This document shows, one piece after another, positions 1 to 64,000 of a DNA stretch of 64,000 nucleotides. Position 1 is the first letter of the stretch. Each line of letters starts with the position of its first letter. Source of the stretch: Verrucomicrobium sp. Its GTDB lineage: Bacteria; Verrucomicrobiota; Verrucomicrobiia; Methylacidiphilales; UBA1321. The notes beneath the pieces were generated by a model. It saw nothing but the letters and a program-made list of their open reading frames with translations, was not told the origin of the DNA and did no database searches. The stretch covers positions 62,001 to 126,000 of the forward strand of contig JAFIGT010000019.1 in the NCBI GenBank assembly GCA_017849585.1, read 5' to 3'. Position numbers and translations under genes: made by a program.

Positions 1-450
1 GGCCTCGGCGGCAAAGGCGAGCAGGCGCGTTTCATCGAGTTCGCTAAAGGCGCCAACGCGGTTGGAATCGACGTTCAGCACGCCGGCCACGTTGCCGCGG
101 ATTTCCACGGGGACGGCCAATTCGGAGCGGACGCGCGGATTGGCCCGGACGTACTTCGGTTCGTTCTGGACATCGTTGATGCGCATCGGCTTTCCGGTCG
201 AGGCGACCCAACCGGTGACGCCTTCGCCCGGGCGCAGCTTGAGCTTTTGCGCTTTTTGCGAGAGGCCGATGCTGGCTTCGATATCGAGCAGGCCGGTGTT
301 CGGATTGAGCAGGACGAAGGAGCCGGTGTCGGCCTGCGTCACACGCACGGCAGTCGCAAGAATGCGCTGCAGGGCGCGCTGCGGATCGAGCAGCAATCGC
401 AGGTCGCGCAAGCCCTGCGTCAGGAGTGGTTTCTTTTTAACCGCTTTCAT
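1..450 (-). CDS. GAF-domain sensor protein, C-terminal part missing (runs off window)
   Basis: Only the first 150 codons are present; the gene leaves the window at base 1. The start is ATG at 450-448, which overlaps the glnD stop as ATGA, so translation is probably coupled to glnD. After a basic lysine-rich start the protein reads as a GAF domain: an alpha-helical lead (LLLDPQRALQRIL), a core strand (ADTGSFVLLNP), the motif GEGVTGWVA and the late GAF signature VPVEIRGNVAGVLNVDS. GAF domains bind small molecules or act as dimeric signalling modules. The missing C-terminal part could hold any output domain, such as a histidine kinase, a phosphatase or a second GAF. Co-transcription with glnD could tie it to nitrogen signalling, but that is only inference from the overlap. 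Confidence 0.8.
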   Translation of the reverse strand, partial: MKAVKKKPLLTQGLRDLRLLLDPQRALQRILATAVRVTQADTGSFVLLNPNTGLLDIEASIGLSQKAQKLKLRPGEGVTGWVASTGKPMRINDVQNEPKYVRANPRVRSELAVPVEIRGNVAGVLNVDSNRVGAFSELDETRLLAFAAEA

Positions 451-3203
451 GGCCTCGTGGCACTTTTGGTCACGGCCTGGGTGATGCGCCGCAACGCGTC
501 CTCATCGGTCACCTTCTCACCCTTTTGGTCGGTGATGTAGAATGTATCCAGCGCCGCGCCTTTTTCCGTCGTGATGCGGGCGAATCCGATATCAATCTCG
601 TTGTCCGCGAGACAGCAGGCCACGCGGTACAAGAGTCCCGGTTGGTCAGGTGTCTGGAGATCGAGCAGGGTGTAGTCGCGGCTCGATTCGCGATCGAAGT
701 ATATCCGGGTGGGAAATTCCGCATCCTCGTAACCGGCCAGACGTTTGCCGCCGGATTCCTGGAGGTTGGGGAATTCGTATCCCGCCTGGCTGAAGGAGCG
801 GGAGAGATTTTCCTCGAAGGCTTTCCGATCGCGCGCATCGGTCACGGCCTCCTGACGGTCCGTTGCGACACGGAAGGTATCGATGACGATGCTGTCGTCG
901 CGCGTGTTGATGTCCGCGCTCAAGATGGAAAGCCCGGAGGCGGCAAATGCGCCCGTGATCTTGGCAAAGCAGCGTTCCCGGTCCCAGGTGACCACCGTTA
1001 CCACGGAATGGCCCTGGTCGGGTTGGTGCAGCCAGTGAATCGTCGGCTTGAGCGACGCGTCGTCGTGCATGACCTGGCTGAAGAAAAATTCGTGCACATA
1101 CTGGATGTGCGTGGCGATGAGCGACTCGGGCAGGTTGTTGAAATAGCGCGCTGGCAGGTTCTTGAAGTGCGCGTCCACCTCCCCGGGGTCGATCTCGTTG
1201 CCAAGCTTGGTCTTGATGCGGGTCTTGAGTTCCTCCAGCGATTTCTGCTCCGCCAGCTTGAACTCGTGCCCGCCTTCCAGGGCGCGCGCCGTCCGGTTGT
1301 AGAGCTGCCAGAGGAGCAGTTCCTTCCAGTCCGACCAGAGTTGTCGCGAATCGGTTCCCTGATAGTCCGCGAAGGTGAGCAGCATCAGCATGTCGAGCCG
1401 TTCCTTGGTCTGCACCACGCGGGCAAACTCGAAAATGGTCTCTTCATCGTCGAGATTGCGGCTGCGGGCCGTCTCGGACATGGTCATGTGGTGATCGACG
1501 AGGAAAACCAGCGTGGCCAGTTCCTTGGCATCGAGATGCATGCGGCGCGAGACGCGCACGGCGTTGACGGCGCTGTCCTCGGAGTGGTGGCGGCTGTTGG
1601 AAGATTTTCCGGTGTCGTGCAAGAGCATCGCCAGATAAAGCAGGTCGGGCCGCTCCACCGAGACCATGAGCGGTTCGTATTTGCTGAAGGGCGGCTCTTT
1701 CGCGCCTAAAATCTTGTCGAGCATTTCGAGGCAGACAATCGTGTGCTCGTCCGCCGTGTAGCGGTGAAAGAACTCGTGCTGCACCAGGCATGTCAGCGGG
1801 CGGAATTCCGGGAAAAGCCGGCCGAGCACGCCGTGTTCGTGCATGAGGCGGCAGATGGCTCCGACTTCGCCTTTCTTGGAGAACAGCTTGAGGATCATCT
1901 CCCGCGTCTTCTTGTGGTAGATGAAACTGCGGTCGATGATCGAGAGTCGCCGGCGGATGCGCGCGGAAAGCTCCGGGCCAATCTCGGCGTGACGCTGCTG
2001 CGCGATGACAAAGACGCGGAGGATGCGAAACGGGTCCGCGGTAAAGATGCCGGGCTCGGAGGCCTCCAGCGTGCCGTTCTGCAAAATGAATCCGTCGATG
2101 AGTTCCGGCTTCGCGGCGCGGAATGGGAGGAACGACCAGCGCACCCGGTGCGCCTTGGCCTGTGTCCCGGCGAAGCGGCGCGCGAGATTGTTCGTGAGCT
2201 GGAAAATGGTGTTGGTGTGCTGATAATAATTGCGCATCAACGCCTCGGTCCGGCGCAGGATCGTGTGTTGCTTGTACTTAAAGCTGTTCGCGATGCGGCC
2301 CTGCAACTGGAGCGTGAGGATGTCGCCGTTGCGCTTTTGCAGATAGTGCAGTTCGGTGCGCAGGCGCAGCAGGAAATCGTAGGCCGCGTCGAGCTGCTTG
2401 CGCTCCGTCACGGTCAGCAACTGCGCTTCGACCAGTCCGCTGGAGGTGGCAATGTTGCGTTTCACCTGCGCCATCCAAAGCATGTTCTGGTAATCGCGCA
2501 ATCCGCCGCAACCGTTCTTCACGTGGGGTTCCTGCAGGAAAACCGTGTTGCCGAATTTGGCGTGGCGCTCCGCTTGGTCCGCGAGGCGCCAGTCGAGAAA
2601 TTCCTGTTCCTTGCCCTTGATGCACATGCGCTCAAAGGTGCGTCCGAATTCTTCGTACAGGGAACCGTCGCCGATCAGCAGGTTCGACTCGAGCAGAGAG
2701 GTCTTCGTCCGCAAATCGGAGTTGGCATTCTCCACTTCCTCGTTGGAGGTGCGGGTGGCGTGGCCGACATGAAACCCCACATCCCAGAGCATGTAGAGCA
2801 CTTGTTCGACGACTTCCTTCACGAACGCCGCGTCCTCGCGTCCTTTTGCATCGTGGAGAAAATGAATGTCGATATCACTGCCGGGATTAAGCTCCCCCCG
2901 GCCAAAACCGCCGACCGCCATGAGCGAGACTCGCGGCAGCTTTCCCTTGTAGCCGCGCGTGCCGCTCTGCCACGCGCCTTCCCAGACATGTCGCAACACG
3001 ACGGACATGAGATCGGCGCGCTTTTGCGCGAAACTGCGACCGCCTTCGCCGCTGCCGTGCGCGAGCTTGAGGCGGTGTTCTTCCAACTTGAGAAAGCGAC
3101 GATAGAGATCGAGCAGATCCGTGGGCTTCAAATTCTCCTCATTCACCAGTTTGCGCTCGGCATGGCGCAAAACTTTTTCGAGGTGAACCGGAGGTGGTGG
3201 CAT
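447..3203 (-). CDS. glnD: [Protein-PII] uridylyltransferase / uridylyl-removing enzyme GlnD
   Basis: This 918-residue protein has the full GlnD architecture. The nucleotidyltransferase motif is at about residues 97-116 (GGFGRGELNPGSDIDIHF, with the metal-binding Asp pair D110/D112). The GlnD linker domain follows, then an HD hydrolase domain with LLHDTGK (H529, D530), then two C-terminal ACT domains at about 710-790 and 825-905. In characterised enzymes the NT domain uridylylates PII when glutamine is low, the HD domain removes UMP, and the ACT domains sense glutamine. The length is close to the family norm of about 850-930. The region upstream (3204-3373) is shared with divergent pdxJ. The stop codon overlaps the start of the downstream GAF gene. 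No PII gene (glnB) or ammonium transporter lies in the window. Confidence 0.95.
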   Translation of the reverse strand: MPPPPVHLEKVLRHAERKLVNEENLKPTDLLDLYRRFLKLEEHRLKLAHGSGEGGRSFAQKRADLMSVVLRHVWEGAWQSGTRGYKGKLPRVSLMAVGGFGRGELNPGSDIDIHFLHDAKGREDAAFVKEVVEQVLYMLWDVGFHVGHATRTSNEEVENANSDLRTKTSLLESNLLIGDGSLYEEFGRTFERMCIKGKEQEFLDWRLADQAERHAKFGNTVFLQEPHVKNGCGGLRDYQNMLWMAQVKRNIATSSGLVEAQLLTVTERKQLDAAYDFLLRLRTELHYLQKRNGDILTLQLQGRIANSFKYKQHTILRRTEALMRNYYQHTNTIFQLTNNLARRFAGTQAKAHRVRWSFLPFRAAKPELIDGFILQNGTLEASEPGIFTADPFRILRVFVIAQQRHAEIGPELSARIRRRLSIIDRSFIYHKKTREMILKLFSKKGEVGAICRLMHEHGVLGRLFPEFRPLTCLVQHEFFHRYTADEHTIVCLEMLDKILGAKEPPFSKYEPLMVSVERPDLLYLAMLLHDTGKSSNSRHHSEDSAVNAVRVSRRMHLDAKELATLVFLVDHHMTMSETARSRNLDDEETIFEFARVVQTKERLDMLMLLTFADYQGTDSRQLWSDWKELLLWQLYNRTARALEGGHEFKLAEQKSLEELKTRIKTKLGNEIDPGEVDAHFKNLPARYFNNLPESLIATHIQYVHEFFFSQVMHDDASLKPTIHWLHQPDQGHSVVTVVTWDRERCFAKITGAFAASGLSILSADINTRDDSIVIDTFRVATDRQEAVTDARDRKAFEENLSRSFSQAGYEFPNLQESGGKRLAGYEDAEFPTRIYFDRESSRDYTLLDLQTPDQPGLLYRVACCLADNEIDIGFARITTEKGAALDTFYITDQKGEKVTDEDALRRITQAVTKSATRP

Positions 3204-3373
3204 TGCTCCTCATAGTATGAAAATCAGCGCGTTGTGCAAGGGGACAGCGCGATGAATTTGCAGCAACCGCGATCAAGGCATCGATTGCAATAGCAACATC
3301 CCAAGCCAGACATGACATCCACCTCAAGCGAGTCTCGACAGAGCCGATCGGTTTTCGTTATCGTACCCCTCCT

Positions 3374-4111
3374 ATGTCGAAACTCGGATTGAATGTGGAC
3401 CACGTCGCCACCCTTCGTCAGGCGCGTTATCGTGACACCACGCACGGACTCACCCCCGAACCCTCCGTTCTCACCGCCGCTCTCCTCGCCGAAAAAGCCG
3501 GAGCCCACGGCATCACCGTCCACCTGCGCGAAGACCGCCGCCATATTCAAGACGCCGACGTCGCCCTGCTGCGCCGCACGATCAAGACTAATCTGAACCT
3601 CGAAATGGCCGTCACCCCGGAGATGGTCCGGCATGCGCTCAAGACGCAGCCCGATGAGGTCTGCCTCGTGCCGGAAAACCGGGCCGAGGTGACCACCGAG
3701 GGCGGTCTGGACGTGAAGCGGAGCCTGGCCCGCATCAAAAAGGCAATCCTACCCCTGAAAAAGGCGGGCATCCTCGTCAGCGCGTTCATCGCGCCGGACC
3801 CGGATCAAATCCAGGCGGCGGCCGACATCGGGGCGGATTATATTGAACTCCACACCGGCACCTTCGCCAATGCGACGACCAAGCGCGCCCAGTTGACCGA
3901 ACTCAAGCGGCACGTGCGCGGCGAGGCGCTCGCGAAGCGGCTCGGCTTGAAAGTGAATGCCGGTCATGGCCTGCACTACACCAACGTGCAGGTTTACCTG
4001 AAGGCGTTGCCCGAAGTGGACACGCTCAACATCGGGCATTCCATCATTTCCCGCGCTGTCTTCGTTGGCCTCGACAAGGCTGTGCGCGAAATGCTGGCCC
4101 TGATCAAATAG
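3374..4111 (+). CDS. pdxJ: Pyridoxine 5'-phosphate synthase PdxJ
   Basis: PdxJ condenses 1-deoxy-D-xylulose 5-phosphate with 3-amino-2-oxopropyl phosphate to form pyridoxine 5'-phosphate, the ring-closing step of the DXP-dependent vitamin B6 pathway. At 245 residues the length is typical. The N-terminal signature LGLNVDHVATLRQAR is intact, followed by AGAHGITVHLREDRRHI, the phosphate-binding late-barrel motif VNAGHGLHYTN and a C-terminal LNIGHSIISRAVFVGL, all characteristic of the family's TIM barrel. It is followed after 13 bases by acpS. The pdxJ-acpS pairing is also known from Escherichia coli, so this is a conserved operon. Confidence 0.95.
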   Translation: MSKLGLNVDHVATLRQARYRDTTHGLTPEPSVLTAALLAEKAGAHGITVHLREDRRHIQDADVALLRRTIKTNLNLEMAVTPEMVRHALKTQPDEVCLVPENRAEVTTEGGLDVKRSLARIKKAILPLKKAGILVSAFIAPDPDQIQAAADIGADYIELHTGTFANATTKRAQLTELKRHVRGEALAKRLGLKVNAGHGLHYTNVQVYLKALPEVDTLNIGHSIISRAVFVGLDKAVREMLALIK

Positions 4112-4124
4112 CTGCCTTCCGACC

Positions 4125-4520
4125 ATGAAAACCTTCGGCATCGGCATCGACATCGTGGAGACGGCCCGCATCGAGCAGTCCATTGAGAAATTCGGCGACC
4201 GTTTTCTCCAGCGGATCTACCTGCCTGCGGAACTCGAGTATGCGCACAAGATGAAGCATCCCGCGCTGCACCTCGCGGCGCGGTTTGCCGCCAAGGAAGC
4301 TCTCAGCAAGGCGTTCGGGACCGGCATCGGAAAGACAATCGGCTGGCGAGATCTGGAAGTCGCCCGCACCGGACCGGGCGCGCCGCAGGTGGTGCTGCAC
4401 GGCGGGGCGAAGGAATACGCAGAAAAGATCGGCGCGATTCAGGTGCTGGTGAGCCTCTCCCACACCGAGCACTACGGCGCGGCCAGCGCGATTGTGAATA
4501 TCGGAGAGAGTGCGGACTGA
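4125..4520 (+). CDS. acpS: Holo-[acyl-carrier-protein] synthase AcpS
   Basis: AcpS transfers the 4'-phosphopantetheine arm of coenzyme A to a serine of acyl carrier protein, activating it for fatty acid synthesis. The protein is 131 residues, normal for the group I synthase trimer. The two metal-binding signatures are visible: GIGIDIVE at 5-12 (D9) and FAAKEALSKAFGTGI starting at residue 54 (E58). The gene follows pdxJ by 13 bases and precedes lysA by 84 bases on the same strand, so the three are probably co-transcribed. Confidence 0.94.
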   Translation: MKTFGIGIDIVETARIEQSIEKFGDRFLQRIYLPAELEYAHKMKHPALHLAARFAAKEALSKAFGTGIGKTIGWRDLEVARTGPGAPQVVLHGGAKEYAEKIGAIQVLVSLSHTEHYGAASAIVNIGESAD

Positions 4521-4604
4521 TCTCCAGGCTTCGCAACAAACCGCAGCTTTGACATCCACGGCGAGTTGCGGAATTGTAACGGAATACTTTTTACGACTGA
4601 TTAT

Positions 4605-5903
4605 ATGACGACTCCTGCCTCCCCTTCTCCCCTCGCCTCCGACGCCGCTTTTCTCGAATCCCTCGCCGCCAAGGTGGGTACGCCGTTCTGGCTGTACGAT
4701 GCGGGCGTAATTCGCCGCGCAATCAACGATGTGAAGTTCCTCACCTCCGCCCCCGGACTCCAGGCCCGCTTCGCGATGAAGGCGTGTCCCGCCACGCGCA
4801 TTTTGAAGGAAATGCAGCAGGCCGGAATCTGGATCGACGCGGTCTCCGGCAACGAAGTGTTGCGCGCGCGCCAAGCCGGGTTTTCCGGTGGCAGCCAGCC
4901 GCCTGTGATTTTGTACACCGCCGATGTCTTCCGCGACAACTGGTGGGAAGCGGTCGGCACGCATGGTGTGCTGCCGAATATCGGATCGCCCGGACAACTT
5001 CGCGACTTGGAAAAGGCCGGTTACCGGGGCGCGATTGCCCTGCGCGTGAATCCCGGATTCGGTCACGGCCATGTGAATTCGTGCGACACCGGCGGGCCGA
5101 GCTCGAAGCACGGCGTCTGGTTCCAAGATGTGGCCGAGGTGATCGTCTTCGCCAAGAAGCTGGGCTACCCCATTGTCATGATCCACGCCCACGTGGGCAG
5201 CGGTCCGCAGCAGGAAGAACTCCGCGCCAATCTGAAGCGGCTCGCGGAGGAATTCGCCAGGATCGCCCCGCAATTTCCGAATCTCGAAGCCGTCAGCCTC
5301 GGCGGCGGTCTGCCGCACAATTACCGGGGCGGCGCGGCGATTGATTTGAAGGCGCTCGCGTCCATCCTGACCGACGCCCATGCCCTGCTCTGCAAGGCGG
5401 TGGGTCGTCCGATCCGTCTCGAAATCGAACCGGGCCGTTACTACGTCGCCGGATCGGCGCAGCTCGTCACCCGCGTGATGGATGTGAAGAAGACCCGCGA
5501 CAACGAAAAGGGCAAGGGTGCCACGTTCGCCATGGTCGACGCCGGTTTTGTCGACCTCGTCCGTCCCGCCATGTACGGCTCCTATCACCGCATTTCCATC
5601 CCGGCCCGCGCCGGTCAACCGACCGAACCGGTCGTGGTGGCGGGTCCGCTCTGCGAATCCGGCGACGTGTTCACCCGCGACTCGAGCGAATTGCTCGCCC
5701 CGCGCGATCTGCCATTGCCGCACACGGGCGACCTGATGGTGCTGCACGACGGCGGCGCTTACGGCTATGCCATGAGCTCGAACTACAATTCGATTGGCCG
5801 CGTGCCTCAGATCTGGCTGGAAAGCGACGGTAGCACGACGTTGATTTCGCGCCGCGAGACGATCGAGGATATTCTCAAGGCCGAGACGGACGAGAAGTTG
5901 TAA
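4605..5903 (+). CDS. lysA: Diaminopimelate decarboxylase LysA
   Basis: LysA converts meso-diaminopimelate to L-lysine with pyridoxal phosphate, the last step of lysine synthesis. The PLP lysine lies in RFAMKACPATRIL and the loop HAHVGSG follows. The substrate motif CESGDVF and the long motif GFGHGHVNSCDTGGPSSKHG resemble the Escherichia coli enzyme closely, as does the C-terminal GAYGYAMSSNYNS. The reading frame is open from a TTG at 4566, but that would add 13 residues unlike the family. The ATG at 4605 gives 432 residues and a natural start, MTTPASPSP. PLP made through the neighbouring pdxJ is its cofactor, although such pairing may be coincidental. Confidence 0.94.
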   Translation: MTTPASPSPLASDAAFLESLAAKVGTPFWLYDAGVIRRAINDVKFLTSAPGLQARFAMKACPATRILKEMQQAGIWIDAVSGNEVLRARQAGFSGGSQPPVILYTADVFRDNWWEAVGTHGVLPNIGSPGQLRDLEKAGYRGAIALRVNPGFGHGHVNSCDTGGPSSKHGVWFQDVAEVIVFAKKLGYPIVMIHAHVGSGPQQEELRANLKRLAEEFARIAPQFPNLEAVSLGGGLPHNYRGGAAIDLKALASILTDAHALLCKAVGRPIRLEIEPGRYYVAGSAQLVTRVMDVKKTRDNEKGKGATFAMVDAGFVDLVRPAMYGSYHRISIPARAGQPTEPVVVAGPLCESGDVFTRDSSELLAPRDLPLPHTGDLMVLHDGGAYGYAMSSNYNSIGRVPQIWLESDGSTTLISRRETIEDILKAETDEKL

Positions 5904-5950
5904 GCCTCGCGTGTCGCGAAGACGCTCCCCGGCTTAACGTGCCGCCAAGG

Positions 5951-7105
5951 CTATTTCTTGGAAGTCATCACATCCCGGGATTGGGATTGATTTATCGCAA
6001 ACTGAATCGACCGCAGCACATCCATCGCCCGAATCAACGCCACGTCCTGCAACGCCGCATTTTTCGTCCCTTCATTCTTGCTCACCAGCTGCTGCGACAA
6101 CACCTCGTCCAGCTCCGGATTCTCCCCATGCACCAGCGCCGCTTCGCTCGTGCGGGCGCGTGGCGTCAATTCCTGCACCGAAGGCATCGCCGTGCCATCC
6201 TGGCTGCTTCCCTCCAAGGCCAGACGCTCCGATTGATCGTCAATATACAGTGCGATATCCGGCACAATCGGCTTGCCAAAAAGCTGCGTCCCGTCCGCCA
6301 GGGAAGCCTGCCCCGTCGCGAGCCGCAGATACCGGCCCGAACTCAATTTCGTCTCTGTAAAATACGCCGCCTGTCCCGCTGTGGATCGCCCGACCAAAAT
6401 GGCATGCGCCTGTTGCCGTAGCACCGCCGCCAAGGCTTCCGCCGCGCCCATGGACCGGCGATTGGTCAACACCACCAGCGGCATTTCCACCTGCCGTTTG
6501 CTGCTCGTATTGGTGCTGCGGTAAATCTGCTGCGGGATCTGCAATCCCTGCACCGTAAAAAGCGTCTCGCCCGGAGCCGTGAAAATCGACGCCATCCGCG
6601 CCGCGCCCGAGTAATCGTTCGCCGTCTCGAAATCCCGCAAATCCAGCACCATGCCAATCGCCCCGTTCTTCTGCCAATCGTAAAGTTGGTTTTCCAGTTG
6701 GGCCCAATCCCGGTTCGGCTTGAACGTCGCCACGCGCCAGTACGCAATTTTTCCCGGCAACAATTCCGCCAGAATCGGCCGTGGCGCGGGATTGGCCAGC
6801 GCGGGCTGCGTCATCAACATTGCCCCGCCGCCCAGCCGGTTCAACACCGCGCTCAGCGACGCATTTCCGATCTTGTTGTCCGTCACCGCCGCTGGATCAG
6901 CATAGCGGGATTTCAGGAGTTGCATCACTTCGCCCAACTCCCGGTCATCCGGCGATGCCTCCGTGGGAGCCGTCGGCACCGACCCGGAGGCCTGCAGGAA
7001 TAATCCGGACGAAAGCACTCCCAGGAACACCACCGCACGCCACGCTTGGTGCCACTGAAGTACGCGCCCTCCTCGCGAAGCGAGTTGTCCGGATTCCTGG
7101 TTCAT
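5951..7105 (-). CDS. Exported S41-peptidase-like protein lacking the catalytic Ser and Lys
   Basis: This 384-residue protein has one N-terminal hydrophobic segment (about 22-40, a signal peptide or anchor) and a C-terminal-processing-peptidase-like (S41) domain at about 110-285. Alignment by eye to E. coli Tsp, where Ser430, Asp441 and Lys455 lie at +0, +11 and +25, fits NRRSMGAAEALAAVLRQ through VGRSTAGQA without gaps. The catalytic Ser position is G220 and the Lys position is Q245; the Asp position is Q231. Family features around them, such as VLDLRDF, the AAE motif and the VGR.T.G loop, are kept. No PDZ domain is evident. It is probably a non-proteolytic scaffold or binding protein in the envelope. 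The start codon overlaps the purD stop (ATGA), so it is probably translated with purD. Confidence 0.8.
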   Translation of the reverse strand: MNQESGQLASRGGRVLQWHQAWRAVVFLGVLSSGLFLQASGSVPTAPTEASPDDRELGEVMQLLKSRYADPAAVTDNKIGNASLSAVLNRLGGGAMLMTQPALANPAPRPILAELLPGKIAYWRVATFKPNRDWAQLENQLYDWQKNGAIGMVLDLRDFETANDYSGAARMASIFTAPGETLFTVQGLQIPQQIYRSTNTSSKRQVEMPLVVLTNRRSMGAAEALAAVLRQQAHAILVGRSTAGQAAYFTETKLSSGRYLRLATGQASLADGTQLFGKPIVPDIALYIDDQSERLALEGSSQDGTAMPSVQELTPRARTSEAALVHGENPELDEVLSQQLVSKNEGTKNAALQDVALIRAMDVLRSIQFAINQSQSRDVMTSKK

Positions 7106-8376
7106 ACTGCCGTTAATTTCGCCGCAATATCATATCGGAATTGCGCTCCTGCAAATTGAATTTTTGAGACACCATGGTACGCCAGCTCCCGGGCCCGCTC
7201 CAGCGATTCGTCCCAAGCCGTTACCGTCAGGACCCTTCCGCCGCTCGTCACAATCTCCCGGCCCTGCTTTTTCGTCCCGGCCTGAAAGACCACCAAACGG
7301 CCCATCTCATCCGGAACCAAATCCAGTCCCTTGATCGCGTCGCCAAGTCGCGGTTCGCCCGGATAATTCGCCGCAGCCATCACCACGCTCACCGCTGACA
7401 CCTTGCGGAACTTCAAGTCCAGCTTCGCCAACCGCTTTTCCGTCACCGCCCGAGCCACCTCCAGCAACGGCGTTTCCAACAACGGCAGCAACACCTGCGT
7501 CTCCGGGTCGCCAAAGCGAACGTTGAACTCCAATACCTTCGGTCCTTGGGCGGTCAACATCAGCCCCGCATACAGGATACCGCGAAAATCGATTCCCTCC
7601 TGCTTGAACGCGATGAAAAGCGGGTCGAGAATCGTCTTGCTGATCGTCTCCAGCATCGCCTCGTCCACCAATGGTGCCGGAGCATATGCCCCCATCCCGC
7701 CCGTGTTCGCGCCGGTATCGCCGTCGCCGATGCGCTTGTGATCCTGCGAGACCGGGAAATACCGATACGTGTCGCCATCGGTGACCACGTGAATCGACGC
7801 CTCGCGGCCCACCAGAAATTCTTCCAGCAACACTTTCGCGCCCGCGCTGCCGAATGCCTTCTCCACCATCACCTGATGAATCGCCATCGCCGCTTCGCGC
7901 GGTGTTTGAGCGATCAGCACACCCTTGCCCGCGGCCAGCCCATCGGCCTTGATCACCTGCGGATAGCCGAGCGATTGACTGTACAGGTGCGCGGCGTTGG
8001 CATCGGTGAAGCTCTGTCCCTTCGCCGTCGGCAGATTATATTTCTGCAGGATGCCCTTCGTGAAAACCTTGCTGCCTTCGAGCTGCGCCGCTTTTGCGTT
8101 GGGGCCAAAGATCGCGAGTCCCAGCTTTTCGAACGCATCCACGACCCCGGCGCACAGCGGCACTTCGGGACCGACGAAAGTCATATCGGGACGATGCTTC
8201 TCCGCCCAACGGGTCAGCTCCTCGATCTTGCTCACGGCGATCGGGACATTCTCCCCCAGCGACGCCGTCCCCGCATTACCGGGCGCAATAAAGAGTTTCA
8301 GCGAGGGTTCGTCCGTCTTGAGTTTCCAGGCCATCGTGTGTTCACGACCGCCCGAACCGATGATAAGTACTTTCAT
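7102..8376 (-). CDS. purD: Phosphoribosylamine-glycine ligase PurD
   Basis: PurD joins 5-phosphoribosylamine and glycine with ATP to give GAR, the second step of purine synthesis. The protein has 424 residues, the usual size. It starts with the N-domain signature MKVLIIGSGGREHTMAWKL. The PurD loop GPEVPLCAGVVDAF, the ATP-grasp glycine-rich strand KADGLAAGKGV and the late motif LEFNVRFGDPETQVLLPLL, which carries the metal-binding Glu and Asn, are all intact. It overlaps by ATGA with genes on both sides, an S41-like gene downstream and a metallo-beta-lactamase-like gene upstream, so three unrelated proteins share a tightly coupled operon. Confidence 0.96.
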   Translation of the reverse strand: MKVLIIGSGGREHTMAWKLKTDEPSLKLFIAPGNAGTASLGENVPIAVSKIEELTRWAEKHRPDMTFVGPEVPLCAGVVDAFEKLGLAIFGPNAKAAQLEGSKVFTKGILQKYNLPTAKGQSFTDANAAHLYSQSLGYPQVIKADGLAAGKGVLIAQTPREAAMAIHQVMVEKAFGSAGAKVLLEEFLVGREASIHVVTDGDTYRYFPVSQDHKRIGDGDTGANTGGMGAYAPAPLVDEAMLETISKTILDPLFIAFKQEGIDFRGILYAGLMLTAQGPKVLEFNVRFGDPETQVLLPLLETPLLEVARAVTEKRLAKLDLKFRKVSAVSVVMAAANYPGEPRLGDAIKGLDLVPDEMGRLVVFQAGTKKQGREIVTSGGRVLTVTAWDESLERARELAYHGVSKIQFAGAQFRYDIAAKLTAV

Positions 8377-9299
8377 GGATTGGCAGGAATATAAATGGTG
8401 GGTTGCGCCGGGAGAAGTTCCGCGTTGACGGAAAATTCCGATTTCGTAAGCCGCTTGACGGGCAATTTCTGATCCTTCAGATAATCGTCCAGCGACCGTA
8501 AATTCATATCAGGCGTTTGCTCGGTTTTGTACGTGATCGGCACGATGATCTTCGCCTGCAAATCCGTCGCAATGCGATTCAAGTCCGTCACCGTCAGAAA
8601 CGGCGAACCGACCGGCAGAAACAGCACATCCACGCGTCCGATTTCCTGCCGCTGCCGCGCATCCAGAACATTCCCGATCACTCCCAGATGCGCGAAGTTC
8701 ACGCCATCCAGCGAGAAGACAAACGCCGTGCACTTCGGCGCATTCGGACCGATCTTGCTGTCGCGATTCACGCTGACTCCCTTGAAGATCAACCCGTTCG
8801 CCTTGTTCACGCCCACGGCCGTGTAACTGCGGAAAATCTGCGGGGTGCCAAAGAGCAATTCCCCCGCGGCGTGATCATCTGCCTCCGTGCTGATCAAGAC
8901 CGTGTCCGCCGGAAGCCGTCCGGGAAAAAGATACTTCACCGAGTTCCGCGCAAACGGATCAATCGCCACCCGGACACCCGTCGAATTGATCAGATAAATA
9001 AACGCGTGGCCATACCACCGCACCAGCGTGCTCGGTTCCGCGCTCGTCGCGGGCGGCTCCGAAGCGGCCGCCGCAGGAGTTACCGGTGTCGCAGGCTTCG
9101 CCGGTTGGGAAGCCCGGTTATCGCCCGAACCCGGCATGGGTGCCGCCGTGTCCACCGCGCGCGCGCTGGAAGAAGAGCTCGTCGTGCGATTCGACGCCGC
9201 CGGCTGTTTCGTGCTCTGGGCACAGGCCAAGCCGATCCCCAGTAAAAGGACCGCCAGCACACTCAGAGAAACCCGTTGGAGCCGCAGCATGATGTTCAC
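8373..9299 (-). CDS. Exported UlaG-type metallo-beta-lactamase-fold protein with degraded metal site
   Basis: The first 27 residues form a signal peptide ending near LACAQS. A low-complexity Ser/Ala/Pro linker runs to about residue 90, then a UlaG-like metallo-beta-lactamase fold. Family landmarks are clear: WYGHAFIYL, VAIDPF, ADTVLIS, FAHLG, VDVLFLPVGSP and IIVPITYKT. The metal ligands are mostly gone. The usual SHEHxDH reads STEADDH at 137-143 (two His lost), HLGD reads HLGV at 204-207, and the MHYKT-type His is Thr256. A working two-metal hydrolase is therefore unlikely; a ligand-binding or structural role is more plausible. Its stop overlaps the purD start (ATGA). A long hairpin separates it from leuA upstream. 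Confidence 0.72.
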   Translation of the reverse strand: MNIMLRLQRVSLSVLAVLLLGIGLACAQSTKQPAASNRTTSSSSSARAVDTAAPMPGSGDNRASQPAKPATPVTPAAAASEPPATSAEPSTLVRWYGHAFIYLINSTGVRVAIDPFARNSVKYLFPGRLPADTVLISTEADDHAAGELLFGTPQIFRSYTAVGVNKANGLIFKGVSVNRDSKIGPNAPKCTAFVFSLDGVNFAHLGVIGNVLDARQRQEIGRVDVLFLPVGSPFLTVTDLNRIATDLQAKIIVPITYKTEQTPDMNLRSLDDYLKDQKLPVKRLTKSEFSVNAELLPAQPTIYIPANP

Positions 9300-9312
9300 C
9301 CCTGCAGGCTAA

Positions 9313-9361
9313 CCTGTGCCGCGCCTTCGCCAAGCAAAAAGGCGACCCCGCACGGCACAGG
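9313..9361 (-). terminator. Probable leuA terminator hairpin
   Basis: CCTGTGCCG at 9313-9321 pairs perfectly with CGGCACAGG at 9353-9361. Inside it CGCCTT pairs with AAGGCG. It lies 18 bases past the leuA stop and about 14 bases before the next gene. There is no terminal U-run after the outer stem on the leuA strand, so it could instead be an mRNA-processing or stability hairpin. Confidence 0.5.
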
Positions 9362-9379
9362 CTATCTGGACCTTCGGGC

Positions 9380-11059
9380 CTATCGCGCCTTCACTACCGC
9401 CCGGTTCACGGCGCTGAGCACGGCTTGATACGAGGCCTTTTCGATATTCGTATCGATCGCTGCGCCGAAGCACGAATGCACCTTCGCGGTTTTCACCTCG
9501 ATATAGGCCACCGCCTTCGCTTCCGCGCCGCGCCCCAGCGAATGCTCGGAGTAGGACAAAATCTCGAACGGCTCGACACCGGCTTGCTTCAACGCATGCA
9601 CAAACGCATCGATCGGGCCGTTGCCGTTGCCTTCGACCGTGTGCAGCTTGCCGCCCACGATGACGCTCGCTTGAATCGTCGTCGTGCCGTTCAGCTTCAC
9701 CGGCTTGACGCCCCGCAACGTGATCGGCTCGTCGCGGTCCACGAATTCCTTCAGGAACGCCTCGTGAATCAACACCGGCGGCAATTCGTCGCCGCGTTCA
9801 TCCGCGATCTGATTAATGTATTTGCCCACTTCCTTGTGCATCAACTTCGGCATCTGGTAGCCAAATTCGTTTTCCAGAATGTAGGCCACGCCGCCCTTGC
9901 CGGACTGCGCGTTGATGCGGATGATCGCCTTATAGCTGCGGCCGATGTCGCGCGGATCGATGGGCAGATAGGGAATATCCCACAACGCGTCTTCCGGTTT
10001 GGATTGCTGCTCCTTCATTCCCTTGTTGATCGCATCCTGATGCGAACCGGAGAAGGCCGTGAAAACCAAATCGCCCGCGTAGGGACAACGCACCGGCACT
10101 TCCATGCGCGTGCACCGCTCATAAATCTCACGCACTTCCTCGATATTGGAGAAATCCAGCTTCGGGTCGACGCCCTGCGTGTAGAGATTCAACCCCACAC
10201 TCACGATATCCACATTGCCCGTGCGCTCGCCGTTGCCGAAGAGAGTTCCCTCGACCCGATCCGCCCCGGCCAGCATGCCCAATTCCGTCGCCGCGACACC
10301 CGTGCCGCGATCGTTGTGCGTATGCAGGCTGATGATCGCCTCATCGCGATGCTTCAAATTCCGGCACATCCATTCGATGTGATCCGCATGCACGTTCGGC
10401 GTGGCGATTTCCACCGTCGCGGGCAGGTTCAAGATAATCTTGTCCTCCGTCGTCGGCTGCCACACATCGCACACCGCGTCGCAAATCTCGCGGGAAAATT
10501 CGACTTCCGTCAGGCTGAAACTCTCCGGCGAATACTCGAACCGGATCTTCGTCCCGTTCGCGCGCGCTTCCGCCGCCAGCTTCTTGATCAACGTCGTCCC
10601 CTTCACCGCCAGATCGATCACCCCCTGCTTGTCCAAGCCGAACACCACCCGCCGCTGCGTCGGGTTCGTGGAATTATAGAGATGCACGATCGCCTGCTTC
10701 GCGCCCTTCAAGGACTCGAACGTCCGCTCGATCAGGTCGGGGCGCGATTGCACCAGCGTCTGAATATACACATCATCCGGGATACGCTTCTCATCGATCA
10801 ACCGGCGCATGAAATCGTACTCGATCTGCGACGCGGACGGGAAACCCACCTCGATCTCCTTGAAGCCCACCTTCACCATCAGATCGAACATCTCCAGCTT
10901 CTCCTCCACACTCATCGGGATCGGCAACGCCTGATTGCCATCGCGGAGGTCGACGCTGCACCAGATCGGCGCTTGCGTGACGGTGCGGTTCGGCCACTGA
11001 CGGTCGGGCAAATGAATGACCGGCGCGGCTTTATACTTCGTAATCGGATGTTTCTGCAT
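9380..11059 (-). CDS. leuA: 2-isopropylmalate synthase LeuA (long, type 2 form)
   Basis: LeuA condenses acetyl-CoA with 2-oxoisovalerate to commit carbon to leucine. At 559 residues it matches the longer LeuA class. The catalytic barrel carries SVDLRDGNQAL (R39, D40), the strand GFKEIEVGFPSASQIE, the metal-binding HTH (H246, H248) inside HTHNDRGTGVAATELG, and GNGERTGN at about 276-282. The C-terminal regulatory LeuA dimer domain (about 430-559), site of leucine feedback in studied enzymes, is present with NGNGPIDAFVHAL. The gene stands alone. A 155-base leader with a leucine-rich peptide and nested complementary segments precedes it, so synthesis is probably also controlled by attenuation. 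Confidence 0.95.
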   Translation of the reverse strand: MQKHPITKYKAAPVIHLPDRQWPNRTVTQAPIWCSVDLRDGNQALPIPMSVEEKLEMFDLMVKVGFKEIEVGFPSASQIEYDFMRRLIDEKRIPDDVYIQTLVQSRPDLIERTFESLKGAKQAIVHLYNSTNPTQRRVVFGLDKQGVIDLAVKGTTLIKKLAAEARANGTKIRFEYSPESFSLTEVEFSREICDAVCDVWQPTTEDKIILNLPATVEIATPNVHADHIEWMCRNLKHRDEAIISLHTHNDRGTGVAATELGMLAGADRVEGTLFGNGERTGNVDIVSVGLNLYTQGVDPKLDFSNIEEVREIYERCTRMEVPVRCPYAGDLVFTAFSGSHQDAINKGMKEQQSKPEDALWDIPYLPIDPRDIGRSYKAIIRINAQSGKGGVAYILENEFGYQMPKLMHKEVGKYINQIADERGDELPPVLIHEAFLKEFVDRDEPITLRGVKPVKLNGTTTIQASVIVGGKLHTVEGNGNGPIDAFVHALKQAGVEPFEILSYSEHSLGRGAEAKAVAYIEVKTAKVHSCFGAAIDTNIEKASYQAVLSAVNRAVVKAR

Positions 11060-11121
11060 ACGGACTTCTTTCTAAAATGACTTTACTTAAAATGATTGAT
11101 CGGTTCTCTGGCCGTTTTTTT

Positions 11122-11233
11122 GAAAAGAGACGCTTCCCTGAGTCGCAACGACTCATCACAGGCCCCGAATCCGGCGAAGGGAAGAAAAAGGCAACAGCCA
11201 AGCGCCCCGTTCCCTAGGCCAGCAGGCCGGGAA
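11122..11233 (-). promoter_or_regulatory. leuA transcription attenuator (candidate)
   Basis: Read on the leuA strand, four segments can pair in alternative ways. Segment 1 is TTCCCGGCC (11233-11225), inside the last leucine codons of the leader peptide. Segment 2 is GGCCTAGGGAA (11220-11210), over its stop. Segment 3 is CTTCCCT (11184-11178). Segment 4 is AGGGAAG (11139-11133). 1:2 and 3:4 form one pair of hairpins; 2:3 (GGGAA with TTCCC) is the alternative. The 3:4 stem encloses a small perfect hairpin, TGAGTCG-TTG-CGACTCA on the leuA strand, and is followed by CGTCTCTTTT. This is the layout of ribosome-mediated attenuators such as those of enteric leu and his operons. The U-run is short, so termination strength is uncertain. 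Confidence 0.6.
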
Positions 11234-11273
11234 GCAGACTAAGTCGAAGCGCCAGATGAAAGTGCGTTGCCAT
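11214..11273 (-). CDS. Leucine-rich leader peptide of leuA (19 residues)
   Basis: A 20-codon frame from ATG at 11273-11271 to TAG at 11216-11214 encodes MATHFHLALRLSLLPGLLA. Seven of 19 residues are leucine, including two Leu-Leu pairs, and the frame ends where the attenuator stems begin. Stalling at these codons when charged leucyl-tRNA is scarce would free segment 2 to pair with segment 3 and let RNA polymerase enter leuA. No Shine-Dalgarno sequence precedes it. The candidate promoter just upstream would place the transcript start only a few bases before the ATG, so it may be read as a nearly leaderless message. Confidence 0.65.
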   Translation of the reverse strand: MATHFHLALRLSLLPGLLA

Positions 11274-11284
11274 GACTGAGATGT

Positions 11285-11313
11285 ACACTACCGTTATCGA
11301 CCCGTTTGGTCAA
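11285..11313 (-). promoter_or_regulatory. Candidate promoter of the leuA leader transcript
   Basis: On the minus strand TTGACC (11313-11308) resembles a -35 box (5 of 6) and TAGTGT (11290-11285) a weak -10 box (3 of 6), with the ideal 17-base spacer. It lies 11 bases before the leader-peptide ATG. Confidence 0.4.
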
Positions 11314-11372
11314 TACCTTAGCCAGCAACGGCCCAGCAACATGATCTGCGCAGCAAAGCTCCCACGCCTTTC

Positions 11373-11463
11373 AAACCCGGAGGGTTTGCAGCCAATAGCC
11401 GGGGGTTGAGCGCAGCGACACCCCCGGTAACTGCACCACCTCAACCTGCCCCCGGAGGGGGCA
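11373..11463. repeat. Cluster of three GC-rich palindromes (REP-like)
   Basis: Three perfect inverted repeats stand in a row: AAACCC-GGA-GGGTTT (11373-11387), CCGGGGGT...ACCCCCGG with a 13-base loop (11399-11427) and TGCCCCC-GGA-GGGGGCA (11447-11463). Two share a GGA loop. The stretch 11314-11562 shows no convincing gene. Such nested palindromes are typical of REP-type elements moved by RAYT transposases. A copy number in the genome would be needed to confirm a family. Confidence 0.5.
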
Positions 11464-11562
11464 CAGCAAGGGTGAGCCCACCCTGTCCAAATCAAAATAC
11501 CCCCACGTTCCACACTTGCCCCTAAAATCGGCCAGCCTCGAACCAGGCAGCTTAAGGATATT

Positions 11563-11832
11563 TTACAGACTCGGATTCCGAATATGAATTTTCTCTTCCA
11601 GCGATGAAAATCGAAATGTGTTTTGATCGTCAATCCGACCAGAAACGATCAGTTCCTGCCGCGCGGGATTGGACCACGAAAATTTCATTTCCACACTGTA
11701 AAGGATATTGGATGGATCAAGTATCTCCGAGCTAAAGGTTTTACCTACTTTAGCTGACAGCTCCGTGAAATCCATATGGCGGTACTGCTCCAAGGCCTGT
11801 GACAAAATCCTATATGCTACAGTCTTGTCCAC
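11563..11832 (-). CDS. Small conserved-looking hypothetical protein (89 aa)
   Basis: The frame begins with GTG at 11832, preceded by a strong ribosome site (AAAGGAGAG, about 5-8 bases upstream), which supports it as a real gene. The product begins MDKTVAYRILSQALEQYRHMDFTELSAKVGKTF, an amphipathic helix with a Tyr-Arg pair, followed by strands ending in an Arg-Ile-Asp-Asp turn. There is no signal peptide or membrane segment. The pattern resembles small uncharacterised proteins seen beside toxin-antitoxin genes in other bacteria, but I cannot name a family. It lies 61 bases downstream of the ParE-like toxin on the same strand. Confidence 0.6.
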   Translation of the reverse strand: MDKTVAYRILSQALEQYRHMDFTELSAKVGKTFSSEILDPSNILYSVEMKFSWSNPARQELIVSGRIDDQNTFRFSSLEEKIHIRNPSL

Positions 11833-11893
11833 TTAACTCTCCTTTATCTAAGTATGCTCACAGGAAGAAGTAGGAGCCGTCCTCCGTCTGTCC

Positions 11894-12187
11894 TTATTCG
11901 AGGCGCACTTTCCAATAACCGGGCTCGCGTTTGAGATGCATGACAGCCACAATCCAGAGGCGATCCGCGTCTTCCAGATAGATGATTCCGTACGGAAATG
12001 AGAGGCTAAAGTGCCTACGGGCGGGCGGGTCAAACTGCCGGAAGGTTTGGGGATGGGCACAGACTTCGCGGATCAATTGCTCCATTTCGAGGAGGAAGCG
12101 CTGGCCAAGTTGCGAGTCAATGGCCGCATAGTAAGCCACCGCTGCGGTGAGCTCGGAATCGGCCGCGGGATGGAAAACCGCTTTCAC
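11894..12187 (-). CDS. RelE/ParE-family toxin
   Basis: The 97-residue protein has the ParE-like plan: an N-terminal strand (MKAVFHPAADSELTAAVAYY), a helical hairpin (LGQRFLLEMEQLIREVCAHP), then PARRHFSLSFPYGIIYLEDADRLWIVAVMHLKREPGYW, where the Arg-rich strand and the final strand with VMHLKREPGYW are hallmarks. RelE relatives cut ribosome-bound mRNA and ParE relatives poison gyrase; sequence alone does not tell which. The start overlaps the antitoxin stop as ATGA, giving the usual antitoxin-toxin order. Confidence 0.85.
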   Translation of the reverse strand: MKAVFHPAADSELTAAVAYYAAIDSQLGQRFLLEMEQLIREVCAHPQTFRQFDPPARRHFSLSFPYGIIYLEDADRLWIVAVMHLKREPGYWKVRLE

Positions 12188-12417
12188 GAACGGATGGAGC
12201 GAGCGGCGCGGGCAAGTGCTTCTTCCAAGGGGACGCCTTCCACTTGGCCGTTGACGATCTCCTCAATGCGGCGGCGGGTCTCGATCTTCCAAGCGGATTC
12301 GACACTCGGCTCGATGCCGCCATGACGCCGAATCAAGATGCGTTCGATCAGCTCAGCCGCGACATCGGCGGGAAGCTGGGCCGTCTCTTCGACGATTTGA
12401 TCGAGCGTCAGTGTCAT
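12184..12417 (-). CDS. Addiction-module antitoxin component
   Basis: The 77-residue product MTLTLDQIVEETAQLP... fits the putative addiction-module component family. An N-terminal helix (VAAELIERIL) is followed by a Trp-Glu-Arg-Arg-Glu-Glu segment (AWKIETRRRIEEIVNG) and a C-terminal VEGVPLEEALARAA. In this family the C-terminal part wraps and neutralises the partner toxin. Its stop overlaps the toxin start. An upstream palindromic repeat at 12501-12611 separates the module from pgi. Confidence 0.82.
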   Translation of the reverse strand: MTLTLDQIVEETAQLPADVAAELIERILIRRHGGIEPSVESAWKIETRRRIEEIVNGQVEGVPLEEALARAARSIRS

Positions 12418-12500
12418 ACGGGTAACTTAGGCGATTTTCGGAATGATGGCAAGCCGCCCGGCGGAAAGGTAAAGGGGGAAGTACGCCTTCAAGGGAGATA

Positions 12501-12611
12501 ATTTGGAGTGCGGGAGCTTGCTCCCGCTTTGCCGTAAGGCGGCTTGCCGCCGTTGAGATCGTGAATCGAAAAGCAAAAGGCAAAGCGGTGGCAAGCCACC
12601 GCACTCCAAAT
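12501..12611. repeat. 111-bp repeat with imperfect terminal inverted repeats (MITE/REP-like)
   Basis: The left end begins ATTTGGAGTGCGGGAGCTTG and the right end, read from the other strand, ATTTGGAGTGCGGTGGCTTG. The match continues through CCGCTTTGCC, so the inverted ends are about 30 bp. Each end is itself a palindrome (GCGGGAGC-TT-GCTCCCGC and GCGGTGGC-TT-GCCACCGC), and a third palindrome (GGCGGCTTGCCGCC) lies between. It has no coding capacity and probably moves in trans. Confidence 0.7.
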
Positions 12612-14657
<2,046 letters not shown>

Positions 14658-14670
14658 TCAGCCGCCACCC

Positions 14671-14728
14671 CTGCCCCCGCAGATCATTTCGGCCTTCCCA
14701 GAAAAAGGTATTGCCGAAGCGGGGGCAG
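14671..14728 (+). terminator. Long hairpin after pgi
   Basis: CTGCCCCCGC (14671-14680) pairs perfectly with GCGGGGGCAG (14719-14728), with a smaller CCTT/AAGG stem inside. It begins 13 bases after the pgi stop. No U-run follows, so factor-independent termination is uncertain. Confidence 0.4.
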
Positions 14729-14759
14729 ATTCGATAACGTAGCCCTCCTGTTTCTACCT

Positions 14760-14834
14760 GCGCGGTTAGCTTAGTGGTAGAGCGTCCGCTTCACACGCGG
14801 AAGGTCACAGGTTCGAACCCTGTACCGCGCACCA
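14760..14834 (+). tRNA. tRNA-Val (anticodon CAC)
   Basis: The cloverleaf is complete. The acceptor stem GCGCGGT pairs with ACCGCGC, the D arm contains AGTGGTAGA, and the anticodon stem TCCGC/GCGGA holds loop TTCACAC with anticodon CAC. The T arm is ACAGG-TTCGAAC-CCTGT, and the 3' CCA is encoded. Its 3' end is the integration site of the island to the right: the last bases and the following TTTT recur at 37739-37755. Confidence 0.95.
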
Positions 14835-14838
14835 TTTT
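14822..14838. repeat. Left attachment site (attL) at the tRNA-Val 3' end
   Basis: GTACCGCGCACCATTTT, covering the end of the T stem, the acceptor 3' strand, CCA and four T, recurs exactly at 37739-37755. Flanking bases differ on both sides, giving a perfect 17-bp repeat. This is the usual position of tyrosine-recombinase crossover sites. Confidence 0.8.
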
Positions 14839-14934
14839 GGTCGATTGACCAGTCGCGACAAGACCGCCTTCTTCGCGTCTAACCCGCTTATTTTCTGAGA
14901 GATCAGCAAAAGTTTTTTTCCGCCATTATTGCGG

Positions 14935-15402
14935 CGGATATAACTTGGAGCTCCGCATTCGGCGAAGAAGTCCAAGCACAGGACGTGGTTGGCTCCTTCG
15001 GCTCGCGTGGGGATCACGCGAGTCGACTTTCCTCGGCGGCGTTGTTTCCTGATCGAGCGTTTCGGTCGCAGGTCGCAGTCCCGACGAGGCCGCTGGATCA
15101 GCTTCTTGCCCACCCTCCAGCCTTCCTCTCGCAGGAACCGCGTCAGCTTGCGGTAGCTCCCCCAGGCAATCGTGCTGGCGTAATAACGCCACCATCCTCC
15201 GGAGTAGCTTGTCCATTCAATCAGACTATGAGCACCCGGATGTGCAACAGGTGGCTGGCTACGATCTTCTTGAGCTCCGCGTTATCACACGTCCCCTCCC
15301 GGTAGCTCCGCGCGCCGCGCAACTCCATCCCGCTGTCCAGTCACTGTCGGCTTGCCTCAATATCCGAATGATCTCCTCGGCGTTGTGTCGCTTCTGCTTC
15401 AT
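14935..15402 (-). pseudogene. Remnant of an IS3-family transposase (orfA and orfB fragments)
   Basis: The minus strand begins at 15402 with MKQKRHNAEEIIRILRQAD, a typical IS3 OrfA start (helix-turn-helix). The OrfA end (NAELKKIVA) appears in another frame. OrfB fragments follow in yet another: LTRFLREEGWRVGKKLIQR, then KQRRRGKSTRVIPTRAEGANHVLCLDFF, where the Asp of LDF would be the first DDE residue. Everything after it is missing. Frame changes, stops and the lost catalytic core make it non-functional. The rest of 14839-15630 shows no gene. Confidence 0.7.
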
Positions 15403-15630
15403 GATTGGATTCTTCCTGCCTTACCAAATTAATCCTCTCACTCATTCTGGACAGTTTATGGGGCACAATCAAAACCATGTGACATGGAAGCCTCCCATCC
15501 GCCGTATACCCTTTCGTTCGCAGGAGACAAAAGTCAATAAATCAGGACTGCACTGATGGCATCTTCAATTTCCCCTGAAAGACGAGATAATCGATAACAG
15601 TTCCATAGTGAATTAATGAGCCCGAGGTAT

Positions 15631-16341
15631 TCATCTGGGCATCTGAGAAATCATAGAGTTGAGGAGAATGCGACTAGCCAATTCATGCGCCCGCCGGTTA
15701 GGGTGATTCAATCCATTGATGAGCCATAGATCGGTATCAAACCCATCCTCGGCCAATCTTTCCCACTCTCGATGGATATCCGCTAACCCCGATTTTTCCT
15801 TCTCTGCGATGTGTCGAATAGCTTCCGCATAGCAGCCCAGCACTCCGTCAGTCTGAGTGCGAATAATCTTCTCTGCCATTAGGTCATGTTCAGGATGAAT
15901 CCGCATACTTCGACGCTTTGCCATGAGCGGCGGAGTGAGTAGCACCACTGCCGCCGAGGTTTTAGCCCGTACTTGCCTGATGATTTGATTCAAGGCGGCA
16001 CTAAAACCTTGCAAGCCCTCCACCCCACCCAACGAGTCGTTTAATCCGAAGGCAATTAAAACCAAATCCGGATCATGACGTAGAACGTCTCGCTCCAGTC
16101 GTTCGACAGCCTGGACCGCCGTTCCTCCTGAAACCCCTGCATTGATCGTACTGAATGTTGTCGAGGGAAAGAATATTTCCAACTCCTCCTGAAATAATTT
16201 GTGGTAAACGCCTCCACTATCGAGCAAGCGATGCTCCATCACGCCTTGAGTGACACTATCGCCGAAGGCTACAATCACAATCGGCTTTTGAGACACATCT
16301 TTGGCCTTCTCCCGGATTCTATGAAAAAAGCGGCTCATCAT
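15631..16341 (-). CDS. SGNH/GDSL-family hydrolase, probable carbohydrate esterase
   Basis: The 236-residue protein has SGNH blocks in order: GDSV with nucleophile S29, NAGVSGGT (N67, G69), GLND (N101) and NHPNRRAH with H213. The Asp normally three residues before the catalytic His is Gly here (ING-LNHP), a variation seen in some members. There is no signal peptide, so it acts in the cytoplasm. As the last gene of the leftward sugar operon it is likely to remove acetyl or similar esters from imported oligosaccharides. It starts 21 bases after the isomerase gene. Confidence 0.78.
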   Translation of the reverse strand: MMSRFFHRIREKAKDVSQKPIVIVAFGDSVTQGVMEHRLLDSGGVYHKLFQEELEIFFPSTTFSTINAGVSGGTAVQAVERLERDVLRHDPDLVLIAFGLNDSLGGVEGLQGFSAALNQIIRQVRAKTSAAVVLLTPPLMAKRRSMRIHPEHDLMAEKIIRTQTDGVLGCYAEAIRHIAEKEKSGLADIHREWERLAEDGFDTDLWLINGLNHPNRRAHELASRILLNSMISQMPR

Positions 16342-16362
16342 ATAAAAGTCTCAATGCCTGGT

Positions 16363-17352
16363 TCAACGCTCACTAAATAAAAGTTCCCGCATCCAGCGAG
16401 TAGAGCGAGTGGCATCACCCGCCGCGATCAGCTCTCTCATTTCATTACACCGTTTGGGTGTAAGCAATTTCTCCACCCCTTGAAGAAAGGCCACACTCTC
16501 CCTAACGGCAGCCACGCCATCCTCTCGATAAGGATATTGATCCATCGAGTACCATCCCGCATAACCACTTTCCTTGAGCCAGAAGAGCAGTTCGAAATAC
16601 TCCACGACGTGCAATGAGCCAACAATCATATCATCATCCCACGTTCGATAATTATCGTTGAAATGCATGTGAAAAAGACGGTCACCATAATGTTGTAAAA
16701 TCATCGCCGACTCGGCCGCATTCTCGCCAGCCATCAACGCGTGGCCCACGTCGATGCAAACACCCACATTCGACAATTCTGTTTCATGAGCCATCAAGAG
16801 AGTATCCGCAGCTCTTGCCTGGAACGAATGCGTGCGCGGCTCCTTGGGTTTATATTCAAGAGCAAATTTAAGATTCGGGAACTCGGCAGCGACAGCACGA
16901 ATTCCTTCCATCTGCGCACGACGCTGACCTCGATAATCAGCAGTTAATGGGTAGTCGTAACCATCCTGCCCCAGCCAGAGATTAATAAGAGGGCAACCGA
17001 TTTCAGATGCAATGCGGCTGACCGCGCGCGTTTCTTCCAACGCCTGTTGGCGAATCGCTGGATCTTTGGCACTGAAACTTCCATTTCCCCACCGCTTTTG
17101 CGAGAAAAGATCTGGAATAATGGACACACACGAAAGCTTGTTTTCTTCGAGGCAGTGTTTCATTTCGGCAACATTTTTCTCCGTAATGTCCCAGGTGCCG
17201 ACCAGTTCGATTCCGGCAATGCCTGGAATGGCGGCCGCCTGGCGAATCATTTCTCGCTTCGGCAGGGTTTCCTTATAACCCGTGGGCAAAAAGCGATCAC
17301 AGGTGTTGCCGAGATTTCCAAGTATAACAGAGTAACGATTGGACTTATTCAT
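16363..17352 (-). CDS. Xylose-isomerase-like TIM-barrel sugar isomerase/epimerase
   Basis: From ATG 17352 (MNKSNRYSVILGN) the protein is 329 residues; a TTG five codons earlier is possible. The ATG overlaps the rhamnosidase stop by eight bases (ATGAATAA), a coupling that favours this start. The barrel shows the metal ligands of the family: Glu in FALEYKPKEPR, Asp and His in CIDVGHALMAGEN, His in LFHMHFNDN and a late Asp/Glu. EYKPKEP followed by DVGH and HMHFND resembles ketose/aldose isomerases such as the RhaI type L-rhamnose isomerases. That would suit a rhamnosidase operon, but the substrate cannot be fixed by eye. Confidence 0.72.
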   Translation of the reverse strand: MNKSNRYSVILGNLGNTCDRFLPTGYKETLPKREMIRQAAAIPGIAGIELVGTWDITEKNVAEMKHCLEENKLSCVSIIPDLFSQKRWGNGSFSAKDPAIRQQALEETRAVSRIASEIGCPLINLWLGQDGYDYPLTADYRGQRRAQMEGIRAVAAEFPNLKFALEYKPKEPRTHSFQARAADTLLMAHETELSNVGVCIDVGHALMAGENAAESAMILQHYGDRLFHMHFNDNYRTWDDDMIVGSLHVVEYFELLFWLKESGYAGWYSMDQYPYREDGVAAVRESVAFLQGVEKLLTPKRCNEMRELIAAGDATRSTRWMRELLFSER

Positions 17353-20116
17353 AGAGTGATTCCACAAAAACGGAAATTTCGCGTGGAGCCTGCACAGTGG
17401 TTTTTAATTTACCATCTGGGCCGCGGTGCCATTCCATTTTCAGCAGACCATGCGGCGTACATACCTCGGCACACGCGAACTCAAGCCACAAAGACTGCGG
17501 ACGCAGAACGACTTTACGCCAACCGGGCTCAACACATTCGATATGGAAGAAAAGTTGCGGCAGAAGATACACCGGCGAACTAGACCAGCCGTGGCAATGA
17601 CTGCGGGTTGGAAAGTCAGAATGCGGTTGATTGATCATTTCCCAGAATGTAGTCGCCCCGGCATCGAGCATGCTTCCCCATGACGCTTGCAACAGCGCCA
17701 GCGTTTCCGCGGCGCAATTTGACTTCCGTAAGGCTTCGAGCAGAAAGAAAAGCGCATTGGGGCTGCCAACCCGGGCCATTTTTTCAGGAGGGTGGAGACA
17801 GTTTTCCAATGCCTGCGCGCAATGACTTTCAGCCACCACATCGTACAGTAGTGCGAGAAAAGACGTATGCTGGGAAATACTGGGGCTTCGGCTACCATCA
17901 GGCAATATCGCGTCAGGGTAAGCTCCTGCCGAGATATCCCAGAGTTGATTGATCGCAATGATCAGTTGTTGTCTTTTTAAAACAAAAAAAGCGTGATCAT
18001 CGATCAAGCCAAGGGTTTGAGCAGCATGTGCAGCTCCATCAAGAGCTGCTGCGAGTAATATACTATTATGGAACACTGTCTCGCGATCCTGATCAATAGC
18101 CGTCCAATCAAAGAAATTCCAAGCAGGCGCGCTAAATAATCCGCAGCCCGTGCAGTAGCGCAAGGCAGTCTCCACATTGGTTTTCATCGCGGGATATAAC
18201 TCGCGAAGGAAACTCTCATTGCCAGAGAGCCAATAGGTTTCCCATACGGCAATTCCCCATAGAAAACTAAACGACGGAATGATCACATCCCATCCACTCG
18301 GACACTGGCTCGCCACAAGAGGCAGTTGTTTGAGTGAATGCGCCGCCACGCGCAGGGAATGCTCCGCTAGGTCCGAAGCTCCAAAAGTGTACTGGGAAAA
18401 TAGTGCTTCATTCTTGGCATCGCCAATCCAGAAAACCTGTTCGTAAGAGGGACAATCCGTAAATGTATCCTCCATACATAGAAGCAGAGTCCGCTGGCTT
18501 TTAATAAATATTCGATTGAGTCGCTCGTCGGAACAGTGGAATGATCCGCGCTGTTTCGGCTCGTAGGTCGATTCAATAACACCAAGCCGATGAACTTGCA
18601 CCGGTCCATTACGAAAAACTAATTGCACATAACGGAATCCCCGTCGCTGTCTGGAAAGAAACTTTTGCTTTCCACCGCCTGCTGTATAGCGGAATGAATT
18701 GCGATAGCTGATGCCATCGTACTGGTGCATATACTGAATGCGCTCCCCTTGGAGATACTCAAAAAAGTAAGCATCAATCACGGTTCCCGCCGCAGCCTCG
18801 ATCTCCATGGTAAAAAAACCGACCGTCATCTCACCGAGATCAAAAAGCCGTCTTATTCCACGCGCTGAGGATGTGGCCTCAGTAAGATCTCCTGTTTCGA
18901 CTCGATCTGTTCGCACAGAGAGATACGCGTCAGCAATAGAAAAATCATCTGGAGTGAGTGCGGAGAATCTCTCCATGTCCGGCTTTCCGGCTAACTGCAA
19001 CACTTGCCGCTGAAGTTCTTCCTTGTGACTGAGAAAAGTCCCTCCAAACGGTGGAACAAATGTTCCAGAGAATCCATGAGATGGACCTTCTCGATCCAGA
19101 AAACAATTGGTATCAATACCCGCCGTCCACAATGGCCCCGTGCTGGCCCAAGCCGTCAGACCATCGGGAAGTGGGCATTTCCATTCCACAGCACCTGTTG
19201 CTTCATAGTTAATAGACAGCTCCGTGCCATGATCGTATTCCGTGCAAATGCCGATAGTGAGCAAATGCGTCCCCGGAGAGAGAGACAAATCACAGCTTTG
19301 CAGGTCCTGATCGGTTTGAAAATCAATCCGCCGTCCATCTACAAAGCTACACGAGATAGGTCCCAAGAGGTGCAGCCGAATTTGTAGGTTTTGAGTGCAA
19401 TTCAGTTGACTTGCCAGTACGCCCGCCATGCCGTGCAGATTACTGCCCTTAGGAAATGGCGACAGATGCCAACGCAAAGGGATCGACCATCCCTGTCGAA
19501 GACTACATATCGTCTCAGTGCGGATTGGTGCAGAGATATTTTTTAACTGTCGACTCAGCAGGCCCGTAGTTCTTGGTTGTAGGGGCCGTTTCGCTTTTTG
19601 TGCTATACACGCCGGCTCCCATCCATCTTGCGATACACGCGCGTCAAAATGCTCTTCGAATCCGAGTTGGCAGGAAATGCGCGGCACACGTTGAGTCCAC
19701 TCGATGGCGCGTCGAACTCTCCAACTTTCATCTGTAATCAGCAGTGGCGACTCAGAACCATCGGACGAGAACACGGCCAATAGTCCGGGCTCTCCTCGCC
19801 TATACTGGAATGTATCGACACCAAAATGAACCACCATGATCGCAATGCGATTAGCTCCGATTTTAAGATGATCAGAAATAATCCTCTCGTCGTAAAAACC
19901 ATAGTCTGGATAGCCACGCGCCGGGCCATCCATGATCCACTCGCCATTAATGAAGAGGCGATAGCGTGAATCGGCAGTGATGGCTACAGCTACCGGATTA
20001 CCTCCGCACCAATACAGCTCACGTTCAAACTCGTACGTGACATTCGCCTCCTCAGGAGCATATCCATCCGCCCAAATCCACTGCCCATCGGGAAAGGGAA
20101 AATCCTTTTTGCTCAT
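17345..20116 (-). CDS. GH78-type alpha-L-rhamnosidase
   Basis: This 923-residue enzyme is built like family GH78. N-terminal beta-sandwich domains are seen at about 1-330 (WIWADG, DSRYRLFINGEWIMDGPARG), then another beta-domain, then an (alpha/alpha)6 barrel from about 530 and a C-terminal beta-domain. The candidate general acid is E559 in DCPSYEQVFWIGDA, and the candidate base is E826 in GATTFWEM, matching the two-Glu inverting arrangement known in GH78. No signal peptide is visible (MSKKDFPFPDG), so it probably works on imported oligosaccharides in the cytoplasm. It overlaps its neighbours on both sides (ATGA and ATGAATAA), marking one operon. Some GH78-like proteins have other activities, so rhamnose specificity is likely but not certain. 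Confidence 0.82.
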   Translation of the reverse strand: MSKKDFPFPDGQWIWADGYAPEEANVTYEFERELYWCGGNPVAVAITADSRYRLFINGEWIMDGPARGYPDYGFYDERIISDHLKIGANRIAIMVVHFGVDTFQYRRGEPGLLAVFSSDGSESPLLITDESWRVRRAIEWTQRVPRISCQLGFEEHFDARVSQDGWEPACIAQKAKRPLQPRTTGLLSRQLKNISAPIRTETICSLRQGWSIPLRWHLSPFPKGSNLHGMAGVLASQLNCTQNLQIRLHLLGPISCSFVDGRRIDFQTDQDLQSCDLSLSPGTHLLTIGICTEYDHGTELSINYEATGAVEWKCPLPDGLTAWASTGPLWTAGIDTNCFLDREGPSHGFSGTFVPPFGGTFLSHKEELQRQVLQLAGKPDMERFSALTPDDFSIADAYLSVRTDRVETGDLTEATSSARGIRRLFDLGEMTVGFFTMEIEAAAGTVIDAYFFEYLQGERIQYMHQYDGISYRNSFRYTAGGGKQKFLSRQRRGFRYVQLVFRNGPVQVHRLGVIESTYEPKQRGSFHCSDERLNRIFIKSQRTLLLCMEDTFTDCPSYEQVFWIGDAKNEALFSQYTFGASDLAEHSLRVAAHSLKQLPLVASQCPSGWDVIIPSFSFLWGIAVWETYWLSGNESFLRELYPAMKTNVETALRYCTGCGLFSAPAWNFFDWTAIDQDRETVFHNSILLAAALDGAAHAAQTLGLIDDHAFFVLKRQQLIIAINQLWDISAGAYPDAILPDGSRSPSISQHTSFLALLYDVVAESHCAQALENCLHPPEKMARVGSPNALFFLLEALRKSNCAAETLALLQASWGSMLDAGATTFWEMINQPHSDFPTRSHCHGWSSSPVYLLPQLFFHIECVEPGWRKVVLRPQSLWLEFACAEVCTPHGLLKMEWHRGPDGKLKTTVQAPREISVFVESLYE

Positions 20117-22146
20117 GTCGCTAAGTCAGAAATAATTTCCCCCGAGGACGAAGCCATGGAGAGGCTATTTCCCATGCGATCCTTCAGGCGATAAGCGAAA
20201 ATCTGACGACCTGCCTGATTCTTCCCAATCCACACAGAACAACTCCCATCGCTGTCAGACATCTCGATGCGCTCTTTACCATCCCATTGAGCTGAGAAAT
20301 CTTCCTGCCTGACACTGCTGGACTGAATTCCCATGGCGACCACAAAATGAAAATCGGGCGTTCTGGATGATTTCAGAGAGAGATGAAAACCGCGTTGCTG
20401 GGGTCGCGATCGCGTCATCACATAGACTTCCGTTTCAACAATGGTCGGCATTATTTTGTGCGAAGCGATCGGATTGAGGTTTTCAATAACCAGACGACCA
20501 GGGCCATTTTCCATGACGAAACGATTTGCGTTTACTGAGCGCGCCGCTCGATCGGTATGCAAACGCCATTCGTATTCGTGCGGTAAAGTGGAACGTATTG
20601 TATCGAAAATCACCAGAAAGCGGCCATCCACCAGAATTAAGTGCCGTCTCATTTCCTTGAGTTGCAACTCATCGTCATAGGCTGCAGTAAAGACAGCGCT
20701 CGCTGCAGCGACCTGCTGAGTGTGCCAGACATTCTCCATATGGATTTTGTCATATTCGCTATAAGGCTTGGCGGAGAAAGTGCTCCATGGAGTGCCTCCC
20801 TTGTGCTGGCCGATGCCGTCGACAAGAATAGAATTATGATCGGCGGTCTCCTTTTTCCCAGTGTAGCCCGTATCATTGGCCAGAAAGACGCCTTTTGCAA
20901 AAAGCAGGAAGGAGCCCGCATCGGGATGGGCATGGCCTAATTCTAAATGCCACTGCGGATAGTGCGGTAGCAATGTCGCGAGATGGTGTCCGGCGGGTGG
21001 TCCACTTTTGAAAGCAAGAGCAGTGGCTGTTGGAGCATTCCAACTGGAACGCCAGTGCAATACTTCGATATCATCGAAATAATGCGAGTTCGACAGCTCG
21101 GACTCTTTTGATGGCACCGCAGAGTTGACGTTATGCGCGATAAGTAACTGCAATGCGCCGTCAAGAGGATGTGTGATCTCTGGATCGGGCAGGCGTTGGA
21201 GAAAATCACTCCAGAACGTTTCCTTTTGCTCGCGAGCCAACATCATGAGCAGTGAGCGGAAAATATAGGTAGGGACAGTATGCCAAGGCTTATCGTACCC
21301 TGGCGTAAAACCAATTCCATCGGGTTCGGTTCTCGATCCCCAATCAGCAAAATCGAAGACAAATTTGGGGTCAGGCAGGACGTTGTGAGCAAGATAGTAC
21401 CCGGCACGTTTGAACATCGGGAAGGAGAAGAGATCTTCACCGGTTGTGCGTTTCAGAGCGGTCGCGTAGCAGATCGGAAACTGCATGGTGAAACACCAGT
21501 AGCCAACACCTTCGAAGAACCAGCCATCCTTCGCCAGAACATCAAAACTTTTCTCCAGAAAATCACGACTGAATTTTCCCCACGCACGCGCTTTCTCTAC
21601 ATTTTCATTCAGCGCCATGGCAGCAATTCCAAGTGCGCAAATGGGGATAATCATGTGATTCTGCTCATAGGAATAGACCGGAAACGCTTCGGGATTGGTC
21701 AAGTCGGCATAAGCTTGCTGCGCCTGAGCGTGGAGTGTCTGAAGCAGTGCCTCCTCGAACTCTGCATCGAAAACTCCACGTAAGAGATCGTCCATCAGTG
21801 AAAAGGAGAGCAGGAAGTGACCTACCATCAGATCGCGATTTTCGAAGGCGAATCGTGGGATCTTCATCGCAGGATGTGACTTTAGGATGGGAAGCCACTG
21901 TTGCAGCAATGCACGATAGGATTCGTCGCGCGTGATGCGCCAGGCCGCAGCAACCCAGGTTAGTGCAAGGGCCGTGTCGATGACGACTTGGTCGCTGCCC
22001 GATCCATCGGCTTGGAGAATGGTTTCAAACGGACGCGGATTTTCCAGCAGCTTCAACGCGCTCGGCGTGGGAAGTCGCAAAGACGCGGTGGCTTTGGCCG
22101 AAACAAGTTCCGATTCATTAATGAGAAGACGGGGATGAGAATGCAT
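20113..22146 (-). CDS. Heparinase II/III-like protein (probable polysaccharide lyase)
   Basis: Starting at ATG 22146, which shares one base with the preceding stop (TAATG), the protein is 677 residues. An in-frame extension to 22332 would read the end of the upstream gene and is unlikely. It has an alpha/alpha toroid N-terminal part and a beta-sandwich C-terminal part. The family signatures are YEQNHMIIP (N163, H164) and HLELGHAHPDAGSF (H405, H407, D409), followed by GVFLANDTGY. Relatives cleave uronate-containing chains by beta-elimination using Asn, His and Tyr. The start MHSHPRLLINESEL is typical of secreted members after signal removal, yet no signal peptide is encoded here, so the location is probably cytoplasmic. 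Confidence 0.8.
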   Translation of the reverse strand: MHSHPRLLINESELVSAKATASLRLPTPSALKLLENPRPFETILQADGSGSDQVVIDTALALTWVAAAWRITRDESYRALLQQWLPILKSHPAMKIPRFAFENRDLMVGHFLLSFSLMDDLLRGVFDAEFEEALLQTLHAQAQQAYADLTNPEAFPVYSYEQNHMIIPICALGIAAMALNENVEKARAWGKFSRDFLEKSFDVLAKDGWFFEGVGYWCFTMQFPICYATALKRTTGEDLFSFPMFKRAGYYLAHNVLPDPKFVFDFADWGSRTEPDGIGFTPGYDKPWHTVPTYIFRSLLMMLAREQKETFWSDFLQRLPDPEITHPLDGALQLLIAHNVNSAVPSKESELSNSHYFDDIEVLHWRSSWNAPTATALAFKSGPPAGHHLATLLPHYPQWHLELGHAHPDAGSFLLFAKGVFLANDTGYTGKKETADHNSILVDGIGQHKGGTPWSTFSAKPYSEYDKIHMENVWHTQQVAAASAVFTAAYDDELQLKEMRRHLILVDGRFLVIFDTIRSTLPHEYEWRLHTDRAARSVNANRFVMENGPGRLVIENLNPIASHKIMPTIVETEVYVMTRSRPQQRGFHLSLKSSRTPDFHFVVAMGIQSSSVRQEDFSAQWDGKERIEMSDSDGSCSVWIGKNQAGRQIFAYRLKDRMGNSLSMASSSGEIISDLAT

Positions 22147-25100
22147 TATTTTTTTGTTGGGGGTAAAAGATGTAACCATGGGAAACGGGCAGGCAATTTC
22201 CCTGAGCCGATTCCTTCCGCCGCCCCAATCCAGCATTTTCGGCCGCTGCCATCGTTGTCGTTGACGATGAAGTTCGCGGCGAGGATGGAATCCGCGGCAG
22301 GTTTCGGGCCGCTTCCGTAAAAATAGGACCATGGAACGAAGGTCTCATATACCGTGTCATTATCTTTGCGGACGATACACGCCTGAATTTCGGGCGGATC
22401 TTCTCGTTGCGGGTAAGTTTGGATCAGTCGGCGCTGCCCATTAGCATCCAGAGCCAAGCCAATCTCCCGATTTCCCGGCTGATAGCCTGCATCACCGCCT
22501 TTGGTCTGCGGATCATAGGCTAGCTGCATGCTGTCGTAGTTCCAGAAATCCTGACCGTTCGCAGCTACATGCTTATTATCACGCACGATATAGATGGCAT
22601 AGAGCCCCACCTCATTCCACGCATAGCCATAACGCACGCTAAGATCTTCCAGTCCTTGCCAGGGAATGGAAGGATCAGGCGGCGCAATATCATTACGCTG
22701 ATCGAGCGTGTTCGTGGCGATCCGGATTTTGGAGGGTGAAAGAATCCCATCGATGCGAATCGTTTCCGGTGGCAAGTAGGGAACAGGGACTAGTTTTTTG
22801 TTCAAAGCTCCCTTTACGACAGAGTCCGCTCCGGTGATTTGAACCGAGATCTGCAATGTGGACGAGGCAAATAATTTGTCTGATCCTAAGAGAGACACCT
22901 TATTTTCCCCAGGGCGAAGCTTAGTCTGAGTGGTCCAGCCTTCCACTTTGATCTCCGCCGGGACTTCTTCCATGAGAAGACTTTCTATAGTGAGATTGAG
23001 CGCATTGATTTTACTCGCCCCAATGTGGCTAATGATAAAGGGCTGTTCCGGGCGCCACTTGATCTTGGCCAGATGATTCTTCAGCGTGCCGGCCTGAGCG
23101 AGGCTGGTCACAAAAAAGGTAGGTCCGCGAGTCAATCGCACGGTGGAGTCGAGAGAGTGCTCGCGCCCATAGAGATCGATGATGGTAACTCCATCCGAAA
23201 AACGCTCTTTCGGGGAGACATCGTAGCGCGTCGTCCAGATCGCAGCGACCGCTTGCTTAGTGAGAGGATTTTCAAACCAATAACCATTCAACGCCGGACT
23301 AAGATTGAGTTTTTCGCCCGTACGAGCACCCTCCAACAAGGAGGAGACGGCGGCAAAGGCATTGACCGCCGGAGTGGGTCGCATCCCTTTATATGTTTGA
23401 AGAAAGAGGCTGTAGTCGTAGCCGCGTTCGTTGAGGCCGAGCTTGTATTGATAGCCGCGAAACCAGGCGAGTTTTCCAACACCGGGCACGGCCTTGAAAA
23501 GGACGAGAGTCTGTGCGCAAATAGCCGCGTAGTCTCTGGTGGATGGCGACAAGTAGAGATCGTTCATGGGATAGGCCCATCCCAGCTCTGTCGACCAGAG
23601 TGCCTTATCTCTCGTGTACTCCGCGGCGACTTTCACATTCTTTTCCAAGGCGCTAACAAGATATTGATCGGGCCACATCACGGAGCCGTCTGGACTGATG
23701 TAGCGCGTGCCTGAGTAGGGATGGGCGGAGTAGTAATCCACCTTACCCTGAGTGTCCCGCAGCATCTTTTGCGTGAATCCGAGAACGCGGGAGGCTTCGC
23801 CTGATCCACCGCCACCCAATACAGGAATGGTGGGATCAACTTCCTTCGTGACCTCGTAGCCTTTTTTGAGCAAAGCGGCCGCGGCTGCGGCTGCCTCGTC
23901 TTCGTTCACCAAGCTGGTGCGCCCAATAGTGATATCCGGCTCGTTATTGATCTCCACGGCTCGCGGTGCCACGGGTAACGCTGTGAGAGCCGCACGCACC
24001 CAATCGCCAAAGCGTTGCAGTGGTTCCGGCTGGTTGAGTAGCACCATATGTTTCACGCCCAACCAATTCGGCATATTAGGTTCAAAGGTCCAGATCACGC
24101 CGAGTCCGGCCTCTTTGCAGTCCAATCCTTCCTGAACATATTTATCAAAATCAAAGACACCCTGAGATTTTTCGGTCCACTGCCAATAAAAGAAGATTCG
24201 AAAAAAACGAGCACCGATTCGCTTGGCGGTGCGTGGATGGGTCATGGTGCACAGGCCATAAAGCGATTCTTTAAATGGAATGGAGTCCAGTTGAGGCGGC
24301 CGCACGACAGCGACCGTAGTCCGAAAATCCTCAGCCTCCTTTCCGAGCGAGAAAGTACAGTCGGCAAACATGGGGCCAGGCAGATCCAGCTTCACGGGGA
24401 CTTTGACTGTGGCCGATGCGGGAATTCCCACTTTCTGCGAGAAGCTCCATTTACGATCATCATCGGTAGTGATGTGCACAGCGAGCTCCGCAATTCGCTC
24501 TTGCCCGGTGCGATTGCGAATTACCGCCTCAACAGTTTTTTCTTCGCTAGGAAAAAAGACATTATCGAAAGCACTGGCAGATATAGAGAGGAGACAAGGA
24601 AATTCGGCCGATGGTTTCCGTGAAGTATAACCGAACCGTGAGACAATTAGTTTTCCTTTGGTAACCGTGGAGGGTGTGACCAATATGCCCACGTTTCGCA
24701 AGGGAAAATGAATCACGCCATCTCCTTTTCCCATGGTTCGCACAAAAGTCTTCCGATCCAGTGGCAAAAGAAGACGTTGAGCCGTGGTATCGACCAGCTT
24801 GAATTCGGCCGCAAATCGCTGTTCATCTGCGCCCTCAATAATGATCAGCCCAGTAGCGCCGACGGCACCTTGAAGATCAACCCCAATTGCCATCGCGGTA
24901 TCCGGCAGTGGCGCAGATCGCCACACCCCCGCCCAGCCGTTGCTCTGTGGGAAATCATAGTCCAATGCAATACCGCCCGATTTTTCGTCATCGGCTAGAT
25001 GCAGAACCTCATTAGAGCGACCGCGGGCATTGATTTCGGGTGTCCAGAATACAACTGACTCTTCAGGAAATAGCGCGAACTCCCCAGTTTTGGAATTGTC

Positions 25101-25217
25101 TGCGGAATGCCCCATCTGTGCCGAAAGCGTGGAATTCAAATTGAAAAACGAGATGAGTCCAAAGCAGATTGTGAGCATTGCCGAGATATGGATGGGGCGT
25201 AGGAAAAAATAATTCAT
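22146..25217 (-). CDS. Secreted clan GH-A glycosidase with C-terminal carbohydrate-binding-like domain
   Basis: A signal peptide (about 1-33, ending LSAQ) leads a 1023-residue protein. Beta-sandwich domains occupy about 45-300. A TIM barrel follows at about 315-640, with the clan GH-A acid/base motif EINNEPDIT (N425, E426) and a nucleophile candidate E544 in LWSTELGWAYP. Further beta-domains lead to a C-terminal module (about 825-1015) resembling CBM9 or DOMON (IRIDGILSP, NYDSMQLAYDP, YETFVPWSYF). The barrel is nearest in style to GH39/GH5-like enzymes. It is the only clearly exported enzyme of the operon, so it probably makes the first cut outside the cytoplasm. It ends on the start of the lyase gene (TAATG). 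Confidence 0.75.
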   Translation of the reverse strand: MNYFFLRPIHISAMLTICFGLISFFNLNSTLSAQMGHSADNSKTGEFALFPEESVVFWTPEINARGRSNEVLHLADDEKSGGIALDYDFPQSNGWAGVWRSAPLPDTAMAIGVDLQGAVGATGLIIIEGADEQRFAAEFKLVDTTAQRLLLPLDRKTFVRTMGKGDGVIHFPLRNVGILVTPSTVTKGKLIVSRFGYTSRKPSAEFPCLLSISASAFDNVFFPSEEKTVEAVIRNRTGQERIAELAVHITTDDDRKWSFSQKVGIPASATVKVPVKLDLPGPMFADCTFSLGKEAEDFRTTVAVVRPPQLDSIPFKESLYGLCTMTHPRTAKRIGARFFRIFFYWQWTEKSQGVFDFDKYVQEGLDCKEAGLGVIWTFEPNMPNWLGVKHMVLLNQPEPLQRFGDWVRAALTALPVAPRAVEINNEPDITIGRTSLVNEDEAAAAAAALLKKGYEVTKEVDPTIPVLGGGGSGEASRVLGFTQKMLRDTQGKVDYYSAHPYSGTRYISPDGSVMWPDQYLVSALEKNVKVAAEYTRDKALWSTELGWAYPMNDLYLSPSTRDYAAICAQTLVLFKAVPGVGKLAWFRGYQYKLGLNERGYDYSLFLQTYKGMRPTPAVNAFAAVSSLLEGARTGEKLNLSPALNGYWFENPLTKQAVAAIWTTRYDVSPKERFSDGVTIIDLYGREHSLDSTVRLTRGPTFFVTSLAQAGTLKNHLAKIKWRPEQPFIISHIGASKINALNLTIESLLMEEVPAEIKVEGWTTQTKLRPGENKVSLLGSDKLFASSTLQISVQITGADSVVKGALNKKLVPVPYLPPETIRIDGILSPSKIRIATNTLDQRNDIAPPDPSIPWQGLEDLSVRYGYAWNEVGLYAIYIVRDNKHVAANGQDFWNYDSMQLAYDPQTKGGDAGYQPGNREIGLALDANGQRRLIQTYPQREDPPEIQACIVRKDNDTVYETFVPWSYFYGSGPKPAADSILAANFIVNDNDGSGRKCWIGAAEGIGSGKLPARFPWLHLLPPTKK

Positions 25218-25235
25218 AATACGGAGACCAAAAAA

Positions 25236-25946
25236 TTATTTGTCGGATGCAGTGCTGATCTTAATGTCATCGATATCGAGCATCCCTTCCCCCCAACGGC
25301 GAATGAGAACCGTTTTAATCGAGGAGAGCGGAATACTTCCTGAGGCAGCTACGGAGATACCATCGAGAATCAGATCAGCCGAATTCGCTGCTTCGTAGAG
25401 ATAAAGTTTTCCCGATGTCGGCTCCGCCAAATTCGTGCGCAGCGTTACATTTCTGATCTCAAGAGTATACCACGTCTCTTTTTTGAGTTCCTTGACGGAA
25501 TATTTCCCCATGTTACCGCGAAAGGCACTTTCGCCGCCACCTTGAGAAGCCGCGAGCTCGCCGGTTCGAGCATTAATGCTGATATAGAACCCCGCCGAGG
25601 TACTACCGTTATGTAGAGCAACATCGAATAATATTTTCCCGCTGAAACGAAAAGTAATTTTAAAGGTGAATGCTCCATTTGTGCTGGACCATATGGGACC
25701 TCCGGATTCATAAACCACCATGGTTTCCCGTTTCTCCAGCCGAAGTCCCTTCCCTGAGGAATATCCCGCTTCCTCGATAATAACGGCACTCCCGGCTGGA
25801 GCGGGACCTTCCTGGCGCCAGCCTTCCACGGTTTTGGAGCTCAAGGGGGTGTTGGGCGCCACCAGGTCAAAGTTTTCATGAATGCCCTGCCCATAAAGAG
25901 GTAAAGCGGTCAGTGTGAGGGCGACGAAGTATTTCGCATTTTTCAT
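25236..25946 (-). CDS. Secreted beta-sandwich protein of unknown function
   Basis: The best start is ATG 25946 (MKNAKYFVALTLTALPLYGQ), which gives a signal peptide and 236 residues; an upstream in-frame extension would read through the preceding gene end. The mature part begins GIHENFDLVAPNTPLSSKTVEGWRQEG and continues as alternating strands with ITFRFSGKILFDVALHNG, WYTLEIRNVTLRT and MLDIDDIKIST. That is the pattern of a jelly-roll or laminin-G-like sugar-binding fold, as in many verrucomicrobial and planctomycete secreted proteins. I do not recognise a named family. It sits 19 bases ahead of the GH-A gene and may help bind substrate. Confidence 0.65.
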   Translation of the reverse strand: MKNAKYFVALTLTALPLYGQGIHENFDLVAPNTPLSSKTVEGWRQEGPAPAGSAVIIEEAGYSSGKGLRLEKRETMVVYESGGPIWSSTNGAFTFKITFRFSGKILFDVALHNGSTSAGFYISINARTGELAASQGGGESAFRGNMGKYSVKELKKETWYTLEIRNVTLRTNLAEPTSGKLYLYEAANSADLILDGISVAASGSIPLSSIKTVLIRRWGEGMLDIDDIKISTASDK

Positions 25947-25965
25947 ATGTGAATCTGATTGCAAT

Positions 25966-26622
25966 TTAATAGTAGCCGCGGCCATTAAGAGCACTTTGTG
26001 CCCAGCGTTTGTCACCGTATTGAACCCGCTCAATATGGCCATCGACCATCAAGACATTGGCCCAACCGGCATGGCGCGCATTCCAGCGTGATTTTGTGTC
26101 AGCGGTTGCGATAGGATTATCCAGCGAAAAAATGCGGACAGCATCACCATCCATCAGTAGGGGCCAGACTGATTTGGCCGTCAAACCAATGGAGAAGAAT
26201 TTAGGCAGTTGATCAGTGCGAGACGAGGTTGGTTGCCACAGGGGCAGGTCGGACATCGAATAGGAGACGACACCTAAGGCCGGGTTTGAAGGATATATTG
26301 GCCCCATATTTCCCACCGGACAGACCAGAATTTTCGTCGTGCCGAGATAGTTTGGACCAGCGATGCGCCCCTTCCCAAGCAAGATTTGATACCATGGGTA
26401 ATAGCCGCCGTTAGCGTCATCAGCCGAAGGTGGGTACATCCCCTCATTTTCCGAAGCATAGAGCGTGAAACACGTTCCAAGTTGACGCAAGTTTGCCTGA
26501 CAGGCGGCTGAGAGTGCGGCACTCCGCGTATTGTTAATCGCCGGGATCATGAGCGCCACCAGAATGGAAATAATTCCCATGGTCACCAGCAACTCGACAA
26601 GTGAGAATCCGTGACGGTTCAT
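25966..26622 (-). CDS. Prepilin-like protein with type II secretion/DUF1559-style body
   Basis: The 218-residue protein starts MNRHGFSLVELLVTMGIISILVALMIPAI, a class III signal with cleavage after Gly5 and Glu at mature position 5, followed by a hydrophobic helix. The body carries AACQANLRQLGTCFTLYASENEGMYPP and a C-terminal WNARHAGWANVLMVDGHIERV. These are features of the large prepilin-type N-terminal methylation family expanded in Planctomycetes, Lentisphaerae and Verrucomicrobia. It lies inside the sugar operon, 19 bases before the small secreted protein. Its role is unknown; co-expression with polysaccharide enzymes suggests a surface or secretion function. Confidence 0.85.
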   Translation of the reverse strand: MNRHGFSLVELLVTMGIISILVALMIPAINNTRSAALSAACQANLRQLGTCFTLYASENEGMYPPSADDANGGYYPWYQILLGKGRIAGPNYLGTTKILVCPVGNMGPIYPSNPALGVVSYSMSDLPLWQPTSSRTDQLPKFFSIGLTAKSVWPLLMDGDAVRIFSLDNPIATADTKSRWNARHAGWANVLMVDGHIERVQYGDKRWAQSALNGRGYY

Positions 26623-26690
26623 GCGTGGGGCTTTTATAGCCAGGCGTGCAACTTGGATATTCTACCGAAACGCAGCAGCCGAAGCGAGAC

Positions 26691-27671
26691 TTAGGCTAGG
26701 ATCTGCCTTTTTTTCGAACAATACAAGATCACGCCCCCCGCGATTAAGTATTGATACAGGAGTCCTACCGCCGGCGGTTCCGGCACCACCGTCAGAATCA
26801 AATTGGTCCCAACCTGGTTTATGTTCCATGTCCCATTCCCAGCTATCGACACATCTGTGCCAAGGGTGTAGGCAGAACCATTCAAGGTGATCGAAGTGAA
26901 ATTGCCGGTCCAAGTAGTGGCGGAGATTAAGGTAAAAGTATCCGTGCCCGAACCGGAATAAAGGTAGGAACCGGAATTGAGAGCTAGAGTGGGAACCAAG
27001 ATAGATCCCGCCCGCATTGCGGCTATTGAAATGTCTCCAAATCCAGATGATCCTCCATTAAAGACAAACGCGCCTGCCGTGCTGCTGCCGCTGGTGATGG
27101 TACTGAGGGTCAAGTGACCACCCTCATTCAGGATGAGTTGTTGGGTACCAGAAGCACCAAATTGAACCGAGCTAAACGTAGCGGACGCGTTGGTGATGGA
27201 AAACTGGCCGCTATTGGACAATAGTCCACTCGCCGTAAGGGTTGCTCCATTGGAGATGGAGACGATGCTGTTTATCCCCGTCTGGACGCTGGTATTGTTG
27301 CTACCGCCCAGCTTCCCTAATGTTAAACGGGCTCCGGTTCCTGTCACATAAAGAGCACCGCCACTGCCAAAACCCACATAGCCGGTTGCGTAACTTTCCG
27401 CCGAACTAATGGTAACCGTGGAGCCACTGAGAATGGCAACTTTGGAGTTTGCGATATCATTGGGCACTGATCCATCTCCCGGCGTTGACCATGCAGCAGC
27501 GACCGACCAGTCGCCACTTTTAAGAGAGCCGCTGGTAGTGTAGGTATATTGAACTTGAGCCGACGCGCTCGTCGTCATCAGGCTGGCGAGAGCGACCACC
27601 ATTATAACGAAGGTTACACTGAGAGGAAGCAGCCGTGCAGGCAGTCGGACAAGGAGGTGAACAGTTTTCAT
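26691..27671 (-). CDS. PEP-CTERM-anchored surface protein with autotransporter-like repeats
   Basis: After a signal peptide (about 1-38, ending SASAQ) the 326-residue protein is a Gly/Ser/Thr/Asn-rich beta-helix-like region. Short motifs such as GALYVTGTGARLTLG, SIVSISNGATLTASG and ILNEGGHLTLST resemble autotransporter-associated repeats. The C-terminus has VPEPP, one hydrophobic segment and a basic tail (CSKKRQ), the PEP-CTERM signal recognised by exosortases. No exosortase is in this window. It is first in the leftward operon, about 75 bases downstream of a candidate operator. Confidence 0.82.
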   Translation of the reverse strand: MKTVHLLVRLPARLLPLSVTFVIMVVALASLMTTSASAQVQYTYTTSGSLKSGDWSVAAAWSTPGDGSVPNDIANSKVAILSGSTVTISSAESYATGYVGFGSGGALYVTGTGARLTLGKLGGSNNTSVQTGINSIVSISNGATLTASGLLSNSGQFSITNASATFSSVQFGASGTQQLILNEGGHLTLSTITSGSSTAGAFVFNGGSSGFGDISIAAMRAGSILVPTLALNSGSYLYSGSGTDTFTLISATTWTGNFTSITLNGSAYTLGTDVSIAGNGTWNINQVGTNLILTVVPEPPAVGLLYQYLIAGGVILYCSKKRQILA

Positions 27672-27742
27672 GGATGTTATTTTTGTAATATTCGCTTTCC
27701 ATGATCATTATCTGTGATTCAGAGCCTTAAGCCAGAGAAACA

Positions 27743-27762
27743 GCACTCTCACATTAGAGTAG
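27743..27762. promoter_or_regulatory. Candidate LacI-type operator before the leftward sugar operon
   Basis: On the minus strand the site reads TACTCTAATGTGAGAGT. Sixteen of 17 bases match the site overlapping the regulator's own start at 28806-28825. ACTCT and AGAGT form its arms. It lies about 75-90 bases before the PEP-CTERM gene. Confidence 0.6.
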
Positions 27763-27775
27763 CCAACCAAAAAAA

Positions 27776-28804
27776 TCAGGGCTGCTTTTTTAATGTCCCC
27801 CCGTCTACCCAATCTCCCTCTACCAAGATCCGTTGCGGCTTGTCCGGCACTCCTCTTTCTCCGCGTTGAATCATAGCCACGATCAGATCGGTCGCTACCG
27901 CCCCGATGAGAGCGGAGTCTTCCCTGACACCCGATAAATGAGCGACATCGGGAGGAATGCCTGAGCACGCCAGCCCTAGGTCCTTAGGAAGCTTGATCCC
28001 GAATTTTTTCAAAATATTTAAAACCCGCCAATCCTGAGAGACGATGGCATCAGGACGATATTTGCCAATCCAGTCTCGCAAAGCATTCGGTTTTTCTCGG
28101 TAATTCGCCATGTAGGGAGGAATGGAGACAGTGCTTGGATGTAGAAACTCGCTGACCAAATAGCTGGCAAGCACATTGTGATCGTAACGTTGGTCATCCG
28201 CGAAATTGAGAACCATGCCAATGCGGCGGTATCCCAGACGACGCACTTCTGCAATTGTTCGCAGCATATAGCGGTAAAAACCAGGGACGACAGCGTGAAG
28301 CTTTGGTTTTTCCAACGTATAGCCAAAAGTAACCACAGCGAAATCTTCCCAAGGAAATTCCAGCACAGTGTTCGCTTTCGGCTGAGGGCAAAGCAGTAGT
28401 CCTGAAACATTGCGAGCCCGCAAAATTCCTGCAATGCGCTTGATATTAAGACCGCGTGCATTGAGATCGAATTCCTCAATATTGTAGCCATGCTGTCGGG
28501 CCCGCTGTCTTATGGAGTTAAAATAAACGCTGAAATGCGGAGATGTCTTCCAGTCGAACCCCTCGCTGGAATTCGTCAGCCAAGCCAGCGTTCCATGAAA
28601 CGCCACCGGGCGTTGACTGGTACGATAGGCAGCCAACGCCGAGAGCATCGGATCATGCGCATAGCCAAGTTTCTCGGCGATCTTCCGAATCTGCTCACGA
28701 GTAGCGACTGGGATGGACGGATGATTGCGGAAGACCATGGAAACGGTGGTGTGATGGACCCCCGCCGCCTGCGCAACGTCCTTCTGCGTAACCCTTCGCT
28801 TCAT
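27776..28804 (-). CDS. LacI-family transcriptional regulator
   Basis: The 342-residue protein opens with a LacI helix-turn-helix (VTQKDVAQAAGVHHTTVSMVFRNHPSI) and hinge (VATREQIRKIAEKLGYAHDPMLSAL), followed by a periplasmic-binding-protein-like sensor domain (VSGLLLCPQP, RRIGMVLNFADDQRYDHN, PDAIVSQDW). Candidate sensor motifs continue to GGTLKKQP at the end. It is transcribed away from the Gfo/Idh/MocA gene, and a near-palindrome overlaps its start. A second copy of that site lies before the leftward operon. It probably represses both divergent operons until a pathway sugar binds. Similar AraC-free LacI control is common in Verrucomicrobiota sugar clusters. Confidence 0.88.
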   Translation of the reverse strand: MKRRVTQKDVAQAAGVHHTTVSMVFRNHPSIPVATREQIRKIAEKLGYAHDPMLSALAAYRTSQRPVAFHGTLAWLTNSSEGFDWKTSPHFSVYFNSIRQRARQHGYNIEEFDLNARGLNIKRIAGILRARNVSGLLLCPQPKANTVLEFPWEDFAVVTFGYTLEKPKLHAVVPGFYRYMLRTIAEVRRLGYRRIGMVLNFADDQRYDHNVLASYLVSEFLHPSTVSIPPYMANYREKPNALRDWIGKYRPDAIVSQDWRVLNILKKFGIKLPKDLGLACSGIPPDVAHLSGVREDSALIGAVATDLIVAMIQRGERGVPDKPQRILVEGDWVDGGTLKKQP

Positions 28805-28805
28805 A

Positions 28806-28825
28806 TTACTCTAATGTGCGAGTAA
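28806..28825. promoter_or_regulatory. Candidate operator at the LacI start, with -35 box
   Basis: TTACTCTAATGTGCGAGTAA has perfect 6-bp arms (TTACTC/GAGTAA). It abuts the lacI ATG (28804). A perfect -35 box for lacI, TTGACA on the minus strand, lies at 28840-28835, so the site would cover the -10 region and block both lacI and, if close enough, the divergent operon. Confidence 0.6.
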
Positions 28826-28888
28826 CGACCTGTTTGTCAAAACCATTCGTCGGGCGCTTACTCTTGCACAGGCGAAAGCACTCCATTT

Positions 28889-29872
28889 ATGACAACAGTT
28901 AAGCAAATCGGTATCCTCGGCTGCGGGGGAATCATGCAGACCATTTATTCTCCCATACTTCGCTCACTGACAAATCAGGTACGCGTCACAGCCCTCTGTG
29001 ACTTGAACCCGCAGAATCTGCAGATCGCCAGTCGGCTCTTTCCCGAGGCAACAGTCTATGACAATGCAGAGCATTTGATCAGCTCTGCTGAGTTGGACGC
29101 AGTAATGATTCTCACCACGGAACGCGCCAACGCGAAGATGGCGGAGCTAGCTTTACGCTCGGGCCTGACGACCTATCTGGAAAAACCACCCGCAATTTCG
29201 CTCTCCGAGTTTGATGCTTTGCTCGAAACCGAGCTATGCGCCTCCGTCCGCCTCTTCTCGGCCTTCAACCGCCGCCATACGCCTCTGCTGGGGAACTTCA
29301 AGCTGCCTAAGTCACCCCTACGACAGGTGCGCGGCCGCATGGAACGGCTACGCCGACCAGTCCCGTCGTTCCCCTATACGGCAATCCACTTGATCGACTC
29401 CGCTCAATTTCTTGTAGGAGAACCCCTCACAGAAGCGAGGTGCCTCTATGCTCAAGATCCCCGAGCGCAATGGACAGTTCAGGGAGTCTGGAGCAGCGGT
29501 GCGACATGCACCTTGGACTTCGTCCCGGATGGTCTGGAGCATTGCGAATATCTGATATTTGAAGGTGAGGATTATTCTTGGGAGATCGAGTTTCCCAATT
29601 GCGAGGGGCGTCTGCCAGAAGGAAAATTCGTACAACACAACGGAGCCGATACGAAGTCAATTACCGCTACCGGTGCGGCAGACGATTATCTCGAACAGAT
29701 GGGCTACGCCCCTTCTTTCCGTGGGTTCATCAAAGAATTGAGCAGCGAGAATCCCCCTTCCGAGCCCTATCGATTGGCCGCCAGCCGAACCACCATCTCC
29801 ATTATGGAAACCATGATACCACGGAAGAATAGTCCAATGGCGCCCATTTCGACCGCGTGCATGCCGGCCTAG
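28889..29872 (+). CDS. Gfo/Idh/MocA-family oxidoreductase
   Basis: The 327-residue protein has an N-terminal Rossmann fold (IGILGCGGIMQTIYSPIL) and the family's EKP motif in TYLEKPPAISLSEFDALL, where the Lys is catalytic. The C-terminal part carries SYPYTAIHLID-like strands. Members oxidise or reduce sugar hydroxyls with NAD(P). The Gly-rich loop is GCGGIMQ, slightly different from the usual GxGxxG. It is first in the rightward operon and divergent from lacI, so it is probably induced with the rest of the cluster. The substrate is unknown. Confidence 0.82.
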   Translation: MTTVKQIGILGCGGIMQTIYSPILRSLTNQVRVTALCDLNPQNLQIASRLFPEATVYDNAEHLISSAELDAVMILTTERANAKMAELALRSGLTTYLEKPPAISLSEFDALLETELCASVRLFSAFNRRHTPLLGNFKLPKSPLRQVRGRMERLRRPVPSFPYTAIHLIDSAQFLVGEPLTEARCLYAQDPRAQWTVQGVWSSGATCTLDFVPDGLEHCEYLIFEGEDYSWEIEFPNCEGRLPEGKFVQHNGADTKSITATGAADDYLEQMGYAPSFRGFIKELSSENPPSEPYRLAASRTTISIMETMIPRKNSPMAPISTACMPA

Positions 29873-29939
29873 TGCCTATTCGCCAGTCATAGCCTCGTTT
29901 GCGACCTATGCTATTCAATGTCAGATAACTAGGCATCGC

Positions 29940-30854
29940 ATGTTAAAATACACAGATCATCATATAGGCGACGCTTGGTTTTATATTGAGGAAAACATGG
30001 CTCATGCCTTTTACCTCATTTGCCCACATTCAACGCCACCTCATACACATTGGGATATCGGTCACGCGACAAGCCGTAATCTGATCGATTGGGAAATACA
30101 ACCTATCGCGTTGCAGCAAGGAGCTGGAGGATCTTGGGATGAATGCTTGGCCACCGGTTCTGTTTTTAGAATGCATGACAAGTACGCGATGGCGTTCACC
30201 AGCCATCTCAAGGCTGAAACGGGATTAGCATGGTCACACAACCTCTATGAATGGACGAAGGACCCCGTTTTTCCGATCACAAGCGTTGACGCTCGATTTT
30301 ACGAATTAAATGGCACCGGGGAACGAACCTTTCGACATTGGCGAGATCCGTTTGTACTGAATCACGATGGCAAATGGTATCAGTTCGTTTGCGCCTCCAA
30401 CCCCTTGGCTCCTCTCGGTAGCCGGGGCAGCGTAGGTGTTGCGTTCCTGAACGGCACTCAATGGGAGATTCAACCTCCACTGAATCTGACACCTTTCTGT
30501 CAGGAGATGGAATGCCCTCAGATCTATGTGTGTAGAAATAACTATTATTTAGTGTTCTCTACGTTTGAACGATTCATTGCGCCTCAACAGCATGAGAGAT
30601 TTGGAATGGGCAAGCTTGGCTCAGGCACATTTGTAATGATGGCGGACAATTTGTTGGGTCCCTATCATATTGCATCGGAGCCACGCATTCTGCCTCTTTC
30701 CCTCAAGAACCAGCCCTACGGCTGTCAATTAGTAAACTTCAAAGGACGCGATTATTGCCTCGGAACCATATGGGAAAGCGACACCTCATATATGAGTAAT
30801 CCCTATCCTGTAGAGTACTCAGCGTCGGGGATCCATATCAGCTCTACGCTTTGA
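29940..30854 (+). CDS. GH32/GH43-like five-bladed-propeller glycosidase
   Basis: The 304-residue protein has the acidic triad signature of GH32-like beta-fructosidases: a first-blade Asp (GDAW, D11), RDP (135-137, in HWRDPFV) and EC (E191, C192, in ECPQIYV). The strand WDIGHATSRNLIDWE matches the GH32 'WGHAxSxDLVHW' strand. The WMNDPNG motif of classical invertases is not seen. No signal peptide is present. It could act on fructosides or on arabino/xylo-type linkages as in GH43. It lies directly upstream of a fructokinase-like gene, which mildly favours a fructose product. It starts 67 bases after the oxidoreductase gene. Confidence 0.7.
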   Translation: MLKYTDHHIGDAWFYIEENMAHAFYLICPHSTPPHTHWDIGHATSRNLIDWEIQPIALQQGAGGSWDECLATGSVFRMHDKYAMAFTSHLKAETGLAWSHNLYEWTKDPVFPITSVDARFYELNGTGERTFRHWRDPFVLNHDGKWYQFVCASNPLAPLGSRGSVGVAFLNGTQWEIQPPLNLTPFCQEMECPQIYVCRNNYYLVFSTFERFIAPQQHERFGMGKLGSGTFVMMADNLLGPYHIASEPRILPLSLKNQPYGCQLVNFKGRDYCLGTIWESDTSYMSNPYPVEYSASGIHISSTL

Positions 30855-30907
30855 TGAAAGCGATTCGACTTTGCTCGTAACGTCTGTATGGAGGGCAATC
30901 TGGTCAG

Positions 30908-31771
30908 ATGAAAACAATTTTTTGTTTTGGCGAAGCTCTTTGGGATTGCCTACCTGAGGGGAATTTCCCGGGTGGCGCTCCCCTTAATGTCGCCTTTCAT
31001 CTGAATCAGCTTGGCGTGCGTGCCTTCCCCGTTACAGCAGTGGGACTTGACCCCCTCGGCCGTGAATTAGTCGACATAGTCCGGCGCTGGGGAGTGAGAA
31101 CAGATTTTATCGGCTGGCATCCGACCTTGCCCACTGGAACTGTCGCAGCGGAAATCAATGCACAGGGCGATGCCCGCTATACGATTCGAGAAGACGTGGC
31201 TTGGGACGATATTCCAGTTACAGCGCAATTACTCAGCGCGGTGGGCAGCGCGGACGCCGTGGTCTACGGCACGCTCGCCCAGCGTTCTGTGTCGAACCGG
31301 CTCCAACTCGAAAAGCTACAGCAGGCAAGCGTGAACACATTCACGGTATGCGACGTGAATTTGCGTCCACCCTATGACGATCACGAACGAGTCTGGAAGT
31401 TGGCGAGCCAAGCGGATCTGGTGAAACTCAATGACGGCGAACTCCGCACACTGCTCGACGACACTCGGGAACGGCGCAGCCTAGAAGCGCTCGCGCGGTT
31501 ATTCGCGACCGAGATCGGAGTCGATGCGGTCTGTGTAACGGCCGGCGCAAAAGGGGCTGGACTGCTCCACGCGCATGAATGGCATTGGTGCGATGCGAAA
31601 CCGATCACGACGCGTGACACAGTTGGAGCGGGCGATGCCTTTCTCGCTGGCCTTATCTCGCGACTACTTGATCCCCACACCGCACCGCGCGAGTGTCTGC
31701 AGCATGCCTGCCGATTGGGCGAATTTGTGGCGTCACGTCATGGTGCGACGCCGTTGCATGCTGAACGATGA
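30908..31771 (+). CDS. PfkB-family carbohydrate kinase (fructokinase-like)
   Basis: The 287-residue protein has both PfkB signatures. Near the N-terminus is FCFGEALWDCLPEGNFPGGAPLNVAFHLNQLG, with the Gly-Gly substrate motif. The C-terminal nucleotide/catalytic motif DTVGAGDAFLAGLI contains the base Asp. Other landmarks include TGTVAAEI and VCDVNLRPPYDD. Fructokinase and 2-keto-3-deoxygluconate kinase share this fold. The latter would fit a uronate pathway with the DapA-like aldolase next door; the former would fit the GH32-like gene. The specificity cannot be settled here. Confidence 0.85.
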   Translation: MKTIFCFGEALWDCLPEGNFPGGAPLNVAFHLNQLGVRAFPVTAVGLDPLGRELVDIVRRWGVRTDFIGWHPTLPTGTVAAEINAQGDARYTIREDVAWDDIPVTAQLLSAVGSADAVVYGTLAQRSVSNRLQLEKLQQASVNTFTVCDVNLRPPYDDHERVWKLASQADLVKLNDGELRTLLDDTRERRSLEALARLFATEIGVDAVCVTAGAKGAGLLHAHEWHWCDAKPITTRDTVGAGDAFLAGLISRLLDPHTAPRECLQHACRLGEFVASRHGATPLHAER

Positions 31772-32096
31772 GGAATAGATGATGGAAACCGAACCTACAT
31801 CATTTCAACTTTCAAATTAGAGATTCAGACGCGAGGTGTGACAGCTTCTAAACACTCTAGCGAAAGCATTGCATGAATTACGATGGCCAACGCCAGCAAC
31901 GCTTTCTTGCAGAACAAGACTGCAAATGCTCCGGCCCAATACTATTACCCCTTCTGATAAATCATGCTTCCGAAGGGATATATTTACTATTACGGCCTCT
32001 CTGAAAATTTCGCTCCTAAATACAAATGCCAAATTACTTATCGTGAAAAGTATACAATCTATTGAAGGTTTTTAATGCCGGATTCAAAATTTTGAC
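31772..32096 (+). other. Intergenic stretch of 325 bases, no gene seen
   Basis: Short frames exist on both strands but have no ribosome site and no family resemblance. It is A+T-rich and could hold an internal promoter for the DapA-like gene, but no clear box pair was found. Confidence 0.5.
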
Positions 32097-33173
32097 ATGA
32101 AGCGATCCGATCTTCCACAAGCGATACTCGACCTGGTACGCCGGGGTACAGTTATCCCAGCCGCACCATTGGCATTAAATGCCGAGCGTGAATTTGATGA
32201 GCGCCGCCAGCGCGCCTTGATCCGTTACTATCTGGATGCAGGAGTTGGAGGCGTTGCGATTGGAATGCATTTTACGCAGTTTGAGATCAGGAATCCGGGC
32301 ATCGATTTGTTTGAACCCGTCCTGCGCATTTGCTCGGAAGAAATCGATCGGTATGTACAGAAAAGCGGCCGTCCCATTGTCAAGGTAGCAGGCATCAACG
32401 GACTGACCTCTTCTGCCATCCAGCAGGTCGAGCTAGCCCGCAAGCTGGGATACCACTTTAGCATCGTTTCCATGGCGGCATTCCGGGGAGCCATGGAGCA
32501 GGAGATGATTTACCATGTGAGCGAGCTCTCCAAGGTGATGCCTCTTTTCGGGTTTTACCTTTTGACGGGGGTCGGCGGCATCAAACTTCCCTATACCTTC
32601 TGGCGGGAGCTCGTCAAAATAGAGAATATCGTCGGAATTAAGATAGCGCCATTTGATCGCTATGGAACCATTGATGTCGCGAGAGCCCTTGCAGACTCGG
32701 GACGGGAAAACGATATTACTCTCTATACGGGAAATGACGACAGCATCGTCTATGACTTTATTACTCCGTATCGATTTTCATCTGCATCCTCGACTAAGAC
32801 GGTAAGGATTCGCGGCGGACTTTTGGGGCAGTGGGGCTGCTGGACTAAGCGAGCTGTTGAACTCCATGAACGGTTACTCAAGATTGTCGATCAAGGTGAA
32901 ACTGTCACCCCGGATCTCCTGACTCTATCGGCGCAAATCACGGATGCCAATGCGGCTATCTTTGACCCCGCTCATAATTATGCCGGCAGTATCCCTGGAG
33001 TGAACGAAATACTCCGTCGACAAGGCCTGCTGGAAGGTAATTGGACTTTGAAGCGCGACGAAGTTCTGTCCCCGGGACAGCGCGAGGAAATCGATAGAGT
33101 GTGCAAGGCCTATCCTCACCTGACGGACGATGATTTCGTCAGAGAAAACCTTAACCGCTGGTTGAACGACTAA
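32097..33173 (+). CDS. Dihydrodipicolinate-synthase-family (DapA-like) aldolase
   Basis: The 358-residue protein has the DapA/N-acetylneuraminate lyase barrel. The Schiff-base Lys lies in IVGIKIAPFD and the Tyr strand in FGFYLLTGVGG, where YNxPxRTG in classical enzymes is altered. An acidic start (RTVIPAAPLALNAEREFD) and GGVAIGM follow the family plan. At about 358 residues it is longer than typical DapA (about 290). Enzymes of this family split 2-keto-3-deoxy sugar acids as well as making dihydrodipicolinate. Given the cluster, a sugar-acid aldolase or dehydratase role is most likely. It precedes the SDR gene by 13 bases. Confidence 0.78.
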   Translation: MKRSDLPQAILDLVRRGTVIPAAPLALNAEREFDERRQRALIRYYLDAGVGGVAIGMHFTQFEIRNPGIDLFEPVLRICSEEIDRYVQKSGRPIVKVAGINGLTSSAIQQVELARKLGYHFSIVSMAAFRGAMEQEMIYHVSELSKVMPLFGFYLLTGVGGIKLPYTFWRELVKIENIVGIKIAPFDRYGTIDVARALADSGRENDITLYTGNDDSIVYDFITPYRFSSASSTKTVRIRGGLLGQWGCWTKRAVELHERLLKIVDQGETVTPDLLTLSAQITDANAAIFDPAHNYAGSIPGVNEILRRQGLLEGNWTLKRDEVLSPGQREEIDRVCKAYPHLTDDDFVRENLNRWLND

Positions 33174-33186
33174 AGACTAAAATCAC

Positions 33187-34239
33187 ATGAAAAATATTCA
33201 GACAATTGAGAATACCGAACTTCCCGCGTCATTTCACGATGAGGCGCATTTGGAGGAGTTCATGTCCATTCCTACAAAGGGATTGGTCGACGATTTGGCC
33301 AAGATCGATGGCGATATCGCAGTTCTTGGCGTGGCAGGGAAAGTCGGTCCCACTCTTGCCATGATGGCGAAAAAAGCCGCCCCATCTAAGAAGGTGATTG
33401 GAGTAGCTCGCTTCTCTGATCCGGACGTCAAAAAGCGTTTGGAGCAAGCAGGCGTGGAAACGATTTCATGTAATCTGCTCGATAGAGATGCCGTGGCACG
33501 CTTGCCCAAGATCAAGAATGTAATTTATATGGCGGGCAAGAAGTTTGGAGCCAATGAGGAGGCTCCCTTTACATGGGCGATGAACGCCGTGGTGCCTGCC
33601 TATGTCGCGGAGCACTTCGCTGCTACGCGCTTCGTGGCTTTTTCGACGCTGTGCGTTTATCCTTTTTCTCCAGTAAATGGTCCAGGCGCTACGCCGGATG
33701 ACACGCCTCCAACACCATTGGGTGAGTATGCAAACTCTTGCGTGGCGAGGGAACGTGTATTCCAATTTTTCTCCGAAAAGACCAAGAGCCCCGGTCGACT
33801 TGCTCGGTTGAACTATGCGATCGATTGCCGCTATGGCGTCCTGATCGACATCGCTCTAAAGGTGCTACATGGCGAGTCGATCGATATTCGTACCGGCGTG
33901 GCCAACTGTATTTGGCAAGGGGACGCCATCGCGTTTATCCTGCGAAGCCTTCTGCACGGTTCCATTCCTGCCAAGGCAATTAATATCGGCACTCCTCAGA
34001 CGACCAACGTGCGCATGGCCGCCACTCGTTTCGGCGAAATTTTTGGAAAGACTCCAATCTTCTCGGGTACGGAACAACCTACGGCCTGGCATAATGATTG
34101 CACGGAAGCGAAAAATTTGTTCGGTAATCCAGCAATTGATCTGAAGACGATGATTCGCTGGAACGCCGATTGGCTCCTGCGGGACATGCCGCTGCATCAC
34201 AAGCCCACCCATTACGATGAGCGAGAAGGAAATTTCTAG
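33187..34239 (+). CDS. NAD-dependent epimerase/dehydratase-like (extended SDR) protein with altered catalytic Lys
   Basis: The 350-residue protein has an N-terminal extension (about 1-42), then a Rossmann fold with GVAGKVGPTLA (Gly-rich loop, about 48-57) and NVIYMAGKKFG. The SDR active site appears as STLCVYP and EYANSCVARE: Tyr181 is kept but the Lys four residues later, present in nearly all SDRs, is Cys185 (codon TGC). C-terminal strands resemble extended SDRs (AINIGTPQTTNVRMAA). It may use a different proton relay, or may bind NAD without ordinary catalysis. It is between the aldolase-like and MFS genes, so a sugar-acid dehydrogenase or epimerase role is likely. Confidence 0.7.
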   Translation: MKNIQTIENTELPASFHDEAHLEEFMSIPTKGLVDDLAKIDGDIAVLGVAGKVGPTLAMMAKKAAPSKKVIGVARFSDPDVKKRLEQAGVETISCNLLDRDAVARLPKIKNVIYMAGKKFGANEEAPFTWAMNAVVPAYVAEHFAATRFVAFSTLCVYPFSPVNGPGATPDDTPPTPLGEYANSCVARERVFQFFSEKTKSPGRLARLNYAIDCRYGVLIDIALKVLHGESIDIRTGVANCIWQGDAIAFILRSLLHGSIPAKAINIGTPQTTNVRMAATRFGEIFGKTPIFSGTEQPTAWHNDCTEAKNLFGNPAIDLKTMIRWNADWLLRDMPLHHKPTHYDEREGNF

Positions 34240-34269
34240 AGCCTATTAAGCACTAAATGGATGCGGCGA

Positions 34270-34288
34270 CCCGCTATGGAATAGCGGG
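34270..34288. terminator. Perfect small hairpin between SDR and MFS genes
   Basis: CCCGCTAT-GGA-ATAGCGGG is a perfect 8-bp stem 30 bases after the SDR stop. A T-rich run (TTTT) comes 16 bases later, so it may be a weak terminator or an mRNA-stabilising element that lowers expression of the downstream transporter. Confidence 0.4.
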
Positions 34289-34376
34289 CCGTGTTGATGC
34301 TTTTCAGATCATACAACGGCTGGCGCATAAATTTTAAAAATGAAAACTCTATGAGCGCTACGCGGATATCGATGCG

Positions 34377-35672
34377 ATGAAAACAGAGCTGCCTGAAGGA
34401 AATACAACCAACGCCAGTAGCGCTCGGAATTGCAGGTGGCAAGTTCTCTTGGCCGGTACCGGGATTAATCTGGCGTTGGGGTTTCTCTATGCCTGGAGCG
34501 TCATTAGCAAGAAAATACCCGATGATTGGCACTGGTCCGAAGCCGATCGGGTATTGCCTTACTCGATAACGTGTCTGGGCATATCCCTGCCCATGGTCTT
34601 CACCGGGTGGTTCCAAGATAAATTTGGACCACGCATGGCAACGACCATTGGAGGAATATTGGCTGGTGGTGGCATAGTACTTGCCAGTCTGAGCCACTCG
34701 CTTATCGGCTATGTGTTGGGCTTTGGTGTATTATTCGGCGTTGGAACATCCTTCGCTTATTCAGCGGTGACGCCAACCGCTGTTAAGTGGTTCTCTCCCG
34801 CGCGGACCGGAGCTGTTATTGGCGTTGTGGTGGGCGGGTATGGACTCGCTACGCTTTATGCCGCTCCCTCTGCAGAGTTCCTGATAAATGCCTATGGACT
34901 ACCCGCGACGATGTTTTCGATCGGTGTCATGTTCCTTGTAGGAATTGTAGGACTTTCCCAGTTACTCGTACTGCCAAAGACTTCCTCGGATTCAATAAAA
35001 ACAGAGAATGCGAATTCACATAATAATTTTTCGCCAGGCGAGATATTAAAGACATGGCAGTTTTACGTGATTTGGTTTACGTATGCCTGCGGATCGGGGG
35101 CAGGCTTGATGATCATCTCGAAGCTCGCAAAAATCGTGGACCTGCAAGCGGGACTAAAACTCGGCTACGTATTGGTGGCATGCCTCGGGCTTGGCAATGG
35201 TGGTGGAAGAATTCTGACTGGCGCAATATCGGACAAAATCGGGAGAAAATCCACATTGCTTATCTGTTTGGCCTCCCAAGCTTTCATAATCTACCTTTTA
35301 TCAAAAAGCAATGGCTCCACTTACGGAGCCCTCCCTGTATTTATAACATTATCAACGCTTGTAGGCATAAACTATGGAGCGAATTTGTCTCTCTATCCAT
35401 CGATCACGAAAGACTTTTACGGATTAGAAAACTTTGGGGCTAATTTTGGCCTGATTCATAGCGCTTGGGGAATGGGAGGATTTATTTTATCTCTTTTGGC
35501 TGGGTACACATTTGATCAGACCCATTCGTTTCTATTTGCCTATAATTGTTCCGTTATGCTTTTGCTTTTAGCCTTTGCATTGATTGTGTTTATAAAGCCT
35601 CCTTTGAAAAAGCCCCCCTCAGGGGAACATAGAGTTAGTTCGAACAAATCACTTTTATTCAGAAATTTATGA
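34377..35672 (+). CDS. MFS transporter, OFA (oxalate/formate antiporter-like) family
   Basis: The 431-residue protein shows about 12 hydrophobic segments and OFA-type features. Its first helix LLAGTGINLALGFLYAWSVISKKI carries the YxxS(V) motif. Between helices 2 and 3 lies the MFS motif GWFQDKFGPR. GxLFGxGTS-like glycine runs and a cytoplasmic loop GRILTGAISDKIGRKSTLL repeat MFS motif A. OFA carriers move organic or sugar acids. It is the only transporter in the island and so probably the uptake route for the pathway's sugar acid or oligosaccharide. Its stop overlaps the next start (ATGA). Confidence 0.85.
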   Translation: MKTELPEGNTTNASSARNCRWQVLLAGTGINLALGFLYAWSVISKKIPDDWHWSEADRVLPYSITCLGISLPMVFTGWFQDKFGPRMATTIGGILAGGGIVLASLSHSLIGYVLGFGVLFGVGTSFAYSAVTPTAVKWFSPARTGAVIGVVVGGYGLATLYAAPSAEFLINAYGLPATMFSIGVMFLVGIVGLSQLLVLPKTSSDSIKTENANSHNNFSPGEILKTWQFYVIWFTYACGSGAGLMIISKLAKIVDLQAGLKLGYVLVACLGLGNGGGRILTGAISDKIGRKSTLLICLASQAFIIYLLSKSNGSTYGALPVFITLSTLVGINYGANLSLYPSITKDFYGLENFGANFGLIHSAWGMGGFILSLLAGYTFDQTHSFLFAYNCSVMLLLLAFALIVFIKPPLKKPPSGEHRVSSNKSLLFRNL

Positions 35673-36448
35673 AACACCCCATCTATTTTGGATCGATTGC
35701 ACTCGAGTCCAATCGCTGGAAGCCAGAATGCCAGCCGAGTATCTACTTTTCAGAATGGCTATCTCGGGTGAATCAAGCAGGATTTGATGGCATCGAATTG
35801 TGGCAACGTCATTACACACAAGGTTCGCGCGCTGAAAAAGAACGTCTGACCTCCGGGCCTAATCCACCGGCTATATTTAACTCATACGCAACTTTTGAGA
35901 ATACAGACGAATCGCGATCACAGCGAAATGAGATTGCCCAAGCCATTCTTGAGACACGAGCCCTGGCTGTAAAATTTAATCTGGGAACAGATGCTTTCCG
36001 GGAAGAAGAATATATTGCGCAGTTTCGTGAATGGAGTGAAACCCTTCCATCTGAGATGGCGCTCCTATATGAATGTCATCCTGGCGATATTGGAGATAAA
36101 CCCGATACAGCAAAGGCCATCCTAAAAAAAATCAATAATCCCAATATTGGAATTATTGTACATCCATTTTGCCTATCTCCTGATAATTTGCATGCATGGT
36201 TTGATTGCTTTCCGGATTTGATACGCCACTTGCACGTTCATCAGCGAGATGAAGGTGGCGTATTCAATCTTCTGGAATTCTCTGCAGAAGGAAATGAGGC
36301 GCGATGCAGAATTCTCCGCCAGAGAGGTTTTCGAGGTACTCTGACTGTAGAGTTCACAAAAGGGACTGCGTTAGTAAGAGAAAACGCTGATGAGATTTTC
36401 CGCAATGCGTGCTCAGATCTCCAATTTTTACGTAGCAATCTCTCTTGA
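35669..36448 (+). CDS. TIM-barrel sugar-phosphate isomerase/epimerase-like protein
   Basis: The 259-residue protein has the AP-endonuclease/xylose-isomerase-like barrel: GFDGIELWQRHY (first Glu), LYECHPGDIGDKP (second Glu), IGIIVHPFCL and HLHVHQRDEGG, then LTVEFTKG. The ligand set is His/Glu/Asp-rich as in that family, although Asp of the third strand is replaced by HP. It begins by ATGA overlap with the MFS gene. No signal peptide is present. The role is probably an isomerase or dehydratase of the pathway; its substrate is unknown. Confidence 0.68.
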   Translation: MKHPIYFGSIALESNRWKPECQPSIYFSEWLSRVNQAGFDGIELWQRHYTQGSRAEKERLTSGPNPPAIFNSYATFENTDESRSQRNEIAQAILETRALAVKFNLGTDAFREEEYIAQFREWSETLPSEMALLYECHPGDIGDKPDTAKAILKKINNPNIGIIVHPFCLSPDNLHAWFDCFPDLIRHLHVHQRDEGGVFNLLEFSAEGNEARCRILRQRGFRGTLTVEFTKGTALVRENADEIFRNACSDLQFLRSNLS

Positions 36449-36527
36449 ACTGAGAAATTTCGATCAGCCATTACTAAGAAAACGGAAAACGGCGAATCTG
36501 AATCATAAGGATAGGAAACTAATTTTG

Positions 36528-36553
36528 AGCTTTTACAATTGGCTGTAAAAGCT
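36528..36553. promoter_or_regulatory. Perfect palindrome, candidate operator of the second LacI gene
   Basis: AGCTTTTACA (36528-36537) and TGTAAAAGCT (36544-36553) are perfect 10-bp inverted arms around six bases. The site is 22 bases before the regulator's start, where an autoregulator would bind. It is unrelated to the site at 28806, so the two LacI proteins have different operators. Confidence 0.6.
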
Positions 36554-36575
36554 AGGTACCACAAACTGCCTTTGC

Positions 36576-37592
36576 ATGAATCAACGTTACATTGCAAAAA
36601 AGCTGGGCATCAGCCAAGTAGCCGTTTCTCTAGCTTTACGCAATGATCTATCGATATCTGTAGATTTGCGCAATCGAGTCAAGGCTATGGCCAGTAGCCT
36701 GGGGTATCAGCCAAATCCGTATGTAAGCGCACTCATGACGCAAATTCGAACGTCTCGCAAGCCTAGCGAGAAGGGAGCCTTGGCCTTGCTTGTCGATGTG
36801 CTTAAGTCACGGGAATGGGACGCACATGAGTCCTATCGAGTGTATTACAAGGGCGTCGCGCGCCGGAGCGTTGAGTTGGGATTCAATCTGGTACGATTCT
36901 TCCTCAACGAGCCAGGCATGGAAGCTAAAGACGTGGACAAAATTTTACACACACGTGGGATTCGGGGTCTGATTCTGGCGCCTCCCTATTTAGGCAATAA
37001 AAAGTTGGATATTCATTGGGAGCGTTATGCCTGTGTGGGTACCGGGTACGGCTGGGCGGAACAACAACTCGATCGCGTAGCTCATGATCATGACCAGAAC
37101 GTGGTCATTGCTTTTCAAAAGCTATCAGAATTAGGTTATCGCCGTATCGGAATGTGTGTTTCTCCGTTCTATGCCAACGGTCGCGGGACGCGCTGGCTGG
37201 ACGGATTTCTGGCGTGTCAGTACAGATTACCCCAAAAACAGCAGGTTCCGCTCTTTGTCGGCTCTGTGGAGGATCATTCTTTTTCAGCGTTTCGCCAGTG
37301 GTATCGGAAATGGAAGCCGGATGTGTTGGTGTCGACCTATGGACATGAAAAGCAGTGGTTGGATGAAATGGGTTTGCGCATTCCGAAAGACATCGGAATG
37401 GCGTATCTCATTCGTCCCTCAAAATCAAAATGCGCGGGAATTGACGATCGCTATGAACACATAGGCGCTACGACAGTCGAATTGGTAGCCTCTAAAATTA
37501 CATTCAACCAGTACGGGATACCCGCCATTCCCAAGATGATCCTTATCGAGGGGCGGTGGTTGAATGGTAAAAGTGTATTAAGCCAGCACTAA
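36576..37592 (+). CDS. LacI-family transcriptional regulator (second copy)
   Basis: The 338-residue protein starts MNQRYIAKKLGISQVAVSLALRNDLSISVDLRNRVKAMASSLGYQPNPYVSAL, a LacI helix-turn-helix and hinge. The sensor domain follows (IRGLILAPPYLG, ELGYRRIGMCVSPFYANGR, PDVLVSTYGHEKQWLDEMG, GATTVELVASKI). The arrangement parallels the first regulator (same C-terminal RWLNG-type end), but the sequences are clearly different. It closes the rightward operon after 127 bases and ends about 150 bases before attR. It may control a sub-part of the cluster or genes outside it. Confidence 0.88.
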   Translation: MNQRYIAKKLGISQVAVSLALRNDLSISVDLRNRVKAMASSLGYQPNPYVSALMTQIRTSRKPSEKGALALLVDVLKSREWDAHESYRVYYKGVARRSVELGFNLVRFFLNEPGMEAKDVDKILHTRGIRGLILAPPYLGNKKLDIHWERYACVGTGYGWAEQQLDRVAHDHDQNVVIAFQKLSELGYRRIGMCVSPFYANGRGTRWLDGFLACQYRLPQKQQVPLFVGSVEDHSFSAFRQWYRKWKPDVLVSTYGHEKQWLDEMGLRIPKDIGMAYLIRPSKSKCAGIDDRYEHIGATTVELVASKITFNQYGIPAIPKMILIEGRWLNGKSVLSQH

Positions 37593-37738
37593 CGTCCGCG
37601 ATTTTTCAGTAGTTTGTTATATTTAGCGTTAATTTTATCGGATGTATTCGGGGCGTAAGGACAGAGTGTATGACTCACCTATATTTCTGAATCATTCTTT
37701 GGAATTTAGCCTGTCAATTGGACTCTTCGCTGGTGTTG

Positions 37739-37755
37739 GTACCGCGCACCATTTT
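37739..37755. repeat. Right attachment site (attR)
   Basis: An exact copy of GTACCGCGCACCATTTT from the tRNA-Val 3' end stands 40 bases before the end of rnhC. Between 37593 and 37738 there is no gene. The copy contains no rest of a tRNA, as expected for a displaced end after insertion. Confidence 0.8.
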
Positions 37756-37795
37756 CCCCTCCCATTGCGACAGCCTGAGGGCAGTTGCGTCTTCC

Positions 37796-38779
37796 CTAAA
37801 ACAATTCGGACTTTGGCGCTTCCGGTTTTTTGCCGTATCGAATAAAAGGTTTCGCCGGTGCGACGGGCAATCCGAGCACTTCATTGAAGGTGCGGAAATG
37901 CTCCTTGGCTACGGAGCGAAGACCGTCCGCTCCAAGCGTTTCGCCAATCTTTTTGCCCACAGCTTTGACTTGCGCGGAAGCCCCTTTAGGCAGAGTAGCG
38001 TGAACACCTTCACCCAGTTTTTGAAGACGGGTGAGGAATTCGCCGCGCGCTAAAATGGAAGCCGCCGCGACGGCGATATCGCTTTCCGCCTTGGTTCGTT
38101 GCTGGAGCACAATCCCCTTCCCGCGCTCCTTGAGGGCGCGCTGGATCAATACCGGATTTGCAAATTGATCCGACAACGCGCGCGGACAAGTGGGCACGAT
38201 CTCGAGCAGGTTCTCGATGACCGTAGCGTGTCCCCAGGCAAGGAGGCGGTTCAGATTTTTGAATTTTCCGTAGAGCTCGTTGTATTTCGTCGGGTTGATC
38301 GCGATGACGTTCCAGCGGCGACCCAGCACTTTCTTGATCTCCTCGGCGAGATCGAGCGCCTTCTTGTCGCTGGTGATTTGTTTACTGTCCTTCACCCCCA
38401 TCTGCATGAGCGTCCGCGCCAGATCCGCATCCACATAGGCCCCCGCAATCACGAGCGGCCCGAAAAAGTCGCCCTTACCGCTTTCGTCGATCCCAAGGTG
38501 AGGCTGGAACATCTCGGGATTGTGCACCTCGTCATAGCCCAGCTTGGCTTCGCCGAGCACGCGGGGCTCGAGCGTGAACTCGACAAATTCCTTGGCGCCT
38601 TTGCCTTGTACGAGCAGCTTGCCTGACTGGTAGGCATTGATGGTCAGCTTGGTCTTTTGCGCACCGAAGTGGGCATACGGCACATCGCGGAATTCGAAGT
38701 TCTGTTCTTCCAAAATTTCCCGCAAGGACGCCACTTGTGCGTCATTGATTTTAAATGTAAACGAATTAGGTTCTGACAT
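37796..38779 (-). CDS. rnhC: Ribonuclease HIII
   Basis: RNase HIII cuts the RNA strand of RNA-DNA hybrids. From ATG 38779 (MSEPNSFTFKINDAQ) the protein is 327 residues. The N-terminal TBP-like substrate-binding domain (about 1-90) is typical of HIII, in contrast to shorter HII. The catalytic domain begins LGIDESGKGDFFGPLVIAG (Asp-Glu pair) and continues GVKDSKQ and the later Asp in KAESDIAVAAASILAR. The start codon overlaps the start of mutY on the other strand. It is the first backbone gene to the right of the island. Confidence 0.94.
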   Translation of the reverse strand: MSEPNSFTFKINDAQVASLREILEEQNFEFRDVPYAHFGAQKTKLTINAYQSGKLLVQGKGAKEFVEFTLEPRVLGEAKLGYDEVHNPEMFQPHLGIDESGKGDFFGPLVIAGAYVDADLARTLMQMGVKDSKQITSDKKALDLAEEIKKVLGRRWNVIAINPTKYNELYGKFKNLNRLLAWGHATVIENLLEIVPTCPRALSDQFANPVLIQRALKERGKGIVLQQRTKAESDIAVAAASILARGEFLTRLQKLGEGVHATLPKGASAQVKAVGKKIGETLGADGLRSVAKEHFRTFNEVLGLPVAPAKPFIRYGKKPEAPKSELF

Positions 38780-39824
38780 GCCTCGCACCAAGGTTACGGA
38801 CAGCACACCGACGAAAGCAAGCCGCTCCGCACTTTCTTCTGAAGTGATTCATTCTTTTCAAGTCCGGCTTCCGGTCTGGTACGAGAAAAACAAGCGCGAT
38901 CTCCCGTGGCGGCACACGCGCGATCCGTATGCCATTGCGCTTTCGGAGTTCATGCTTCAGCAAACACAAGTTGTTACCGCCACGCCCTACTATCAACGCT
39001 GGCTGAAACTTTTTCCCACGTGGCGGAAGCTGGCGGAGGCACCCATCGAATCCGTCCTGAAGGCATGGGAAGGGCTCGGCTATTATCAACGGGCGCGCAA
39101 TCTCCACAAACTAGCGCAAGCCGTCGCAGCCTCTCCCTCGGGCGAACTCCCTTCTACAGCAGAGGCGTTGCTTGAGCTTCCCGGCATCGGCCCCTACACC
39201 TCCCGAGCCATCGCGAGCTTCGCCTTCGGCGAAAGCGTGGGTGTGCTCGATGGTAATGTGATCCGGGTCCTCACCCGTGTCTTCGCCCTCACCGGCAATG
39301 TAGCGGATCGCGCTGTGCAACAGCAACTCTGGTCGCTGGTGGAACAGCTCACCCCTTCGCGGGGGGCCGATACTTATAATCAGGCCATCATGGAAATCGG
39401 AGCGCTGGTCTGTCTCCCGCGCAAGCCGGCTTGCCTGATCTGCCCCTTCAATGCGGTCTGCTTGGGGAAATCTGACCCGGAACGTTACCCGGTGAAAGAA
39501 CGCACGGTGACCAAAGTCGTCGTGGAAAAAATCGCTGTGATCGAGAACAAGAAACGTTGGTGGTGTGTGCAGTCCGCCGCCTCGAGACGTCTCGCCGAAT
39601 TCTGGCGTTTTCCGGACCTTGACGAAAGGACGATGATCTCTGGGCAGGAGCTCATCCGCTTCAAATATACGATTACGAATCATCGCATCGAACTGACCGC
39701 ACTTCATGCGATCTGGAAAAAAATGCCGCCATCCGCGAGTGGCCGCTGGTTAACGAACGAGGAGATCGAGTCGCTTCCCTTCCCTGCCGCGCATCGCAAA
39801 ATCGCACGGCAGTTGGCGGAGTAG
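38778..39824 (+). CDS. mutY: A/G-specific adenine DNA glycosylase MutY
   Basis: MutY removes adenine mispaired with 8-oxoguanine. From ATG 38778 (MPRTKVTDST) the protein is 348 residues; earlier in-frame starts read backwards over rnhC and are unlikely. Catalytic E57 lies in LSEFMLQQTQV and D158 in VLDGNVIRVL after the helix-hairpin-helix ELPGIGPYTSRAIA. The [4Fe-4S] cysteines are C212, C219, C222 and C228. A C-terminal NUDIX-like domain, used to sense 8-oxoG, is present but short. Its start overlaps rnhC's start by two bases, so both promoters must sit inside the opposite gene. Confidence 0.94.
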   Translation: MPRTKVTDSTPTKASRSALSSEVIHSFQVRLPVWYEKNKRDLPWRHTRDPYAIALSEFMLQQTQVVTATPYYQRWLKLFPTWRKLAEAPIESVLKAWEGLGYYQRARNLHKLAQAVAASPSGELPSTAEALLELPGIGPYTSRAIASFAFGESVGVLDGNVIRVLTRVFALTGNVADRAVQQQLWSLVEQLTPSRGADTYNQAIMEIGALVCLPRKPACLICPFNAVCLGKSDPERYPVKERTVTKVVVEKIAVIENKKRWWCVQSAASRRLAEFWRFPDLDERTMISGQELIRFKYTITNHRIELTALHAIWKKMPPSASGRWLTNEEIESLPFPAAHRKIARQLAE

Positions 39825-39834
39825 AAGACCTCGA

Positions 39835-42105
39835 TCAGGACGGTTTGACAGGTGTCTTCGCCGGGGCGTTAGCCGCTTCCGCGCGGGCGCTTAAATCGCC
39901 CTTTGTCTTGGCCGCCACAGGTAGGGGCTGCCCCGGCAACCACCAACTCCACTTGCCCATAATCGCCATGGCGCTCGGAGCGAGAATCAGACGGATGATT
40001 GTAGCATCGATGAGGACCGCAAACGAAAGTCCGATACCCAGCTGTTGCGTTTCCACCACGGACCCAAACGCGAAGCAGAGAAAGACGCTGACCATGATGA
40101 AGGCGGCCGAAGTGATGATGCCGGCGGTTTTTTGCAAGCCATCTTCCACGGCGATCCGCATATCATGCTGATCGAGCCAGCTTTCACGGATGGCACAGAG
40201 GATGAACACCTCGTAGTCCATGGATAAGCCGAACAGCGTGCAGAAGAGCACCACCATCACAATCGTGTTCACGCCACCCGTCTGGATAAAGCTCCCCAAT
40301 CCCTGCCCCCAGCCGTCTTCAAACCAGAGCACCTGGAATCCGTAAGCCGCCATGACACAGAGGAAGTTCAATGTGATCGCCTTCAGCGGCACCAGCAACG
40401 CCCGCATGTAATAAACGAGCAACACGAATGTCGTGCACAGTGTGATGAGAATCACCTTGGGCAGCGCCTTGAAAATCACCTCATCCGCCGACGTCGTCGT
40501 CGCGGCAACGCCCCCCAGCAAATACTTCGCCTCACCGGGATATTGCGCCTGTTCGGCGTTGAGCACCTTCTGAATCTCCTGCAGCCAGCGCGTGGCTGTG
40601 GGTGATTGTGGATCGGCCTTGCTCACCACGAGAATCAAGTTTTGCGAGGAATCCGTGCCGGTCAACACCGCCATGCGCGCCCGACGGATTGATACATTCT
40701 CCGGCGTCTCTGCGAGCGAGATCACCTGGCCCGTATTCGGTAGCTGGCGCAACTTCGCGACGAGGTCCGCCTCGCGCTTGAGTCCGTCTCCCGTCATCCA
40801 ATCTCCGTTCGGATGCTGCGCGAGGATGATCGTCGGCATCAGCCAGCCTGCTCCCATTTCTTTTGACAGGCTTTCGTAACCAATGCGAGCCTCCGCCTTG
40901 TCGGGCAGAGTGTTCACCTGAATCGAGGTCACCTGCAAGCGCGTCAACGGGTAGGCTACTGCCAACAAAGTGGCCGCTCCGGCAGCGAAACAACGCCACG
41001 GATGCGATAAAACCACGCGAGCCCACCAATGGTAGAAACGACGGGTCCGTTCACTGAAAGTACCGTGATGGCTGATGATCTGCCCCCACTCCAGCAGCGG
41101 GCCCAGCAACAGAATAAAGGCCGGTAGGAGCGTCAGCGTCGATGCCGCCACACAGCCCACCACCAGCATGCCTGCGACGGCGATGGAATGGAAAAATTGC
41201 AGCGGAATGATGAGAAGCGCCACAAAACCGCTCATGACCATCACAGCGGATGTCACCACCGTATGACCAGCCGTCTTGGCCGTCACGTGCAGCGCTTCCT
41301 GCGTGGTGAGGTGCAATTCCCGCTCGCGCCGGTAACGGGCCAGAAAGATCAGCGAGTAGTCAATGCCCACGCCCAATCCAATCATCGTGATCAGATTCGG
41401 CACAAAGAACGTCACTGGCCAGTAGGCGGCCAGAATGCACATGGCTCCCAATGAAATCAAAACGCCCAAGCCCGCCACCACCACCGGCAGCAGCGCCGCC
41501 ACAAAAGAGCGGAATACGATCAAGAGAATGACGAACGCCACCGGCAGCGCCTTCATCTCCGCTGTGCGCAACGCCTCGGTCGAAGCCAGATTCAAATCCA
41601 TGAACAAGGCCGGACCACCGGTGACATGCGGAACTTTGTCTGGTGGCAGCTTCACCTGCTCGCGTAGATGTTGGCGAAGTCCGGGGATCAACTTCTCAGC
41701 TTCGGCATAGCTGGTAGCCTTGAGCTCCACAAATGCCGCATGCCAGCTATCGCGAGGCCAGACTTCCAGAAACCGCTTGGCATCCGAGGCCTCCGATACT
41801 CCCGGCGCCGAACGCAGTGCGCCCATGATCTCCTGCCACCGCGCCTGCCCCTCTTCGGGGGGCAAATCCTTCGCGTCCCAGATGACCGCCGTGGGAAATG
41901 CAAGCGAACTGGAGAAATTATCGACCAGTGTCTTGCGCACCTTTTCCGAATCGGTGTCGCGGACCCCCGTCAGTGTCCCCTTGATTTGATGCGAGAAATT
42001 CCATGCTGGTGCGGCCAGCCACAGGGCCAGTACCAACCATGCCAGAAAATAGGCCACGGCCCGGCGCCGCGACAAAAAACGATGCTCACCCGTCATTGCT
42101 GCCAT
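39835..42105 (-). CDS. MMPL/RND-superfamily lipid or hydrophobe exporter
   Basis: The 756-residue protein is built as two halves, each with one helix, a large periplasmic loop and a bundle of about five helices. In half one FVILLIVFRSF, GLGVGIDYSLIFLARYRRE and TSAVMVMSGFVALL match MMPL motifs; in half two the SMDYEVFILCAIRE motif carries the proton-relay Asp-Tyr pair. MMPL proteins move lipids or hydrophobic molecules. Placement 10 bases after the end of a YnbE/YdbL-type protein and a YdbH-like protein suggests an operon for moving envelope lipids. The tail is alanine- and proline-rich and probably disordered. Confidence 0.85.
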   Translation of the reverse strand: MAAMTGEHRFLSRRRAVAYFLAWLVLALWLAAPAWNFSHQIKGTLTGVRDTDSEKVRKTLVDNFSSSLAFPTAVIWDAKDLPPEEGQARWQEIMGALRSAPGVSEASDAKRFLEVWPRDSWHAAFVELKATSYAEAEKLIPGLRQHLREQVKLPPDKVPHVTGGPALFMDLNLASTEALRTAEMKALPVAFVILLIVFRSFVAALLPVVVAGLGVLISLGAMCILAAYWPVTFFVPNLITMIGLGVGIDYSLIFLARYRRERELHLTTQEALHVTAKTAGHTVVTSAVMVMSGFVALLIIPLQFFHSIAVAGMLVVGCVAASTLTLLPAFILLLGPLLEWGQIISHHGTFSERTRRFYHWWARVVLSHPWRCFAAGAATLLAVAYPLTRLQVTSIQVNTLPDKAEARIGYESLSKEMGAGWLMPTIILAQHPNGDWMTGDGLKREADLVAKLRQLPNTGQVISLAETPENVSIRRARMAVLTGTDSSQNLILVVSKADPQSPTATRWLQEIQKVLNAEQAQYPGEAKYLLGGVAATTTSADEVIFKALPKVILITLCTTFVLLVYYMRALLVPLKAITLNFLCVMAAYGFQVLWFEDGWGQGLGSFIQTGGVNTIVMVVLFCTLFGLSMDYEVFILCAIRESWLDQHDMRIAVEDGLQKTAGIITSAAFIMVSVFLCFAFGSVVETQQLGIGLSFAVLIDATIIRLILAPSAMAIMGKWSWWLPGQPLPVAAKTKGDLSARAEAANAPAKTPVKPS

Positions 42106-42114
42106 GATTTTTGC

Positions 42115-42627
42115 CTACTTCTGAATCCAGGTGCCGTCATCCTTTTGCACCCATTCACCGGGAAAGGAGCGGTCGCGCCACAGTTTTGCGTAATCGCGCT
42201 GCACCATTTCCATCGGCTTGCCATCCTTCTCCGCCGTCGCGAGATAAATAACAGCCCGGTCGTTGTTTTCGCCATTCACAATGCTCTTTTCATACTCCGC
42301 GTACTTCGCATCGTCCGGCACCTTGCGAATGGCGAGATAGCCCTCTCGGTCTTCCCCGATGAGGCGGTCATTCTTGAGAGCCTGAACCTCGGCCATGCGA
42401 TTGCGCCGGGCAATGGCGGCCTGCATCTGGTTGGCCTCGTCTTTTTGTTTTTTCGGGTCGCTCTTGGTATAGACGTCGACCTTCATATTCACGTCGATTT
42501 TGACCGGGTCCGGTGTCGCCACCTTGATCGTCGGCGAACAACCGCCGGCCATGATGACCGCCAGCAATAAGAAAACCCCGGACTCCCTTTTGAATATCAT
42601 GCGATACGACATGGCACTTGGATTCAT
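42115..42627 (-). CDS. Lipoprotein fusing YnbE and YdbL (DUF1318)
   Basis: The start at ATG 42627 (MNPSAMSYRMIFKRES) lies four bases after the preceding stop; an ATG at 42657 would overlap. The protein has 170 residues. A lipobox-like LLLAVIMAGGC is followed by SPTIKVATPDPVKIDVNMKVDVYTK, matching the short YnbE lipoprotein of Escherichia coli. The rest, with KNDRLIGEDREGYLAIRK and ending FPGEWVQKDDGTWIQK, matches YdbL. In E. coli these are two separate genes next to ydbH. YnbE bridges YdbH to the outer membrane in lipid transport. Here one polypeptide carries both functions. Confidence 0.75.
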   Translation of the reverse strand: MNPSAMSYRMIFKRESGVFLLLAVIMAGGCSPTIKVATPDPVKIDVNMKVDVYTKSDPKKQKDEANQMQAAIARRNRMAEVQALKNDRLIGEDREGYLAIRKVPDDAKYAEYEKSIVNGENNDRAVIYLATAEKDGKPMEMVQRDYAKLWRDRSFPGEWVQKDDGTWIQK

Positions 42628-42631
42628 AGTT

Positions 42632-44347
42632 TTATCTCTTTGTCTCCGGATTGGCAACTGCAGAGCTTGGGGATTCCTGATGCCAGTTTACCGTGAAATT
42701 TCGCTCTCCCTGCAATCCGCTCAGGCTCAACTTCCCCACTGCTGTGGGATTCTGGTAGTCCAAAGTCAATTCGCCCTTGGTATAATTGTAGGTGCGAAAG
42801 GATTCCAAGGCGATAGTGATCAGATCCCGTTTGATGAAATTCCAGTCTGCAGGCATCTTCTGCACGAGTTGATCAATCGATTTGATTTGCATGACGCCAG
42901 GAGGTTGCAACTTCAGATCTCCTGTCGTATGCACAATTTCGGTGGCCCTGCCGTTGACGGCCAGCTTGCCATTGAGGACCCCATTCAGACTGAGGTACGC
43001 CGGGGCAAGCTTGGCAACCATTGGCTCAGAGTCCACCTTCATCACGAAGAAATGTCCCTCCCAAGGATATCCATTCTGGAAGAACACCGCGAAATCCGCC
43101 GTAAGAAGTCCTTTGTAACAGTGCCCCTCCATACGGCCATAGATTCCGGTTCGATCAAAAGTGACGGACGACCAGGCGTCGGTGACTTCGAGATCATTCC
43201 AGGAAATCGATTTGATATGAATCGTATTGACCACGTTGTCCGCATTCTTATCGCCAAGCGGCAGGGAAAAGGCGATCTCCCCGCGCATCTCCCGCCAGCG
43301 AATCTTGTACTCGGGATAAAAACGATCCTGGGACGGAATGATGACCTTGTTATTGATCGAGATTTTATCGAGTTGATCCAGACGGATATCCTTCGCAGAG
43401 GAGACAAAGGTAAAGGGCAATGTCACGCCGGGCTGACCAAAGGCATTGACCGCCAGCTTGCCCGCGCGGACTTGAAAATCATGAATTTTCCACGGGGTCT
43501 CTCCTTCGTCCTGAGTAGTGCCATTGGACTTCGCGACAACCTGATCCGCACCGCCGGCATTGTGCCGCTGCTTGCCAAAACGATCTGTGAACCAGAATAA
43601 ATCCGGCCCCAGATAAATAATTGGCCCAATCAGCTCCACCTTGCGAATTTCGCTGCGCCGCAGTTCCTCCCACGTAAAAGTAACGTTGATCGCTTCGAAA
43701 AAAAGGACGGGCGACATCGGATCGTACGGAGAATTGATGGTCAACTTCTCCACCGTGGCGACCTGCTCCCGGTCGATCCCCACTCCAGTGCCGGAGAGGC
43801 GCACATCGCGAAATTCCACCGGCTTCTCACGACCTACCGTGATCGGTATTGCCGGAACATCCGCGCCGAGATTATCGAGCATGAGCGTGCCGGAATCGAT
43901 CTTCAGACTGGTGATCGACCAGTTGCCCGACAAACCTCCACCCCCGCCCGTCCCCTGCGCCTTGTTCAGACGCGCCACCCAGATTTGCGGTTTGCGTACC
44001 TCCACGGATGCGATGCGCCCCGCGAGCAATAATTCCATCCAATGCCAACGCACCGAGATGCGAGCGGCGGAAAAAAAGACGTTCTCGGAGCTTTCATCAT
44101 GCGCCCCCTTGCCCATTCGCACACCGCGTAAAGTCAAAGCCCCCTCCTGCCACTCCACTTTGCGAATGGTAACGGGAGCCCGCGACACATCCAAAGCCCG
44201 TAACACCACCTCCGTCGGCCAGTAAAGTAGCAGCACCACCAATGCCACCACGCTGACCAGTAATGTCGCCAGGATCAGCGCCGCATAAGTGCGTTTTTTC
44301 TTATACCAACGGCGCGGGCTGTTGGAATTGGGGTCGGCAACAGACAT
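42632..44347 (-). CDS. YdbH-like envelope-spanning lipid-transport protein
   Basis: The 571-residue protein has one N-terminal membrane helix (about 20-42), then a periplasmic body of repeated beta-strands, each with short hydrophobic patches such as LDKISINNKVIIPS, GKLSLSGLQGE. That is the AsmA/YdbH style that forms a hydrophobic groove. The C-terminus (QLVQKMPADWNFIKRDLITIALESFRTYNYTKGELTLDYQN) agrees with YdbH. In E. coli YdbH, TamB and YhdP carry phospholipid to the outer membrane. Its partner YnbE-YdbL follows after four bases. It is shorter than E. coli YdbH (about 880), so some body repeats are missing. Confidence 0.7.
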   Translation of the reverse strand: MSVADPNSNSPRRWYKKKRTYAALILATLLVSVVALVVLLLYWPTEVVLRALDVSRAPVTIRKVEWQEGALTLRGVRMGKGAHDESSENVFFSAARISVRWHWMELLLAGRIASVEVRKPQIWVARLNKAQGTGGGGGLSGNWSITSLKIDSGTLMLDNLGADVPAIPITVGREKPVEFRDVRLSGTGVGIDREQVATVEKLTINSPYDPMSPVLFFEAINVTFTWEELRRSEIRKVELIGPIIYLGPDLFWFTDRFGKQRHNAGGADQVVAKSNGTTQDEGETPWKIHDFQVRAGKLAVNAFGQPGVTLPFTFVSSAKDIRLDQLDKISINNKVIIPSQDRFYPEYKIRWREMRGEIAFSLPLGDKNADNVVNTIHIKSISWNDLEVTDAWSSVTFDRTGIYGRMEGHCYKGLLTADFAVFFQNGYPWEGHFFVMKVDSEPMVAKLAPAYLSLNGVLNGKLAVNGRATEIVHTTGDLKLQPPGVMQIKSIDQLVQKMPADWNFIKRDLITIALESFRTYNYTKGELTLDYQNPTAVGKLSLSGLQGERNFTVNWHQESPSSAVANPETKR

Positions 44348-44424
44348 TCCTTTAAAACTAGAACGTTTTTTGCCCTACGTCACGCAGCTTTACGACGTCA
44401 TTACCAGCGGGGTCAATCCACTCA

Positions 44425-45771
44425 TTAACCCACTCGCCCGCGCCGATAGAGTTCCAGAGCCTTCACCCGCTGCTGTGCGTGATCCACTATGGGAGCCATG
44501 TAGGAAAGCGAATCGGCTTCGGGTACGAAACGCGCAATAAACTTTCCCTCCGGATCAAATTTAGCCGCCTGGCTGTTCGGATTGAAAATGCGGAAATACG
44601 GCGCGGCGTCGGTACCCGTCCCGGCGCTCCACTGCCAGCCGCCGTTATTGGAGGCCTGATCCGCATCAACCAGCTTCTGCATAAAATAGCGCTCGCCCCA
44701 CTGCCAGTTCACGAGCAGATCTTTCGTCAGAAACATGGCCACAATCATCCGTAATCGGTTATGCATCCAACCGGTCTGATTCAGCTGCCGCATGGCCGCA
44801 TCGACAATGGGGAACCCGGTTCGACCGGCACACCATGCCGCAAAATGCTTGTCCTTATTTTCCCACGCCAGTGCGTCATACTGCGGACGGAAACAACCCG
44901 CTGCGGCATGCGGATAATGCCACAACACCTGACGGTAAAATTCCCGCCAGATAATCTCCCCAACGAATACGTCAATCTCGGCACTTTGCGATGGATGGGT
45001 CAAACGCGCGCGATCCACCGCCGCCAGCACGGTTCGCGGCGAAACCGTTCCGAGGGCCAGATGCGGCGACAAGCGAGAGCTCCCCTCCATCGCTGGAAAG
45101 TCGCGACGAGTACGATAAGTGAAAAGCGGCCCTTCCGCGAATTGTTTCAAAAGCCGTCGCCCCTCTCGTTCGCCACCTGCCGGAACATCGGCTTCGAGGG
45201 TAAATCCGAGCCCGGTCAGAGTAGGTACAGTCTGGCTCTCGATTCGGATGTCCGGGATCGAAGAAAACTTAACAACTGGCCATGGTTCTGAACGGGGCCG
45301 TGAACGCCATACTTTCGCATATGGCGTGAAAACCACATACGGCTTTCCGTCGGCCTTGAGAATCTCGTCGCCTTCGTGAATGACATCATCCTTGAAGGAA
45401 CGCACTTCCCAACCCGAAGCGCGGGCTTGTTTTTCCACCAAAGCATCGCGCTCGCGGGCACGGGGTTCACAATCGCGGTTAAAGTAGAGAGTCGTGGCCC
45501 CCGTCTCCTGCCCGAGCTTGCGCAATACGGCCCATGGATCGCCTTCGCGCAAAATCAATCTTCCACCGGCCGCTTCTATATTTTTCCGGAGAGATTGCAG
45601 ACACTCCAAAAGGAACGCCACGCGCGGCGCTCCCATTTCGGGAGCCCTCAGGACCGCAGGATCGAAAATGAATACCGGAATCACCTCCCGGCTCGCCCGG
45701 CAGGCGGCATGCAACGCCGTGTTATCACCCAATCGCAGATCCCGCCGAAACCAGTGAATAATGGCGGTCAC
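44425..45771 (-). CDS. phr: Deoxyribodipyrimidine photolyase
   Basis: The 448-residue enzyme repairs UV pyrimidine dimers using FADH2 and light. The N-terminal antenna domain starts IIHWFRRDLRLGDNTAL, and the FAD-binding C-terminal domain has the motifs SRLSPHLALGTVSPR, WREFYRQVLWHYP, TGFPIVDAAMRQLNQTGWMHNRLRM and NNGGWQWSAGTGTDAAPYFRIFNP. The Trp residues of the electron-transfer chain are visible. It is CPD photolyase-like, class I. It lies between YdbH-like and DUF4340 genes on the same strand with a 16-base gap upstream, so it is probably in the same transcription unit. Confidence 0.94.
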   Translation of the reverse strand: MTAIIHWFRRDLRLGDNTALHAACRASREVIPVFIFDPAVLRAPEMGAPRVAFLLECLQSLRKNIEAAGGRLILREGDPWAVLRKLGQETGATTLYFNRDCEPRARERDALVEKQARASGWEVRSFKDDVIHEGDEILKADGKPYVVFTPYAKVWRSRPRSEPWPVVKFSSIPDIRIESQTVPTLTGLGFTLEADVPAGGEREGRRLLKQFAEGPLFTYRTRRDFPAMEGSSRLSPHLALGTVSPRTVLAAVDRARLTHPSQSAEIDVFVGEIIWREFYRQVLWHYPHAAAGCFRPQYDALAWENKDKHFAAWCAGRTGFPIVDAAMRQLNQTGWMHNRLRMIVAMFLTKDLLVNWQWGERYFMQKLVDADQASNNGGWQWSAGTGTDAAPYFRIFNPNSQAAKFDPEGKFIARFVPEADSLSYMAPIVDHAQQRVKALELYRRGRVG

Positions 45772-45787
45772 GGCGTTAACCCGGTAG

Positions 45788-47614
45788 TTACTTTTTCTCC
45801 GTCGTCATGGACGATGACGCCGCTTTAGCCGACGCCTTCATCAATACGCTTTGTTCCAAGGCGGCAAAATCCGCGAGTGACAATTCAAAAGAAGAAGCCT
45901 GACCGTCCACTTGCGCAGCCCGACCGCCACTCATCAAGGACGCTCCCACACGCAGAACCGTTTTGCCTTCCGCCGTGATCAAGACAACCTGCATGACTGG
46001 TTTATCCAATTGGAATATCGGCAGAGGCCTTCCAAGCCACTGAGTGGCTCGCAAATTACATAAAATGGAAAGCTGCGCCTCGGCACGTATCGCATCGACA
46101 GCATACCCTTCGGTCGTGGTCGTGTACGCATCCTTCGATTCACGCTTCAACGTCGTACTGGTCCCCTCTTTATCCGTGAAAATGATTTCCTTCACTTTGT
46201 CCGGCTCCAGCCGCATCACTTGTGGATCGCGCCAAAGCAATGGATCTTTCGGAATCGAATCAAGCGCTCCCGAGGGAACGCTGTAGATAAAGGGCTCGGC
46301 GGAAGTCATGGCATAGATCTGTTTTGCATCCACTTTTCCGAATAGAAAATCAACCGTAACGGTCTCCTTATCTTTGAGATAACGCAAGGTCACCTTCGTC
46401 TGCGGCTTATCCAGCCCATAAGGCCGCAGATCCGTGGCGGCATCCTTCACGAATTGAGTGGATTGCATGAGCACCATGCGATTTACAAAGTCCTGAATTT
46501 TGCCGGCTTCAGCACGCATGTCAGATTCGCCATCAAACATCCAGATTCCGTCCTTCTTCTGAACGGCAAGGTTCTTTCCTTTCTGCTCAATCGAAAAGCC
46601 CACAACGTCGGCCGCTGGAATGGAAACGAGCTTTTTGTCGCGACTCTCGGACAATCCCATCAAGAGCTTCGTCACCGCGTCCTTGCTGATTGTGAATACG
46701 GAATTACTCCGCACACGTTTCGCATAAACTTCCTGCGGCTTATCCTGGGGCGACGTTCCAATCACAAGCGAAAGCTCCTCCGGTTCGCCCCGTCGCTGCA
46801 CGGTGATCTGCGCTGTCGGCGAACTCAAACCATACGTACTCAGGTTCGAACTCTCATCCGATATGAAATTGATCACACGCAAGTCCTGCACCTGCTTCAA
46901 CCAAGCGTCCATGCGTGCCTTTTCCGCGCGCGCTACCAATGGCTTTTGCAAGGACCATTGATTATCCTTGGCCCGGGTCACCTCTACATCCCGCGCCACC
47001 TGTGAAGCACTCGTAAACTCGCGCACCGAAGCCCGGTCGATGGTCACGGAATCAAAATCAAACACCGCCCGGCTGCGCAAATCGGTCAGACTACGATCAA
47101 TGATGGCCTTGGAAGTCGAACGTATGATGTAAATGGGGGCATCCGGCTTGGCAGAAGCCCGAGCGTAGACCGTCTCTGTCAGCGCCACATTGCGCCCAAT
47201 CAGGAGCACGTGAGATTCTTTCGGGGAGCTGAACGTCACGCGAACGACTGGCGGATTGAGATTCCATTGCTTGATCGTCTCTTCTTTCACCCCGGGCAGC
47301 GTGGAATAACGAATGATCCGCTCGCTGCGAGCGAATTCCAGCTCGCCGAGAATCTGCTGCACCACACCCGCCTCCGGAAAAGCCTGCACCGGCTTGATAA
47401 TCTTCCACCGATCATCCTGCTTTTCGAGTACCGTGGTACCGCTGGAGTTGGTGATCTCCAAGCGGGTAATTTGATCCGCCCGAAAATCATAGAGATTGCC
47501 CGCTGTCCGCGACGCCTCGTCCGTCGACTTGTATTTGAAGTCGATGAAGTAGATGTAACAGAACAAACCCAGCGCCACCGCCAGGTAAAGATAAGTCGAA
47601 CGAATTCGTAACAT
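45788..47614 (-). CDS. DUF4340 protein (partner of Gld-type ABC transporter)
   Basis: The 608-residue protein has an N-terminal helix (LYLAVALGLFCYIYFIDFKYK) and a periplasmic body of repeated units reading EITNSSGTTVLEKQDDRWKI, where a Trp follows charged residues, then VVQQILGELEFARSERII. This is DUF4340. Three or more units are visible (SFSIEQKGKNLAVQKKDGIWMFDG and KEIIFTDKEGTSTTLKRE). DUF4340 proteins are regularly found beside Gld-like ABC genes in Planctomycetes, Verrucomicrobia and deltaproteobacteria. The start lies three bases after the GldG-like stop. Confidence 0.82.
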   Translation of the reverse strand: MLRIRSTYLYLAVALGLFCYIYFIDFKYKSTDEASRTAGNLYDFRADQITRLEITNSSGTTVLEKQDDRWKIIKPVQAFPEAGVVQQILGELEFARSERIIRYSTLPGVKEETIKQWNLNPPVVRVTFSSPKESHVLLIGRNVALTETVYARASAKPDAPIYIIRSTSKAIIDRSLTDLRSRAVFDFDSVTIDRASVREFTSASQVARDVEVTRAKDNQWSLQKPLVARAEKARMDAWLKQVQDLRVINFISDESSNLSTYGLSSPTAQITVQRRGEPEELSLVIGTSPQDKPQEVYAKRVRSNSVFTISKDAVTKLLMGLSESRDKKLVSIPAADVVGFSIEQKGKNLAVQKKDGIWMFDGESDMRAEAGKIQDFVNRMVLMQSTQFVKDAATDLRPYGLDKPQTKVTLRYLKDKETVTVDFLFGKVDAKQIYAMTSAEPFIYSVPSGALDSIPKDPLLWRDPQVMRLEPDKVKEIIFTDKEGTSTTLKRESKDAYTTTTEGYAVDAIRAEAQLSILCNLRATQWLGRPLPIFQLDKPVMQVVLITAEGKTVLRVGASLMSGGRAAQVDGQASSFELSLADFAALEQSVLMKASAKAASSSMTTEKK

Positions 47615-47617
47615 CGT

Positions 47618-49108
47618 TTATTTCCGGCGAGAATACCAAACCATGATTCCGGCAGTGAGCGCCGCCCCGGGCAGCACCATCCACACCAGCCACGTAATCG
47701 TCCTCGATTGGAGCGGGCTGACCTTCAGACCGTACTCCAACGGCGACTTGGGTCCGATGCCAATGACCACATCCTTCTTCAGCATCCAATTGAGACTGTT
47801 CGTAAAAAAATCCACTCCGACGCTGTCCAGATTGCGGTTCGTGACAAAACCCGAAGCCCCCACGATCATCAACTTGGTACCAGGAACACTCACACCGTCG
47901 GCCGAAATATCGCCTCCGTCGTAAACGGCGGAAACCACGAGCGGTCCCGCCGCATCCTTCGTCGGATCAAACACAGGAGGATTGACCGCGAATTCCGTTT
48001 CGCCCCAGTAACCCGGGGGCGTCTTGAGCAGATACGTGACCTTGGAATTCTGACCGCCTCCCGCATCGGGCAAAATCGTTACGGACCGACAATTGCTAAT
48101 ATCAATATTATAGCCGACAAGGCTTTTCGTGGCGGGTTGATTGGCGTTGAAGTTGGTACCCGTCACGGTTGAAATAACGGCCTCCGTTTTGCTATCCAAC
48201 AAACGGGCACGCGCCACCACCACATTATTCTCGATACGCATGCCATATTTCTGCGCCAGAGCCTCCAGGCCAGAGGTCACTTGCGGATCCTGCAGCAGAA
48301 TAACCTTCCCTTTTTTATCCAGATACGTAGCGATAGCCTGCGTCTCCGGAATGCTTAACGGCACGCGTGGCCCGGCAATAATCACAGCTTGGGCATCATC
48401 CGGAACATCCACCGCTTCACCTAAATTCAGTCGTGCGACCTCCACGTTTTCACGTTTGATGTAGGTGGAAAGTTTTCCCGCGCCAAGCAGGCTGCTGATA
48501 TCCTCCGGATCGCGCTCGCCGTGCCCCTGTAAAAAGTAAACCTTCGATGGCTTTCCTTCGACCAAGGCCACAATTGTAGAAGTAAATTGCGCCTCGCCGT
48601 TAAATTGCTTTAAGACCGGTTGCCCACGAGACATCATTCCTTGCGGCTCAAATTCGCCCAATTGATCTTCGCGTAAAAAGCGGTTGCGATCCCGGTACTC
48701 GAAAATCACCAGATTTTCCGCTGCACCGAATTTCAACCGTTTGGACAATTCTTCCGCACGCAGTGGATCGAGAGTGAGATCCACCCGCTCAATCACAATC
48801 TTATCCCCGCCCTTATATTGATACTCCTTGATCAACCCTTCGATTTCATTCCGCAATTTCGACGGATTGACATCATTCGGGGCGAAATAGAGAGTGATCT
48901 TGACCGGCTCCTTTAAATTCCGCAGCACCTGCACCGTTTTGTCCGATAGCTCGTAAAAACGATTCTGAGTCACGTCGGCCCGGTAATAATATTTGTAACC
49001 GAGATAATTCACCATGATCAGGATGGCCAGACTGAGAACCATCTTGACCCAGTTATTAACATTCGCCTGGAAACGCGCCGGCCGAGCCGACAATTCAGAT
49101 TCTTTCAT
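47618..49108 (-). CDS. GldG-like periplasmic component of an ABC transporter
   Basis: The 496-residue protein has an N-terminal helix (VLSLAILIMVNYLGYKYYYR), then a beta-rich domain (RFYELSDKTVQVLRNLKEPVKITLYFAPND), a GATase1-like region with FLQGHGERDPE and VIIAGPRVPLSIPETQAIATYLDKKGKVILLQDP, and a C-terminal helix. These are GldG landmarks. In Bacteroidetes GldA-F-G support gliding; outside that phylum the complex occurs without gliding genes. It lies 10 bases after the permease gene and four before the DUF4340 gene. Confidence 0.85.
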   Translation of the reverse strand: MKESELSARPARFQANVNNWVKMVLSLAILIMVNYLGYKYYYRADVTQNRFYELSDKTVQVLRNLKEPVKITLYFAPNDVNPSKLRNEIEGLIKEYQYKGGDKIVIERVDLTLDPLRAEELSKRLKFGAAENLVIFEYRDRNRFLREDQLGEFEPQGMMSRGQPVLKQFNGEAQFTSTIVALVEGKPSKVYFLQGHGERDPEDISSLLGAGKLSTYIKRENVEVARLNLGEAVDVPDDAQAVIIAGPRVPLSIPETQAIATYLDKKGKVILLQDPQVTSGLEALAQKYGMRIENNVVVARARLLDSKTEAVISTVTGTNFNANQPATKSLVGYNIDISNCRSVTILPDAGGGQNSKVTYLLKTPPGYWGETEFAVNPPVFDPTKDAAGPLVVSAVYDGGDISADGVSVPGTKLMIVGASGFVTNRNLDSVGVDFFTNSLNWMLKKDVVIGIGPKSPLEYGLKVSPLQSRTITWLVWMVLPGAALTAGIMVWYSRRK

Positions 49109-49118
49109 GGGACAATTC

Positions 49119-49868
49119 TTAAGATTTCAAACGACGGGCTTCCAAAAAGCGCTGCGTCAGCAGCAGCAGAAACACCGTTCCACTCAGATAAAAAACCACG
49201 GGACGTGAATCGAAGATCCCCTTCGAATAGGTATCCATTTGCTCAATGGCGGAAAAGTAGGAGAGCAGGTTTTGCGTCTGGGCGGTAACCTTGAGATAGG
49301 AAACAAAACTCATTGAGAATGACAGAAAGATCAGCGCGAAGGACAAGATCGCGGCGATGATCTGGTTCTTGGTCAGTACCGAGGTAAAAATGCCAATGGA
49401 AATGTAAAACGCTCCCACCAATACGATCAGCAGGGCCGTATTCAATGTCGGTCGCCACAACAGCGGGACGTGAGGATTACTGAATGCCGTCAGCAGCAAA
49501 AGATTAAAGAAAAGCGGTATCCAGAGCGTGATAAAAAAGGAGAAGGCACCAAAAAACTTGGCCAGCACCACTTCCCACTCTCGCACCGGCGCGGTCAGCA
49601 ACATCTCAATAGTTCCGAGCTTAAATTCCTCCGAGAACGACCTCATCGTCAAAACCGGAATCTGGACCATCAACGTCAGCCAGAAAAAAAACGTATTCAC
49701 CGAGGCTTGCAGCACGGTCAACTGCCGGATGCCATAGTCGTTAAAGTAGTTGAATATAAAATTAAAATACGCCCCCACCCCCAACGCCGTGGCAAAGAAG
49801 ACCACGTAAGCAATAGGTGAGACGAAATAGCTGCCCGCCTCGCGGCGATAAAGTGTCCAAAAAGCCAT
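49119..49868 (-). CDS. ABC-2 type permease, GldF-like
   Basis: The 249-residue protein has six hydrophobic helices (YFVSPIAYVVFFATALGVGAYF, LMVQIPVLTMRSFSEEFKLGTIEMLLTAPV at the first cytoplasmic loop). FSEEFKLGTIEMLLTAPVREWEVVLAKF is the ABC-2 loop that contacts the ATPase. With the ATP-binding and GldG-like proteins it forms the complex. The gap of 28 bases to the ATPase and 10 to GldG supports one operon. The cargo is unknown. Confidence 0.88.
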   Translation of the reverse strand: MAFWTLYRREAGSYFVSPIAYVVFFATALGVGAYFNFIFNYFNDYGIRQLTVLQASVNTFFFWLTLMVQIPVLTMRSFSEEFKLGTIEMLLTAPVREWEVVLAKFFGAFSFFITLWIPLFFNLLLLTAFSNPHVPLLWRPTLNTALLIVLVGAFYISIGIFTSVLTKNQIIAAILSFALIFLSFSMSFVSYLKVTAQTQNLLSYFSAIEQMDTYSKGIFDSRPVVFYLSGTVFLLLLTQRFLEARRLKS

Positions 49869-49896
49869 TGAAGTTCCTTGTCTTAAAATGTTGAAA

Positions 49897-50823
49897 TTAA
49901 TCCTGCGTTAGTTCGACGAAGGCCTCTTCCAGCGTGGCACGCTCGCGCGCCAGTTCGCGCAAATCCCAGCCTTCGCGCTTGATCACCGCATAGACTCCGT
50001 CCCGCACATCAATTCCCGGTTTGGCAAAGACCCGCAATTGCAGCCAATCCTTTTCGAGCAACACTTCCACATCCTCCACATCGGCGACAGCACTCAATTT
50101 CGCCGCAGCGTCCTTGGCGTCCGCCTTGACTTCCACGCGAAGCGATCCCCCGCCGCGCACAAGCTTGGTCAGGTTGGCCGGAGTATCCGAAGCTTCAATG
50201 CGGCCACGGTTGATGATGAGGACGCGGTTACAGGTCATCTCCACTTCGGAAAGAATGTGGGTGGAAAGAAGGATCGTATGCTTCTTGCCCAAGTCCTTGA
50301 TCAATTCACGCACGGCGCGAATCTGGTGCGGATCGAGCCCGATGGTCGGCTCGTCGAGAATCAACAGATCCGGATCATGAACCAAGGCATCTGCCAAGGC
50401 AACACGCTGCCGATACCCCTTAGAAAGTGTGCCAATAATCTTGCGATCCACATCCTGTAGGGCACAAAGCTGCTTCACAGCCTCAAGCCGTTCCTTGATC
50501 CGTGAACCGGGAACCTGCTTCAACTTGGCCCGGAAGCGCAGAAATTCATTCACCCGCATGTCATTATACAGTGGAACGTTTTCCGGCATGTAACCAATGC
50601 GGCGACGCACTTCCAGCGATTCACTCACCACGTCGAAACCCGCCACTTTCACCTGACCATCCGTCGGTGGCAGATAACCGGACAGAATCTTCATCGTGGT
50701 GCTTTTCCCGGCCCCGTTCGGCCCTAAAAAGCCGACTATCTCGCCACGGTCCACTTTGAAATTGAGATTTTGCACCGCGCGAAATCCCGAATAGCTCTTG
50801 CTCAAGTTCTGTACGTCAATCAT
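49897..50823 (-). CDS. ABC transporter ATP-binding protein, GldA-like
   Basis: The 308-residue protein has Walker A GPNGAGKST, the Q-loop region YMPENVPLYNDMRV, the ABC signature LSKGYRQR and Walker B LLILDEPTIGLDP with the H-loop LLSTHILSEVEM. It belongs to the GldA/CcmA/drug-efflux group, and the C-terminal extension (after residue 220) is the usual DUF-type tail. It is the first gene of the minus-strand operon that runs on to the MMPL exporter. It starts 191 bases from divergent parA. Confidence 0.93.
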   Translation of the reverse strand: MIDVQNLSKSYSGFRAVQNLNFKVDRGEIVGFLGPNGAGKSTTMKILSGYLPPTDGQVKVAGFDVVSESLEVRRRIGYMPENVPLYNDMRVNEFLRFRAKLKQVPGSRIKERLEAVKQLCALQDVDRKIIGTLSKGYRQRVALADALVHDPDLLILDEPTIGLDPHQIRAVRELIKDLGKKHTILLSTHILSEVEMTCNRVLIINRGRIEASDTPANLTKLVRGGGSLRVEVKADAKDAAAKLSAVADVEDVEVLLEKDWLQLRVFAKPGIDVRDGVYAVIKREGWDLRELARERATLEEAFVELTQD

Positions 50824-51014
50824 GGAATCCAGCGTCTAAAATTTGTTTTTGCGCTCTGTCAAAGTTTATCGCAGTCTGCTACTCGACAGCATCTTGGAAT
50901 AGTAGCAAAAAAATCCACAATTCACACCAGCAAAAATTAAAAAATTAAACGAACGAGCATCATCAGCCATTGATCTCCTCTTTCGACACTCCACAGCCCT
51001 CTCAATCTCCATTC

Positions 51015-51782
51015 ATGAAAATCATCGCTGTCGCCAATCAAAAAGGTGGAGTCGGGAAAACCACCACATCCGTCAACCTCGCTGCCGCCCTGGCCGAACT
51101 CGGCCATGCCACGCTGGTCATCGATCTGGATCCACAAGCTAATGCCTCGAGCTCTCTGGGAAATGTTCCCACGCCGGGACAGAGCATTTATCAACCGCTT
51201 CTGAATCATTCCCGCATCGATGAAAAAATTACCCCGACGGAGTATCCCAATCTGAGCCTCATTCCCGGAGAGCTCGATCTCGCGGGTTGTGAAGTGGAAA
51301 TCGCACGCAATCCCAATCATCTTGTCCGTCTGCGTGAAATTCTCCACGAATATCGTTCGCGAGCCCCCTTCCGTTTCGTCCTGTTGGATTGCCCTCCCTC
51401 CCTAGGCATCCTGATGACCAACGCACTGGCTGCCGCAGATACCGTATTGATCCCGCTGCAGTGTGAGTATTTCGCCCTCGAGGGATTGACCAAAATCATG
51501 GGCGTGATCGAACAAATCCGCTCGGCAGGCCATAATCCCGACGTCGCAATCGAGGGTGTTGTCCTGACCATGTACGATTCCCGGACGAATCTGAGCCAGC
51601 AAGTGGCTCAGGATGTACGCACCCATCTGGGAAATCAGGTCTTCAAAACGATTATTCCTCGTACAGTTCGCTTAAGTGAAGCACCGAGCCATGGCAAACC
51701 AGTGCTGGCCTACGACAATTCTGGCATCGGTTCGCAAAGCTACCGCCAGCTCGCCAAGGAACTTGTCGAGCGCCAAGGTTAG
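51015..51782 (+). CDS. parA: ParA/Soj-type chromosome-partition ATPase
   Basis: From ATG 51015 (MKIIAVANQKGGVGKTTT) the protein is 255 residues; an in-frame ATG at 50970 would add 15 unlike residues. The deviant Walker A is KGGVGKTTTS, then VIDLDPQANASSS (Walker A'), LLDCPPSLGILMTNALAAAD (Walker B) and QCEYFALEGLTKIM, all as in Soj. ParA forms ATP-dependent dimers on DNA that drive segregation by ParB-parS. No ParB follows: the next gene encodes a TPR protein, and no parS box was found nearby. Confidence 0.92.
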   Translation: MKIIAVANQKGGVGKTTTSVNLAAALAELGHATLVIDLDPQANASSSLGNVPTPGQSIYQPLLNHSRIDEKITPTEYPNLSLIPGELDLAGCEVEIARNPNHLVRLREILHEYRSRAPFRFVLLDCPPSLGILMTNALAAADTVLIPLQCEYFALEGLTKIMGVIEQIRSAGHNPDVAIEGVVLTMYDSRTNLSQQVAQDVRTHLGNQVFKTIIPRTVRLSEAPSHGKPVLAYDNSGIGSQSYRQLAKELVERQG

Positions 51783-51872
51783 AATTAAAACCCGCCGCCG
51801 TAGCGAGAAAACGAATCGATCACGCCCCACTTCAGTATTGCACAGCGGCCAAAAAATTCTCATTCTCTCCCG

Positions 51873-52490
51873 ATGCAAGATTTCCAGCAAGAGAACGAAG
51901 CCAACATCATCGACAGCCCACCCACCTGGTTGGCCCGCAACAAAGCCCCTGTCATCGCCGGCACTTTACTGGTTCTCGCAATTGCCGTGGGAGCAGCCTC
52001 TTGGCAGGGCCGCCGCATTGCCCGCGAATCACAAGCGACAACCGCCCTTGATGCCGCCACCACGCTGGATGCCAAATTGAGTCTGGCCCGGCAGTATCTC
52101 GGTACTGAAGCTTCCGCTCTGACCCTATTATCTGCTGCCGCCGTCCAGTTCGAAGATAAAAATTACAACGGTGCAGCCGAAACTTACGCGCTGTTTCTAT
52201 CGAATTATCCCCGCCATTTATTGGCCAATTCTGCGCGGTTGGGACAGGCCAATGCTTGGGAAGCTGCCGGAAAAATCGATGAAGCCCTTTCTGGATTTAT
52301 CGCCGTTGGCACGCACAATCCACCGGATAATTACACCCCGGCGGGTCAGATCGAAGCCGCCCGCCTGTATCGGATTAAAAAGAATTATTCGGCTGCACGG
52401 CAGTTGCTGAGTGACTGCGTTCGTGACTATAAGAACACGTTTTACGGACAGCAGGCGGCCGAGGAACTCAAGTCTCTCCCGCAAAGCTAG
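51873..52490 (+). CDS. Membrane-anchored TPR protein (YfgM-like)
   Basis: The 205-residue protein has a short cytoplasmic N-terminus, one transmembrane helix at about 29-45 (APVIAGTLLVLAIAVGAASW) and then helical repeats. TPR-like units are clear: DKNYNGAAETYALFLSNYP, ANAWEAAGKIDEALSGF and KKNYSAARQLLSDCVRDYKN. The topology, with a single anchor and C-terminal TPR units, matches YfgM-type proteins linked to the Sec translocon and stress response. It is 90 bases after parA and is followed by two hairpins that end transcription. Confidence 0.75.
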   Translation: MQDFQQENEANIIDSPPTWLARNKAPVIAGTLLVLAIAVGAASWQGRRIARESQATTALDAATTLDAKLSLARQYLGTEASALTLLSAAAVQFEDKNYNGAAETYALFLSNYPRHLLANSARLGQANAWEAAGKIDEALSGFIAVGTHNPPDNYTPAGQIEAARLYRIKKNYSAARQLLSDCVRDYKNTFYGQQAAEELKSLPQS

Positions 52491-52528
52491 TATCCAGTCA
52501 CCAAATTGGGTTCAAGCATCCGCGAGGT

Positions 52529-52561
52529 ATTTGGGCTTCAGCTATGACGTGAAGCCCAAAT
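52529..52561 (+). terminator. Hairpin terminator after the TPR gene
   Basis: ATTTGGGCTTCA (52529-52540) pairs perfectly over 12 bases with TGAAGCCCAAAT (52550-52561), with a nine-base loop, 38 bases past the TPR stop. A pyrimidine-rich run follows (CATTCTCAATCTCTCCTTTT). Confidence 0.6.
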
Positions 52562-52632
52562 CATTCTCAATCTCTCCTTTTCCAGGCGAGAAAGATCTCT
52601 TCCGCCAACTTCAGTCGCGTTACTGAAAATAC

Positions 52633-52662
52633 AAAGGGCCCGTCCAATTGGACGGGCCCTTT
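52633..52662. terminator. Bidirectional terminator between convergent parA-TPR and pilus-like operon
   Basis: AAAGGGCCCGTCC and GGACGGGCCCTTT form a perfect 13-bp stem with loop AATT. It is symmetric, so it serves both the rightward TPR operon and the leftward secretin operon (ends at 52691). Confidence 0.75.
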
Positions 52663-52690
52663 GCGCTTTGGCAACTTACCTAAAAGTCTT

Positions 52691-55132
52691 TTACTGAGGG
52701 GTTTCAACCCCTGCATTCGCTGCCAGCGGAGTAGTCGAAGCCGGCGGATTGAGCAATTCACCATTGTTCAGGTAAATGCGGCACGTTACAAAGATGAGAA
52801 GATTCTTCTTCTGACTCTGCGTCGCCTTGGATTGGAAGAGACGCCCCACCAAGGGCAGATCCGCAAAGAACGGCACTTTGTCCGTTACCGTCTGTACATC
52901 GTCGCGAATCAAACCGCCGAGCACCACCGTGTAGCCATCACGCACAAACACCTTCGTGTCCACGCGACGGGTGTTAAAGATCGGCTGGTTCACCACGTTA
53001 TTCGAGAGGAGATACTGGCCACCGTCAGCACCCACGAAAATGGGCGATCCGTAATTGACAAAGCCTTCGAAATCCGTCACTTCCGGGAAGAGAGCCAGAT
53101 CGATGGTCTTATTATCCGCGCCTAACTGCGGACGAACCTTCATCTTCACGCCAATATCGCGGCTTTCGAATTCTGTCGGGAAGGTCGGAATGACGACCGG
53201 CGGCGGAATCACCACCACGCCACCCGAGGCGCTGGTTGTAGCAATCGTTGCAGACTCAGCGGGATCGAAAGCGGTGGGATAATAGAACGTACGGGAAATG
53301 TTGATTGTGGCGTCTTCGCCGTTCTTTACGCGAAGTGAAGGTGCGGACAAGAGATCGAAGCTGCGCTTTTGCGACATGGCCGCAATTACGACATTAAAGA
53401 CCTGATTTCCAAGCATGCCCGAAATATTGAATATGTTGGGCTGAGGAGCACCGTTGCCATGCAACAACGAGTCAATACCGCCGACGCTGAACGCCTGCGA
53501 ACCGCGCAAAGCCGTGGAAGCGGCAACCTGACCAGTGGGTGTGCCATCCGCATAGGTAGGAATCGTAGCGTTGCCAAACGTGACAAAATTAGTCGGATTG
53601 AGGTCCAATCCAACGTTCACGGTCAATTCATTCAAGTCAGTCTGGGCAATTTCCACCAGTTTGGTCTGAACATCAATCATGTACGTCGGCGTGGCACCCG
53701 CGTTCACCAATTCCTCGATGAGATCCAATTGTTCCTGCGTGTTGGTGACCGTCAGAACCCCCGAGCCAGGATAGTAAACGGCGCTGCTGTTGGGAGTTTT
53801 GAAATCCACACCCCGATCTTCCAGCAGGGTCTTTACGTCATTGTTTCCCGTTCCGGCATCGGCACTGCGGACGATTTGGGGTTGGCGACCGCTACTACCG
53901 CCCGCACTTTCAGTTGAAGCTACGGAAGGAGCCGGGAAAAAGCTGGGCGGAACATTGAACGAACGGCGCAGCAGCACTTCGGTAGATTCCTTCACCGGCA
54001 CAATAACCACAGCGAATTCTTCCACCTTGTACTTCACATCGGCGAGCTTGGTGATATAGCGCAAGGCGTCTTCCATGGGGATATTGCGCAAATTGAGCGA
54101 AAATGGCTTGGCCGAGCTGAGAGCTTCCGGCTTGACGATAAAGCTAATTCCAAGCTTTGCGGCATCCTTGTCCAATTCTTTACTCTTGGCGGCCAGAGCG
54201 TTGGCAGCGTCTTCAATCGAAGCATCCGTAAAGACGAGATCCTTGATGATCATCGACTTGAGTTTCTGGTCGATGGCGAATTGATTGGACCGCGTGAAGG
54301 GCTTGTCAGTAATCGGCGTAACCTGATTCAGATTCGTTTTCTTGGGCAGGGACGACCATTTTTCCTCCACCTGACGAAGACGTTCCGCACGGGTTGCGTC
54401 ACGGGCCACCGCCGCATACTGCGCCTTTTCATTGGTCAATTTCTGAAGACCTTCCAGCGCCTTCATATTGTACTTGTCGATGCTCAGAATTCTTTTAAAG
54501 CGCGCTTCTGCTTCGGCAAACTGCCCAGTGCGACGAAGTTGTTCGGCTTCGACAAGAAGCTGTTCAACCAACTTCACATTATCCACCAATTGCGGCGTGA
54601 CCGCAGGGTTGCCCAAGACATCTGCCTTGCCCGGTTCCTTTTGGACCTGCTGAATTTCAGCGAGAAGATTTTTCGCCTTTTCATTGGTCGGGTCGTACTT
54701 CACGACTGTCTCCAGCGCTTTGACCGCAGCAGCGGTATCACCCTTCTTTTTGGCCTGCTGATACTGCACCATGCTGATACGCACGACGCCGTCGCGAGCC
54801 CGCTTGATCGCTGCGGCCGCGTTGTCGGAAGCTGAAAGTGTATCCAGCGCAAATTGATATTTGGTCAACGCCGTTGCCGTATCGCCATTTACTTCGGCTT
54901 TTTCCCCGTCTGCAATGGATTGTGTGGCGCGGAACACCAGTTCCTGACGACGAACGATTTCGGCCTGGGTCATTGCCGCTGCCGCAGACGGCTTTTCATC
55001 CGTAGTCGCTGCTGGCAATTCTTGGGCCACGACCATTCCGGAGGTAGTCAGAAACGCCACCAAGCAAAGGCTGGAAAGTGATTGATTGCGACGCCGGGCC
55101 GCCATCGTGATTTTGTTCAAATGGTAAGACAT
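52691..55132 (-). CDS. Secretin-family outer-membrane channel, Amuc_1098 type (copy A)
   Basis: The 813-residue protein has a signal peptide (about 1-37, ending MVVAQ); a GGAGA ribosome site supports start 55132. TPR-like helices span about 60-260, then an N0/STN-type domain (about 300-410), then the secretin core. Key C-terminal motifs are FDLLSAPSLRVKNGEDATI and VPFFADLPLVGRLFQSK, the secretin lip, followed by LLIFVT. Secretins form ring channels for type IV pilus and type II secretion systems. It is the last gene of the operon and is clearly paralogous to the neighbouring copy B: LALFPEVTDFEGFVNYG here versus LELQPEIVDFEGFINYG there. The pair is more than the single gene in Akkermansia. 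Confidence 0.88.
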   Translation of the reverse strand: MSYHLNKITMAARRRNQSLSSLCLVAFLTTSGMVVAQELPAATTDEKPSAAAAMTQAEIVRRQELVFRATQSIADGEKAEVNGDTATALTKYQFALDTLSASDNAAAAIKRARDGVVRISMVQYQQAKKKGDTAAAVKALETVVKYDPTNEKAKNLLAEIQQVQKEPGKADVLGNPAVTPQLVDNVKLVEQLLVEAEQLRRTGQFAEAEARFKRILSIDKYNMKALEGLQKLTNEKAQYAAVARDATRAERLRQVEEKWSSLPKKTNLNQVTPITDKPFTRSNQFAIDQKLKSMIIKDLVFTDASIEDAANALAAKSKELDKDAAKLGISFIVKPEALSSAKPFSLNLRNIPMEDALRYITKLADVKYKVEEFAVVIVPVKESTEVLLRRSFNVPPSFFPAPSVASTESAGGSSGRQPQIVRSADAGTGNNDVKTLLEDRGVDFKTPNSSAVYYPGSGVLTVTNTQEQLDLIEELVNAGATPTYMIDVQTKLVEIAQTDLNELTVNVGLDLNPTNFVTFGNATIPTYADGTPTGQVAASTALRGSQAFSVGGIDSLLHGNGAPQPNIFNISGMLGNQVFNVVIAAMSQKRSFDLLSAPSLRVKNGEDATINISRTFYYPTAFDPAESATIATTSASGGVVVIPPPVVIPTFPTEFESRDIGVKMKVRPQLGADNKTIDLALFPEVTDFEGFVNYGSPIFVGADGGQYLLSNNVVNQPIFNTRRVDTKVFVRDGYTVVLGGLIRDDVQTVTDKVPFFADLPLVGRLFQSKATQSQKKNLLIFVTCRIYLNNGELLNPPASTTPLAANAGVETPQ

Positions 55133-55154
55133 TATTCAGTTCTCCAGTCTTAAG

Positions 55155-57731
55155 CTATTTGGCAGCCGTCTCGGTTTTCGATTCCACTACTGCCAGGTCC
55201 TGATTGTACAGATTTTTGCCGTCGGATTTAACCAACTTGGCGGTAACAAAGATCATCAGATTGCGCTTCACCGATTTCTCGATTTTGCTCTGGAAGGCGC
55301 GCCCTACCAATGGCAGGTCCCCAAAGAATGGCACCTTGTCATTGACTACTTGACGATCCTCGCGAATTAAGCCACCGAGCACGACCGTCTGTCCATCCAG
55401 CACCTGAACTTTCGTGCTGATGTTACGAACGTTAAATACTGGTTGGTTGACAACCGATTCGGTCTGAACGGTGACACCATTGATCGAGGGATCAGCGAGG
55501 GATGTACGCGTAACGATCGCTTGACCGTAGTTGATAAACCCTTCGAAATCGACGATTTCAGGTTGCAGTTCCAGATCGATACGCTGATCGGGATAGGTCG
55601 TGGGTGTTACTTCAAGAGTCACACCGATCGGCTTGACCGTAAACTGGCGCGGAGTTGCTGGTAGCGCCAGCGTGACGGGGAAACCATCCACGGCGAACGG
55701 CGACGAATTCACCGTCGGACGCTCAAATTCGCTCGGATAGCGCAACTCGCGAACAATTTCCACCTTCGCGCGAGTACGATTCTTTGCTGTCACTTTGGGT
55801 GCCGAGAGAAGGTCCACGCCCTTCATGTTATCGATGAGATTGATGACTACGCCCAAAGCTTGGTTGCCAATGACGCCGCCCACGCCAATGGTATTGTAAT
55901 CGGTAGCACTCAGCGTGTTACCCGTTAGATAGTTTCGAGCCGCTCCAGCGCCTTGCGTAACGTTACTCGCCAAAACTGCATCGAGGCTATTCGGCGTCAG
56001 CGCCCCCGACGTACCGGCTGCGGCATTGGATGCATCGCCCAACATCGAAAAGCCTGACGTCTTGGCACTACCGTTGGTGGTAGCAACCGTCGTTAGCCCC
56101 GCCGAAGTCAACTGGCTATTTACCGAGTAGAAATAATTAACCGTCAACGCCTTGAGTTGATCGTCAGTGAATTCCACGAGACGGGTTTCAATTTCCACCT
56201 GTGGGGTTTCAATATCCGCAGCACCAATCAGGGCCGCGATAATGTCAAGCTGGTCGGGCGTATTTTTGACAACCAAGCGACTCGATCCGGCAAGGAACGC
56301 CGCTGTCGCTCCGTCAGGGAATTGAATACCCTTGTCGATGAGCTGCTTCTTAACGTCGATCTTAACCGTGTTCACCTTGGTGGTTTCGGTGCTGCCAGCG
56401 GGTTTCGCCGCCGCCTTCAAACCGCCTTCAAAGAAGCCGCCGGGAACCGCAAAGGTACGGGTTTGTAAAACCGAGGAGACCACATTTGGGGGGAGAAGCA
56501 AAACCGCGCGCTCTTCAACCTTCACCTGCAGATTGGTGATCGAGGAGATGAAGCGGAGCGCTTCGAGCATCGGCACATCCTGCAAATTGATTGTAACAGC
56601 CGGGACCTGAACCGGAGCTGGAGCGGGTGCTTCCTTTTCGCCGGGCTTGGTCGGAGCGGGCGCCGTAGGACTTTCCGTGATCAAGACGAAGTTGATACCG
56701 TCCTTGGTCGGATCGAGTTCGCGGCTCTTGGCCGTCAGAACCTGCACAACAGTCTGGATATCGGCCTGGTTAAAATTGAGAGAAGGAATGCGCATTTCCT
56801 GCAACTTGCGCGTCATGCGGGCAAGATTCGATTCGCCACCTTCGGAGACCTGAGTCTGCGCACCTTTTTTGGCGTAATCCGCGGGAACGTCTTCACTCCA
56901 GAGCTTCGTGACTTGATACATCGCATTCTTGCGCGTCGTTTCACGCTGCTTTTCCGCTGTGCGCATGCGCGTACGATCCAACCGCTCGAGACGGCTACGC
57001 GCGGCTTTATTGAAACGATCCAAAGAGAGGATCTGCATGTAGCGGTTTTCTGCCGCGTCGTATTGACCGGTATCATAGAGGCGGTCGCCTTCAAAAAAGA
57101 GCTTTTGAATCTGGGCAACCTTCTCGCGGAATTCCGGTGTCAGCGCGGGATTATTGACCGTACCAGCAACGTCGCGAGCCGCTTCGTCATAACTTGCCGA
57201 CGCGCTTTTGGCATTCGCCAGTTTCGAGCGATAGTTGCTGTTGGAAGGCTGCAGATTAACCGCTTCTTGATAGCTCTTGATGGCTACATCGTACTTCTTG
57301 CCTTTCATGGCGGCATTGCCCTTTTGAACAAGGACTTCCGCCATGCCAGCCGCAGCTTTTTGATACGCAGGAGCCGTCGCGCCGGTCTGAGGGAGATTAT
57401 CGAGAGCGTATTTGAAACGTTCGGCCGCGGCGTCCAGCTGACCAGCTTGGAGCAGCTTTTCACCATCCGTAATCGCCTGATTGGCGCTAAAGGAAAGCTC
57501 TTGGCGCTTGGTCATTTCGAATTGAGCCGCCTTGGCGGCGGGACTATCATCGGTCACCTCTGTCGTCGTAGTGGTGGTGGTAACCGTAGTGGTCGATGCC
57601 GGGGCATTGGTATCCACTTTCGGAGCCGCGGCCGCTTCGGGCGGCGTGGCTGTTTCTTGGGACGCGGCAATCATCACGAATGATTGCAACAGCAGTCCCA
57701 CGCATAGGGTGAGCAGGGAAAGACGCTTCAT
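55155..57731 (-). CDS. Secretin-family outer-membrane channel, Amuc_1098 type (copy B)
   Basis: The 858-residue protein has a signal peptide (about 1-26, ending ASQ), a Thr-rich linker, TPR-like helices (about 70-270) and a secretin domain ending VPFFGDLPLVGRAFQSKIEKSVKRNLMIFVT. FDLLSAP in copy A corresponds to VDLLSAPKVTAKNRTRAK here. The two copies have the same layout, and only 22 bases separate copy B from copy A. They may form one mixed ring or two different channels. AAGGAA eight bases before the ATG gives a good ribosome site. A 58-base gap separates it from the Amuc_1099-like gene upstream. Confidence 0.88.
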   Translation of the reverse strand: MKRLSLLTLCVGLLLQSFVMIAASQETATPPEAAAAPKVDTNAPASTTTVTTTTTTTEVTDDSPAAKAAQFEMTKRQELSFSANQAITDGEKLLQAGQLDAAAERFKYALDNLPQTGATAPAYQKAAAGMAEVLVQKGNAAMKGKKYDVAIKSYQEAVNLQPSNSNYRSKLANAKSASASYDEAARDVAGTVNNPALTPEFREKVAQIQKLFFEGDRLYDTGQYDAAENRYMQILSLDRFNKAARSRLERLDRTRMRTAEKQRETTRKNAMYQVTKLWSEDVPADYAKKGAQTQVSEGGESNLARMTRKLQEMRIPSLNFNQADIQTVVQVLTAKSRELDPTKDGINFVLITESPTAPAPTKPGEKEAPAPAPVQVPAVTINLQDVPMLEALRFISSITNLQVKVEERAVLLLPPNVVSSVLQTRTFAVPGGFFEGGLKAAAKPAGSTETTKVNTVKIDVKKQLIDKGIQFPDGATAAFLAGSSRLVVKNTPDQLDIIAALIGAADIETPQVEIETRLVEFTDDQLKALTVNYFYSVNSQLTSAGLTTVATTNGSAKTSGFSMLGDASNAAAGTSGALTPNSLDAVLASNVTQGAGAARNYLTGNTLSATDYNTIGVGGVIGNQALGVVINLIDNMKGVDLLSAPKVTAKNRTRAKVEIVRELRYPSEFERPTVNSSPFAVDGFPVTLALPATPRQFTVKPIGVTLEVTPTTYPDQRIDLELQPEIVDFEGFINYGQAIVTRTSLADPSINGVTVQTESVVNQPVFNVRNISTKVQVLDGQTVVLGGLIREDRQVVNDKVPFFGDLPLVGRAFQSKIEKSVKRNLMIFVTAKLVKSDGKNLYNQDLAVVESKTETAAK

Positions 57732-57789
57732 GCTTAGGTTCCTTTTATTGAAATATTAGTAAAAAGTCAAATAGCTTAGTGTATTAACG

Positions 57790-58797
57790 TTACTTAGTCT
57801 CTTTTCGGTCCGCCGATGAAGGAACCTCGGATAGATCCTGGCTCGTTACTTTCGGCACATCTTTTTCTTGTTTCGTCGCCACGTTACGTAGCCGGGCTCC
57901 GTTAGCATCCGCTCGCAAAAGCAGGTATTTGATACCGGGCTCTTCAGGAATTTCGAATTCCTTACCCCGTTGAACCACGATTTCCCGATCGGTCTTACCG
58001 GGCAACATCATAACGAAACGAGCAGTGGATTCGGGTGAATCGATGGTTTTGTTCAAAACCAAATCAATCGAAAAACCGATATCGGGCTTTTCAATCGTCA
58101 GCGTCGATTCATCGACGTCTTCTTCGATCTTGGTCTTATCATTGACGCGCTTGAAGGCATTCTGCTTGAACTTTGTGACCACATAGCCCTCGAGCTGGTC
58201 ACCAATCTTGACGAGGCGGGAAGGCCGCACCTTCACATCGAGTAGATTGATCTGGAAAACCTTCACGCCGTCGAGGTCGTTATACGACTGGAACTTGAGC
58301 CGGAAGGGAATGAGATCAAATGCCTTGAGGCGCAGTTGATCAAAGAATGGAGGATGGCTGGCGGGATCGCGGGGATCGGTCTTCGTCGCATATTCGGCCT
58401 TGTTGCTGAAGCCGTCCCGATCAGGGTCGTCGAGACCTACCGTTGCGCTCTTGATATTCAGATTATTCTCGATGAGCCACTGCAGCGGAATCGTATCAAT
58501 GACCGTGCCCGTATCGGCAGGAATAATCTTTTCGTCCTTGCGATCATAGAGATAGGAGTCCGAAATGAAGAGTAGGCTATCATGGGAGCCCCACGTCGCA
58601 GGCTTGGTCCAACCTAGCGTGAAGTTTTCCAGGATTTTTTCGTCAACCTTGTTCACTTTGGAACCTGAGCGGATTTCCGTATTTCCGGAACTGCCGATAT
58701 CGGCTTTGGCCGGAAAGAAGAGCGCCAATGCCACCGCTCCTGCGGCTAAAAGCAGCAGGCTGACGGCCAAAACAATTTTTTCCCACGACTTGTCCAC
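57790..58797 (-). CDS. Amuc_1099-family pilus-like system protein
   Basis: The best start is GTG at 58797 (VDKSWEKIVLAVSLLLLAAG), two bases past the stop of the Amuc_1100-like gene and preceded by AGAGGT; a longer reading from 58872 would overlap that gene. The protein has 335 residues, one N-terminal membrane helix and a periplasmic body. An EF-hand-like acidic loop, DDPDRDGFSNKAE, suggests calcium binding. The position and layout match Amuc_1099 of Akkermansia. The function is unknown; by position it belongs to the pilus assembly line. Confidence 0.8.
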   Translation of the reverse strand: MDKSWEKIVLAVSLLLLAAGAVALALFFPAKADIGSSGNTEIRSGSKVNKVDEKILENFTLGWTKPATWGSHDSLLFISDSYLYDRKDEKIIPADTGTVIDTIPLQWLIENNLNIKSATVGLDDPDRDGFSNKAEYATKTDPRDPASHPPFFDQLRLKAFDLIPFRLKFQSYNDLDGVKVFQINLLDVKVRPSRLVKIGDQLEGYVVTKFKQNAFKRVNDKTKIEEDVDESTLTIEKPDIGFSIDLVLNKTIDSPESTARFVMMLPGKTDREIVVQRGKEFEIPEEPGIKYLLLRADANGARLRNVATKQEKDVPKVTSQDLSEVPSSADRKETK

Positions 58798-58799
58798 AG

Positions 58800-59750
58800 T
58801 TACCTCTTCGCTCCTTGGGCGGGTTTGGCGGTAGCCGCTGCCGCAGCCTCGGCCCCTTGGGTTCCCAACCATTCGATCATATCTACACGCATGAGAACGG
58901 TGAGCTGTTCTCCACCGAAGATGAAGTCACGGCCCGCTTTTTCATTGGAGCCTTTGCCGAGATCGCCCACTTTGGGGGATTCGATTTTGGAGTTGGTTAC
59001 TTGAATTGATCGTACGACAAAGAGAACCGGCGTTTTAAGCAGGGAATTCAGGTACGCGCGCAAGCCGGTGGTCGTGCCGACAAATTCCACCTCAAAGGGA
59101 TAAATCCGATACAGCTTGCCTGAACCAAGCTGACTCGATCCGCGCAGCGCTTCATTCCCCTCGCCGCCGCCCGAGTTTTGGGAGCCAGAGGCGTCTTCGT
59201 CAAAGGTCCGGCGAATGGAACGCAGGGCGACAACAGATCCGCCATCGCCAGATTCGAACAGCTTGGTGGCTAACTGCTCAACGCCGTAGAGTTGTTTGCC
59301 GAGGGTCAACGTAGCTTGTTCACTGGGATTTGTTTTCTGATAGCGCGAAAACCCGAAATAATAGTCCGCAGGTAGTGCCACGCGACGAGCCTTGGCCAGA
59401 GCCGTCAAGCGTTGCACGGTCTGGTCGAGATCGCTGTTTTTCCAGGTGACGGCGTTTTGCGCCTGAATCTGCCCCAGTTTGTTCTCCGGCGATTTCAGAA
59501 TCTGTTCTTCAATCGGTTTGATCGCGGCTTGCAGGGACTTGATATTGCCCTCGAGCGTTTTGATATTGGCTTCGCTCGGGAGGTAGCGTTGCTTGACTAG
59601 CTTTTGCAGTTCGCCGTTGGCGTTGGCGAGGTCAGCTTTGGCCGTTTCAACCAAGCCGCTGGTGTAGACATAGCCACCAATGCCCGCTCCGGTCACCACC
59701 ACAAAGGCGGCGATCATGCCGATTTCGAATTTGGAAAGTTTGAAGGCCAT
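58800..59750 (-). CDS. Amuc_1100-like pilus-associated protein
   Basis: The 316-residue protein has one N-terminal membrane helix (about 11-32) and a periplasmic part with a coiled coil (about 35-95, KADLANANGELQKLVKQ). It is nearly the same length as Amuc_1100 (317 in Akkermansia), the immune-active outer-membrane protein. The region YYFGFSRYQKTNPSEQATLTLG recalls Amuc_1100 (LGFQVYSTQAPSVQAASTLG) and the following LYGVEQLATKLFESG aligns with its helix LKAINSLVNKLAECG. The rest is divergent. PilO-like folds are known for this family. It is placed between the PilM-like gene (12-base gap) and the Amuc_1099-like gene (2-base gap). Confidence 0.82.
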   Translation of the reverse strand: MAFKLSKFEIGMIAAFVVVTGAGIGGYVYTSGLVETAKADLANANGELQKLVKQRYLPSEANIKTLEGNIKSLQAAIKPIEEQILKSPENKLGQIQAQNAVTWKNSDLDQTVQRLTALAKARRVALPADYYFGFSRYQKTNPSEQATLTLGKQLYGVEQLATKLFESGDGGSVVALRSIRRTFDEDASGSQNSGGGEGNEALRGSSQLGSGKLYRIYPFEVEFVGTTTGLRAYLNSLLKTPVLFVVRSIQVTNSKIESPKVGDLGKGSNEKAGRDFIFGGEQLTVLMRVDMIEWLGTQGAEAAAAATAKPAQGAKR

Positions 59751-59762
59751 CGGGGTATGGGG

Positions 59763-61514
59763 TTACGGCGTGAGATCGATAGGTTTCTTCAGTTTCAGAC
59801 TCAACTGGAAATCCAGCGCGAGGTGATCGTTATCCGGCAACGCCGTCGTGATGATCACCTCACTGATGCGGGCGGGATTGATATCAAAATACGATGACTT
59901 GGAAAGATTCGTCACAAACTTATTGATGACTTCTGGATTCAATCGTTGCGTCTGGGCGTGAGCATGGAAAAGGCCGCGCACCATCAATTGATTGACCTGA
60001 GGTCCGGCGGGTGCCTGCCCCGGCTTCGCGCCGGGCTGAGGTTGCGCTGACTTGGCAGCTTCGGCTGAGTCGAGCGAGTTGCCGTTCCATGTCGGCTTGA
60101 GCGAGGTGACCCATACACCTTCCGGAATCGCCTGATTCAAGTCATCCAAAATACCGAGCCAAGCGTTGCGCTGGGCTTGCAGCTTGTTCGCCGCGTCAAA
60201 TTCCACTTGCAGTTTGTCCGCATCGGACGCCTGCTTCCGAATTTTGCCTTCGAAATTTTTGAGGCGGGTGATGTTTTCGTGCACCTCTTGGGCAATGGAG
60301 TTGGCCATCGCCTGTTGCTGCCAATTCCACAAGGCCACCAGCACGAAAAGCGCAGCCCAAGCCGCCAAGGCACCGATCAAATACGGTTGAGTACGTTGGC
60401 GCGCTTGCACCGACTTGAGAGCGGGCGGGATGAGACTGATTTCCACCGGGCAGGAGCCGGTCTCGCGCAGAGCCAGCCCCACAAGCTCACCCATGAAGCA
60501 GCTTTGGTTGCCGAGTTGTTCGCGATCAATCCCAGGAGCGAGATTGACGTTGCGCAGAGGATTAAGGAATTCGACCGGCAGGTTGAGCTTTTCCCCGATG
60601 AAGACATCGATATAGGGAATCTGACTGCTGCCGCCCGTAAGCACCACGCGCTTCGGGGCCGAGCCGCCTTGATGGGTACGGTAGAAACTGATGGAGCGGT
60701 TGATTTCGTTGTGCAGACGCGTCATCGTACTGCGAATCAGCTTGGAGATGCGCGCCGCGTCGCGGTCATCCGGATCGGCATAGGCACCACCGAGACTGAC
60801 AAACCCCTTCCCCTTCTTGAGCGTTTCCGCCGCGATGAAGGGCTCCTGCATTTCATTGCAGATGTTCTGCGAGATAAGATTGCCCGCGATCGGAATGCCG
60901 CGCGTGTAAAGATTGTTGCCCTCGATGAAGAGAAGATTGGTCGTGCGAGCGCCAAGATCGATAACGAGCGTGCATTGATCGCTGGTCTCGTAGTTGTAAC
61001 GATAGGCGTTGTAAAGAGCGAGGGGCGCGATATCGATCAGATTGGTATTCAATCCCGCCGCTTCCGCGGAGCGATGCTCTCCTTCTAACAGATCGGCCTT
61101 CATCGCAACGATAATCGCCTCGTTCTCGGCACTGCCACCGCGACCGGGCATCATCTGATAATCCCAAACCACTTCATTGATCGGGAACGGCACATTCTGC
61201 TGCGCCTCAAAACCAATCATCTGCTCCACCTGTATCGCATCGACAGGCGGCAGCTTCACAAAACGCATGAAAACGGATTGCCCCGAGACAGCGAGGACAG
61301 TATTACCCGGCTTGATGCCCGTGCGCTTCAGGATATCGGAGACCGTCTGGATAATGAAGGGAGAGCGATCTTCTTCCTTGTTCGGGTCAAGCCCCAACTC
61401 CTGCACGCCGTAACGATTCAGCGTCAGCACCCCGTTTGAGGTGATGAGGAATTCCCCCACCTTGACGGTGCAGGTCCCGACATCCAACGAAATCACACGA
61501 GCAGATCCGGCCAT
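59763..61514 (-). CDS. pilM: PilM-like actin-fold ATPase fused to a PilN-like membrane segment (Amuc_1101 type)
   Basis: The 583-residue protein has an actin-like N-terminal domain (about 1-370) with PilM motifs: VISLDVGTCTVKVGE, VIDLGARTTNLLF and VVLTGGSSQIPYIDVFIGEKL. A single membrane helix follows (about 387-407, YLIGALAAWAALFVLVALW), then a coiled coil and a periplasmic PilN-like part (AWLGILDDLNQAIPEGVWVTSLKPTWNG). In classic type IV pili PilM and PilN are separate and together link the inner-membrane platform to the secretin. Fusion fixes their ratio. It is followed after 12 bases by the Amuc_1100-like gene, the PilO equivalent. Confidence 0.88.
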   Translation of the reverse strand: MAGSARVISLDVGTCTVKVGEFLITSNGVLTLNRYGVQELGLDPNKEEDRSPFIIQTVSDILKRTGIKPGNTVLAVSGQSVFMRFVKLPPVDAIQVEQMIGFEAQQNVPFPINEVVWDYQMMPGRGGSAENEAIIVAMKADLLEGEHRSAEAAGLNTNLIDIAPLALYNAYRYNYETSDQCTLVIDLGARTTNLLFIEGNNLYTRGIPIAGNLISQNICNEMQEPFIAAETLKKGKGFVSLGGAYADPDDRDAARISKLIRSTMTRLHNEINRSISFYRTHQGGSAPKRVVLTGGSSQIPYIDVFIGEKLNLPVEFLNPLRNVNLAPGIDREQLGNQSCFMGELVGLALRETGSCPVEISLIPPALKSVQARQRTQPYLIGALAAWAALFVLVALWNWQQQAMANSIAQEVHENITRLKNFEGKIRKQASDADKLQVEFDAANKLQAQRNAWLGILDDLNQAIPEGVWVTSLKPTWNGNSLDSAEAAKSAQPQPGAKPGQAPAGPQVNQLMVRGLFHAHAQTQRLNPEVINKFVTNLSKSSYFDINPARISEVIITTALPDNDHLALDFQLSLKLKKPIDLTP

Positions 61515-61545
61515 GGTTGAGTCTCTGTTTTCAGCTTTGCTTGCG

Positions 61546-62181
61546 TTACTGCTTCGGTTTAATGACCGGATAGCGATCCGTATCGTTTAGAATGAAGGGA
61601 GTCTGATTCTTTGTCAGCACAATCCCGGAAATGATTTTATAGTCCGAACGGGCAAACCAGTTTTCTTCGTCCTTCTTCTTGTCCTTGGAATCAACCACCT
61701 GCCCACCCACCACGGCTTGAACGTTGATATTGCACTGACTCAAAAAACGATCGAGATGGTAAGCGGCGACGGCGTCGGGAGAAATATAGAAAGAACCGTA
61801 CCCCTTGCCGACTGGAACAAGCATGTACGTTACTTCCGCCGTTAGAATCGCCACCGGCGCATTGCGAAAATCTCCTTCACCCGCGCGCGCTTCGACACTG
61901 ATCTTGAACGTGACATCATCGAGAAAATTCACTTTTTCCTTGGAATTCGGATCCGGAAAAACTTCGTAGGAAAAATCGATCAGCACCCACTTATCGCGCC
62001 CTGTCCCAGCGGAGCCTCGCGAACGCCCCAGTTTGTCGGGCGTCATTGTATCCGTTTCGATTTTATCGATCAGAATCCGCTTCTCTTCCGACGCCGCGAG
62101 CACATGAGAAAATTCACTTCCGAGCACTAGAAATAGTAGAAGAATTAATGATGACGCAACTCGGATTGAAGAATTAGTCAT
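61546..62181 (-). CDS. Amuc_1102-family pilus-like system protein
   Basis: The 211-residue protein starts with a hydrophobic signal (about 1-30, ending VLAAS) and has a beta-rich body (WVLIDFSYEVFPDP, VTFKISVEARAGEGDFRNAPVAILTAEVTYMLVP, GYGSFYISPDAVAAYHLDRF). Its position as the first gene of the operon and its length match Amuc_1102 of Akkermansia. No ligand or catalytic motif is evident. It is probably a secreted subunit of the system. A 31-base gap separates it from the PilM-like gene. Confidence 0.8.
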   Translation of the reverse strand: MTNSSIRVASSLILLLFLVLGSEFSHVLAASEEKRILIDKIETDTMTPDKLGRSRGSAGTGRDKWVLIDFSYEVFPDPNSKEKVNFLDDVTFKISVEARAGEGDFRNAPVAILTAEVTYMLVPVGKGYGSFYISPDAVAAYHLDRFLSQCNINVQAVVGGQVVDSKDKKKDEENWFARSDYKIISGIVLTKNQTPFILNDTDRYPVIKPKQ

Positions 62182-62392
62182 GGCGGTTACGTTAGCGGCT
62201 TAAAGATTGACGGTCAAACTATTTACACAAGATTACGTACAATGTATAAGTTTCCTTTTTCGCTTATTTTCGAGCAATTGACAATCAGAATTGTTGCTTG
62301 AAAGCAAAAAATCTCGATGGCCGATGACTTTTTACCGCAACTTATGTCTCCTTGCGTCGTTATTATAGGTTGCAATTGCTATTCTTAAAACA

Positions 62393-62424
62393 AAATCCGG
62401 AAGGAGATCTCCCCTTCCGGATTT
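62393..62424 (-). terminator. Intrinsic terminator of ahcY
   Basis: AAATCCGGAAGG (62393-62404) and CCTTCCGGATTT (62413-62424) form a perfect 12-bp stem. On the ahcY strand the stem is followed by TTTTGTTTT, a good U-run, 39 bases after the ahcY stop. Confidence 0.85.
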
Positions 62425-62462
62425 CACGGACCATCATTTGAACTTTTTTGGTCTGGCTATTG

Positions 62463-63791
62463 TTAGTAGCGGTAATGATCGGGCTTGTATGGACCTTCCA
62501 CCGGCACGCCGAGGTATTCGGCTTGCTTCGGGGTCAACTTGGTGAGACGAGCTCCGAGCTTGTCGAGGTGCAGGCGGGCGACCTTTTCGTCGAGAATCTT
62601 GGGGAGAACATAGAGTTCGCCCTTCTTGTACTTGCCGGTAGCGCGATTCTGCCAGAGTTCGATCTGCGCAACCACCTGGTTGGTGAAGGAGGCGCTCATG
62701 ACGAAGCTCGGGTGGCCGGTGGCGCAGCCGAGATTCACAAGACGTCCTTCCGCCAGCACGGTGATGACCTTGCCATTGGGCCAGACGAACTGATCGACGA
62801 GCGGCTTGACCTGAATGCGCTTGAGCGATTTGTCGTTGAAGAGCGAGCCGACTTGTACTTCGGAGTCAAAGTGACCGATGTTGCAGACGATGGCCTGCGT
62901 CTTCATCGCGTCCATGTGTTCACGAGTGATGACGTCGATATTGCCGGTCGTGGTGACAAAGATTTCGCCAATCTTGGCAGCTTCGTCCATCGGAACCACT
63001 TGGAAGCCTTCCATCGCGGCCTGGAGGGCATTGATGGGATCGATTTCCGTAACGATGACGCGGGCGCCGAGGCCCTTGGCGGCTTGTACGCAGCCCTTGC
63101 CGACGTCGCCATAACCGCAGACCACTACAACCTTGCCCGCGACCATGACGTCAGTGGCACGCTTGACGGCGTCGAGGAATGATTCGCGACAGCCGTAGAG
63201 ATTGTCGAACTTGCTCTTGGTGCAGGAGTCGTTGACGTTGAAGGCGGGCACGAGGAGCGTACCATTCTTCACGCGTTGGGCGAGACGATGCACGCCTGTG
63301 GTGGTTTCTTCGGAGAGACCGTAGATGCCCTTGAGCAACTCAGGATTCTTGTCGTGGACGAGGTTGGTGAGATCGCCACCGTCGTCGAGAATCATGTTCA
63401 GCGCGGAACCATCCGGCCAGAACAAGGTCTGCTCCATACACCAGTCGAACTCTTCGGCGGTTTCGCCCTTCCAAGCGAAGACCGGCACGCCACGGGCAGC
63501 CACTGCGGCGGCAGCGTGGTCCTGGGTGGAGAAAATGTTGCAGGAACTCCAGCGCACTTCCGCGCCGAGATCGACGAGCGTCTCGATAAGCACGGCGGTC
63601 TGAATCGTCATGTGCAGGCTGCCGGCGATTTTAGCACCCTTGAGCGGGCTTTTGCCCTTGTATTCGGCACGCAGGGCCATCAGGCCGGGCATTTCGAATT
63701 CCGCAATGTTGATTTCTTTGCGGCCATAATCAGCCTGGGTGATGTCAGCGACTTTATAGTCCTGAGCTTTGGCAGGAGCGGCGGTGGTCAT
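62463..63791 (-). CDS. ahcY: Adenosylhomocysteinase (SAH hydrolase)
   Basis: The 442-residue enzyme splits S-adenosylhomocysteine into adenosine and homocysteine and keeps methylation running. Signatures are intact: [32 protein letters not shown] near the N-terminus, the NAD-binding [24 protein letters not shown] and the C-terminal [35 protein letters not shown]. The last residues ([10 protein letters not shown]) match the conserved C-terminus with the Lys that closes the NAD site. It is 96 bases downstream of metK, which makes the S-adenosylmethionine that feeds it. Confidence 0.97.
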
Positions 63792-63850
63792 TGGTAGGAT
63801 TCCTTTGGTAGGGTTCGATTCGGAAAGTGAGAGCTATCGGGGTCGGGCGG

Positions 63851-63875
63851 CCGGGCGGGAGTACATCCCACCCGG
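63851..63875 (-). promoter_or_regulatory. Hairpin between metK and ahcY
   Basis: On the minus strand CCGGGUGGGA and UCCCGCCCGG pair with one G-U wobble across a five-base loop, 13 bases past the metK stop. It has no U-run. It could limit read-through or stabilise mRNA ends; no known SAM or SAH riboswitch pattern was recognised in this 96-base gap. Confidence 0.4.
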
Positions 63876-63887
63876 CGCATCCCTGAA

Positions 63888-64000
63888 CTAGGCGGCAACG
63901 GCGCGGCGCAGGGCGGCGGCCTTGTCGGTCTTTTCCCAAGTCAACGCATTGAGATCATCCACGCGGCCGAAGTGACCGTAGTTGGTGGTCTTGCTGTAGA
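63888..64000 (-). CDS. metK: S-adenosylmethionine synthetase, C-terminal end (window truncated)
   Basis: Only the last 37 codons are present: YSKTTNYGHFGRVDDLNALTWEKTDKAAALRRAV, ending with Ala-Ala and TAG. The YGHFGR motif and the WE(K)TD ending are the C-terminus of MetK, which makes S-adenosylmethionine from methionine and ATP. The gene extends beyond base 64000. It precedes ahcY on the same strand. Confidence 0.9.
   Translation of the reverse strand, partial: YSKTTNYGHFGRVDDLNALTWEKTDKAAALRRAVAA

Follow-up and report, generated by a model that had tools for sequence, protein, structure and literature searches.

A 22.9-kb carbohydrate-use interval at tRNA-Val(CAC) in a UBA1321 genome is probably a decayed integrative element

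Cis-mobilizable elements (CIMEs) are integrated elements that have lost their integration and transfer genes and kept both attachment sites, attL and attR (PMC5704250). Nutrient catabolism is a known cargo of tRNA-integrated islands: VPI-2 of Vibrio cholerae is a sialic-acid catabolism island at a tRNA-Ser gene (PMC3014918). The candidate family UBA1321 within Methylacidiphilales comprises heterotrophs of peat and plant remains, and most of its genomes come from these materials (PMC8706344). The locus described here lies in a 64,000-nucleotide stretch of DNA (the window) from a Verrucomicrobium sp. of this family, where the 3' end of a tRNA gene is duplicated at the far end of a 22.9-kb interval, as in tRNA-integrated islands. 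In the features testable here, the interval matches the CIME definition, as attL and attR are kept and the integrase is lost. As in CIMEs, both att cores remain, the integrase is down to its tail, no relaxase was found and the cargo is retained; unlike in CIMEs, no tandem partner element is seen, the host belongs to a Verrucomicrobiota lineage and mobilization of the island is putative. An autonomous integrative mobilizable or conjugative element carries its own integrase and relaxase, of which the integrase tail is all that was found here. With VPI-2 the island shares a nutrient-catabolism cargo in a tRNA-integrated setting, whereas the VPI-2 integrase works, that island excises, and cargo and host differ (PMC3014918). 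The GI-pheV islands of E. coli are likewise found at one tRNA site with a cargo differing by strain, short att repeats and modular content, but the integrase gene is the conserved part of GI-pheV and just its tail is present here (PMC11537424).

The sole tRNA detected by ARAGORN in the window is tRNA-Val(CAC) (14760-14834, plus strand), the putative integration target, whose 3' end serves as the attachment site on the left. The attL core, GTACCGCGCACCATTTT, consists of the final 13 bases of the tRNA followed by TTTT (14822-14838, plus strand). The original prediction of a 17-bp copy of the tRNA end was borne out by exact pattern matching, which placed the attR core at 37739-37755 in the same orientation. 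Beyond this pair, GTACCGCGCACCATTTT has no exact copy in the whole 4,792,218-base, 43-contig assembly; no third site was found in the window with up to three mismatches allowed, and none of 100 shuffles contained two matches. The next-longest exact match between the tRNA region and the rest of the window measures 12 bp. By our arithmetic, one fixed 17-mer would be met by chance with a probability of ~8 in a million in the window, both strands counted, and of ~6 in ten thousand in the whole genome. A search for direct repeats near the att cores, as candidate integrase arm sites, found none.

The interval had further been described as A+T-rich, which holds relative to its surroundings. Its GC content of 0.506 is lower than that of the left (0.597) and right flank (0.543), and GC3 is lower as well, mostly 0.48-0.61 inside compared with 0.64-0.83 on the left and, for the most part, 0.58-0.75 on the right. 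Across 24 other pieces of the genome, sampled at ~20 kb each as a composition reference, GC averages 0.560 (sd 0.026, range 0.506-0.590). The GC of the island is therefore at the edge of the genome range and not beyond it, and GC3 sets the island apart more clearly than GC does.

Overlapping the tRNA end, minus-strand positions 14904-14803 encode the C-terminal end of an integrase. This tyrosine-recombinase remnant of the last ~34 codons (14803-14904) was detected by tblastn with a 434-residue phage-integrase-family protein from another genome of the same family (G004), and it spans the end of tRNA-Val(CAC) plus the next 70 bases in antisense. The encoded peptide, DLSENKRVRREEGGLVATGQSTKMVRGTGFEPVT, is identical to residues 396-429 of the G004 protein at 22 of 34 positions (E 7e-8), and the frame as read from the sequence continues for three codons to a stop inside the tRNA. 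Because the last eleven residues of the match are encoded by the tRNA and would be conserved anyway, the remaining 23 codons were tested by themselves: 11 are identical, with a BLOSUM62 score of 48 compared with 28 for the best of 200,000 shuffles, and a score of 48 is attained at only one of the 127,858 positions in the six frames of the window. No integrase tail was identified at the tRNA-Val flanks of five other genomes (G001, G005, G008, G009 and G023). Inside the interval, the last ~34 codons are all that is left, with no other significant integrase match. The genome's own 96%-complete assembly yielded no intact integrase of the same subfamily, the best matches being short stretches on contig C39, and a pattern scan of IMG/VR found no relatives of the integrase.

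An IS3-family remnant abuts the integrase tail (14905-15471, minus strand) and was delimited by tblastn and by blastn against an IS3 copy at another place in this genome. OrfA is located at 15402-15230 and residues 66-142 of OrfB at 15155-14904, with DNA similarity reaching 15471. Since the remainder of OrfB and the remainder of the integrase are both missing, a deletion has fused the two. The claim that only an IS3 remnant remains near the tRNA was thus correct as to IS3, with OrfA and part of OrfB present, and overlooked the C-terminal tail of the integrase.

Intact integrases of this type are present in the same family. G004 harbors them at both tRNA-Val(GAC) and tRNA-Val(CAC). On its contig C108, the 434-residue integrase adjoins tRNA-Val(GAC), and GTTCGAACCCTGTACCGCGCACCATTTT, containing the complete 17-bp core of the window, is found 19.9 kb from this tRNA in the same orientation, with a TrwC-family relaxase within the span. 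The C108 element and the island share the tRNA-Val target end, the att core and an integrase type whose tail is read into the tRNA; they differ in that the C108 element has an intact integrase and the relaxase, shows no sugar cargo and sits in tRNA-Val(GAC). The att core here is also shorter, 17 bp compared with 28 bp, and we count this against an integrated element in our window. In its own right, C108:66669-86637 appears to be an intact 19.9-kb element, which besides integrase and relaxase encodes an RCC1-repeat protein and a PAPS-reductase-like protein. At tRNA-Val(CAC), an intact integrase is found on contig C49 of G004 and a broken one on contig C53 of G003, the latter with a MobA/VirD2-like relaxase ~3 kb further; neither has a far att copy on the stretches read. 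Integrases of the same type adjoin tRNA-Tyr, tRNA-Gln and tRNA-Ala in other genomes, and G007 retains integrase traces at tRNA-Val(GAC). Contig C5 of G007 also contains an orphan 25-bp tRNA-Val 3' end (3779-3803 of the extracted stretch); the 37 kb upstream of it on the contig hold no tRNA, and the fragment resembles a far att copy left by an element that was lost or rearranged. The tRNA-Val elements examined carry relaxases or little cargo, and no sugar genes. As no second case with sugar cargo was found, this single locus leaves unsupported the wider proposal that polysaccharide-use clusters move as tRNA-targeted islands across the phylum.

The cargo begins on the minus strand with a GDSL-type esterase (15631-16341; PF13472), a xylose/rhamnose-isomerase-like TIM-barrel enzyme (16363-17367; PF01261; PDB 3ktc, E 2e-58), an alpha-L-rhamnosidase-like hydrolase (17345-20116; PF17389, PF05592, PF17390) and a heparinase II/III-like polysaccharide lyase (20113-22332; PF07940, PF16332; PDB oligoalginate lyase, E 2e-10). 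The following 1023-residue protein (22146-25217, minus strand) has no Pfam or NCBIfam match; NEP and TE motifs are invariant in its alignment, from which we guess that it is perhaps a glycoside hydrolase of clan GH-A, its predicted structure being too poor for use (mean pLDDT 47). Two further proteins on this strand (25236-26042 and 26691-27671) have no Pfam match and are recognized by tblastn in G001, the first at 61% identity and the same cluster position, the second at 71%. A prepilin-like protein of DUF1559 type is located within the sugar cluster (25966-26622, minus strand; N_methyl PF07963, PF07596) and is kept in G001 (73%). Minus-strand cargo ends with a LacI-family regulator (27776-28804; PF00356). 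On the plus strand follow a Gfo/Idh/MocA oxidoreductase (28889-29872; PF01408), a GH32-like hydrolase (29940-30854; PF00251), a PfkB-family sugar kinase (30908-31771; PF00294), a DHDPS-like aldolase whose match is weak and just under the curated cut-off (32097-33173; PF00701, E 2e-4), an NAD-dependent epimerase/dehydratase (33187-34239; PF01370), an MFS transporter of the L-lactate family (34377-35672; NF049980, above its cut-off), a sugar isomerase/epimerase-like TIM barrel (35669-36448; PF01261) and a second LacI-family regulator (36576-37592; PF00356). Outside the island, the first right-flank gene is rnhC, encoding RNase HIII (37796-38806, minus strand; PF01351, PF11858). Protein-family searches detected neither a relaxase nor a conjugation family among the island proteins. 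As for the substrate, a plant polysaccharide with rhamnose and uronate would be a reasonable guess. To speak of a complete catabolic system is an overstatement, since neither an outer-membrane uptake system nor a clear sugar importer was found in the island and the sole transporter belongs to the L-lactate MFS family.

The core of this cargo is patchily distributed among relatives. In G001, the island genes at 17345-29872 occur in the same order with 61-74% protein identity. Their contig breaks off within the cluster, is cut inside a gene at either end and carries no tRNA. Among the 62 genomes of the order, including the genome studied (G000), the 1023-residue protein has a true orthologue (73%) in G001 only, is absent from G002 and is matched elsewhere by at most distant relatives of about 26-36%; a search of the genome contigs with this protein likewise returned G001 as the sole match. 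Nucleotide identity to G001 is 66-70% in the cargo core and 68-74% in the right flank. With cargo and flank about equally diverged, the cluster may be long resident in the genus; this weakens a recent arrival rather than an integrated island.

G002, the closest genome compared by PGI identity (98%), matches the window from 9398 to 14799 with gaps, and the match ends 40 bases into the tRNA. At this same PGI-tRNA locus, the broken tRNA is followed by metal-efflux genes, namely a metal P-type ATPase and, by our reading of the sequence, an ArsR-like regulator, thioredoxin-like and CcdA-like proteins and a permease. The content of the site therefore varies between close relatives, metal-efflux genes in one and sugar genes in the other. 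The island and 15 kb of its right flank were not found in G002, save for weaker paralogue-like matches, an absence that is not certain as the G002 assembly is 89% complete. Synteny with G002 on the left is limited to 9.4-14.8 kb of the window and is counted against integration. Truncation of tRNA-Val(CAC) just past the anticodon is observed in both G002 (C35:165721-165760, 40 bases) and G006 (C172:394-357, 38 bases), which belong to different genera of the same family; neither assembly yielded the 3' half. Over the stretches compared, window positions 1-9380 show no synteny with either G001 or G002, despite housekeeping genes (glnD-like, purD), and gene order in the genus seems fluid.

An empty site would join tRNA-Val directly to TTTTCCCCTCCC and rnhC. 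No relative with this arrangement was found: a DNA search for the right junction gave no match in any of the 61 further genomes of the order, and a tRNA scan located no tRNA near rnhC in 26 relatives. The missing empty site is counted against an integrated element; as gene order at rnhC is not conserved, this check has low power and says little for or against. The gene 3' of rnhC varies between genera and within the genus. In many relatives, rnhC and a relative of the gene at 39111-39707 adjoin each other. G001, where a phosphoglucomutase-like gene adjoins rnhC, was ruled out as an empty-site reference, that gene being on another contig in G000 and rnhC not being found in G002.

We consider the 22.9-kb span to be a decayed, CIME-like integrative element that is no longer self-mobile, with a probability of about 0.72. 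The local part of the original prediction, an integrated island targeted to the tRNA, is well supported by the integrase remnant at the tRNA and by the intact relatives in the same family. Also in favor of the decayed element are the exact repeat with just two copies in the genome, the broken integrase and nearby relaxase of G003, the other cargo of G002 at the PGI-tRNA locus, the patchy distribution of the cargo core and the lower GC and GC3 of the interval; a GC still inside the genome range and a cargo core about as diverged from G001 as the right flank count against it. A tyrosine recombinase would have inserted an integrative element into the 3' end of tRNA-Val(CAC), by which the tRNA stayed intact and 17 bp of its end were duplicated at the far border. 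The gene for this integrase would originally have adjoined the tRNA, its last codons antisense into it as in related elements, until insertion of an IS3 copy, later partly deleted, and then a deletion removed all but the last ~34 codons. What remains would be carbohydrate cargo that arrived with the element, held between two att cores that may or may not still be functional, and neither a recombinase nor a relaxase was detected.

Alternatively, the repeats and the integrase tail might stem from an older element of which most is deleted, and the sugar cluster would be native to the genus or a later arrival by rearrangement or IS3, not borne by the integrase. The colinearity of the core genes with G001 at flank-like divergence speaks for this alternative, as do paralogous isomerase-rhamnosidase pairs on other contigs of the genome studied and the position of the IS3 remnant at the cargo edge. 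We regard it as rather unlikely, because the cluster fills the att-to-att interval nearly completely, it was not found in G002, and the right repeat is intact. A right repeat that arose by chance or from a stray tRNA fragment, in an interval that was never an integrated element, would agree with the repeat being just 17 bp and with the lack of an empty site; it is highly improbable because the repeat is unique in the genome, an integrase remnant lies at the tRNA, and an intact element of the family has this att core as well. The decayed-element reading also has a variant in which the island is still mobile in trans and is excised by an incoming element of the same specificity. Excision would need a related integrase supplied from outside; the identical att cores and the intact integrases of the same type at tRNA-Val in G004 speak for the variant, but the failure to find an intact integrase of the subfamily in the island's own genome makes this variant improbable.

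In the broadest version, which we offer only tentatively and hold to be doubtful, the 3' end that tRNA-Val(CAC) has in common with tRNA-Val(GAC) could be a hotspot of repeated integration in UBA1321, where the enzymes would be tyrosine recombinases of one subfamily, their tail being read from the tRNA. Mobilizable elements using this site could carry whole carbohydrate-use clusters between species, and the island described here would be a decayed case, still mobilizable in trans. Islands at tRNA genes with catabolic cargo and decayed integrases are already well known, and the general view is unchanged. For the little-studied UBA1321 family, what began as a guess based on a repeat can now be assigned a class of insertion enzyme, a target site and intact relatives. 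The locus illustrates concretely, in one instance, how such a genome may acquire a cluster for plant-sugar degradation, and it points to a site worth inspecting as further genomes are sequenced.
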